Source: a virus. Taken from it: a stretch of 25,278 bases of DNA. A model generated the notes under the pieces. That model did no database searches. It saw only the letters and a program-made list of their open reading frames with translations, and had not been told where the DNA came from. Position numbers and translations under genes: made by a program. Location of the stretch: the IMG/VR virus record IMGVR_UViG_3300048694_000596, positions 1-25,278 of that record; one strand, given 5' to 3'. This document shows positions 1 to 25,278 of this stretch, piece after piece (the first letter of the stretch is position 1; each line of letters opens with the position of its first letter).

Positions 1-761
1 GATGTTATGTACGATGCCGTAACAATATTTCCGTTATTTAATTTTTTTCCAAAATTTCCATCACCAAATAACAATTCATATCTCTGATCTTCTATTTCTT
101 GCAGTAAAAAGATTCTGCTTTGTCCGTTTGATGTGGATATATTGTCAACAAGATTATAATTATTTTTTACAGTGTCTCCAGAACTATTTTGAACATAAAC
201 TCTAAGTGTCGAAGTATCAATTCCGGAATTATTTAAAATAAATCTTTGATTATACAGTGATGTATTAACATTGAATGTTTGTGTAATTAAAGTTCCTTCA
301 AAGATCTCAATATTCTCAAAATTTGCAATATTATTAACTACAGGAACTGTTATATCATCTGGAATGCAAAAAGAATAACTTTCGGTTCCAAATGAGTTTG
401 AAACGGCACAGAGTCCCCTTTTTAATGTTAGGGTCAGTGGTGGTACTTGGTAACCACTAGTGTCTACGATAAAGGAAACAGTTGCCTTTGCTGAAGAAAG
501 TGATTTGGGCAAATAACCTATATTTCTAGCTAATGAGACAACATTCTCTCTTAATGTTGCACTATCAATAAAAACTTCATTTGCAATCATATTTGAATTG
601 AAAGCATTCAAATATGTGTTGTATGCCAAAATATCAATTAGTGTAGATAAATTAGATCCTTCATAATCAAAGTCAGTAAAATTCGAATCTGCTCTCAGAT
701 AATCTTTAATTGTAGATTTAATCTGATCAAAATCTAAATTTGAAAAGTTTATCTGTGGCAT
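1..761 (-). CDS. gp6: Baseplate wedge protein gp6, N-terminal part (runs off the window)
   Basis: The open frame from ATG at 761 runs to the window edge without a stop, so about 253 N-terminal residues are visible. It begins MPQINFSNLDFDQIK and continues with the stretches EGSNLSTLIDILAYN and VFIDSATLRENVVSLARN, which I recognise as conserved in gp6 of T4-like cyanophages. In T4, gp6 forms the dimer core that joins baseplate wedges into a ring. The start codon directly abuts the gp25 stop (no gap), matching the gp25-gp6 order of T4-like phages. It is probably co-transcribed with gp25 from the late promoter at 1186. Confidence 0.93.
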   Translation of the reverse strand, partial: MPQINFSNLDFDQIKSTIKDYLRADSNFTDFDYEGSNLSTLIDILAYNTYLNAFNSNMIANEVFIDSATLRENVVSLARNIGYLPKSLSSAKATVSFIVDTSGYQVPPLTLTLKRGLCAVSNSFGTESYSFCIPDDITVPVVNNIANFENIEIFEGTLITQTFNVNTSLYNQRFILNNSGIDTSTLRVYVQNSSGDTVKNNYNLVDNISTSNGQSRIFLLQEIEDQRYELLFGDGNFGKKLNNGNIVTASYIT

Positions 762-1163
762 TTATCGCACCGTTTGAAGTATAAAGTTAACTTGTTGTGG
801 TGGTAGTGGAAGTCCAATAATTTCATAATCAATTAAAACATGGTATCCATTCTGTTCAAAATCTGGAGTTACAATCACTGACCTTAAAAATACTCTTGGT
901 TCAAAATTTTTAATAACGTTTTTTATTTCTGTTTCGATTTCAGTTGTTACACGAGCATCTAGAATTTCAAATAAAGATCTATTCACTTTTGTGCCCAAAA
1001 GTGAATTGAATGGCCTTTCTCCATTTAATGTAAGAATCAAATTTCTTAATGATCTATTGATTGCACTTACATCATTAATTGAAAGCAAGTCATAAGTTAT
1101 TGGATGTGACTTAAATGATAAGCTTAGATCCTTAAAATTACGACCAACGTTCTCTAAAGGCAC
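762..1163 (-). CDS. gp25: Baseplate wedge subunit gp25 (GPW/gp25 family)
   Basis: A 133-residue protein, the usual size for gp25. The family signature is visible: N-terminal DLSLSFKSHPITYDL, then INRSLRNLILTLNGERPFN, the central EILDARVTTEIETEI helix region and a C-terminal strand rich in hydrophobic residues. gp25 is a structural baseplate wedge component of contractile tails (a lysozyme-like fold is often noted but there is no proven enzymatic role). It is followed with zero spacing by gp6 and preceded by an exact T4-type late promoter, fitting late expression. Confidence 0.95.
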   Translation of the reverse strand: MPLENVGRNFKDLSLSFKSHPITYDLLSINDVSAINRSLRNLILTLNGERPFNSLLGTKVNRSLFEILDARVTTEIETEIKNVIKNFEPRVFLRSVIVTPDFEQNGYHVLIDYEIIGLPLPPQQVNFILQTVR

Positions 1164-1185
1164 TGTTTTGATACTAATACTGACT

Positions 1186-1193
1186 TATTTATA
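1186..1193 (-). promoter_or_regulatory. T4-type late promoter (TATAAATA)
   Basis: The minus strand carries an exact TATAAATA octamer ending 22 bases before the gp25 ATG. In T4-like phages this -10 element is read by the gp55/gp33/gp45-modified host polymerase. It lies immediately after a terminator T-run, so the late unit gp25-gp6 starts exactly where upstream transcription stops. Confidence 0.85.
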
Positions 1194-1194
1194 C

Positions 1195-1222
1195 TAAAAA
1201 AGGGACTGTTAAAGTCCCTTTT
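1195..1222 (-). terminator. Rho-independent terminator ahead of gp25
   Basis: On the minus strand the hairpin AGGGACT-TTAAC-AGTCCCT (arms 1201-1207 and 1213-1219) is followed by a run of T. It would end transcription coming from the small genes at 1232-2568 before the late unit. Confidence 0.85.
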
Positions 1223-1231
1223 CATCAAATT

Positions 1232-1414
1232 TTATTCGTGCCAACGTTCAACATAATCATCGAATCCATTTTTTCCACCACATGGTTTTGAATATCGATC
1301 ATTTGGTGGATCATTCTTACGTTTGTCTGGAACATAGTCCGTAATTAATCGAACTGTTCCCCAACTTTCTTTCATAAATTGACTGTTTCTATCCGGATTT
1401 GGATTCATTGCCAT
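1232..1414 (-). CDS. Small hypothetical protein (60 aa)
   Basis: The 60-residue hydrophilic protein (MAMNPNPDRNSQF...) has no recognised domain. A good ribosome-binding site (AGGAGAAAACAG) lies directly before the ATG. It is the last gene before the terminator at 1195. Two ATGs (MAM) lie at the start; the first fits the Shine-Dalgarno spacing. Confidence 0.75.
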   Translation of the reverse strand: MAMNPNPDRNSQFMKESWGTVRLITDYVPDKRKNDPPNDRYSKPCGGKNGFDDYVERWHE

Positions 1415-1449
1415 CTGTTTTCTCCTATAAAAGTTAAAAACAGAACTTT

Positions 1450-1668
1450 TTACGGGGTTTCTATCCCGATTTTTGAAATATTTTGTCGATGAAAAGTAAA
1501 ATTTTCTTTAATTCGAATATCAGAATTACGAAAAGTCCAACATTCTCCACTATTATCTAGGAATACTACCCATTCTAAGTCATGTTCTTGGGAACGATCA
1601 ATTAAAAAAAATGCCCAACCAATTCCTTTTGGTGTAACTACAGGTATGGTTGGGTTTAATTGAATCAT
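1450..1668 (-). CDS. Conserved small phage protein (72 aa)
   Basis: The 72-residue protein begins MIQLNPTIPVVTPKGIGWA and contains WVVFLDNSGECWTF, a pattern I have seen in small proteins of several tailed phages, with no known function. The beta-rich, aromatic sequence suggests a small SH3-like or OB-like barrel, but that is a guess. Its ATG overlaps the stop of the preceding gene (ATGA), so translation is probably coupled. Confidence 0.75.
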   Translation of the reverse strand: MIQLNPTIPVVTPKGIGWAFFLIDRSQEHDLEWVVFLDNSGECWTFRNSDIRIKENFTFHRQNISKIGIETP

Positions 1669-1805
1669 TTACCCTGTCCCCTATATTTTTTCTTTCTGCC
1701 ATTGCGAGAAGTTGCCGAAAGAAGAGTACGAGGAGATCGCCCTTGGCGAGTTTTTTTAGGTGCCCCAGGTTCAAAGAGAACCTTATTCATTCCACCTTTA
1801 GCCAT
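1665..1805 (-). CDS. Small basic protein (46 aa)
   Basis: Starts MAKGGMNKVLFEPG and ends SRNGRKKKYRGQGK. It is strongly positively charged, with about a quarter Lys/Arg, and has an AAGGAGG ribosome-binding site upstream. It overlaps the next gene by four bases (ATGA). I recognise it as a type common in cyanomyoviruses. A nucleic-acid-binding role is possible from charge alone. It lies between the glycosyltransferase gene and the 72-aa gene. Confidence 0.75.
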   Translation of the reverse strand: MAKGGMNKVLFEPGAPKKTRQGRSPRTLLSATSRNGRKKKYRGQGK

Positions 1806-1821
1806 ATTTTAATCCTCCTTA

Positions 1822-2568
1822 TCAAATAATGCGAGTTTTTTCATGTCCAACACGAATCACTGGATCACACCAGATCTCATATCCTTTTGCTTTAGCATCA
1901 AGACAGAACGAAACGTCTTCACCACACATATCTTGAACCTCACCAGAGTTGAAAACCTGCATCTTTGGAGCAAACCAAGGATATTCGAGATTTTCAAAGA
2001 CACCTTTTTTAATCAGAACCCAACCAAATCCAGTGTAGTCAACAGTAAATGGTTTCTTACGCTTCTGAATGGTTTCGAGAGTTTCATGATTCATGACTCC
2101 ACCATTGTTTTTGAAGTCATCCTCTTCAAGCCAGTGTGCTACGGAAGTGGTATTACCATCTTCTGTGCAATACCATCCAGACATAATATCTTTGTCATGA
2201 AAGACAAGACGATAGAACTTTTCAGTGTCAAAGACAATATCTGAGTCAATCCAGAGTTGGTAATCATATTCCAGTTTACCATCCCATGGTTTTTGATTTG
2301 GTCCACGAAGAACATTTGCTCCGAGACACTTGCATCGAGCAAAGTTCACCATGGAAGAATAATCCTGTGAAATTTGAATCGATGCACCTGCTTGAACTAA
2401 ATCAAAGCACAACTGAACAAAAGCTTTCAAAAAAATAAATGAACATCCACGACCAGGAAGACAAAAGACAACTGATTTGCCTTTGATCATTTCTTTTGCT
2501 TTTTCAATATCAAAAGTGTCCGGTGATTTTTGTGGAGTATTTGCAATAACTGTAAATCCTTTAGCCAT
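1822..2568 (-). CDS. Glycosyltransferase-like protein, GT-A fold (248 aa)
   Basis: The central DSD motif (residues 108-110, context YQLWIDSDIVF) matches the DxD metal/nucleotide-sugar site of GT-A glycosyltransferases. The C-terminal GEDVSFCLDAKAKGYEIWCD (216-235) followed by VGHEKT (240-245) matches the acceptor-side ED and His region seen in cyanophage glycosyltransferases. It probably modifies a phage structural protein or host surface polysaccharide; the substrate is unknown. It has its own sigma70-type promoter just upstream, suggesting early expression. The start MAKGF follows the spacing of the upstream promoter. Confidence 0.85.
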   Translation of the reverse strand: MAKGFTVIANTPQKSPDTFDIEKAKEMIKGKSVVFCLPGRGCSFIFLKAFVQLCFDLVQAGASIQISQDYSSMVNFARCKCLGANVLRGPNQKPWDGKLEYDYQLWIDSDIVFDTEKFYRLVFHDKDIMSGWYCTEDGNTTSVAHWLEEDDFKNNGGVMNHETLETIQKRKKPFTVDYTGFGWVLIKKGVFENLEYPWFAPKMQVFNSGEVQDMCGEDVSFCLDAKAKGYEIWCDPVIRVGHEKTRII

Positions 2569-2591
2569 AAGTGAATAATTACTTCATTTTC

Positions 2592-2620
2592 ATTTTACGG
2601 TCTTATTTAGTTTTTGTCAA
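2592..2620 (-). promoter_or_regulatory. Sigma70-type early promoter for the glycosyltransferase
   Basis: On the minus strand TTGACA (2615-2620) and TAAAAT (2592-2597) are separated by exactly 17 bases. The -35 box is exact and the -10 has one mismatch. The -35 box overlaps the stop codon of the preceding gene. This is a host RNA-polymerase promoter, as expected for early cyanophage genes. Confidence 0.8.
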
Positions 2621-2781
2621 TAAGATGCCTCTGAGTATGGTGGGGGAGAAAGTTGAAGTACCTCAACATCTTCCAGATCAAGTTCATCTTTTTTAATTTT
2701 ATCGCACAGTTCATCAAATGTTAAACTGTGCGCAACAACATCATCATTTGAATAAATGTGATATATTTTTTCTTTTTGCAT
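2617..2781 (-). CDS. Small acidic protein (54 aa)
   Basis: The open frame ATG 2781 to TGA 2617 encodes MQKEKIYHIYSNDDVVAHSL... with an acidic middle (KKDELDLEDVEVLQL) and a Pro-rich tail. GGAG lies nine bases before the ATG. There is no recognised domain. Its stop codon overlaps the -35 box of the promoter of the next gene. Confidence 0.7.
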   Translation of the reverse strand: MQKEKIYHIYSNDDVVAHSLTFDELCDKIKKDELDLEDVEVLQLSPPPYSEASY

Positions 2782-2802
2782 AATTTTTTCTCCGGGGAAT
2801 TT

Positions 2803-2961
2803 TTACAGAGAAATATTTTCGATAATTAATTTGTTATTCTCAAAAGAATAGTCGAGAGTGTCTCCTTCCTCCCATTCTAAAGTTTCTTGCAGTTCATTGG
2901 GAATATGAATATAATATTCCTCTTTCTTTTCGTCATATCGAAATTCTGCGGTATAGTCCAT
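2803..2961 (-). CDS. Small AbrB/MazE-like protein (52 aa)
   Basis: The open frame encodes MDYTAEFRYDEKKEEYYIHIPNEL..., continuing ETLEWEEGDTLDYSFENNKLIIENI. The order 'strand, I-P-x-E-L, W-x-E-G-D, strand' is typical of the swapped-hairpin AbrB/MazE DNA-binding fold. Such proteins usually dimerise and act as transcription regulators or antitoxins, but no toxin partner is visible nearby. The ribosome-binding site is weak. A second protein with this pattern ends at 21780. Confidence 0.7.
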   Translation of the reverse strand: MDYTAEFRYDEKKEEYYIHIPNELQETLEWEEGDTLDYSFENNKLIIENISL

Positions 2962-2988
2962 ATGCAGTATGTTTTTTCTCTTTATATA

Positions 2989-3117
2989 TTATTTTAGAAA
3001 TCTTACAAGAATAATTGCAGCAACTAAGAGAAAAGCATTGAGGATTTTTTTGGGATGACGAATTAACCAACCAGCTAGAACGACCTTCCAAAAATTCCAA
3101 TAGGGAGGTTGAGGCAT
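2989..3117 (-). CDS. Small single-span membrane protein (42 aa)
   Basis: MPQPPYWNFWKVVLAGWLIRHPKK... is followed by a hydrophobic stretch NAFLLVAAIILVRF near the C-terminus. An AGGAGG sequence lies 13 bases upstream, inside the end of the preceding gene. It is likely an inner-membrane peptide of unknown role. Confidence 0.65.
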   Translation of the reverse strand: MPQPPYWNFWKVVLAGWLIRHPKKILNAFLLVAAIILVRFLK

Positions 3118-3201
3118 TTATTTTTTCTTTCCTCCTTTTTTAGGTAGAGTTCTTTTGTCAGGTCTCGAATATCCATTTTTGTGAATCCATTTGACTCCCA
3201 T
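3118..3201 (-). CDS. Very small basic peptide (27 aa)
   Basis: A 28-codon frame encodes MGVKWIHKNGYSRPDKRTLP followed by KKGGKKK. A good ribosome-binding site (CCGGAGAAAAAAA) precedes the ATG, and its stop is directly followed by the ATG of the membrane peptide gene. Size makes it uncertain, but the signals and operon fit are good. No function can be assigned. Confidence 0.5.
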   Translation of the reverse strand: MGVKWIHKNGYSRPDKRTLPKKGGKKK

Positions 3202-3415
3202 TTTTTTTCTCCGGAAATTTTTAAAGTGGGGTGATATTTCTCTCGGGTTTTCAAAGTTTTATAGCTTAGAAGGACCCAAAAAATAAGCTTAGGGGGCATC
3301 GCATCGCCGCACGACGGCATAACCAACCACCCCCAAATCACTGCTGATACGCATATCTCAAAATACGCATATAACTGCCCCCAGTATACACCAGGGGCAG
3401 CACAGTTATCTATGC
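3202..3415 (-). other. Non-coding stretch with a possible terminator and a short direct repeat
   Basis: No convincing gene lies in these 214 bases. On the minus strand GGGGG (3330-3334) can pair with CCCCC (3292-3296) around an inner GCCG/CGGC hairpin, followed after a short spacer by six T residues. This may terminate transcription from the genes at 3416 and above. A second hairpin CTGCCCC/GGGGCAG spans about 3376-3401. The 10-mer ATACGCATAT occurs twice (3347 and 3363), 16 bases apart. Confidence 0.35.
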
Positions 3416-3571
3416 TCAGAACTCAAGTTCATGGGCAGAGGGTTGCCCTCCACCATAACTTTCAGAGTCACTGTTGCTAACCGTGTCATTCACGATAGCA
3501 TCAAGAATCGACAGAATCTCATTGCCAGTGTTACCTTTACGGAGCAGAGAAAAGAGAACCGACTTGGACAT
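3416..3571 (-). CDS. Small hypothetical protein (51 aa)
   Basis: The frame ATG 3571 to TGA 3416 encodes MSKSVLFSLLRKGNTGNEIL... ending YGGGQPSAHELEF. It has a short amphipathic N-terminal half and a flexible Gly/Ser tail. No family is recognised. A 69-base non-coding spacer separates it from the gene before it. Confidence 0.6.
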   Translation of the reverse strand: MSKSVLFSLLRKGNTGNEILSILDAIVNDTVSNSDSESYGGGQPSAHELEF

Positions 3572-3640
3572 AATGAAGAAGAAAAGTGAAGTGAACTGTG
3601 TGGTGCCTAGTTTATACTCATGCGACAGGAGTGGGGTATA

Positions 3641-3802
3641 TCAGGCAGCGATATCTTCAGGGAGAAGATTAACCACTGCCTTCACACCTGCGATATGCAA
3701 ACTCAGGACAAATCGTTCGGCACTTGTATAATCAGGGAACGTCACTGTTTGTTCCTGATTGTCGATCACGTTGGTGAAGGTGACGGTGCGTGAATCAGTC
3801 AT
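3641..3802 (-). CDS. Small hypothetical protein (53 aa)
   Basis: MTDSRTVTFTNVIDNQEQTV... is followed by FPDYTSAERFVLSLHIAGV. The pattern (two strands, then an amphipathic helix) looks like a compact folded domain, but no family is recognised. It begins 7 bases after the stop of the gene at 3810. Confidence 0.65.
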   Translation of the reverse strand: MTDSRTVTFTNVIDNQEQTVTFPDYTSAERFVLSLHIAGVKAVVNLLPEDIAA

Positions 3803-3809
3803 TTGAGTG

Positions 3810-3998
3810 TTAGTAACGAACGACGTGGTTGATGTAGTTTAGACCCCAACAGTAAGCATCATCGGGGTTCTTCAACGTTTGCTTGACGGTATACTTGTAA
3901 CCCTCTTCAGTTTCATACTGATAGACCCACACATTCCACCTACCAGACTTTGCTTGCTGAACGAAGAATGGACGGGTCTCAGTGTTAGAAACGAGCAT
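3810..3998 (-). CDS. Small hypothetical protein (62 aa)
   Basis: A 62-residue protein rich in Tyr/Trp (RPFFVQQAKSGRWNVWVYQY) ending in DDAYCWGLNYINHV. It resembles the many small beta-strand-plus-helix proteins of cyanophage accessory regions. The function is unknown. It is flanked by same-strand small genes with short gaps. Confidence 0.7.
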   Translation of the reverse strand: MLVSNTETRPFFVQQAKSGRWNVWVYQYETEEGYKYTVKQTLKNPDDAYCWGLNYINHVVRY

Positions 3999-4029
3999 GA
4001 ACTTAGTGAGGAGAACGTGTTAACGAAGG

Positions 4030-4275
4030 TCAGAGATCTTGCAGCATTTCGTTCATCTCGATCCGATTGATTTTCGGGTCGGCAAACTTAACCCCATCAG
4101 GAGTAGAGTATCCAACCCCAACCTCATTCACGAAGGTTTCATAATCACCACACTCACGGGCAAGGTTATACAAACCCTCATCATTCTGAATCCACAGAGA
4201 CACATTCCAGGTCTCATAGTTTGCCCAACCGTTATAGGTAGTGTCGGTCAGATTGCGTTGGAAAGTGGTAGTCAT
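4030..4275 (-). CDS. Conserved YETWNV-type protein (81 aa)
   Basis: Residues 17-36 read WANYETWNVSLWIQNDEGLY, a signature I have seen in a small protein family found in phages, plasmids and bacteria (W-x-N-Y-E-T-W-N-V-x-L-W-I-x-N-D). A related sequence occurs near antirestriction genes in other elements, but no activity is proven. It lies downstream of a copy of the intergenic repeat (4309-4335). Confidence 0.8.
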   Translation of the reverse strand: MTTTFQRNLTDTTYNGWANYETWNVSLWIQNDEGLYNLARECGDYETFVNEVGVGYSTPDGVKFADPKINRIEMNEMLQDL

Positions 4276-4308
4276 TTGGGGAAAGAATTGAGGTGGGTTG
4301 GTCTTACA

Positions 4309-4335
4309 CTATAGGAGCAATTTCAAGGCCCCCAT
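4309..4335 (-). repeat. Intergenic repeat, copy 1, with mini-ORF MGALKLLL
   Basis: Minus-strand ATGGGGGCCTTGAAATTG, then CTCC and TATAG. The mini-ORF MGALKLLL ends at TAG before the leader of the gene at 4275. The 3' arm after TTG is all pyrimidine, so it can pair with the G-run. It begins 9 bases after the stop of the 4345-4557 gene. Confidence 0.85.
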
Positions 4336-4344
4336 GTTTCTATC

Positions 4345-4557
4345 TCAGTCACGGGGAGATGTAGACCAAGGAGCATAAACACCTTCGATCTCACCAAACA
4401 AACCCGCAAGATATTTGGGGTCATTCTGAAACGATTTGGTGACAATCTTACCGTCTTCGATGAAGTTGTGGACTGTGTAATCCTTGCGGGATTCTGTCAT
4501 CACCTGGTAGACTTTGCCCGTGTGAGGGGAAGTGTAGGAATCAGTGGTTGTGCTCAT
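4345..4557 (-). CDS. Small hypothetical protein (70 aa)
   Basis: A 70-residue protein (MSTTTDSYTSPHTGKVYQVM...) with a central NFIEDGKIVTKSF. No family is recognised. Its ATG directly follows a copy of the intergenic repeat (mini-ORF stop TAG, then TATG), and no Shine-Dalgarno sequence is visible. Confidence 0.7.
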   Translation of the reverse strand: MSTTTDSYTSPHTGKVYQVMTESRKDYTVHNFIEDGKIVTKSFQNDPKYLAGLFGEIEGVYAPWSTSPRD

Positions 4558-4558
4558 A

Positions 4559-4585
4559 CTACAGAGACAATTTGAAGGCCCCCAT
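4559..4585 (-). repeat. Intergenic repeat, copy 2, with mini-ORF MGAFKLSL
   Basis: ATGGGGGCCTTCAAATTG, then TCTC. A TTG-to-TTC change in the loop turns Leu4 to Phe. The mini-ORF begins one base after the stop of the gene at 4587 and stops 1 base before the ATG at 4557. Confidence 0.85.
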
Positions 4586-4586
4586 G

Positions 4587-4766
4587 TTAGTTACTCAACC
4601 TGTCACCGATGTCCTCCAAGACGTTCAATATCACGTCTGTGCTATCCTCACCGTTCTCCTCTAATTGTTGCATAACGTCTTGCAGTTGTGGTAGAACTGT
4701 GGTGACAACTTCTGGCACCCGAATCATGACTCCATTGCCCAAATTCTTATACTTTAAGGGTCTCAT
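4587..4766 (-). CDS. Small hypothetical protein behind a hairpin leader (59 aa)
   Basis: The frame ATG 4766 to TAA 4587 encodes MRPLKYKNLGNGVMIRVPEV..., with an acidic C-terminal half (LEENGEDSTDVILNVLEDIG). No family is recognised. The ATG is immediately preceded by the 3' arm of a 17-bp perfect hairpin with a late-promoter-like octamer in its loop, which suggests timing control. No Shine-Dalgarno sequence is visible. Confidence 0.65.
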   Translation of the reverse strand: MRPLKYKNLGNGVMIRVPEVVTTVLPQLQDVMQQLEENGEDSTDVILNVLEDIGDRLSN

Positions 4767-4818
4767 AGTTTTGATAGCATAACTGGGGGTATTTATGGGG
4801 GGTTATGCTATCAAAACT
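4767..4818 (-). promoter_or_regulatory. 17-bp perfect hairpin directly before a start codon
   Basis: Arms 4767-4783 and 4802-4818 are perfect reverse complements (17 bp) around an 18-base loop. It lies 14 bases after the stop of the 4833 gene and ends against the ATG at 4766. No T-run follows on either strand, so a terminator is unlikely. Read-through RNA would fold it against the start codon; see the promoter entry at 4790. Confidence 0.85.
4790..4797 (-). promoter_or_regulatory. Candidate late promoter (CATAAATA) inside the hairpin loop
   Basis: The minus strand of the loop reads CATAAATA, one mismatch from TATAAATA. Initiation about six bases further on would begin an RNA near 4784, just before the 3' arm, so late transcripts would lack the 5' arm and could not form the hairpin. 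The same logic is known for T4 genes such as e, soc and I-TevI. Confidence 0.5.
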
Positions 4819-4832
4819 CAAACCCCTTGGTA

Positions 4833-5048
4833 TCACTCACTTACCTCACAGTAGATGTCATAAAGTTCTCGAAGTTTGTCCTCCGAATAGATAACCAACT
4901 GTGCGAGTCCTTCAGGTGTAATTGTGAGGGGATTTTCACCCGCCCACTGTACCAAATCACGCAGGCAGATTGACTCTGCTACCGTGTCACCTTCGAAGAT
5001 CTCTTCAAGTAGGAATTGCGATTCTTCAGTGATGCTCTGAGTGACCAT
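4833..5048 (-). CDS. Small acidic protein (71 aa)
   Basis: A 71-residue, Glu-rich helical protein (MVTQSITEESQFLLEEIFEG...) ending RELYDIYCEVSE. No family is recognised. It is the first gene of a minus-strand unit with a clear sigma70-type promoter 26-54 bases upstream, so early expression is likely. Early transcripts would continue into the hairpin at 4767. Confidence 0.75.
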   Translation of the reverse strand: MVTQSITEESQFLLEEIFEGDTVAESICLRDLVQWAGENPLTITPEGLAQLVIYSEDKLRELYDIYCEVSE

Positions 5049-5073
5049 TAGAATAACCTCTGAGTGTCCTTTC

Positions 5074-5102
5074 AGTATATATCAGGGGGATTGTATTGTC
5101 AA
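5074..5102 (-). promoter_or_regulatory. Sigma70-type early promoter (leftward)
   Basis: On the minus strand TTGACA (5097-5102), 17 bases, TATACT (5074-5079). The -35 box is exact. It drives the gene at 4833-5048 and lies back-to-back with the rightward promoter at 5150. Confidence 0.85.
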
Positions 5103-5149
5103 GGGGTTTGTGAGGGTTTCCTGGGGATTCTGGAAGTGTGTGGGGTGTC

Positions 5150-5178
5150 TTGACATTTGGGGCAGAAGGTGTTATAAT
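5150..5178 (+). promoter_or_regulatory. Perfect-consensus sigma70 promoter (rightward)
   Basis: TTGACA (5150-5155), 17 bases, TATAAT (5173-5178): both boxes are exact consensus. It is the only strong plus-strand sigma70 promoter I found. The leader to the homing endonuclease ATG is about 160 bases and contains a hairpin. Confidence 0.88.
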
Positions 5179-5346
5179 CGACGGACTTTAATCACAACAA
5201 CCTCAACCATTTTCTAAGTATAATCAACGAAATAAAACACAAACTATTATTTTTTTCCACATTTTCCACAAATAAGTAAAAAATTGTGGAAAACTTAAAA
5301 ATAACACTTTCCTATAAATAAAAGAACAGCAATCTATCATTTAACA
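5179..5346 (+). promoter_or_regulatory. Leader of the homing endonuclease with a 10-bp hairpin
   Basis: No gene lies in this A/T-rich leader. TTTTCCACAA (5262-5271) and TTGTGGAAAA (5284-5293) form a perfect 10-bp inverted repeat with a 12-base loop, preceded by a second TTTTTTCCACA copy. No T-run follows. The structure lies between an early promoter (5150) and a late promoter (5313), so only early transcripts would contain it. Confidence 0.6.
5313..5320 (+). promoter_or_regulatory. T4-type late promoter (TATAAATA) for the homing endonuclease
   Basis: Exact TATAAATA on the plus strand, 26 bases before the ATG at 5347 and downstream of the leader hairpin. Dual early/late control is known for the T4 homing endonuclease I-TevI. 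Confidence 0.8.
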
Positions 5347-6165
5347 ATGCGTCAGGGTATCATTTATCTCATTGAAAACAAGACTAACGGAAACAAATAT
5401 GTTGGTCAAACTGTAGTCCCTTTGAATAAACGATGGGCACAACATATTCAAGAAAGTAAGATATATTCAGACCGTCCTTTGTATAAAGCAATCAACAAAT
5501 ATGGACTACAAAATTTTAACATTAAAGTCATAGAAGAGACAACAGAGGATAAACTTAGTGAGAGAGAAATCTACTGGATAAAACACTTTAACTCATACAA
5601 TCATGGATATAATGCTACAACAGGTGGAGAACGTAGTAGCACACTGAGGGAAGATGTAAAGAAAAGAATATCACAATCTATGAGTAATGTTTCTCGTTCT
5701 GATGAATGGAAAACCAACGTAATTAAAGGAGTTAGAGATAAAGTTAAAAAAGGAGAAAAATGGGGATTTTTGTTAGATCAATACCGCGGCAATGGTTCTC
5801 ATCTTAAAATGAAAATACAGGGGACACATATACAAACTGGAGAAGTTTTAGAGTTTGATAGTTTATCAGATGCTTGCAAAGAATTAAACATCAAAAATGG
5901 TAATTTATCCAGAGCTATAAAAGAAGGATGGATGGCAGGTGGTTACAAATGGAAGAAACTTACAGACAAACAATATACTCGTGCTGTGATTGGTGTTGAT
6001 AAAAATACTGGAAAAAAATTGTATGAATGTGAAAGTATTAGGGCAGCACAAAGATTATTTTTATCTTCAGATGTAAAAGGTTCGGGTATAAGAAAATCAC
6101 TCAAAAATCCTGGTCATTATACTTGGAAAGGTTGTCATTGGTATTACTTAGACGAAGTAGAATAA
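5347..6165 (+). CDS. GIY-YIG homing endonuclease with NUMOD repeats (272 aa)
   Basis: N-terminal GIY-YIG nuclease domain (about 4-95): GIIYLI (4-9), KYVGQT (17-22), catalytic Arg29 in LNKRW, catalytic Glu74 in EREIYWI, and Asn89 in GYNATTGG. After a Lys-rich linker come two NUMOD1-like DNA-binding repeats, around 157-204 (FDSLSDACKELNI) and 212-268 (CESIRAAQRLF). All catalytic residues are present, so it looks active. It is the only plus-strand gene, free-standing, AT-richer than its surroundings, and has its own early and late promoters: a selfish insert. No strong Shine-Dalgarno sequence precedes the ATG. No intron was identified. Confidence 0.93.
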   Translation: MRQGIIYLIENKTNGNKYVGQTVVPLNKRWAQHIQESKIYSDRPLYKAINKYGLQNFNIKVIEETTEDKLSEREIYWIKHFNSYNHGYNATTGGERSSTLREDVKKRISQSMSNVSRSDEWKTNVIKGVRDKVKKGEKWGFLLDQYRGNGSHLKMKIQGTHIQTGEVLEFDSLSDACKELNIKNGNLSRAIKEGWMAGGYKWKKLTDKQYTRAVIGVDKNTGKKLYECESIRAAQRLFLSSDVKGSGIRKSLKNPGHYTWKGCHWYYLDEVE

Positions 6166-6169
6166 GCAT

Positions 6170-6200
6170 AAAAAAAGAGAGGGATTACCAGTCCCTCTCT
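6170..6200 (-). terminator. Strong rho-independent terminator (leftward)
   Basis: Arms 6176-6184 and 6192-6200 form a 9-bp stem (AGAGAGGGA/TCCCTCTCT) with a 7-base loop. On the minus strand it is followed by seven T. It stops the leftward operon 6290-7428 before it would run antisense into the homing endonuclease. There is no T-run on the plus strand. Confidence 0.88.
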
Positions 6201-6289
6201 ATACACCCAACCACCTTTTATCAGAATTATCTGTTACGTTACAAGGTCACTTTATCTGTAGAGTGTGGCAAACCTCTTCCACTTATGTG

Positions 6290-6565
6290 TTAGATAGGCA
6301 CAGAAGTACCGATGCGAACTTGATTCAAACTGTGCTGAACATATCCAACTTCCTTATTTGCTAGGAAAGCATTTCTCCAATGATAAGATGCTTCAGAACA
6401 GTTATGTACTCCATAATAGTAGTAACGAACTGCAGTCTTTCCGATCTTAAGTTGTTGAGAGATTTGTTTCGTTGTATAACCTTCCTTATACAGATTGTTG
6501 ATTGAAGTACACAGACGTTGAGAATGTTGTGTAGCATTACAGAACGAAATTGGAGCAACTTTCAT
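6290..6565 (-). CDS. Helix-turn-helix protein (91 aa)
   Basis: Residues about 22-52 (INNLYKEGYTTKQISQQLKI, then GKTAVRYYYYG) fit a resolvase/Hin-like or sigma-region-4-like helix-turn-helix: 'short helix, x-T-x-x-Q-I-S-x-x-L, turn, recognition helix'. It may be a small DNA-binding regulator or a remnant of a mobile-element protein. It is the last gene before the terminator at 6170 and the neighbour of the homing endonuclease, so a link to that insert is possible but unproven. Confidence 0.75.
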   Translation of the reverse strand: MKVAPISFCNATQHSQRLCTSINNLYKEGYTTKQISQQLKIGKTAVRYYYYGVHNCSEASYHWRNAFLANKEVGYVQHSLNQVRIGTSVPI

Positions 6566-6568
6566 TGT

Positions 6569-6757
6569 TCAGATAGTGGTGAGATCGTTGATAGTAATGA
6601 TTTCGAGTTCGGTTATATCATCATTGAAATGTTCTTCCCATTCCCTATACAATGCGATCGACTCATCAATCATATCACGACTGACAAGATACACAATCCG
6701 ACATTTAACTTGCATCAGAATGTCGTGAAGCATTGAATCTTTTTGTTCGATGTTCAT
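6569..6757 (-). CDS. Small helical protein (62 aa)
   Basis: A 62-residue acidic protein with a long amphipathic helix (IDESIALYREWEEHFNDDIT). No family is recognised. Its ATG overlaps the stop of the gene before it (ATGA), and its stop is three bases from the next ATG, so it belongs to the coupled operon 6290-7428. Confidence 0.7.
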   Translation of the reverse strand: MNIEQKDSMLHDILMQVKCRIVYLVSRDMIDESIALYREWEEHFNDDITELEIITINDLTTI

Positions 6758-6885
6758 TTAATCAATTCGGCAGGAGATCCACAAGAACGATAGAAGTCAA
6801 TCATACGATTTGCTTCCTCAAGTGTAGAGAATGATTGCGTCCTCCATTGTTGTGCATAAGGAGTGAAATAACGAATGGTGAACAT
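6754..6885 (-). CDS. Small hypothetical protein (43 aa)
   Basis: MFTIRYFTPYAQQWRTQSFS... is followed by LEEANRMIDFYRSCG. The layout (strand, T-x-E-E-A helix) recurs in several small proteins in this region and resembles host 'xxF-S-T-x-E-E-A' modules. It overlaps the next gene by four bases (ATGA). Confidence 0.7.
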   Translation of the reverse strand: MFTIRYFTPYAQQWRTQSFSTLEEANRMIDFYRSCGSPAELIK

Positions 6886-6889
6886 TAGT

Positions 6890-7066
6890 TTAGTTGCTTT
6901 CTTGAGTGTGAAGAATGTCAATCATTTTCTGGTGAAATTGATCTGCTTTGACGACAACATTATGCGATTCGGTTGCATCATCAATATCATATTGTGTCAT
7001 CTCAAGAGCAAAGATTACAGTGGATAAAAGATTAGTGAGTTGCTCAATCTTTTGTTCGTTGGTCAT
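6890..7066 (-). CDS. Small helical protein (58 aa)
   Basis: The preferred start at 7066 (MTNEQKIEQLTNLLSTVIF...) shares one base with the upstream stop (TGATG). A longer frame from 7087 exists but would overlap the upstream gene by 22 bases. The product is one or two amphipathic helices with an acidic centre. No family is recognised. Confidence 0.7.
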   Translation of the reverse strand: MTNEQKIEQLTNLLSTVIFALEMTQYDIDDATESHNVVVKADQFHQKMIDILHTQESN

Positions 7067-7257
7067 CAATTTACCCTCAGTTCGCATACATCAACTTCAG
7101 GATACATCAGTTCATCAGGTGCATATTCATCCTTCATTTCACGAAGAACTTGTGCATAAACTTCTGCATCTTTTTCGTCAAAGAATAGTTTATGAAGTTC
7201 CATTTGTGCATAGTAATCATTATCACGGGCGAAGACACCGTAGACTTGATTGTTCAT
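7066..7257 (-). CDS. Small hypothetical protein (63 aa)
   Basis: MNNQVYGVFARDNDYYAQME... contains LFFDEKDAEVYAQVLREM. The pattern 'V-Y-x-V-x-A, D-x-x-x-A-x-x-Y' resembles the protein at 8176-8376, so the two may be distant paralogues. It ends with a TGATG overlap into the next gene. Confidence 0.72.
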   Translation of the reverse strand: MNNQVYGVFARDNDYYAQMELHKLFFDEKDAEVYAQVLREMKDEYAPDELMYPEVDVCELRVN

Positions 7258-7260
7258 AAC

Positions 7261-7428
7261 TTAGTTAAGTTCTACTTTGGCAATGAAACCATTCTGTGCA
7301 TTTTGATAGATTACATTCCAACTATCAGCAACAGATTGGGCAGTTTCAAGATCATCATAAACCCCGTAAGTGTAGGGATTGTTGTCATCTTGAGAAGAGA
7401 ACTGAAGAACCTTGTGAGTGAGAATCAT
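7261..7428 (-). CDS. Small hypothetical protein (55 aa)
   Basis: MILTHKVLQFSSQDDNNPYT... then YDDLETAQSVADSWN. Again a beta strand plus a helix introduced by an acidic turn. It is the first gene of the operon that ends at the terminator 6170, and the first gene after the repeat copy at 7448. The start follows a leader without a Shine-Dalgarno sequence. Confidence 0.7.
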   Translation of the reverse strand: MILTHKVLQFSSQDDNNPYTYGVYDDLETAQSVADSWNVIYQNAQNGFIAKVELN

Positions 7429-7483
7429 GGTTGGGGTTGTGGTTACACTATAGGGACAATTTCAAGGCCCCCATGTTACTGAT
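7428..7483 (-). repeat. 56-bp perfect direct repeat, left copy
   Basis: Identical over 56 bases to 7802-7857. It contains repeat copy 3 and its leader. Together the two copies bracket the gene at 7486-7797 as one recombination cassette. Confidence 0.95.
7448..7474 (-). repeat. Intergenic repeat, copy 3, with mini-ORF MGALKLSL
   Basis: ATGGGGGCCTTGAAATTG, then TCCC and TATAG. The mini-ORF starts 11 bases after the stop of the gene at 7486; the next gene begins at 7428 after a short C-rich leader. Confidence 0.88.
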
Positions 7484-7485
7484 AC

Positions 7486-7797
7486 TCAGACCAGTTTGAT
7501 GCCATTACCGAAAGCAACATCACCTTCGATTGTTGATACAAACCATTGGAAGTCTTTTTGATACACATACTCTCCATTTCCGTGTGCTTGGAGAATAGCA
7601 TTCAGACGTGATTTAGTGGTGTTTGATTGATACCCACCATCAAACAGTTCCAACCAAGTCTCACCTACCATTGCAATCAGATTGCTATACAGATAGACGA
7701 AACTTACACCTTCAATGTTAATGACTTGAGTGTTGTCTTTCTTCCAATCAGTCTCAGTGCTGATTGCTTTGTTCATTTGTTTTTCGATGACTCGCAT
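7486..7797 (-). CDS. Conserved small phage protein (103 aa; start may be Met8)
   Basis: After an optional seven-residue start, the protein reads MNKAISTETDWKKDNTQVIN, then VSFVYLYSNLIAMV, LFDGGYQSNTTKSRLNAIL and YQKDFQWFV. I recognise this overall pattern from a family of uncharacterised phage proteins; the W-x-S-x-T-T-K-S-R-x-N motif region is its hallmark. It is bracketed by two perfect 56-bp repeats, so it could be gained or lost as a cassette by recombination. Met8 (7776) may be the true start. Confidence 0.8.
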   Translation of the reverse strand: MRVIEKQMNKAISTETDWKKDNTQVINIEGVSFVYLYSNLIAMVGETWLELFDGGYQSNTTKSRLNAILQAHGNGEYVYQKDFQWFVSTIEGDVAFGNGIKLV

Positions 7798-7801
7798 TTT
7801 G

Positions 7802-7857
7802 TGGTTGGGGTTGTGGTTACACTATAGGGACAATTTCAAGGCCCCCATGTTACTGAT
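7802..7857 (-). repeat. 56-bp perfect direct repeat, right copy
   Basis: Identical to 7428-7483, offset 374 bases. Its right end includes a remnant of the former gene end (CTGAGCATCAGTAAC) that is no longer in frame with the gene at 7884. Confidence 0.95.
7822..7848 (-). repeat. Intergenic repeat, copy 4, with mini-ORF MGALKLSL
   Basis: Same sequence as copy 3, 374 bases away. It lies about 33 bases after the stop of the gene at 7884. Confidence 0.88.
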
Positions 7858-7883
7858 GCTCAGAACAGATTGTGAATTGTCAA

Positions 7884-8141
7884 TTAACCTCCACCGTACA
7901 CATAAGATACAACTTCTTCCTTCTCATAAGGAACATTCTCAATCACTTTGATTCGTGCTTCGTTAAACTCTTTTTGCTTACACTCTTTGACATAATCATT
8001 ATCACCACATGCAAACTCTTTCATGAAAACTTGTTCGCAACGGGCAAGAGATTCAGCAGCAATCACACACATTCCATCAGTGTAATCATAAAGAACTTCG
8101 TTGATGATGTAGAGATTCATTTGCGTTTGGTTGGTGTTCAT
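7884..8141 (-). CDS. Small hypothetical protein (85 aa)
   Basis: An 85-residue acidic protein (MNTNQTQMNLYIINEVLYDY...) ending EEVVSYVYGGG, with VIAAESLARCEQVFMKEFAC in the middle. It fits the accessory-protein pattern of strand, turn, helix. The function is unknown. Start by analogy with the other repeats: TAGTAGTATG directly before codon 2. Confidence 0.75.
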   Translation of the reverse strand: MNTNQTQMNLYIINEVLYDYTDGMCVIAAESLARCEQVFMKEFACGDNDYVKECKQKEFNEARIKVIENVPYEKEEVVSYVYGGG

Positions 8142-8145
8142 ACTA

Positions 8146-8162
8146 CTAGGACAATTTCAAGG
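8146..8162 (-). repeat. Intergenic repeat, copy 5, 5' arm lost
   Basis: CCTTGAAATTGTCC and TAGTAGT are kept, but the G-run and mini-ORF start are replaced by ATTAAAGTTACTCA. The replacement sequence is shared with copy 6, so the two arose by duplication. Confidence 0.75.
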
Positions 8163-8175
8163 TGAGTAACTTTAA

Positions 8176-8376
8176 TCAGGCAGCGATTGAAGATTGAAAG
8201 GATACTTCACGAACCTCCATCAGAGCATAATCGTATCCGTAAACTGCCACCAAATGCTCACGGTAGGCATCAGCAGCAGACCAGCAATCAAACAGGCGCA
8301 GAGTATCAAACACTTCGCCCCCATAATCAACACCAGCGATCACAGCGTAGACTTTCATCGTTTGAGCGTTGTTCAT
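8176..8376 (-). CDS. Small hypothetical protein (66 aa)
   Basis: MKVYAVIAGVDYGGEVFDTL is preceded by MNNAQT; then LFDCWSAADAYREHLV. I recognise the pattern 'K-V-Y-x-V-I-A-G-x-D-Y...D-C-x-S-A-A-x-A-Y' from small phage proteins with no known role. Either Met1 or Met7 could start it; the repeat-to-ATG spacing (TAGTAGTATG) favours Met1. Confidence 0.78.
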   Translation of the reverse strand: MNNAQTMKVYAVIAGVDYGGEVFDTLRLFDCWSAADAYREHLVAVYGYDYALMEVREVSFQSSIAA

Positions 8377-8380
8377 ACTA

Positions 8381-8398
8381 CTAGGACACTTTGGAGGT
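8381..8398 (-). repeat. Intergenic repeat, copy 6, most diverged
   Basis: Reads ACCTCCAAAGTGTCCTAGTAGT on the minus strand, so the central TTGAAATTG has changed, but the 3' part and the ATG spacing are intact. It shares its upstream flank (about 16 bases) with copy 5. Confidence 0.65.
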
Positions 8399-8410
8399 GA
8401 GTAACTTTAA

Positions 8411-8698
8411 TTATCGGGAAAGTGCGCCGAGGAGGTGCATTTCAGATGCAATCATCTTTTTTGCGATACGCTTACCATTGATTTGGTAAGTATAACGAAA
8501 AGCACCTTTTACAGTCTTGGAAAGTTTAGCAGTCAGACAAACTTCACCAATGCGATTATAGTTCAAATCAAACATTGGGAAGTAGTGATTGCAAACTCCA
8601 TCCAGTCGGTAATCAACAACACCGTTGCGTTGTTGATAGTTTTCAGCAGCAAGTTTCTCAGTGAGAATGATGCTGTCGTAGAGGTCGTTGATGTTCAT
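8411..8698 (-). CDS. Small hypothetical protein (95 aa)
   Basis: MNINDLYDSIILTEKLAAEN... has a helical N-terminus and a strand-rich C-terminal half (GEVCLTAKLSKTVKGAFRYT, NGKRIAKKMIASE). No family is recognised. It is a single-gene cassette between repeat copies 6 and 7. Confidence 0.75.
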   Translation of the reverse strand: MNINDLYDSIILTEKLAAENYQQRNGVVDYRLDGVCNHYFPMFDLNYNRIGEVCLTAKLSKTVKGAFRYTYQINGKRIAKKMIASEMHLLGALSR

Positions 8699-8702
8699 AC
8701 TA

Positions 8703-8726
8703 CTAGGACAATTTCAAGGCCCCCAT
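8703..8726 (-). repeat. Intergenic repeat, copy 7, with mini-ORF MGALKLS
   Basis: ATGGGGGCCTTGAAATTGTCC, then TAGTAGTATG into the gene at 8698. It begins three bases after the stop of the gene at 8730, so mini-ORF and both genes are within ribosome reach. Confidence 0.88.
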
Positions 8727-8729
8727 GTT

Positions 8730-8870
8730 TCAATCACTTTGAATCCACTCTTGTTCAACATCACAAAACTCCATCAAAAAGTAATCAATAGATACTCCTT
8801 CAATCGCAGCATCTTGTAGAGTTTGTTGATACTGTTCAGATGAAAGAAGAAAGAAATCAGTCTCAATCAT
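8730..8870 (-). CDS. Small acidic protein (46 aa)
   Basis: The preferred start at 8870 gives MIETDFFLLSSEQYQQTLQD... ending FCDVEQEWIQSD. It overlaps the stop of the upstream membrane-protein gene by four bases (ATGA). A longer frame from 8984 would be a shadow of that gene. Role unknown. Confidence 0.7.
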   Translation of the reverse strand: MIETDFFLLSSEQYQQTLQDAAIEGVSIDYFLMEFCDVEQEWIQSD

Positions 8871-9016
8871 TGTGGTTGAATGATGTCTGCTACAGTATGC
8901 AATGTGTTGGCAGTGATGTTGCGAACTCCTGGTGAGAGTATAAACGCAACGGTGAAAATCAGGAGGATTGTCTTCACTTTGCACGGTGGTTTGAATGTTA
9001 AAGTTCTACGACTCAT
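8867..9016 (-). CDS. Small membrane-anchored protein (49 aa)
   Basis: The frame from ATG 9016 encodes MSRRTLTFKPPCKVK, then the hydrophobic span TILLIFTVAFILSPGV and a C-terminal RNITANTLHTVADII. The positive N-terminus and one hydrophobic stretch suggest N-in membrane insertion or an uncleaved signal anchor. It overlaps the upstream stop by one base (TGATG) and the downstream ATG by four (ATGA), which strongly supports it. A GTG at 8977 is an alternative start. Confidence 0.72.
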   Translation of the reverse strand: MSRRTLTFKPPCKVKTILLIFTVAFILSPGVRNITANTLHTVADIIQPQ

Positions 9017-9198
9017 CACAACCCATTGATAAAGTCAGCAAGTGCTTCTTTGTACTCACTTTCGGTCTCAAATGTGCGACCGTAGATTGTACGTGGATAG
9101 GTTACATTTGTTTCACCAACTGCAGCAACATTGCGACAGTCTTGTTCATCATAACCCATCTCAATCAGGTTTTGAACGTAAGGATTGTAGTGTGTCAT
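9016..9198 (-). CDS. Small hypothetical protein (60 aa)
   Basis: MTHYNPYVQNLIEMGYDEQD... continues CRNVAAVGETNVTYPRTIYG and ends EYKEALADFINGL. I recognise the motif 'Y-G-R-T-F-x-x-x-x-E-Y-x-E-A-L' from cyanophage small proteins with no known role. It shares one base (TGATG) with the membrane-protein gene downstream. Confidence 0.75.
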   Translation of the reverse strand: MTHYNPYVQNLIEMGYDEQDCRNVAAVGETNVTYPRTIYGRTFETESEYKEALADFINGL

Positions 9199-9234
9199 TT
9201 CAGTGTAATTTAGTGTGAAAACAGTTTGTGTGAA

Positions 9235-9423
9235 TCAGTTACCGAAGAAAGCATCAAACTCATCTGCAATTTGATCAATCAGATCATCAGTTGCATCAAG
9301 ATTGAAGACATTGCAAACAAAATCTACACAGTCATTCAGATCAGTGAAAGGTGCAGTGTTGAGCATAAACTCACACAGTGCAGGAGCAATCTCAGAGTTG
9401 AAGTCGATTTGAGTGGTGTTCAT
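9235..9423 (-). CDS. Small acidic protein (62 aa)
   Basis: A strongly acidic 62-residue protein (MNTTQIDFNSEIAPALCEFM...) with many Asp and Glu, ending ADEFDAFFGN. It is one of a run of very acidic small proteins here (also 9463, 9815, 9988). Such proteins sometimes mimic DNA or inhibit host factors, but nothing specific is seen. It starts directly after repeat copy 8. Confidence 0.72.
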   Translation of the reverse strand: MNTTQIDFNSEIAPALCEFMLNTAPFTDLNDCVDFVCNVFNLDATDDLIDQIADEFDAFFGN

Positions 9424-9427
9424 ACTA

Positions 9428-9451
9428 CTAGGACAATTTCAAGGCCCCCAT
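9428..9451 (-). repeat. Intergenic repeat, copy 8, with mini-ORF MGALKLS
   Basis: ATGGGGGCCTTGAAATTGTCC, TAGTAGTATG into the gene at 9423. Upstream flank GTATCAGTAAC is shared with copies 3 and 4. Confidence 0.88.
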
Positions 9452-9462
9452 GTTACTGATAC

Positions 9463-9678
9463 TCAAACGTTTGTGACACTTTCCATCAATTCGTTGAGTT
9501 CTTCATCATCATAGTAGTGCGACATTTCTTCTAGCAATTCAGACTCATTATAGTCGGACATGTTGTCACAAATAGTATCAACCGCAAATGCACACAAATC
9601 ACGCACATCCATGTTATCAACAACTTGTTCGGCGTAGACTTGAATCAGTTTGGAAAGTTGGTCTTTAGAAAGAGTCAT
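9463..9678 (-). CDS. Small acidic protein (71 aa)
   Basis: The preferred start at 9678 gives MTLSKDQLSKLIQVYAEQVV..., overlapping the upstream stop by four bases (ATGA); a longer frame from 9690 adds four residues. The C-terminal half is very acidic (ESELLEEMSHYYDDEELNEL). No family is recognised. Confidence 0.75.
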   Translation of the reverse strand: MTLSKDQLSKLIQVYAEQVVDNMDVRDLCAFAVDTICDNMSDYNESELLEEMSHYYDDEELNELMESVTNV

Positions 9679-9815
9679 TTTGCAGAGCAATAGTTAGGGT
9701 TGATTTGGCAGAACTTTTCTGCTTGGAGTTCTTGATACTCATTCACGGTAGCAAGTGCTTTCAAACCGTACTGAATACCGAAGAAAAATGCAGCAAACAG
9801 AAATGCGATTCTCAT
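9675..9815 (-). CDS. Small membrane/secreted protein (46 aa)
   Basis: MRIAFLFAAFFFGIQYGLKA is a short hydrophobic N-terminus that could be a signal peptide or anchor, followed by NEYQELQAEKFCQINPNYCS. The two Cys residues could pair outside the cytoplasm. It overlaps neighbours by TAATG and ATGA, supporting it as a real gene. Confidence 0.68.
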   Translation of the reverse strand: MRIAFLFAAFFFGIQYGLKALATVNEYQELQAEKFCQINPNYCSAK

Positions 9816-9985
9816 TAAACTTCGTCCATCATTTCAGAAAGTTTATTGTAGAGTGCATCAACATCACACCCCACGATTTCATTCAGTTCCACAGCAGATT
9901 CTTCATCAACAAATGAATCAGTGTGAAACTCAATAAACTTAAGAAGAGCATCAATCTCCTCAAAAGTGAGTGTAGTTTGTGTCAT
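9815..9985 (-). CDS. Small acidic protein (56 aa)
   Basis: MTQTTLTFEEIDALLKFIEF... ends YNKLSEMMDEV. The acidic, helical sequence has TLTFEEI as a strand-helix entry. It is coupled to the next gene (TAATG overlap). No family is recognised. Confidence 0.7.
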   Translation of the reverse strand: MTQTTLTFEEIDALLKFIEFHTDSFVDEESAVELNEIVGCDVDALYNKLSEMMDEV

Positions 9986-9987
9986 AA

Positions 9988-10140
9988 TCAGACCAGTTTG
10001 TTAAAGTTATCAACGACAATTTGGCAGGCAAGTTGTTGAACTTCATCAAGATAATCAACCTCACCAAATTGTGATTCAAGAAGGCAAATCAAATCCTCTT
10101 GAAGTTGCTCACGAACGGAAAGAATGTCAGTGGTGTTCAT
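9988..10140 (-). CDS. Small acidic protein (50 aa)
   Basis: MNTTDILSVREQLQEDLICL... ends CQIVVDNFNKLV. Two amphipathic helices with an acidic centre. It belongs to the acidic small-gene run 9235-10313. No function is recognised. Confidence 0.68.
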   Translation of the reverse strand: MNTTDILSVREQLQEDLICLLESQFGEVDYLDEVQQLACQIVVDNFNKLV

Positions 10141-10142
10141 AA

Positions 10143-10313
10143 TCAGTCAACGATGGAATAGTTTGCAACCCAGGAAGGAATCCCACCTAAAGATAGAGAA
10201 TCGTTGCGAGCATCGCAATAGTCTTGTGCCTCATCTTCAGAGTAGAAAGGTCCAATATACTCAGGAGAATCGAGTGCATTGGAGTAGAATCGGACGGTGA
10301 AAGTTTCTCTCAT
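10143..10313 (-). CDS. Small hypothetical protein (56 aa)
   Basis: The start at 10313 (MRETFTVRFYSNALDSPEYI...) is chosen because it follows the repeat with the standard TAGTAGTATG spacing; a longer frame would read through the repeat. The product 'F-T-V-R-F-Y-S..., GPFYSEDEAQDYCDARN' fits the strand plus helix pattern of this region. Confidence 0.75.
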   Translation of the reverse strand: MRETFTVRFYSNALDSPEYIGPFYSEDEAQDYCDARNDSLSLGGIPSWVANYSIVD

Positions 10314-10317
10314 ACTA

Positions 10318-10341
10318 CTAGGACAATTTGAAGGCCCCCAT
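10318..10341 (-). repeat. Intergenic repeat, copy 9, with mini-ORF MGAFKLS
   Basis: ATGGGGGCCTTCAAATTGTCC, with the same loop change to TTC as copy 2. It begins three bases after the stop of the gene at 10345. Confidence 0.87.
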
Positions 10342-10344
10342 GTT

Positions 10345-10518
10345 TCAATCATCAACCGTAGTTGGTTCTACATTCTGAACAGTTGATTTCACTCGAATGT
10401 TAAGAGGACTGTTGAAAAAACGACGAAAAGAAGTAACAATGATGATACCCGTTGAAACAACACCAACCAAACCAAGGAAGGTAACAGCATCGCCAGAGAA
10501 AGTGTAAGTGTCAATCAT
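10345..10518 (-). CDS. Small single-span membrane protein (57 aa)
   Basis: MIDTYTFSGDAVTFLGLVGV is followed by VSTGIIIVTSFRRFFNSP: one transmembrane segment with positive residues on the C-terminal side (N-out, C-in by the positive-inside rule). It overlaps the upstream stop by four bases (ATGA). Unknown role. Confidence 0.7.
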   Translation of the reverse strand: MIDTYTFSGDAVTFLGLVGVVSTGIIIVTSFRRFFNSPLNIRVKSTVQNVEPTTVDD

Positions 10519-10655
10519 TTTTTGTTTTGTTTACGATAACGAAAGGATGCAGTAGGGTCAGGGTCATAAATACCCCCACCCATACGGTCTTCAATGTAGA
10601 ACATAGTGAGAAGAGTGGAGAGCATAACTCCACCAAGAATTGCGGTAACGATCAT
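10515..10655 (-). CDS. Small single-span membrane protein (46 aa)
   Basis: MIVTAILGGVMLSTLLTMFY is an N-terminal transmembrane segment, followed by a basic tail (ASFRYRKQNKK). It is coupled to the gene at 10345 by an ATGA overlap; the pair may act together in the membrane. No family is recognised. Confidence 0.7.
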   Translation of the reverse strand: MIVTAILGGVMLSTLLTMFYIEDRMGGGIYDPDPTASFRYRKQNKK

Positions 10656-10658
10656 AAC

Positions 10659-10910
10659 TCAACCACCAAACAGTTGGTCAAAAAGATCATTCATGCTCTC
10701 ACGTTCGTGATGAGAATCAATCGCATTTCGCATCTCAATGAGTGCTTGTTGTTGCATCTTGAGTTTCAGCAACTGATCACCAATCTTGTGCAGTTCGTTG
10801 TTGATCTGAATACGATCCATTCCGTTCACAGTGGTGACCGTGATTGGCATACCTTGTGACATCGTGGTGCGTTCTGCGATGATGTTGGGCATTGCTTGAG
10901 TGCTGTTCAT
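10659..10910 (-). CDS. Small coiled-coil protein (83 aa)
   Basis: The protein has a strand-rich start (MNSTQAMPNIIAER) and a long helix from about residue 35 (INNELHKIGDQLLKLKMQQQ) with heptad-like Leu/Ile spacing, ending MNDLFDQLFGG. It is likely oligomeric. It starts directly after repeat copy 10. Confidence 0.74.
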   Translation of the reverse strand: MNSTQAMPNIIAERTTMSQGMPITVTTVNGMDRIQINNELHKIGDQLLKLKMQQQALIEMRNAIDSHHERESMNDLFDQLFGG

Positions 10911-10914
10911 ACTA

Positions 10915-10938
10915 CTAGGACAATTTCAAGGCCCCCAT
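10915..10938 (-). repeat. Intergenic repeat, copy 10, with mini-ORF MGALKLS
   Basis: ATGGGGGCCTTGAAATTGTCC, TAGTAGTATG into the gene at 10910. It begins seven bases after the stop of the gene at 10946. Confidence 0.88.
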
Positions 10939-10945
10939 GTTTGCA

Positions 10946-11110
10946 TCACCCAGGAAGATCAAACTTCATTCGTACCATATCCCTGTGTACCTTTTCAATC
11001 TTTTCATACACATCTACGAACAATTCGCAGAGATTATGTAGATCTACGTTCTGTCCATCTGGTGAGATAAACTCACGAATTGTGTTGTATTTTTCTTGCG
11101 ATGTTGTCAT
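10946..11110 (-). CDS. Small hypothetical protein (54 aa)
   Basis: MTTSQEKYNTIREFISPDGQ then VDLHNLCELFVDVYEKIEKV. A mainly helical small protein of unknown function. Its ATG overlaps the stop of the upstream gene by four bases (ATGA). Confidence 0.7.
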   Translation of the reverse strand: MTTSQEKYNTIREFISPDGQNVDLHNLCELFVDVYEKIEKVHRDMVRMKFDLPG

Positions 11111-11397
11111 ACAAAACACTGCTCCAAAATTGTCAATTTAGGTGGGTCCATTCCACTATAGGGACTGGTGGTATTTTCCAGATCTTGGATCTCCTTACCC
11201 ATGTCCTTATAATTTATAGGACGATAGAACTTACCTGTCTTGGTGTTAAAGAATCCCCAGACGGTTTTGGTTGGTTTGCCCAAATTGTAGTCAAAGTGCC
11301 TAGTACAATGCAGAACAATGCGAACAACATTGCGTTTGTAATCTTCGGTGCCATAATAATAATCTTTTGGTGCAGAATGAGGAAACTTAATTTTCAT
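11107..11397 (-). CDS. Hypothetical protein with a repeat remnant in its 3' end (96 aa)
   Basis: The preferred start at 11397 gives MKIKFPHSAPKDYYYGTEDY..., continuing VVRIVLHCTRHFDYN and WGFFNTKTGKFYRPINY; a frame from 11445 would overlap the upstream gene. Codons near 11150-11167 use the sequence GTCCCTATAGTGG, which matches the 3' half of the intergenic repeat, followed by an in-frame Met. The C-terminal 14 residues may therefore come from a gene formerly downstream of a repeat. Confidence 0.72.
   Translation of the reverse strand: MKIKFPHSAPKDYYYGTEDYKRNVVRIVLHCTRHFDYNLGKPTKTVWGFFNTKTGKFYRPINYKDMGKEIQDLENTTSPYSGMDPPKLTILEQCFV
11151..11167 (-). repeat. Repeat remnant inside a coding sequence
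   Basis: Plus-strand CACTATAGGGAC matches the distal half of copies 3 and 4, while the CAATTTCAAGGCCCCC core is missing. It is read as codons of the gene at 11107. Confidence 0.5.
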
Positions 11398-11407
11398 ATC
11401 AAGAACA

Positions 11408-11647
11408 TCAAACAGGAAGGATACAAAAAGTGCCACACCATCCACGAACCCATTGTAGAGTTTCGGTGTAAGATGAACGAGGATTGGACATCACCATTGA
11501 CACATTCTTTTCAGGGTTGTGTGCAACAGCAACGTAAGAATACCCTTTGTTCTCATCACCAGACTGTTCAATCCACATCTGGTTGACTTTACCTTCCTTC
11601 CAATCGGTGTGGTAGGAATAGATTTCGGAAACGATGTTGTTGTTCAT
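11408..11647 (-). CDS. Conserved small hypothetical protein (79 aa)
   Basis: MNNNIVSEIYSYHTDWKEGK... continues YVAVAHNPEKNVSMVMSNPR and ends TLQWVRGWCGTFCILPV. The pattern of strands and a Trp/Cys-rich end looks conserved-phage-like but the function is unknown. It starts directly after the repeat copy at 11649 and ends just before the next gene start. Confidence 0.76.
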   Translation of the reverse strand: MNNNIVSEIYSYHTDWKEGKVNQMWIEQSGDENKGYSYVAVAHNPEKNVSMVMSNPRSSYTETLQWVRGWCGTFCILPV

Positions 11648-11648
11648 A

Positions 11649-11675
11649 CTATAGGGACAATTTCAAGGCCCCCAT
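11649..11675 (-). repeat. Intergenic repeat, copy 11, with mini-ORF MGALKLSL
   Basis: ATGGGGGCCTTGAAATTG, TCCC, TATAGTATG. The mini-ORF stop TAG is one base from the ATG at 11647. Confidence 0.88.
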
Positions 11676-11686
11676 GTTAGCAACTC

Positions 11687-11950
11687 TCACCAAGTTCCTC
11701 TCTGAACATGAATCTTGCGAATTTCGGTATAAATGAATTGTTTTAGTTTAGGGTCATTTGTCTCATCAAACGCAACATAAAGACGATTCAGATACTCATC
11801 TTGTGTGGCGCATTTGATATTCTCTTTAGTGCTCATTCCGATGTCGTTGAGTGTAGAACCTGCTTTAGTCTTAGGACGACCGAAGTTACCAGTGATGTTA
11901 CCTTGCGTCCTCAGTTTGGGACGAATCTTTGAGAGGTTAGAATAGTTCAT
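11687..11950 (-). CDS. Small basic protein (87 aa)
   Basis: MNYSNLSKIRPKLRTQGNIT... starts with a basic, low-complexity region and ends with helices (DEYLNRLYVAFDETNDPKLK, YTEIRKIHVQRGTW). It may bind nucleic acid, by charge only. No family is recognised. Confidence 0.72.
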   Translation of the reverse strand: MNYSNLSKIRPKLRTQGNITGNFGRPKTKAGSTLNDIGMSTKENIKCATQDEYLNRLYVAFDETNDPKLKQFIYTEIRKIHVQRGTW

Positions 11951-11971
11951 CGTGCAATAATGTCAAGGGTT

Positions 11972-12181
11972 TCAATCAACCAGTGCGACTCTTACATCTT
12001 CTGTAATACCATTCTTATCATTGGTCACCTTGATGTAAACAATACCAGCATCAATCAGTGGTTGAAGTGCTCGCATACGTTGAGACCAGTTGAGAACTTC
12101 ATCGCCATTCTCAAGAGTGAGAAGAATCTCCTTTTGTGCTTTGGTAAGTTTCATCATGTGGTTTTGAAGAACTGTGCTCAT
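11972..12181 (-). CDS. Small winged-helix-like protein (69 aa)
   Basis: MMKLTKAQKEILLTLENGDE and then SQRMRALQPLIDAGIVYIKV resembles the first helices and wing of a small winged helix-turn-helix domain ('L-T-x-x-Q-x-x-I-L-x-x-L...L-x-x-x-G-I-V'). It could be a DNA-binding regulator. The match is a pattern judgement only. It starts directly after repeat copy 12. Confidence 0.74.
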   Translation of the reverse strand: MSTVLQNHMMKLTKAQKEILLTLENGDEVLNWSQRMRALQPLIDAGIVYIKVTNDKNGITEDVRVALVD

Positions 12182-12185
12182 ACTA

Positions 12186-12209
12186 CTAGGACAATTTCAA
12201 GGCCCCCAT
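12186..12209 (-). repeat. Intergenic repeat, copy 12, with mini-ORF MGALKLS
   Basis: ATGGGGGCCTTGAAATTGTCC, TAGTAGTATG into the gene at 12181. The upstream flank differs (GAGT instead of AAAC). Confidence 0.87.
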
Positions 12210-12228
12210 ACTCAAATGCAATAGAGTT

Positions 12229-12420
12229 TCACTTTGAAGAACTCCCAGTGTTCTTAAATATCATATTCGCAAGAACTACGATAGCAAGATTCTGCCAGAA
12301 GGTCAAAAATACATTAAACCAAGACAGAATGACACCAAGTAACCATGCCTCAAATAAGATACTGGCAGTTACAAGAACAATAGCAACTATAACAACACTA
12401 ACAGCAGTAGAAGTTTTCAT
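12229..12420 (-). CDS. Two-span membrane protein (63 aa)
   Basis: Two hydrophobic segments: AVSVVIVAIVLVTASILFEA (about 6-25) and GVILSWFNVFLTF with NLAIVVLANMIF (about 29-55), ending in a Ser-rich tail. It overlaps the stop of the band-7-like gene by four bases (ATGA), so the two are coupled and may act together in the membrane. Confidence 0.75.
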   Translation of the reverse strand: MKTSTAVSVVIVAIVLVTASILFEAWLLGVILSWFNVFLTFWQNLAIVVLANMIFKNTGSSSK

Positions 12421-12833
12421 TTGTTCATTTGAAGTGTAGGAACAGGCATACCACCTTCAGTGGGAACATAGATGGTCACGTTACCTTTGTTAGAACCTTC
12501 TTCAAGACCAGTGATATACAGATACTGAAGATACTCACGATTATCTTTCAGACTGTCACCAATGATTTGGTTTGCTTTAGCAACACCTTGAGCACGGATA
12601 ATCTCAGCATCAGCAAGTTGAGAAGCACTATCTTTCTTTGCTTGTGCTTCCAGAACTGCTACCTGACGAGTATATTCTGCTTTCTGAAGTTCTGCTTTAC
12701 CAGCAAGAGATTGTTGCCACACATTATATTGTGGTCCACCAATAAACAGCAGAGCACCAAGAGCAAGGGCACCACCACCAATAAAGATAGCAGTAGCAAG
12801 TTCAGGAGAAATAAAACCGTTTTGATTTTTCAT
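12417..12833 (-). CDS. Band-7/prohibitin-like membrane protein (138 aa)
   Basis: An N-terminal transmembrane segment (ATAIFIGGGALALGALLFIG, about 13-32) is followed by an Ala/Glu/Lys-rich helix (AELQKAEYTRQVAVLEAQAK, SQLADAEIIRAQGVAKAN) and a C-terminal LEEGSNKGNVTIYVPTEGGM. The helix plus YVPTEGG end matches the C-terminal coiled-coil part of stomatin/prohibitin proteins; the SPFH domain itself is missing. Such shortened proteins are common in T4-like phages and may scaffold membrane complexes. It is coupled to small membrane genes on both sides (ATGA). Confidence 0.82.
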   Translation of the reverse strand: MKNQNGFISPELATAIFIGGGALALGALLFIGGPQYNVWQQSLAGKAELQKAEYTRQVAVLEAQAKKDSASQLADAEIIRAQGVAKANQIIGDSLKDNREYLQYLYITGLEEGSNKGNVTIYVPTEGGMPVPTLQMNK

Positions 12834-12916
12834 TTTTTTACTTTAGGATAAACAGAAAGAACAAAGTCAACTACACAATAACCAAAGGCAAATGCTGCCA
12901 TAAATGTGGTAATCAT
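12830..12916 (-). CDS. Very small membrane peptide (28 aa)
   Basis: MITTFMAAFAFGYCVVDFVL then SVYPKVKK: a single hydrophobic span with a basic C-terminus. It overlaps both the upstream stop (ATGA) and the downstream band-7-like gene (ATGA), which supports it despite its size. Confidence 0.6.
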   Translation of the reverse strand: MITTFMAAFAFGYCVVDFVLSVYPKVKK

Positions 12917-13341
12917 ACTGCAAGTGCTCCGAAGGGGATTTCAACAACTTCGGGGAGTTTGGTATCATCAAACTGGTTCATATTATAGCACACCCATTTA
13001 CCACTACGGAAGACATATGCAAACTCTTCACTGTTATCAGGAAGGAGATACTCACACAGGTCAGCATCAAGACGAGGAGGAGAATCTTCACCACGTTGAG
13101 AGTAGTATTGAGGTCCATACTCTTGAACTTTCCAACCGTGAGTAGGATCAATACTAAAACGATCCTCAGTCCAGCAAGAACTCATATCACCACCATCAAT
13201 CAGTTCAGCAACTTTTTGACGGGTGTTGTAGTGCGTCTTCAGGATGCGACCCAACCATTCGGGATAACCATCCCAGTGGTGATAAACAGACAGAACACTT
13301 CCATTTTTGAGTTCGATGCCGATACGGGAGCGAGTTGCCAT
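12913..13341 (-). CDS. Conserved phage protein, MATRSRIGIEL type (142 aa)
   Basis: Starts MATRSRIGIELKNGSVLSVY, continues HHWDGYPEWLGRILKTHYNT and VAELIDGGDMSSCW. I recognise this family from many marine and enteric phages; its members share the 'Y-H-H-W-D-G-Y-P' motif but have no proven function. The His/Asp-rich motif could bind metal. It is the first gene of a five-gene unit 12229-13341 after repeat copy 13. Confidence 0.85.
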   Translation of the reverse strand: MATRSRIGIELKNGSVLSVYHHWDGYPEWLGRILKTHYNTRQKVAELIDGGDMSSCWTEDRFSIDPTHGWKVQEYGPQYYSQRGEDSPPRLDADLCEYLLPDNSEEFAYVFRSGKWVCYNMNQFDDTKLPEVVEIPFGALAV

Positions 13342-13361
13342 TGTGTTGAGTGCTTACAATA

Positions 13362-13385
13362 GTGGGGCAATTTCAAGGCCCCCAG
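13362..13385 (-). repeat. Intergenic repeat, copy 13, GC-perfect stem
   Basis: CTGGGGGCCTTGAAATTGCCCC: start codon changed to CTG, no stop before the gene at 13341, but the stem GGGGC/GCCCC is fully Watson-Crick. Confidence 0.82.
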
Positions 13386-13392
13386 GTTTCAA

Positions 13393-13962
13393 TCAGAAAT
13401 CCAGATAACCTTCGATTGCTTCATCAATTTTCTGTGACAATGAAGTAGGTGGCAGAATAGGATTGACTTCACCAATGTCACACTGATAATAGTCACCCAA
13501 TTTCAACTCAATCATAGCACCGTCTGCACCTTCTTGATACAATGAACGTGCAACTTCATCTTCAACAAGACACACACGACGAGCAGTGAGGTCAATCACC
13601 AGCAGATAATCGTAGGTAGAATGTTGCTTGAAGTCCTCTACAGTTTTCTTCTCAGACAGGAAAGATTTGACTTTGAACTTCTTTGTGGCATGAACATCTT
13701 TGCGTTTGTAGAAAAGATTTTGACCCATCTTCATCTCAATTTTGATGAAGTTGCCGTCAGCATCTTCCCACAGAAAATCATAACCAGTCTTGTCAACTCG
13801 AACAAGATTGGAGAACTTTGCCAGACCTTTCTCTACAGCAGTGGCACGGGCAAAGTTATCAGCATTGGAGGAGAATCCTTTGTCGGAGTAGAGAGAATCT
13901 ACTACACCAAAAACTTTATTCCAATTCACACCATTTTCCAAGTGGTCAATAAGATGAGTCAT
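13393..13962 (-). CDS. Putative PD-(D/E)XK-like nuclease (189 aa)
   Basis: The segment YDFLWEDADGNFIKIEMKMG (61-80) places Asp62 and then Glu76-x-Lys78 on two strands, and Glu44 lies in the preceding helix: the layout of the PD-(D/E)XK nuclease core. A further strand YDYLLVIDLTARRVCLVE follows. I do not recognise a named family. It is one gene downstream of an SF2 helicase whose domains resemble type I/III restriction subunits, so a DNA-processing pair is possible. It may also be non-catalytic. Confidence 0.6.
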   Translation of the reverse strand: MTHLIDHLENGVNWNKVFGVVDSLYSDKGFSSNADNFARATAVEKGLAKFSNLVRVDKTGYDFLWEDADGNFIKIEMKMGQNLFYKRKDVHATKKFKVKSFLSEKKTVEDFKQHSTYDYLLVIDLTARRVCLVEDEVARSLYQEGADGAMIELKLGDYYQCDIGEVNPILPPTSLSQKIDEAIEGYLDF

Positions 13963-13981
13963 GAGATTGATTGTTATGTAA

Positions 13982-14005
13982 GAGGGGCAATTTCAAGGCC
14001 CCCAT
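13982..14005 (-). repeat. Intergenic repeat, copy 14
   Basis: ATGGGGGCCTTGAAATTGCCCC with a Watson-Crick stem. The mini-ORF (MGALKLPLLHNN...) has no stop before the ATG at 13962 and would end inside that gene in another frame. Confidence 0.82.
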
Positions 14006-14125
14006 GAAACTATTTTTGAAAAAATTTGCAATTTCACTGCGGTGGATGACCTATGACACCCTGGCAGTAGAATTGCAGAAAAATCGGGTTTTTGGTCTAG
14101 TGGTGGACAGGGTTCTCAGTGAGTC
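14006..14125 (-). other. 3' untranslated stretch after the helicase gene
   Basis: About 120 bases without a convincing minus-strand gene. The helicase stop codon lies inside a 13-base palindrome (14118-14130, AGTGAG/CTCACT). A plus-strand frame (MKLFLKKF...) is open but overlaps the helicase and has no supporting signal. Confidence 0.5.
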
Positions 14126-15367
14126 TCACTTGCGAACCACCGACACAGCAGGTTGACCCTGATTAAAGGTAATATCAACAACCGACTGAACTGCGCGAGC
14201 AGTAGCAATACCAACCTTAGAATACACTGGAATACAAACCAGACCGAACGATTTGCTATACTGACTCAGGTTACCAGGTTGAATAGATCCATCCCGCAAA
14301 CCTTTGGCATCATCATGATGCAAACGGATGCAACGTCCGATCGTCTGACTGATACCAATGTAGTCCATGTTACGCATAAAGAGAACTGCCTCAAGTCCAG
14401 AAACATTGATACCCTCAGCAAGGATGCTGTGATGTAGAACAACAAACTTCTTAGAGTTGTCCTTACCCCATGCACTTAGAGTATCAAAAAATACTTCCCG
14501 ATTGACTTTGCAACCGTCAATGATAGCACCCGTCTTGGCGGTAATATACATCCAAGAGTAACCCCGTTGATTGAGTTCGGAGCAGAAATCAGTTTCAGAC
14601 ACCAGAGAAACAATCTGCTTAGTTGCCTTAGCACAAATCAGAATCTTGCTGACATTGTTGTCATCAATCGTTTCCAGCAGGTTCTCAGCATCTCGATCAT
14701 AATTGGTCTGCTTTCCAGTCACCATCGGCAGTTGCTTGACGATAACTTTAGGAGGTACAATGAAACCACCTTCAACCAACTCAGGGGCAGGAACTTGGCA
14801 GATAACCTGACCATAAACATCAGGCATGTTCATACCAGGTTTGAACGGAGTCAGGGAATGTTTGGGAGTTGCAGTAAAGAAGTAGCAACGATTTGCCTCT
14901 GCAGAGAAGTGCTCAGTGGCAGAGAAAAAGTGTCGTTGAACTGAATTATGTGCTTCGTCGAAATATATCGTATCCACATCAATCTCTGCCTGCTGCAGAC
15001 GATTGAGAGAGTGGTAGGTTGTCACAATCAGTTTGTGATTGTTGGCATTAGCATCAACCCACTTGCGAATCTCAAGGGGACGAGTAGAAGATTCATGATG
15101 AGTTTCACCACTGTGAACATGAAACACAGCAGCATTGGTGATAAACTCCAGAAACTCAGAAGAGAGTTGCTCAGCAAGCAAGATGCGAGGAGCAACAACA
15201 ACAATGGTCTGTGGAGTTTCTTTAGAGAACTCACGCACAGCATCCATAATCATATTCAGGGTCTTTCCACCACCCGTAGGATAAATCAGTTGCCCTTTGT
15301 TGTGCTGTTGCATTGCAGCATCCCCACGTTCTTGGTGGGGGCGGGGTTGGATTTGCATTTGCGTCAT
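14126..15367 (-). CDS. SF2 DEAD/DEAH-box helicase (413 aa)
   Basis: Superfamily 2 helicase motifs in order: Q-like region QPRPHQERG (7-15), Walker A YPTGGGKT (29-36), DEAH (137-140, context IYFDEAHN), TAT motif III (165-167), the C-terminal RecA lobe with SILAEGINVSGLEAVLF, and motif VI QTIGRCIR (341-348). The layout matches T4-like cyanophage helicases related to UvsW and to type I/III restriction subunits. It probably acts on branched or stalled DNA structures. All catalytic residues are present. The repeat copy 15 hairpin with five T lies just upstream. Confidence 0.9.
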   Translation of the reverse strand: MTQMQIQPRPHQERGDAAMQQHNKGQLIYPTGGGKTLNMIMDAVREFSKETPQTIVVVAPRILLAEQLSSEFLEFITNAAVFHVHSGETHHESSTRPLEIRKWVDANANNHKLIVTTYHSLNRLQQAEIDVDTIYFDEAHNSVQRHFFSATEHFSAEANRCYFFTATPKHSLTPFKPGMNMPDVYGQVICQVPAPELVEGGFIVPPKVIVKQLPMVTGKQTNYDRDAENLLETIDDNNVSKILICAKATKQIVSLVSETDFCSELNQRGYSWMYITAKTGAIIDGCKVNREVFFDTLSAWGKDNSKKFVVLHHSILAEGINVSGLEAVLFMRNMDYIGISQTIGRCIRLHHDDAKGLRDGSIQPGNLSQYSKSFGLVCIPVYSKVGIATARAVQSVVDITFNQGQPAVSVVRK

Positions 15368-15370
15368 AAT

Positions 15371-15400
15371 CTAAAAAGGGGGCAATTTCAAGGCCCCCAT
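15371..15400 (-). repeat. Intergenic repeat, copy 15, terminator-like
   Basis: ATGGGGGCCTTGAAATTGCC then CCC and TTTTTAG: stem GGGGGC/GCCCCC (6 bp) plus a T-run, so this copy looks like a genuine rho-independent terminator. The mini-ORF (MGALKLPPF) ends three bases before the helicase ATG. Confidence 0.88.
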
Positions 15401-15450
15401 GTCATATTATTGAGTAACAGGAATGAGATCTTTAGGCAATGATTGGTTCT

Positions 15451-16371
15451 TCACCAGTTTTTGGCAATGGTGAAGTTTGCGTGAGAGAATGTTTCACGGT
15501 CCACCACTTTCAGTGTGCCATACTTGTTGGAGATCACATACCCTTCGTGGAAGGATTCTTCATCACCAATGGAACAATCAATATCATCCTCTTCATGAAT
15601 GAACAGGAACAGATCATCCTTGATTGACTTCACCAACTTCCACAAACGGATGAGGTTGATGTCACAATCACATTTCTCTGCAATTTCATCTTCACAGATG
15701 ACCCTTTGCTCCCTGATGCAGGCATTGATCTCTTTTTTGATTTGTGATGCTTTACGGGGAGAAACAAACTCACACAGAGTGCTCATTTGCTTGGCAAACT
15801 TACACACTTCCTCCAAATCCTCACGGAAAGGATTCAGTGACACTGCAGGTTGCACAAACAAGCAATTCTTAGTGCTGATGAGTTTGGTGGTGAGAGGAGC
15901 AGCAGTCATCTCACGAATATCATCAGAACCACTGTAGATTGTATGTGGTGCAATGATAATGTCTTGACGAACTGGGGCAGGGAACTTATAGGTAATTGTG
16001 TTAGGTGTGAAGGTATCCAACCCACCACCGAAACCAATCCAATCACCTTGCAGCACTTGTTGAGTGCGAGGCAGAAAATCAAGGCAGAAGATGAGAATCT
16101 GAGTTACACGGGGTTGTCCACCAAAATGAGTGAAGATGTCATCCTCATTATAGCACAGACGAATCTTTTGCTTGTTAAATGCTGCTTTGGTGCAGACAAA
16201 GAACTTACCATTTTGAGGATTTGTACCCCACACAATCGCAGGACTTCCATCAAGTTTTGTAGAGATAGAACTATCAGGTTCAGAGAACCAGTCAAGAACC
16301 TCAAGATTTCCAGTCAGCACCATATCTTCAGGATGCTCAAGATGTTTGTTTTGCATTTGATTGTTGCTCAT
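15451..16371 (-). CDS. Nucleotidyltransferase/ligase-like protein (306 aa)
   Basis: Residues 36-49 (ISTKLDGSPAIVWG) contain KxDG (Lys39), motif I of covalent nucleotidyltransferases such as DNA/RNA ligases. Later motifs fit in order: GDW (109-111, motif III-like), EGYVIS (276-281, motif IV) and LKVVDR (287-292, motif V). Cyanophages encode a conserved family of this type (probably DUF6267). Lys39 would carry AMP; the substrate is unknown. The Glu normally just before the Lys is Thr here. The protein is about twice the size of a bare catalytic core. It starts directly after repeat copy 16. Confidence 0.78.
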   Translation of the reverse strand: MSNNQMQNKHLEHPEDMVLTGNLEVLDWFSEPDSSISTKLDGSPAIVWGTNPQNGKFFVCTKAAFNKQKIRLCYNEDDIFTHFGGQPRVTQILIFCLDFLPRTQQVLQGDWIGFGGGLDTFTPNTITYKFPAPVRQDIIIAPHTIYSGSDDIREMTAAPLTTKLISTKNCLFVQPAVSLNPFREDLEEVCKFAKQMSTLCEFVSPRKASQIKKEINACIREQRVICEDEIAEKCDCDINLIRLWKLVKSIKDDLFLFIHEEDDIDCSIGDEESFHEGYVISNKYGTLKVVDRETFSHANFTIAKNW

Positions 16372-16372
16372 A

Positions 16373-16399
16373 CTACTGGTGCAATTTCAAGGCCCCCAT
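16373..16399 (-). repeat. Intergenic repeat, copy 16, with mini-ORF MGALKLHQ
   Basis: ATGGGGGCCTTGAAATTG, CACC: the only copy with a purine in the 3' arm. Mini-ORF stop TAG is one base from the ATG at 16371. Confidence 0.85.
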
Positions 16400-16412
16400 G
16401 TTTGAATGGGGT

Positions 16413-16547
16413 TCAAGTGTTATCTTTCTTTCTATTAAGGAGTTCTCTTTCTTCCTCTGGTCTCATCACTTTGAAATAGTAAGATAAAATAGAAGAAACT
16501 ACTGAAATCATACAAATATAAATGAAAATCGCAAGTGAGATGCTCAT
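16413..16547 (-). CDS. Small single-span membrane protein (44 aa)
   Basis: MSISLAIFIYICMISVVSSI is an N-terminal hydrophobic span, then a charged tail (EEERELLNRKKDNT). It overlaps the upstream stop by four bases (ATGA). Confidence 0.66.
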   Translation of the reverse strand: MSISLAIFIYICMISVVSSILSYYFKVMRPEEERELLNRKKDNT

Positions 16548-16714
16548 TTTACTTTACATGTTGCGGCAGAAGCATTTTGATTACAAAATTGCTCTTTGGC
16601 AGTTTGATGATAATATGCTTTGAAAAGTTTGTCATCACGATTGATCAGAAATGCGTTCCATCCAAGAATAGCAATGAAAGCAAGAAAAATGTATGTAATT
16701 TGCTTGGAGTTCAT
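16544..16714 (-). CDS. Small membrane/exported protein (56 aa)
   Basis: MNSKQITYIFLAFIAILGWN is a membrane segment; the tail (KEQFCNQNASAATCKVK) has two Cys that could pair outside the cytoplasm. It is coupled to the next gene by an ATGA overlap. It follows the terminator at 16730. Confidence 0.68.
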   Translation of the reverse strand: MNSKQITYIFLAFIAILGWNAFLINRDDKLFKAYYHQTAKEQFCNQNASAATCKVK

Positions 16715-16717
16715 TTT

Positions 16718-16725
16718 AATTTATA
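16718..16725 (-). promoter_or_regulatory. Late-promoter-like octamer (TATAAATT)
   Basis: One mismatch from TATAAATA, placed right after a terminator T-run in the same TTTTTTAGTATAAAT context as at 1186. It lies only three bases before the ATG at 16714, so an RNA from it would miss that start codon. Doubtful. Confidence 0.3.
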
Positions 16726-16729
16726 CTAA

Positions 16730-16751
16730 AAAAGGAGGATAAATCCTCCCG
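16730..16751 (-). terminator. Rho-independent terminator
   Basis: Minus strand: stem GGAGGAT/ATCCTCC around a TTT loop, then six T. It ends the unit of the gene at 16756. Confidence 0.85.
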
Positions 16752-16755
16752 ATGA

Positions 16756-17013
16756 TCATTGAACTGTTGCATACTTAGCACGGACTTCTTGATACTTTTC
16801 TGAAGTAAAGTCTAGTGCTTTTTGAATGTAAGGAACAACAATTTGAGTAAAGTTCCTTACATCTTCCACCAGTTTGTTAACTTCATACTGGTGGATTTGC
16901 CAACGAACCTTAATGTCCTCAATATATTGTTGACGAGTGATGAGAACCTCAGGAACTTTCACTTCAGTAACAACAACGACTTGAGCAACAGGTTGTTTGC
17001 GGGAACGAGGCAT
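16756..17013 (-). CDS. Small helical protein (85 aa)
   Basis: A basic N-terminus (MPRSRKQPVAQVVVVTEVKV) followed by a long helical region (QYIEDIKVRWQIHQYEVNKL, then SEKYQEVRAKYATV). It is likely a coiled-coil protein. No family is recognised. It is a single-gene unit ended by the terminator at 16730. Confidence 0.75.
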   Translation of the reverse strand: MPRSRKQPVAQVVVVTEVKVPEVLITRQQYIEDIKVRWQIHQYEVNKLVEDVRNFTQIVVPYIQKALDFTSEKYQEVRAKYATVQ

Positions 17014-17035
17014 GGAGACCTTGTGAACTACACAG

Positions 17036-17059
17036 TAGGGACAATTTCAAGGCCCCCAT
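17036..17059 (-). repeat. Intergenic repeat, copy 17
   Basis: ATGGGGGCCTTGAAATTGTCCC. The mini-ORF has no early stop here (MGALKLSLLCSS...). The stem is intact. Confidence 0.85.
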
Positions 17060-17064
17060 GTTTT

Positions 17065-17757
17065 TTACCAAGTCGTATATCTATGCTGAAGTTCAGATTC
17101 TTTCTTCTTGCCAGTTGATTGAAGAACCAAATCCCTAAGTTTTCTTTGTCCTGCCTTAGTGATTCTTGCTCTTTCTGCTCTACTCATACCAACTACAGGT
17201 CTCTTGGGTTGATCTGCAGGTCTGTGATCAACTTGAGGTGCTTTCTTTGTAGTTAGTTTTCTTGCTTGCGCAGAAAGTTCAGATGGTTTTGGTTTTGCTG
17301 CTGCTGGTGCTTCTCCACCACCTTTCTTTGCTGCTGCGCGTGCCTTTGCTGCCTTTATTCTTTCTGCTTTTGCTGCTGCTAATTGTGCCTCTCTTGCAGA
17401 TCCACGTTCTTGTGTTGGTGCCGCAGTTTGAGTTCCTCTTTGCTGCCCAACATCACTACGTGTTTTATACTGAGATGGTTGTCTAGTTTCACCTGCCTTT
17501 GCCTGCTTCATTCTACGCATTTCAGGAGCAGTTTTTTTACGTTCTGGTGCAATTCTACCACCTGCACCAGTTGTTCTAACTGAAGCAGAACGCATTAAAT
17601 CTGCATCGTATGCTTCTTTAGGATAATTTTTAGATGTCACCACATTATATTCTTTCTTTCCAGGTCCAACATCAGCAATTCTATATCCAATAGGTCTTTG
17701 AACATCTACTTTAATTTTCTTTTTTGCTTCCGCAACAAATTGAGAAAACGTTTTCAT
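17065..17757 (-). CDS. Internal head protein with a T4-type capsid-targeting sequence (230 aa)
   Basis: The N-terminus MKTFSQFVAEAKK closely matches the capsid-targeting sequence of T4 internal proteins (MKTYQEFIAEA); the prohead protease would cut after Glu11. The rest is very basic and Ala/Lys/Arg-rich (AEAQLAAAKAERIKAAKARA-like), with no hydrophobic span. It is likely packaged inside the head with the DNA and injected or structural. A late-promoter variant and a good ribosome-binding site (AGAAAGG) precede the ATG, and a terminator insulates it. Content unlike its neighbours supports a structural role. Confidence 0.8.
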   Translation of the reverse strand: MKTFSQFVAEAKKKIKVDVQRPIGYRIADVGPGKKEYNVVTSKNYPKEAYDADLMRSASVRTTGAGGRIAPERKKTAPEMRRMKQAKAGETRQPSQYKTRSDVGQQRGTQTAAPTQERGSAREAQLAAAKAERIKAAKARAAAKKGGGEAPAAAKPKPSELSAQARKLTTKKAPQVDHRPADQPKRPVVGMSRAERARITKAGQRKLRDLVLQSTGKKKESELQHRYTTW

Positions 17758-17774
17758 CTGAATACCTTTCTAAG

Positions 17775-17782
17775 TATTTATT
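17775..17782 (-). promoter_or_regulatory. Late promoter variant (AATAAATA)
   Basis: One mismatch from TATAAATA, ending 17 bases before the ATG at 17757, with AGAAAGG between. It follows a terminator T-run, as at 1186. Confidence 0.62.
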
Positions 17783-17789
17783 AAATCAC

Positions 17790-17813
17790 AAAAAAGAGGG
17801 TATTGCAACCCTC
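17790..17813 (-). terminator. Rho-independent terminator
   Basis: Minus strand: stem GAGGGT/ACCCTC around TGCAAT, then six T. It ends the unit 17828-18278 before the late head-protein gene. Confidence 0.85.
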
Positions 17814-17827
17814 AATGTGACACTTTC

Positions 17828-17983
17828 TCAATTGTCACTACTATTAAATTGTTTTACTCGTTCTCTACGAAGTTTAAGAAGATTGTCGTAAGTTTTCTTT
17901 TGACCTTCTGTGAAGATAAAATCTTGTTTCCTCCAAATTTCACGAAGTTCTTGAAGTTGGTTAATAATTTCGTGGGATTTCAT
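17828..17983 (-). CDS. Conserved small helical protein (51 aa)
   Basis: MKSHEIINQLQELREIWRKQ... then TEGQKKTYDNLLKLRRERVK. A two-helix protein of a type I have seen in several phages; the function is unknown. It ends just before the terminator at 17790. Its ATG is 2 bases from the upstream stop. Confidence 0.75.
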   Translation of the reverse strand: MKSHEIINQLQELREIWRKQDFIFTEGQKKTYDNLLKLRRERVKQFNSSDN

Positions 17984-17985
17984 AA

Positions 17986-18129
17986 TCAATCGTTAACAGC
18001 AGTGACGTGAACAACTTTTGCGTTAGGGTTGCGAGCAAGGGCAGTTTCTTTTGCTTCCCTATAATCACGGGCATAAACTTCCTCGTAGAATGTTTTGCCT
18101 GCGACGTAAAGTTGGACTTTGCATTTCAT
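17986..18129 (-). CDS. Small hypothetical protein (47 aa)
   Basis: MKCKVQLYVAGKTFYEEVYA then DYREAKETALARNPNAKVV. The strand-helix-strand layout (K-V-x-L-Y-V-x-G..., A-x-x-x-x-x-A-L-A-R-N-P) is a typical small phage module. No function is known. Confidence 0.74.
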   Translation of the reverse strand: MKCKVQLYVAGKTFYEEVYARDYREAKETALARNPNAKVVHVTAVND

Positions 18130-18143
18130 GTGAGTAAATTAAA

Positions 18144-18278
18144 TCAAAAATCGTAATCGTTATTCAGAAGAGTATCAAATGACTTATCATCATATTGATC
18201 TTCAAATTCCTTAAACTCTGGAAGATCATAGATCTCTCCAGGAGCATCTGCGATTTCGGACCAAAGTTCGTCGTACAT
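18144..18278 (-). CDS. Small acidic protein (44 aa)
   Basis: MYDELWSEIADAPGEIYDLP... ends LLNNDYDF. Strongly acidic, mostly helical. No family is recognised. It is first in the unit after repeat copy 18. Confidence 0.68.
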   Translation of the reverse strand: MYDELWSEIADAPGEIYDLPEFKEFEDQYDDKSFDTLLNNDYDF

Positions 18279-18295
18279 AGTTGGAATTGATTACA

Positions 18296-18322
18296 CTAAA
18301 GGAACAATTTGAAAGCCCCCAC
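18296..18322 (-). repeat. Intergenic repeat, copy 18, GTG mini-ORF
   Basis: GTGGGGGCTTTCAAATTGTT then CCTTTAG. It has start codon GTG, a synonymous GCC-to-GCT change, and still ends with TAG (mini-ORF MGAFKLFL). Confidence 0.8.
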
Positions 18323-18324
18323 GT

Positions 18325-18552
18325 TTAACACATTGGAGCATCTGGAACAGAAATTACTAGACATTGAGGATACAAACATTCTACAATGTATTGTGCCAGA
18401 ATCTGAGTTGGTGCAATAATTTCAACTTTGATCAAATCAACAATTTGATTGCCATCTTCATCAGTTCCTGCAGGATTCTCGACATCAACTAACCAAACAT
18501 GACCATTTGTTTTGTGATCCTCAAAAGTAACTTTTTTTACATCAACAGTCAT
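18325..18552 (-). CDS. Small hypothetical protein (75 aa)
   Basis: MTVDVKKVTFEDHKTNGHVW... then IVDLIKVEIIAPTQILAQYI. Beta-rich with one helix, ending VISVPDAPMC. No function is recognised. It overlaps the upstream gene by 11 bases. Confidence 0.72.
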   Translation of the reverse strand: MTVDVKKVTFEDHKTNGHVWLVDVENPAGTDEDGNQIVDLIKVEIIAPTQILAQYIVECLYPQCLVISVPDAPMC

Positions 18553-18703
18553 AATATTTTTCCATAGTTATATATTTTATTTGTTCTTGAAGTTGTAGTA
18601 TTTCTTTTTGTTGTTCTATAATTTTGTCTTGTAATTGAGAAATGCGATCTTGATACTGTTGTTTGAGATCAAACGCAAGACGATTCATTTCGGGATTACT
18701 CAT
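18542..18703 (-). CDS. Small coiled-coil protein (53 aa)
   Basis: MSNPEMNRLAFDLKQQYQDR... then ISQLQDKIIEQQKEILQLQE: clear heptads with Ile/Leu at a and d positions, so it probably dimerises. It shares one base with the upstream stop (TGATG) and overlaps the next gene by 11 bases. Confidence 0.72.
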   Translation of the reverse strand: MSNPEMNRLAFDLKQQYQDRISQLQDKIIEQQKEILQLQEQIKYITMEKYYDC

Positions 18704-18936
18704 CAGGTCGTGAAAGACTCAACAATACGGGATTCTTCTTCATCCACAAGAGCAAAACGAGGAGCAGCAACTACACGTTCCATAATCTTGTTGTCATAAG
18801 TATCATTATAGGAAATTTTACTATCCCGAAGAATATCATGACATTCAATATCATCTTCGGCAATAACATTGATTAGACCACCATACTCACTCGAAGGAAA
18901 CGGAACCCAGAAATCAACGATATACAGATACTTCAT
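18703..18936 (-). CDS. Small hypothetical protein (77 aa)
   Basis: MKYLYIVDFWVPFPSSEYGG... continues VIAEDDIECHDILRDSKISY and ends EEESRIVESFTT. The pattern (strand, acidic turn, helix) matches cyanophage accessory proteins. A sigma70-like promoter (18960-18988) lies just upstream. Confidence 0.75.
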   Translation of the reverse strand: MKYLYIVDFWVPFPSSEYGGLINVIAEDDIECHDILRDSKISYNDTYDNKIMERVVAAPRFALVDEEESRIVESFTT

Positions 18937-18959
18937 TTGTTTGTGTAAATTACTCCTTT

Positions 18960-18988
18960 AGTTTAATGTCAGTCGTCTTTATTGTCAA
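18960..18988 (-). promoter_or_regulatory. Possible sigma70-type promoter
   Basis: TTGACA (18983-18988), 17 bases, TAAACT (18960-18965, four of six -10 positions). It overlaps the 3' end of the gene at 18969. Confidence 0.5.
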
Positions 18989-19061
18989 GGTCTGAAGCAA
19001 CAATAAAAGAAGTTCCTATTGTAAGGAGAACTCCCATTAAAACACCAAGAATGAAAGTCAT
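18969..19061 (-). CDS. Very small membrane peptide (30 aa)
   Basis: MTFILGVLMGVLLTIGTSFI then VASDLDNKDD: one transmembrane span with an acidic tail. It overlaps the upstream stop (ATGA), which supports it. Confidence 0.6.
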   Translation of the reverse strand: MTFILGVLMGVLLTIGTSFIVASDLDNKDD

Positions 19062-19210
19062 ACAAACTCAGCAAGATAATAATCACAAGTTACTTCCAAT
19101 CGTGCTGCTTCTGCTTCAACAGTTTTCCAAAATTCATCATTTTCCTTTGCTCTCTCCATTGCATGTTGAATGAAAAGTTCAATCGTTTCATCACTCATTG
19201 AGTTCTCCAT
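19058..19210 (-). CDS. Small helical protein (50 aa); start possibly in the repeat
   Basis: The ATG at 19210 gives MENSMSDETIELFIQHAMER..., ending CDYYLAEFV. The repeat's mini-ORF (MGALKLFLMC) is in frame and without a stop here, so a longer product from 19240 is possible. Mostly helical and acidic; no family is recognised. Confidence 0.72.
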   Translation of the reverse strand: MENSMSDETIELFIQHAMERAKENDEFWKTVEAEAARLEVTCDYYLAEFV

Positions 19211-19216
19211 ACACAT

Positions 19217-19240
19217 AAGAAACAATTTTAAGGCCCCCAT
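19217..19240 (-). repeat. Intergenic repeat, copy 19, in frame with the gene
   Basis: ATGGGGGCCTTAAAATTGTT: synonymous TTG-to-TTA change, and the stop is lost so the mini-ORF continues into the downstream gene. Confidence 0.78.
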
Positions 19241-19243
19241 GAT

Positions 19244-19387
19244 TCATTTAACTAAAATTTGAATGCCCTTTGCACCTTGTTTTTCTATAATTTTACACCA
19301 ATATTCCGCATCATCAATAGTAAGCAAATTGGCGATTTGCTTGGAATATCCCTTCTTTTTCGGTTTTAGGTAAATGACCTGATACAT
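19244..19387 (-). CDS. Small hypothetical protein (47 aa)
   Basis: The frame from ATG 19387 encodes MYQVIYLKPKKKGYSKQIAN..., ending KQGAKGIQILVK. I recognise 'M-Y-Q-V-x-Y-L-K-P-K-x-K-G-Y-S' as a conserved small cyanophage protein. It overlaps the tail of the upstream membrane-protein gene by 74 bases in another frame; this one looks like the real gene in that stretch. Confidence 0.7.
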   Translation of the reverse strand: MYQVIYLKPKKKGYSKQIANLLTIDDAEYWCKIIEKQGAKGIQILVK

Positions 19388-19607
19388 TTTCTATGTAAAC
19401 CTCAACTTTTGTTTCCTTGTTCCAATGTCTGATTACACCAGCACAAATAAAAATGTTAGTTATTAAATATGTAAAAAATATGAATGTTCTAATCAAAGCA
19501 ATTTTATCGGATTCTTTATCACATTTACTTGCTTTTTCTCCCAATGCTTTAGCCCACCACCTCCAAGCATTCTTTTTTTTCATATTTTGATTTTCTTGAT
19601 TTGACAT
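19314..19607 (-). CDS. Single-span membrane protein with an odd extended tail (97 aa)
   Basis: Residues 13-30 (NAWRWWAKALGEKASKCD), ALIRTFIFFTYLITNIFICA (about 37-56) and RHWN match a conserved cyanophage membrane protein that normally ends soon after RHWN(D). Here the frame continues about 35 residues (KETKVEVYIENVSG...) over the gene at 19244, as if the stop codon had been lost. A frameshift or stop mutation is likely at the tail. It overlaps the upstream gene by 59 bases. Confidence 0.75.
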   Translation of the reverse strand: MSNQENQNMKKKNAWRWWAKALGEKASKCDKESDKIALIRTFIFFTYLITNIFICAGVIRHWNKETKVEVYIENVSGHLPKTEKEGIFQANRQFAYY

Positions 19608-19809
19608 AATTCAATTCTTTCCATTGATTTCTGTAACATAAAACAAGAACTCTTTCATTTCTGTGCAAATTACACGCTTGATAATTCTCACAATTCTTTG
19701 GACGAACTGATACTTCTATTGTAATGTAAAGTGTATCTTTAAAATATATCCAACCTTCAACACCTTTTGTCCAGATTACATAGTCATCGACCTTAGGTTC
19801 ATATTTCAT
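19549..19809 (-). CDS. Conserved small phage protein (86 aa)
   Basis: Contains DDYVIWTKGVEGWIYFKDTL, YITIEVSVRPK and NYQACNLHRNERVLVLCYRN. I recognise this as a conserved phage protein of unknown function; the 'W-x-x-G-V-E-G-W-I-Y' motif suggests a beta-barrel. Its tail overlaps the start of the membrane-protein gene by 59 bases. Confidence 0.8.
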   Translation of the reverse strand: MKYEPKVDDYVIWTKGVEGWIYFKDTLYITIEVSVRPKNCENYQACNLHRNERVLVLCYRNQWKELNYVKSRKSKYEKKECLEVVG

Positions 19810-19815
19810 AGAAGT

Positions 19816-20202
19816 CTAATCCCAAGAAACGTTTTGAATATAAAATGAAGGCATTACGATTGTCCAAGCACCTAGTCCATCAACTCCACCAACTTTATAG
19901 TCCCATTTATATTCAAATTTATTATGACTATCCCATGTCACAAAACCCTTTTCTTTATCAAACCTTGACTTGATTGCAAGAGAAAATCTGTTAGAAAAGA
20001 TATTACGACTGCGAAGTGCCCCACTACTTTCACGGGTTTCCACTACTTTACACGTATCAATAAGAAACTCATCTTTACTTTCAAGAGCACAAGGAGTTTC
20101 ATAAGTGAATGGACGATATTCCTTTTTCTCTACAACAGTTTGAGTCTGTGCAAATGCAGGAGAAGTGCAAAGAACTGCAGCAAGAGTAAGAAGTTTTTTC
20201 AT
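19816..20202 (-). CDS. Secreted protein with a signal peptide (128 aa)
   Basis: The start at 20202 gives MKKLLTLAAVLCTSPAFAQT, a typical Sec signal peptide with cleavage after AFA. The mature part has Cys pairs (ETPCALESKDEFLIDTCKVV) and a basic central region. A longer frame from 20229 exists but the TGATATG arrangement with the upstream gene favours 20202. It probably acts in the periplasm or outside the cell; the function is unknown. Confidence 0.8.
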   Translation of the reverse strand: MKKLLTLAAVLCTSPAFAQTQTVVEKKEYRPFTYETPCALESKDEFLIDTCKVVETRESSGALRSRNIFSNRFSLAIKSRFDKEKGFVTWDSHNKFEYKWDYKVGGVDGLGAWTIVMPSFYIQNVSWD

Positions 20203-20203
20203 A

Positions 20204-20332
20204 TCAGGAAAAATATTTAAAGAGTTCAACGAAGTTTGCTTTTCCGTGAATCAGTATAGCACCAATCAATACCAAATCAATCAGTACCAATGATGTGAAT
20301 AAAAAGATTAAAGGTTTTGATGGTGTTGTCAT
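20204..20332 (-). CDS. Small single-span membrane protein (42 aa)
   Basis: MTTPSKPLIFLFTSLVLIDL then VLIGAILIHGKANFVELF: one long hydrophobic span and a basic/amphipathic end. It overlaps the RlpA-like gene stop by four bases (ATGA) and its own stop is one base from the next ATG. Confidence 0.68.
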   Translation of the reverse strand: MTTPSKPLIFLFTSLVLIDLVLIGAILIHGKANFVELFKYFS

Positions 20333-20640
20333 CCTACAACTCTCCAACAAACAACAGCATTTCCTTTACTTGTGGATTGAATTTGTGCAAATGCAGCATA
20401 AGAAAGATCAAGGTCTGCATGACTATAGGGACCACGATCATTGACACGAACAGTCACTTGCTTCATATTATCTTGATTTGTTACCCTGATGCGTGTACCC
20501 ATAGGAAGATAAGGATGAGCTGCAGTCCAACGATAAGCATCAAACCTTTCCCCATTTGCGGTAATTTGACCATGAAACCCATCTCCTATCCCATAGTATG
20601 TTGCAAGTCCACAAGTAAGCCCAGCAATTAAACTAATCAT
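20329..20640 (-). CDS. RlpA-like double-psi beta-barrel protein (103 aa)
   Basis: The start at 20640 (overlapping the upstream stop, ATGA) gives MISLIAGLTCGLATYYGIGD. The motifs TANGERFD, WTAAHPYLPMGTRIRVTN and VRVNDRGPY, then DLDLSYAAFAQI, match the RlpA/double-psi beta-barrel domain of septal ring lytic transglycosylases and expansins; the Asp in NDRGP is the conserved acidic residue. The short hydrophobic N-terminus leaves little room for a signal peptide, so export may be non-classical or the start lies upstream. It may cut or loosen peptidoglycan during infection. Confidence 0.85.
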   Translation of the reverse strand: MISLIAGLTCGLATYYGIGDGFHGQITANGERFDAYRWTAAHPYLPMGTRIRVTNQDNMKQVTVRVNDRGPYSHADLDLSYAAFAQIQSTSKGNAVVCWRVVG

Positions 20641-20846
20641 TTTACAATCTCCCAATGCTCATCACCATTTTCGGACATCCAAAAGAAATACCTTTTATTG
20701 ATAGATGCTAGAAATAATTTACCTTCTTTCTTTTGTTCAACCTCACAACTATGAAGTCCATCCATCATATTAGCAAAACGATTTTTTGCCTTGCTTGACT
20801 TTGGTTTTACGCAAACAAATTGTTTTTTAGTCACTGATTTAATCAT
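20637..20846 (-). CDS. Conserved small phage protein (69 aa)
   Basis: MIKSVTKKQFVCVKPKSSKA then NRFANMMDGLHSCEVEQKKE and FLASINKRYFFWMSENGDEH. I recognise the 'R-F-x-N-x-M-D-G-x-H-S-C-x-V' stretch from phage small proteins; the role is unknown. It is basic at the N-terminus. It follows repeat copy 20. Confidence 0.78.
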   Translation of the reverse strand: MIKSVTKKQFVCVKPKSSKAKNRFANMMDGLHSCEVEQKKEGKLFLASINKRYFFWMSENGDEHWEIVK

Positions 20847-20853
20847 TCCAGTT

Positions 20854-20877
20854 ATAGAGCAATTTTAAGGCCCCCAA
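20854..20877 (-). repeat. Intergenic repeat, copy 20, last copy
   Basis: TTGGGGGCCTTAAAATTGCT then CTATAAC. The start codon has changed to TTG, the loop codon to TTA. No copy is seen beyond this point. Confidence 0.78.
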
Positions 20878-20882
20878 TATTA

Positions 20883-21047
20883 TTAACCACCTTTTTCTTT
20901 AAGACTGCGAACAAGATACTCAGTAAACTGTTCCATCTTCTCAGGATGAACTTGCGAAATGTCATAATTTATTGCATTCTTGAGAGCAACCATCTCATCC
21001 CATTCAGTTTGTGTGAGTTCACTGTTATTCTTGCTGGAATGAGTCAT
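20883..21047 (-). CDS. Small helical protein (54 aa)
   Basis: MTHSSKNNSELTQTEWDEMV... then PEKMEQFTEYLVRSLKEKGG. GGAG lies ten bases before the ATG. The 'L-T-x-T-E-W-D-E-M-V' entry resembles a small helical adaptor. No function is known. Confidence 0.75.
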   Translation of the reverse strand: MTHSSKNNSELTQTEWDEMVALKNAINYDISQVHPEKMEQFTEYLVRSLKEKGG

Positions 21048-21136
21048 TATTTGCTCCCGAATATGTGTAAATCATAACATTATTTAAGAGGGAAGTGCCG
21101 TTTCTTAATGTTGTCTTCAGGTTGCAGTAACAAAAG
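21048..21136 (-). other. Short non-coding gap
   Basis: About 90 bases between genes. A TATGAT sequence lies near the 20883 gene start but no matching -35 box was found. Nothing else seen. Confidence 0.4.
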
Positions 21137-21364
21137 TTAATCGTTATCAAAGAATGAACCAAAGTTCCCTTTACTTCCAGGTTTGTGACTCTCAAGCATA
21201 TCCATGATCTCCTCAAACTTCTTGCATTGTTCAATATCAAGAAGAAGTTGTGAGAGTTGTTTTACTACCAGAGGTTTTTCATTTGTAGCAGCAGATTTAA
21301 TTGCTGCTCGTAGATGACTTTCCGCCTCAAGAAGGTGCTCAAGTGTTTGTTTAGAGAGTGCCAT
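21137..21364 (-). CDS. Small helical protein (75 aa)
   Basis: The ATG at 21364 (not the TTG at 21367) shares one base with the upstream stop (TGATG). The product has a Leu-rich helix (SKQTLEHLLEAESHLRAAIK), a second helix and a flexible Gly/Ser/Asp tail (SKGNFGSFFDND). No family is recognised. Confidence 0.74.
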   Translation of the reverse strand: MALSKQTLEHLLEAESHLRAAIKSAATNEKPLVVKQLSQLLLDIEQCKKFEEIMDMLESHKPGSKGNFGSFFDND

Positions 21365-21630
21365 CAATTTCCCCCAAAAAATAAAATTTGAATTAATTTG
21401 CTAAGCTCAATAATAGCAAAAAAACTACGAATTGTCATCATATCCCACATTTTAACTTTATAAAAATATGGAAACGATAAAATATTTCCGAATAATCTAA
21501 AGTATATGCCAAGTTTAACACTATTGAACAAAATAACAGCATATCCAAAGATAAAAAATGCATTGCCAATAATTCGCAACCAACTTAAAAATGGATATTG
21601 TGGATGAATAAGTTTATCGGTTGATGACAT
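21364..21630 (-). CDS. Membrane protein (88 aa)
   Basis: The start at 21630 gives MSSTDKLIHPQYPFLSWLRI, then NAFFIFGYAVILFNSVKLGI and SFPYFYKVKMWDMMTIRSFF, ending KLIQILFFGGN: about three hydrophobic spans. I recognise 'Y-P-F-L-S-W-L-R-I-x-G-N' from cyanophage membrane proteins of unknown role. A longer frame from 21690 is a shadow of the next gene. Its start overlaps that gene by 17 bases. Confidence 0.75.
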   Translation of the reverse strand: MSSTDKLIHPQYPFLSWLRIIGNAFFIFGYAVILFNSVKLGIYFRLFGNILSFPYFYKVKMWDMMTIRSFFAIIELSKLIQILFFGGN

Positions 21631-21787
21631 TTGAATTTTCGCATTTAATATAAAAAGTCCCGTTAATATAACAGGACTTTCCAGGTTCATAATATTTTAT
21701 CACGGGTGGATTATGATCGTCAAGAACACAAATATTTCCAGTTCCTGATGTCAATCCATTAAAACAAGCAAGAGCAAGTTCAAGCAT
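21614..21787 (-). CDS. Small hypothetical protein (57 aa)
   Basis: MLELALACFNGLTSGTGNIC then DDHNPPVIKYYEPGKSCYIN, ending KCENSNVINR. It overlaps the upstream stop by eight bases and the downstream gene by 17. It contains an internal hairpin (21654-21680), which might instead be a terminator if this frame is not used. Confidence 0.5.
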   Translation of the reverse strand: MLELALACFNGLTSGTGNICVLDDHNPPVIKYYEPGKSCYINGTFYIKCENSNVINR

Positions 21788-22265
21788 TTACTTTACGAAA
21801 TAGATAAGAACCATTACCCCGATCTACCCATTCAATTTGGTCCCCTTCTTTGATGTTTGCTACTTCTAACAAGTCATCAGGAAGTTGAACATAACATTCT
21901 CCAGTAAGTCCATCAACTTCTACTGGAAGTTGCCATTTTACGACTTTATCTTCTCTCCTTGAATCAAAAACATTATTATAGATATCATCTTGAGAATTGT
22001 CTTCCCAAAAATCATTCCAAGCACCTCGATGTTCTGGAGAAGGGTTATCTTTATCACAAGACAAGTGACCTTTACCGTTACCATTCAGTAGTGCAAGAAG
22101 TTCGTAACATCTTGATGTTTGATTCTTATAGATGTGATAGTTTTCACTCACTACACCTTTAATCACATCATAAATCTCTTGCGGGTTTGTTTCATCGCAA
22201 GAGATTACATCGTGAATCCATTCTTCAAGTTTTCCAAGTGAATACTTCTTGTAATCAAAGTCCAT
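21780..22265 (-). CDS. Protein with a C-terminal AbrB-like domain (161 aa)
   Basis: The ATG at 22265 is preferred over the TTG six bases upstream. The C-terminal 50 residues (KVVKWQLPVEVDGLTGECYV, then LPDDLLEVANIKEGDQIEWV) match the AbrB/MazE-like fold: strand, 'x-x-L-P-x-D-L', 'I-x-E-G-D-x-I-E-W'. The helical N-terminal part is unrelated to known families. It could be a transcription regulator with an extra sensing domain. It shares this fold with the small protein at 2803. Confidence 0.76.
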   Translation of the reverse strand: MDFDYKKYSLGKLEEWIHDVISCDETNPQEIYDVIKGVVSENYHIYKNQTSRCYELLALLNGNGKGHLSCDKDNPSPEHRGAWNDFWEDNSQDDIYNNVFDSRREDKVVKWQLPVEVDGLTGECYVQLPDDLLEVANIKEGDQIEWVDRGNGSYLFRKVNA

Positions 22266-22267
22266 AA

Positions 22268-22471
22268 TCAATCTTTGAGGTTTAGTTTACTACATTCATT
22301 GCAATAGTAGGAGAATCCCTGACGAAAATACTTTACGACCGCATAATGGTCTTTGTCAAGAGGTTTCTCCACTCCACACTTATCGCATCTCCTCGTCTTT
22401 TCGTTGTCGTTTTCTTGCTTTTTTGAGATCTTTAAGTTCGTCTTTAATGTTTTGATAAGCTGTCTCAACAT
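22268..22471 (-). CDS. Zinc-ribbon protein (about 67 aa)
   Basis: Two Cys pairs, RRCDKCGVEKPLDKDHY and SYYCNECSKL, match a small zinc-ribbon protein that cyanophages share ('K-C-G-V-x-K-P-L-D'). The first ~30 residues overlap the upstream gene and look like a readthrough frame; the true start may be close to the first Cys at a non-ATG codon. It may bind DNA or protein. Confidence 0.68.
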   Translation of the reverse strand: MLRQLIKTLKTNLKISKKQENDNEKTRRCDKCGVEKPLDKDHYAVVKYFRQGFSYYCNECSKLNLKD

Positions 22472-22564
22472 CAATCTTTCCCCCCAATTCTAAAGCACAA
22501 ATAATATCAACTCTAGTTCCAAAGTGTGCTAGTGCAGACTCAAAACTATTCAAGTCGTCATACA

Positions 22565-22565
<1 letters not shown>
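22380..22565 (-). CDS. Small helical protein with a charged tail (61 aa)
   Basis: The ATG at 22565 shares one base with the ferredoxin stop (TGATG). MYDDLNSFESALAHFGTRVD then IDVETAYQNIKDELKDLKKA ends in a Lys/Arg-rich tail. No family is recognised. It overlaps the zinc-ribbon gene by 92 bases. Confidence 0.7.
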
Positions 22566-23087
<522 letters not shown>

Positions 23088-23091
<4 letters not shown>

Positions 23092-23318
23092 TTTTTTAAT
23101 TCACGAATTTCACTTTGAACCCACATCATTTCATCTTGCAATCTTTGTATTCTTTCGTCAAATGACTTTATCCACTCAACTATCATGTATTGCTCACCAG
23201 TTTCTTCATTTTTTAAAGTGTAATAATAATCATTATTATCTTCTTTTTCATAAGGATACAATTTTGATTCTAATTCAGAAACAATATTCCAAAGCAATAT
23301 CCTTAGTGATCGTATCAT
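23088..23318 (-). CDS. Helical protein (76 aa)
   Basis: MIRSLRILLWNIVSELESKL then MIVEWIKSFDERIQRLQDEM: amphipathic start and a C-terminal helix with heptad spacing. It looks like the partner of the 22861 gene (same size, ATGA coupling). No family is recognised. Confidence 0.74.
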
Positions 23319-23455
23319 TAAATTACACCAATTTCTTTTAAGTATTGTTGATATCTCATAAACGATTGAACCCGAATAGAAACACTCAAACTTTCACAAC
23401 ATCTACAGTATGACAGAAACTCATACCAAGGACTTGTGGGGTCAGTATCACTCAT
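23318..23455 (-). CDS. Small Cys-containing protein (45 aa)
   Basis: MSDTDPTSPWYEFLSYCRCC then VQSFMRYQQYLKEIGVI. The C-x-C-C cluster may bind metal or form a disulfide. It overlaps the upstream gene by eight bases (ATGAGTGA) and the next by one (TAATG). Confidence 0.68.
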   Translation of the reverse strand: MSDTDPTSPWYEFLSYCRCCESLSVSIRVQSFMRYQQYLKEIGVI

Positions 23456-23603
23456 CTTTCACCGAATTCAAATCAGGATGCGGAGCATAGAGAGGTCCTT
23501 TGTAATTTCCTGCGTGAAGATTCTTAAGTGCTTCTACGGTCTCAGGTGTTTCAGTCCATTCCCAAGAGTTGCCGTTTTTATCAACAAAAGTGCGAAGTGT
23601 CAT
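23448..23603 (-). CDS. Small hypothetical protein (51 aa)
   Basis: MTLRTFVDKNGNSWEWTETP then VEALKNLHAGNYKGPLYAPH. Strand, 'D-x-x-G-N-x-W-x-W', helix. It overlaps the upstream stop by four bases (ATGA). No function is known. Confidence 0.73.
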   Translation of the reverse strand: MTLRTFVDKNGNSWEWTETPETVEALKNLHAGNYKGPLYAPHPDLNSVKDE

Positions 23604-23812
23604 AGTTTGTAGTTATCCTTTGTAGAATATGATTTGATATTAGCATCATCCCAACCTTCTTGCAACCCTTTGAGGTAAAATCGTGTTGCTCTGACACATT
23701 CTTCTTCGGTAAGAGCAGTGATCAATCCCTTACCATCTTTGTCAGTGGAGTCCCACAGACCATACTTTTTTTGCTCCACATAGAAGCAATCATCATACAA
23801 TTTCTTTTCCAT
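23600..23812 (-). CDS. Small hypothetical protein (70 aa)
   Basis: MEKKLYDDCFYVEQKKYGLW then TEEECVRATRFYLKGLQEGW. The layout (strand, G-x-x-D-S, helix 'E-E-x-x-x-x-A-T-R-F-Y') is common in phage accessory genes. It overlaps the upstream gene by 20 bases. Confidence 0.74.
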   Translation of the reverse strand: MEKKLYDDCFYVEQKKYGLWDSTDKDGKGLITALTEEECVRATRFYLKGLQEGWDDANIKSYSTKDNYKL

Positions 23813-23954
23813 AATGACTTAACTGACGTTTTAATTCCACTTGAATGTTAATCAGATTTTTATAAAGATAGTCCTGATACTCGTTACCTTCTAGAAGACT
23901 TGTAAGATTATCAATCTGTTGGAGTGCTAGAAGTAACTTGGTATGATTGTTCAT
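23793..23954 (-). CDS. Small helical protein (53 aa)
   Basis: MNNHTKLLLALQQIDNLTSL then EYQDYLYKNLINIQVELKRQ. I recognise 'Y-Q-x-x-x-Y-x-x-L-I-x-I-x-V-E-L-x-R-Q-L' from cyanophage small proteins. It overlaps the DNA-binding-tail protein gene by four bases and the next gene by 20. Confidence 0.72.
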   Translation of the reverse strand: MNNHTKLLLALQQIDNLTSLLEGNEYQDYLYKNLINIQVELKRQLSHYGKEIV

Positions 23955-24271
23955 TTTGATTTAGGTTTGCGAGTGCGACTAGAAGTTCCAGTGGAATCCA
24001 ACTTTTTGGTGCTCCGTTTACTTCCACTTGCACTTCTACTACTGGTCTTTCTAGTTCCCGATTCCACGTTGTTCTTGTTTGTTTTACTAGACTTAGTGGG
24101 TTTTGCATCACGATAATCAACCTTAATAGTTCTCTTGTCCAGTTTATATCTTTCTATGTATTTGTCAAGATGTTGCGAGCATTCAAAAAAACAAACCGTA
24201 AGGTCTTTCTTTTCACCAAACTGTAGTCTGTATGGAAAGTTTTGATAAGGAAACAAAGAAGTATCAATCAT
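23951..24271 (-). CDS. Conserved protein with a basic tail (106 aa)
   Basis: A folded N-terminal half (FPYRLQFGEKKDLTVCFFEC, then LDKYIERYKLDKRTIKVDYR) that I recognise from cyanomyoviruses, followed by a 50-residue Lys/Arg/Ser/Thr-rich tail typical of nucleic-acid-binding proteins. It overlaps the upstream gene by four bases (ATGA). The role is unknown. Confidence 0.8.
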   Translation of the reverse strand: MIDTSLFPYQNFPYRLQFGEKKDLTVCFFECSQHLDKYIERYKLDKRTIKVDYRDAKPTKSSKTNKNNVESGTRKTSSRSASGSKRSTKKLDSTGTSSRTRKPKSK

Positions 24272-24663
24272 CGTCCAGTCACATCCTCATAATCTTGTAA
24301 CACACCATTCTTAAAATGTAGTTTCAATCTGGGCCATTCGGACCACTCTCCTTCCCATCTTTCAGGATAAACTTCAACATACTTTGTGATTGGATGAACG
24401 TGATACCTACCTCTTTTTCCTGTCGGAACCCATTCATAGTTTAAAAATGGATGCTTAGTGTTATGTCGTGGGTCGTCTTCAGGAATAATCTCAAAAGTAT
24501 TAGTACCTTTATAATCAGGACACCAGAGCACCCCATCGGGAGAAATCCAATAGTGGGTCATCGTACCACTATAATGATCCTCCATTTCTTTTGTCTGTAG
24601 AACTGTATTGGTGAATTGTTCTCCTAAATTATAAGAACTTTTCACATAATCAAAAAGTCCGAT
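24268..24663 (-). CDS. Conserved phage protein, likely AUC start (131 aa)
   Basis: The frame contains SGTMTHYWISPDGVLWCPDY, TNTFEIIPEDDPRHN, NYEWVPTGKRGRYHVHPITK and WSEWPRLKLHF, a widespread phage family of unknown function. Homologues, as I recall them, begin MGLFD; here the matching residues GLFDYV follow an ATC codon at 24661-24663, with GAGGAGG eight bases before it. GTG 24645 and a separate ATG (six-codon frame) are alternatives. If AUC is used the start is non-canonical. Overlaps the downstream gene by four bases. Confidence 0.8.
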   Translation of the reverse strand: MGLFDYVKSSYNLGEQFTNTVLQTKEMEDHYSGTMTHYWISPDGVLWCPDYKGTNTFEIIPEDDPRHNTKHPFLNYEWVPTGKRGRYHVHPITKYVEVYPERWEGEWSEWPRLKLHFKNGVLQDYEDVTGR

Positions 24664-24685
24664 GGTTCATTCCTCCTCAGTCACA

Positions 24686-24874
24686 TCACTCATAAGTTTG
24701 CTCCATTTGTACTCTATCTAGGTGATGATAAAAAGTTGTCATTGAATATTGAAACTCTTTGAACCTTTTGGGGTTTTTATCTTTCATTTTCAAGAGCATA
24801 TTGATCCACTGATAACGAGTATCAACCACCCAACCATACCTACGTTCATCGTGAAAAAAATCAAAGATTGTCAT
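24686..24874 (-). CDS. Small hypothetical protein (62 aa)
   Basis: The ATG at 24874 (not the TTG at 24877) gives MTIFDFFHDERRYGWVVDTR, then WINMLLKMKDKNPKRFKEFQ. Mixed aromatic/charged sequence, mainly helical. It overlaps the upstream gene by 14 bases. No family is recognised. Confidence 0.74.
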   Translation of the reverse strand: MTIFDFFHDERRYGWVVDTRYQWINMLLKMKDKNPKRFKEFQYSMTTFYHHLDRVQMEQTYE

Positions 24875-25241
24875 CAAGTTTCACCTCAACATCACCAACA
24901 AGGTCATCAAGTTTATCAAACATATCTTGAGTAAATGGAATGAGTTTTTCTTTACCAGTTCTCACATCATCTGACATTTGCATCAAACTTTCAAGAAATT
25001 CTTTTGGATAAATGTCGTCTGACAAACTATCCCAGAAATAAAGAATACACTGTTCTAATGGGTCATCAGTTTTAAGAAGTGCATAACCTTGATATTCGTT
25101 AAAAATTAAATCTTTCCAGTTTTGAAAAGAGTAATAGCAATTCACCCAACCCTGCTGGATACAGGAAAATAAAATATACTCAAACCAAGACAATTTTGTT
25201 TTTTGATTGTCAGTTCCCAATAGTGGTCTAGAAAAAATCAT
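24861..25241 (-). CDS. Hypothetical protein (126 aa)
   Basis: MIFSRPLLGTDNQKTKLSWF continues LFSCIQQGWVNCYYSFQNWK and LFDWDSLSDD-like acidic helices to the end. It has a Trp/Tyr/Cys-rich centre. I recognise similar sequences among cyanophage hypothetical proteins only. It is the last complete gene before the right window edge. Confidence 0.76.
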   Translation of the reverse strand: MIFSRPLLGTDNQKTKLSWFEYILFSCIQQGWVNCYYSFQNWKDLIFNEYQGYALLKTDDPLEQCILYFWDSLSDDIYPKEFLESLMQMSDDVRTGKEKLIPFTQDMFDKLDDLVGDVEVKLDDNL

Positions 25242-25278
25242 TTTTATTCTATTTCAATTTTTACAATATCCCTATATC

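Follow-up and report, generated by a model that had tools for sequence, protein, structure and literature searches.

A repeated intergenic element with a phage-specific address and a constant block, probably a promoter, in the small-gene region of cyanomyoviruses

What is the short repeat that recurs at gene junction after gene junction in this viral DNA, and what might it do for the small genes that follow it? The stretch analysed (25,278 nucleotides, hereafter referred to as the window) was assigned to the T4-like cyanophages on the basis of its gp25, DUF6267, SF2 helicase, 2Fe-2S ferredoxin and GIY-YIG endonuclease genes and its matches to cyanomyovirus records; a search of annotated phages found no close annotated relative. 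An earlier note had described about 20 junction copies of a core sequence, all in one orientation and none elsewhere, and this description was borne out. A window pattern scan matched CAATTTCAAGGCCCCC 18 times with no more than three mismatches (core positions 4318 to 20875; shuffled sequences gave a mean of 0.17 matches and a maximum of 2), always on the plus strand and hence in a single orientation relative to the minus-strand genes. Two further cores, at 8152 and 8387, match the other copies in the 3′ half but carry ACTCACC instead of GGGGGCC in the 5′ half, bringing the total to 20, and no more copies were found by scanning the whole window. The four bases following TTG or GTG are pyrimidines in 19 of the 20 copies, as also claimed, with a single exception at 16382 (CACC); they are CCCC in the copies at 13368, 13988 and 15383. 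A feature missed previously is that conservation continues for 14 bases beyond the core, up to the start codon, defining an element of 30 nt.

The elements lie at gene junctions on the coding (minus) strand, between 4304 and 20875, and position 1 is taken here as the initial G of GGGGG on that strand. In the window, positions 1–10 read GGGGGCCTTG, positions 11–16 AAATTG and positions 17–30 TCCYWWTAGTRTRA. The element occupies the space from the stop codon of the upstream gene, usually 1–15 nt before position 1, to the next start codon. In 10 of the 20 copies, positions 27–29 are the ATG of the following gene (hereafter ATG27): copies 2 (4554–4583, gene start 4557), 5 (8138–8167, 8141), 6 (8373–8402, 8376), 7 (8695–8724, 8698), 8 (9420–9449, 9423), 9 (10310–10339, 10313), 10 (10907–10936, 10910), 11 (11644–11673, 11647), 12 (12178–12207, 12181) and 16 (16368–16397, DUF6267 gene start 16371). 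Copies 5 and 6, which correspond to the cores at 8152 and 8387, have the foreign addresses TTAAAGTTACTCACCTTG and TTAAAGTTACTCACCTCC, respectively. Most of the remaining copies have GTAA or a similar sequence at positions 27–30, with an ATG further downstream. The GTGTAA type is found in copies 1 (4304–4333, address GGGGGCCTTG, start codon at 4275), 3 (7443–7472, gene start 7428), 4 (7817–7846, gene start 7797) and 18 (18291–18320, GGGGGCTTTC, gene start 18278), the TTGTAA type in copy 13 (13354–13383, gene start 13341) and the GTGTAG type in copy 17 (17028–17057, gene start 17013). The 3′ half is degenerate in copy 14 (13974–14003, CTTACATAA, gene start 13962), reads TTTTTAGATT in copy 15 (15369–15398), which precedes the SF2 helicase gene (ATG at 15367), is weaker in copy 19 (19209–19238, TTTCTTATGTGTATG) and weakest in copy 20 (20846–20875, CTCTATAACTGGAATG).

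We assembled a set of 322 loci (3.0 Mb) by pattern scans and a helicase search, in which calling with a position weight matrix yielded 1,674 instances in 291 loci, mostly cyanomyovirus contigs; the matrix controls, reversed and complemented sequence, gave five matches summed over both. Across many viruses infecting cyanobacteria of the ocean and of lakes, roughly half the small genes of a single region have the element in front of them. Complete or large genomes contain one cluster, beside gp25, with 12 elements in SynMITS9220M01 (M01; 36298 to 50001), 11 in S-SM2, 11 in contig G009 and 15 in contig G016. No element was detected in a scan of the Syn9 genome or in the 72 kb of S-PM2 scanned. 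The strand is uniform within each locus, the one exception being a likely false match, and the small genes behind the elements belong to 186 families, including 83 singletons. Most phages carry AAAGTG rather than AAATTG, and nearly half of the copies have AGTAGT at positions 21–26.

The geometry of the start codon is constrained. An ATG is present at position 27 in 636 of 1324 distinct elements and, among the cases that could be judged (ORFs called by simple rules, with a reading frame of at least 40 codons required), 94% of these ATGs are in frame with the gene, the other two frames accounting for 2 and 24 cases. The genes without ATG27 begin at position 42 or later, that is, at least 15 nt past position 27, and the interval before that is nearly devoid of starts. 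Practically every copy has a purine (A or G) at position 27, and 99% have T at position 26. At least some of these starts are genuine, because the MTHYNPYV gene begins at ATG27 in G009 and its homologue in the window, at 9198, starts at the same residue with no element; the MKNTHLEHPE genes likewise begin exactly at ATG27. A role as a Shine-Dalgarno sequence was rejected in view of the depletion of such motifs at elements (0% and 5%, as against 11% in the background and 18% for element-less genes).

The two parts of the element evolve in different ways. The address, at about positions −3 to 10, has an identity of 0.877 when different genes within a contig are compared, and of 0.472 when the copies precede the same gene in different contigs, a value close to that for unrelated junctions (0.466); even where the downstream proteins are 90–99% identical, address identity is just 0.56. 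The constant block (positions 11–30, AAAGTGTCCCTATAGTRTRA) has an identity of 0.85 between different genes of the same contig and of 0.82 between contigs for the same gene. There are about 65 contig-consensus forms of the 5′ half (for example, AACATGGGGGCCTTG, AGTTACTCACCTCC, AACTTGGATCCTCT, AACTGGGCCCCTG and AAAGGGGGGTCGCCT), and 60 different address forms precede the DUF6267 gene alone. Only 21 of 1105 copies deviate from the form of their own contig and, of these, 14 match the form of another contig, the window copies at 8152 and 8387 among them. A further case, at 4892 in locus L095, precedes a gene 97% identical to that of L233, the address of which is nearly the same. M01 is nearer to S-SM2 in most genes and clearly nearer to G016 in just 29 of the 203 compared, yet its address is the one found in G016, the more distant of the two. 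The copies of the element undergo concerted evolution within each genome, and an element does not follow its gene from phage to phage: the resident phage's version of the address is adopted.

The junctions bearing the element are complementary to those bearing recognisable promoters. Sigma-70-like promoters were found at 2.8% of element junctions (n = 988; 1.3% when shuffled) and the late promoter NATAAATA at 0.0%, as against 16.1% (2.8% when shuffled) and 11.5%, respectively, of gapped junctions without an element (n = 676). Elements internal to operons would avoid other promoters too. An intrinsic terminator lies within 60 nt upstream of 37 of 1307 elements (0.8% expected), and none was found within 60 nt downstream of the same elements. 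In 30 of 34 terminator-element cases, most of which represent a single junction (before DUF6267) seen across many phages, no other promoter is present. In loci L080, L120 and L124, ATG27 is the only possible start codon behind the terminator, and a 5′ end is therefore required between the T-run and the ATG. Some elements (at 41426 and 42536 in M01 and in other phages) lie about 110 nt before the gene and ahead of a sigma-70-like promoter, where a role in start-codon recognition would be useless.

From these sequence patterns, we infer that the element is a compact phage promoter limited to the small-gene (hyperplastic) region, with a start at about position 27 and a trans-acting factor that reads the address (probability of about 0.6); a promoter role of some kind, wherever transcription begins, is in our judgement somewhat more probable. 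Positions 11–30 would form the initiation block, and transcription would most likely start at or very near position 27, such that the mRNA would be leaderless, opening with the gene's AUG, or would open with GUA or AUA and carry a leader of 15 nt or more. A probably phage-encoded factor reading the address would coevolve with all copies at once, which would explain why the copies resemble one another in a given genome and differ from one genome to the next. Against this reading, no sigma-70 promoter has a sequence like GTCCC, which would occupy −11 to −7 if transcription began at 27. The constant block is similar to the −10 regions found in other cyanomyoviruses (S-CAM7, CCCTATACTAT); if it acted as one, transcription would begin near position 33, outside the ATG27 transcripts. 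Phyletic patterns and correlation with address class gave weak leads at most and did not identify the factor. The late sigma factor gp55 was rejected as the source of specificity: that of M01 is 91% identical both to that of G016, of the same address class, and to that of G009, of a different class (77% to that of S-SM2). A sigma-54 geometry (GG at −25/−24) was also discarded, the GG not being invariant; cyanobacteria are not known to possess sigma-54.

The element appears analogous to T7-type promoters in joining a constant initiation part (CTATAGT, with a purine start that would lie inside the conserved block) to a recognition part that all promoters of one phage have in common and that varies from phage to phage. 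A start at such a place would be compatible with the geometry of the element, but its address, at about −29 to −17, is too far upstream for a T7-type polymerase. The corresponding profile (PF00940) had no match in M01, S-SM2, Syn9 and four large contigs, in a search in which no positive control matched. A T7 promoter on the plus strand (TACACTATAGGGACA, with a blast match to ICP3 promoters) was rejected as antisense to all genes and absent from the AGTAGT form; the likeness arises because CTATAG is palindromic. Intergenic repeats of 29–58 bp act as promoters in reporter assays in halovirus HF2 (PMC8707807), another tailed virus; however, HF2 is an archaeal virus, and its repeats are conserved in sequence and position within the genus rather than hypervariable.

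An effect on RNA must be weighed against the promoter reading. The element might be a translational operator or enhancer, or a phage RNase site, with translation set by binding or cutting at positions 26/27 of a polycistronic mRNA, as modelled on T4 RegA and its selected ligand aaAAUUGUUAUGUAA; we consider this unlikely, though the most credible of the alternatives. The element fills the stop–start gap and half of the time takes in the ATG, cleavage after U26 would likewise yield AUG-first mRNAs or leaders of 15 nt, RegA genes are present in these phages (M01), and AAAUUG...UAUGUAA of class A, and of that class only, resembles the RegA ligand in sequence (PMC3014915). Nevertheless, an RNA-level role is difficult to reconcile with the elements that follow a terminator directly and have no promoter besides, with those distant from the start codon and upstream of another promoter, with the AAAGTG of most phages, with Syn9, which has regA and lacks the element, and with a rapid address turnover that is not expected with a conserved RegA. 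Nor is there a covarying structure. The hairpin previously proposed between the G-run and the pyrimidines failed on this point: the pairs 2–20, 3–19, 4–18 and 5–17 were no more common than with shuffled partners (176 distinct contig consensuses), and the window copies showed no added stability relative to dinucleotide shuffles (fold z from −1.4 to +1.8), mean folding energy being slightly lower than that of elements with swapped halves (−5.13 versus −4.77). An Rfam scan gave two chance-level matches under the cut-off and none at any element. The T-run of copy 15, described earlier as terminator-like, is not a terminator, because it lies within 15 nt of the helicase ATG and is not kept in the homologues TTATTAGATT and TTACTAGATG; the window scan called no element as an intrinsic terminator (G+C-rich hairpin with a T-run). 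We consider it improbable that the element is a sigma-70-type middle promoter, with the address as an activator box at −35, TATAGT or TAGTRT as the −10 and a start near 33–35. The TA..T at positions 23–28 is conserved, the corresponding junctions of related isolates carry TGCTATACT or CCCTATACTAT repeats, and the address would occupy the place of the MotA box, (a/t)(a/t)(a/t)TGCTTtA at 12 ± 1 bp before TATAAT (PMC2988021), which in T4 middle promoters also replaces the −35 ahead of pre-late genes. However, the box of the element is hypervariable, no MotA box was found in its consensus, cyanomyoviruses are reported to lack motA (PMC2984593), the real ATG27 starts would overlap the supposed −10, and AGTAGT occupies positions 21–26 in nearly half of the copies. 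ACG-2014f, S-CAM7 and Sf-FS3/Syn9 do have other, sigma-70-like intergenic repeats with a recognisable −10 in the same region, also one per junction and with tags (AAGTGGCAC, AACTGACCAC and AGTGTCCAC) like AAAGTGTCC, but these tags are about 45 nt from TATACT or TATAAG, often with a hairpin between, and the ATG is about 20 nt or more downstream.

The earlier note had likened the repeat to PeSLs, the promoter-early stem-loop cassettes of T-even phages (Arbiol 2010; Comeau 2014, both as cited in PMC4503421). For S-PM2, the possibility of PeSLs has been raised and judged improbable (PMC4503421). The analogy holds in part. Both are short intergenic repeats in one orientation, in a hyperplastic region, before small genes and sometimes with a terminator, and the element is probably a promoter; as anticipated, its sequence is unlike that of any T4 PeSL. 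It differs in having no conserved stem-loop and no sigma-70 early promoter, in that one half is phage-specific, and in that gene order is largely kept. Among 944 contig pairs, gene order was largely colinear (7816 concordant and 412 discordant pairs, tau 0.90), these pair counts not being independent because IMG/VR contigs are partly redundant and related. PeSL-like shuffling is not supported by this colinearity or by the address, which stays with the resident phage, but the 83 singleton families and the 14 copies with an address form of another contig would fit it. It is very improbable that the element is mainly a recombination spacer for homologous gene swapping, with copies made alike by gene conversion and no reader protein. 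The hyperplastic location, the many families and singletons behind elements and the few foreign-address copies would suit such a spacer, but gene order is mostly kept, the address stays behind when a gene moves, and the conversion of some 13 nt in 10–15 dispersed copies with differing neighbours would need selection anyway.

The control of early and middle genes in cyanomyoviruses lacking MotA has been described as unclear (PMC2984593), and the widespread element described here is a candidate third class of promoter, in addition to the sigma-70-like and late promoters. It is carried by a cultured phage with a complete genome, SynMITS9220M01, and is therefore testable. A hypervariable address that is homogeneous throughout a genome and the fusion of the element to the start codon appear to be new, with priority not certain. 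The rapid replacement of a recognition block throughout a genome, in front of genes whose proteins remain 90% identical, is a strong example of a cis-element evolving in concert, and it provides a direct handle for finding the putative trans-acting factor. We tentatively suggest, as a possibility short of an even chance, that the address is a self-recognition code, with which each cyanomyovirus tags its small-gene transcription units and which is read by a fast-evolving phage factor. If so, incoming genes would be expressed only once behind the resident address, co-infecting phages would be unable to use each other's promoters, and the fusion of promoter and start codon would make the mRNAs leaderless.

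Two proteins occur in genomes that carry the element, the 30-nt promoter-like repeat found before small minus-strand genes. An Arg/Lys-rich low-complexity protein (window 17065-17757, minus strand; 40815-41420 in SynMITS9220M01) was shared by all four of the compared genomes that have the element and was missing from Syn9 in the same comparison; it was weakly correlated with address class, the contig-specific form of positions -3 to 10 of the element (partial r 0.27, 116 contigs). A conserved 87-aa protein (MRGEIDNIPPRSYNNK...; SynMITS9220M01 49718-49981, S-SM2 58289) borders the element cluster, is conserved in five element-bearing genomes, and was not found in Syn9 or in the searched part of S-PM2.

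Some window genes lacking the element have T4-like late promoters (TATAAATA-like; 1163, 16714 and 17757, minus strand), two of the three immediately preceded by a terminator, and others have TTGACA promoters (5048 and 18936). Amid the array, in opposite orientation, lies a GIY-YIG endonuclease gene (5347-6165, plus strand), accompanied by a perfect TTGACA-17-TATAAT promoter (5150-5178). The plus strand of element copies 3 and 4 (7443-7472 and 7817-7846) carries, antisense to the genes, the T7-promoter-like string TACACTATAGGGACA, which matches promoters annotated in Vibrio phage ICP3; we judged this likeness coincidental, because CTATAG is palindromic.

Other clade-specific intergenic repeats occupy the same region in loci L372 (ACG-2014f), L371 (S-CAM7), L373 (Sf-FS3) and L103 (Syn9). 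These read AAGTGGCACA...TGCTATACT, AACTGACCACT...CCCTATACTAT and AGTGTCCACTATCGGTTGAAATGG...CTATAAGAGTCAAAGG, and share a common tag located after the stop codon.

Follow-up and report, generated by a model that had tools for sequence, protein, structure and literature searches.

Organization of the locus

The stretch of DNA analyzed here (the window) is a virus record of 25,278 nucleotides, which carries T4-like gp25 and gp6. Its relatives of 222 and 205 kb contain Syn9-like replication genes, gp33, gp45, and psbA, and the 222-kb relative additionally has gp55, head genes, and tail genes; on this gene content, the window belongs to the T4-like cyanophages. In the window, as well as in the related genomes G001 and G002, gp25 is encoded on the same strand as the locus, which lies approximately 3.6 kb upstream of it. 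The locus of the window is composed of the following features:

5097-5102, minus strand: -35 box (TTGACA) of an early sigma-70-like promoter, assigned by sequence and kept in the relatives
5074-5079, minus strand: -10 box (TATACT) of the same promoter, after a 17-nt spacer
4833-5048, minus strand: early gene of 71 aa, located after the early promoter and ahead of the hairpin, with a GAGG-type Shine-Dalgarno sequence
4802-4818, minus strand: 5' arm of the hairpin, AGTTTTGATAGCATAAC, which holds the box TGATAGCA at 4806-4813
4784-4801, minus strand: 18-nt loop, CCCCCATAAATACCCCCA
4790-4797, minus strand: predicted late promoter in the loop, CATAAATA, with a predicted late start at A4784
4767-4783, minus strand: 3' arm, GTTATGCTATCAAAACT, touching the ATG, which holds the box TGCTATCA at 4772-4779
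4587-4766, minus strand: 59-aa gene, whose homologue in relatives is the C-terminal domain of HNH homing endonucleases encoded at the same locus
4731-4733, minus strand: codon 12 (Gly), coupled perfectly to the stem core in 37 stand-alone loci
4725-4727, minus strand: codon 14 (Met), coupled perfectly to the stem core in the same 37 loci

The first-pass annotation had described a perfect 17-bp hairpin next to the ATG at 4766 and an early promoter at 5102, and both are present, the former with arms at exactly 4767-4783 and 4802-4818 around an 18-nt loop, and the latter, by its sequence, as TTGACA (5102-5097), 17 nucleotides, and TATACT (5079-5074). A single gene lies between this promoter and the hairpin, an interval with no obvious terminator, and its 71-aa product returned no family match. 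In the window and its relatives, this early gene (4833-5048 in the window) occurs as two sequence types, which show no evident similarity and begin MVTQSITEE or MSVAYxQAQK, and the promoter spacing is similar for both.

No other perfect close-armed repeat in the window is as long as the inverted repeat at 4767-4818, and base composition predicts approximately 1e-4 perfect repeats of this kind per 25 kb, which means that the hairpin is real and far beyond chance. The leader RNA folds at -29.1 kcal/mol, against -8.5 in shuffled sequences (z = -8.5), and retains only weak structure when the 5' arm is removed. The stem of the window continues beyond the ATG, with GGGUUU (4820-4825) pairing with AGACCC of codons 2-3 (4758-4763), and the AUG forms a 3-nt bulge with a helix on either side; this extension is not shared by all the relatives. 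The 3' arm lacks a Shine-Dalgarno sequence, and it is the AUG region itself that is enclosed or abutted by the stem. Rfam and tRNA scans of the whole window produced no matches.

Conservation in the relatives

The relatives were sought by protein similarity, rather than by the hairpin, which recovered 39, and then 61 viral loci. Once the loci from the protein and pattern searches were combined and reduced to distinct sequences, there were 37 stand-alone genes and eight HNH-fused rows, with two outliers beside these rows, L238 (HNH) and L239 (stand-alone). No credible relatives of the hairpin, the 59-aa protein, or the downstream gene were found in cultured phages, and the only match in prokaryote genomes was a chance one, to a cellular enzyme. 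Searches of the open-licence literature turned up no account of such an arrangement in cyanophages.

The relatives share a common plan, that is, a sigma-70 promoter, one small gene, the hairpin, the late motif in its loop, and the start codon. In each of the 43 loci whose upstream DNA is long enough, a sigma-70-like promoter precedes the ATG by 287-380 nt, at a chance rate of approximately 0.02 per 400 nt. The inverted repeat abuts the start, or ends at most 6 nt away, in every locus with its start on the contig, and the stem abuts the start codon in all the stand-alone loci, while the repeat pairs less well in several of the HNH fusions. The motif NTAAATA is exact in the loop of 29 of the 37 stand-alone rows (where it ends 6-8 nt ahead of the 3' arm) and seven of the eight HNH rows.

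The pairing of the stem is preserved in 99.3% of the cells in 17 distinct hairpins, with five pairs altered on both sides, counts which describe types rather than frequencies, given that this set was picked to represent variants. The stem covariation is 0.256, in comparison with 0.083 in shuffled data, a value reached in none of 500 shuffles, and slid versions of the alignment reach 0.042 at most. In locus L239, a further pair has changed across both arms, from T-A to C-G. Template-switching mutation at the hairpin could also keep the arms complementary, in the absence of selection.

A strong hairpin between two genes may also be a transcription terminator or an RNase processing site of the upstream early gene, and this is scarcely credible here, given that the stem, which is A+T-rich, reaches right up to the ATG and the late motif is conserved in the loop. 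The terminator was rejected, as the stem has no T run in the coding direction and the loop promoter is conserved.

In L061, the 5' arm and the loop are duplicated head to tail, within approximately 85 nt upstream of the ATG, giving three arms at a spacing of approximately 35 bp.

The late promoter in the loop

The earlier description of the loop motif as one mismatch from the late promoter is correct with regard to the T4 consensus, TATAAATA, but not for the published cyanophage late promoter consensus, NATAAATA (PMC2984593), which CATAAATA matches exactly. The core ATAAATA is not rare in the window (five observed vs. 5.7 expected), so the weight of the motif rests on its position and conservation. 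Over the window, G001, and G002, NTAAATA occurs within 75 nt upstream of the start of 17 of 32 structural genes, in contrast with two of 37 replication or metabolic genes, an enrichment from which it can be concluded that the motif is a late promoter in this cyanophage lineage too, beyond T4. In the window, gp25 comes with an ATAAATA of its own, at 1186. A further ATAAATA, at 17775-17781 on the minus strand, precedes a 230-aa ORF (17065-17757) by 18 nt, and this ORF is likely to be a late gene.

The late motif of the window ends 6 nt ahead of the 3' arm. In T4, transcription starts at a regular spacing from the late motif, and the application of this rule places the predicted late start of the 59-aa gene at A4784, the base directly ahead of the 3' arm. 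Given the location of the promoter in the loop, the late RNA should thus begin just before the 3' arm and would lack the 5' arm.

This arrangement recalls the hairpin switch of the T4 genes e, soc, 49, and I-TevI, in which the initiation region is covered by a hairpin in the long transcripts made early, and a late promoter just upstream gives rise to RNA without the 5' arm (PMC3014915, PMC2988022). The locus of the window is similar in its hairpin at the start in the predicted early RNA and in a late promoter placed for RNA lacking the 5' arm, but differs in that the promoter is inside the loop, the stem buries no Shine-Dalgarno sequence, the phage lineage is that of the T4-like cyanophages, and the two arms covary with the protein that the gene encodes. 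The known members of this group sequester the Shine-Dalgarno sequence and/or the AUG (PMC3014915), and its absence from the stem is thus no reason for exclusion. The T4 logic proposed in the first-pass annotation is supported by comparison, as each element that it needs, judged from the sequences (early promoter, hairpin abutting the start, loop with the late motif, and predicted late start adjacent to the 3' arm), is present and kept in the relatives. Unlike in T4 e and I-TevI, the 3' arm has no Shine-Dalgarno sequence to bury.

The 59-aa protein and its HNH relatives

The 59-aa open reading frame at 4587-4766 (minus strand), which had previously been described as unknown, is not wholly so, as it encodes what is, in an HNH homing endonuclease, the C-terminal domain. 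In eight loci (L024, L029, L037, L053, L086, L198, L202, and L238), the homologue forms the C-terminal part of a protein of approximately 140 aa with an HNH-like N-terminal part, and the two fusions scanned, L053 and L029, match the HNH endonuclease family phrog_4234 (E 8e-22). The HNH motif itself is present in the fused relatives and absent from the 59-aa protein of the window. The fused alleles occupy the same locus, with the same kind of hairpin and a shared late promoter, those that were checked have the same upstream gene and early promoter ahead of them, and in three, the loop contains the full T4 consensus. The tree of the shared domain needs seven changes between the fused and stand-alone states, four of which are forced by supported branches, which indicates repeated loss or gain of the nuclease.

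The 59-aa family had no credible match in the Pfam, PHROGs, NCBIfam, or PDB sequence profiles. An AlphaFold2 (AF2) model of the protein (pLDDT 76) has helices at residues 19-38 and 43-58, and a Foldseek comparison with PDB and BFVD returned no match, so that a DNA-binding fold was not confirmed. Residues 12 and 14 and the invariant Arg16 alternate ahead of the first predicted helix. In Arc, the DNA-contacting residues of the strand also alternate, and the modeled coil-helix-helix of a small protein, with residues 12, 14, and Arg16 alternating before the first helix, would resemble the ribbon-helix-helix proteins Arc and MetJ, from which it differs in that the sequence and fold searches (HMM, Foldseek) found no match.

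Coupling of the arms with the protein

The association scan covered positions -80 to +174 of the 37 distinct stand-alone loci. Perfect coupling with the stem class was found only at -45 and -42 (5' arm), -11 and -8 (3' arm), and codons 12 and 14, while the coupling of the loop and flank positions reached 0.54 at best. The stem classes correspond to two types of protein, Gly12/Met14 and Met12/Ile14. In the Gly12/Met14 class, the arm sequence is TGATAGCA, TGCTAGCA, or TGATATCA, all formed by the half-sites TGATA and TGCTA, while in the Met12/Ile14 class it is TGTTAACA, with the half-site TGTTA, and every arm is a near-palindrome of TGNTA half-sites. Loci L006 and L048, for example, have identical loops and nearly identical flanks, and differ in both arm cores and in codons 11-14. 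On a tree based on codons 19-58, there are seven class switches, with the arm and protein traits agreeing in 37 of the 37 rows, and two of the seven switches are forced by well-supported branches, a number so small that a sign test cannot reach significance. Outside these rows, L239 has Lys12, along with a T-to-C change that its two arms share in mirror form. In the HNH fusions L037, L053, and L086, the coupling of protein and arm does not hold, and some of the fusion arms mispair.

The coupling and the near-palindromic structure of the arms suggest that these are probably binding sites of the encoded protein as well, and the simplest reading of the pattern is that the protein reads the arms. 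The pairing of codons 11-14 with the arms in the RNA was rejected as the cause of the coupling, as these duplexes are weak, interrupted, and class-dependent. In the window and in G002 (204 kb), the arm motif is found in the two arms and nowhere else, and it is absent from the HNH-bearing G001; a wider regulon of such sites was rejected on the basis of these three sequences.

The protein may also bind the hairpin in the RNA and repress its own translation from the early transcript, like other T4 translational repressors, given that both of the coupled arms also make up the RNA stem. This is very improbable, as the letters that vary are located in the middle of a long, regular stem, a type of RNA helix in which sequence-specific reading is unusual, and the late RNA would have no stem, so that repression would be limited to the early RNA, before the protein is plentiful.

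A proposed combination of hairpin switch and operator

The coupling might also be no more than inherited linkage, or the co-transfer of short segments, at a locus controlled by the hairpin and late promoter alone. Every element of the T4 logic is conserved, and the HNH fusions have the hairpin plan without the coupling. Even so, this is rather unlikely, given that the loop sits between the coupled positions, yet neither the loop nor the flanks track the class, and identical loops are found with both classes. In addition, each arm is near-palindromic, with cores such as TTAA, ATAT, and CTAG, which pairing alone does not demand, and residue 12 and both arms change together once more in L239. The RNA switch alone does not explain the coupling of the arms with the protein residues, and the initial interpretation of the locus is thus incomplete.

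The arms might, conversely, be only a pair of autorepressor sites flanking the late promoter, with the RNA hairpin a by-product that plays no role in translation. The coupling to residues 12 and 14 and the logic of the half-sites are what such operators would produce, and L052 and L094 lose one RNA pair while the arm gains symmetry, the spacer of L052 is approximately one helical turn (11 bp) longer, and the third arm of L061 lies at a spacing of approximately 35 bp. This second alternative is nevertheless improbable, since the arms are complementary even where the dyad within the arm has been lost (the L038 group and L239), the HNH fusions L029 and L053 keep a long stem with a weak dyad or none, and the stem abuts the start in all the stand-alone loci, with the predicted late start at the 3' arm.

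The maintenance of arm pairing where the dyad has been lost, together with the long stems without a dyad in some HNH fusions, argues for a hairpin role, while the coupling and the dyads argue for a role in DNA binding. Taken together, these arguments favor a late-expression module of two layers, as in I-TevI, which combines a hairpin switch with autorepression at the arms (probability of roughly 0.6), with the operator layer being less certain than the hairpin layer. The early sigma-70-like promoter, with one small gene behind it, would give rise to a read-through RNA with the full hairpin, from which the 59-aa gene would not be translated, and the loop promoter would produce an RNA that begins with the base immediately preceding the 3' arm, lacks the 5' arm, and can be translated. 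The product, apparently the DNA-binding domain of a nuclease-less HNH homing endonuclease, would then bind the two arms as dyad operators flanking the late promoter and repress its own late transcription. The Gly12/Met14 proteins would read TG[AC]TA half-sites, and the Met12/Ile14 proteins, TGTTA. There is an even chance that this single 52-bp element acts in full at two levels, with its arms serving both as DNA operators of their own product and as the RNA hairpin that blocks its start, and with residues and letters having switched together several times.

In the I-TevI gene of T4, control by a hairpin is combined with autorepression by the DNA-binding domain of the protein, through an operator over the late promoter (PMC2988022). 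Both layers are proposed here, and the relatives are also two-domain homing endonucleases, although the nuclease is GIY-YIG in I-TevI and HNH here, the gene of the window comprises the C-terminal domain only, and the hairpin arms and putative operators are one and the same DNA. The mobE gene of phage Aeh1 (reviewed in PMC2988022) is similar in that it encodes an HNH homing endonuclease, lies behind a hairpin, which covers its ribosome binding site, and has a late promoter nearby, but it is found at another locus, in another phage group.

These findings extend the T4 logic of hairpin and late promoter to the T4-like cyanophages, with evidence from covariation, and tie it to a homing-endonuclease lineage often found without its nuclease. 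They also provide a testable case in which one sequence must serve RNA pairing and protein recognition together, and the natural variants (TGATAGCA, TGCTAGCA, TGATATCA, and TGTTAACA), with their matching residues, represent a ready set for specificity swaps. If the reading is correct, the joint switching of arm letters and recognition residues would be a natural specificity code, in homing endonucleases and their nuclease-less forms.

Similar arrangements nearby

The window also contains a GIY-YIG homing endonuclease gene (phrog_314) at 5347-6165 on the plus strand, divergent from the 71-aa gene. A perfect TATAAATA is located at 5314-5320, approximately 26 nt before its ATG, and the arms of an inverted repeat lie further upstream, at 5253-5265 and 5281-5293, forming a hairpin that leaves the start uncovered.

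The placement of a late promoter in the loop of a hairpin recurs, by its sequence, at another HNH-like gene of G001. This gene, of 211 aa, neighbors psbA (158398, minus strand, in L163) and has a perfect 14-bp stem with CTAAATA in its loop. GGAG is buried in the stem, and a T run comes after it, so that a late promoter, a terminator-like stem, and a start-site hairpin are combined in one structure. At 141277 (minus strand, also in L163), the start of gp26 in G001 has ATAAATA between 9-bp arms, and gene 26 of T4 has been listed as hairpin-controlled (PMC2988022).
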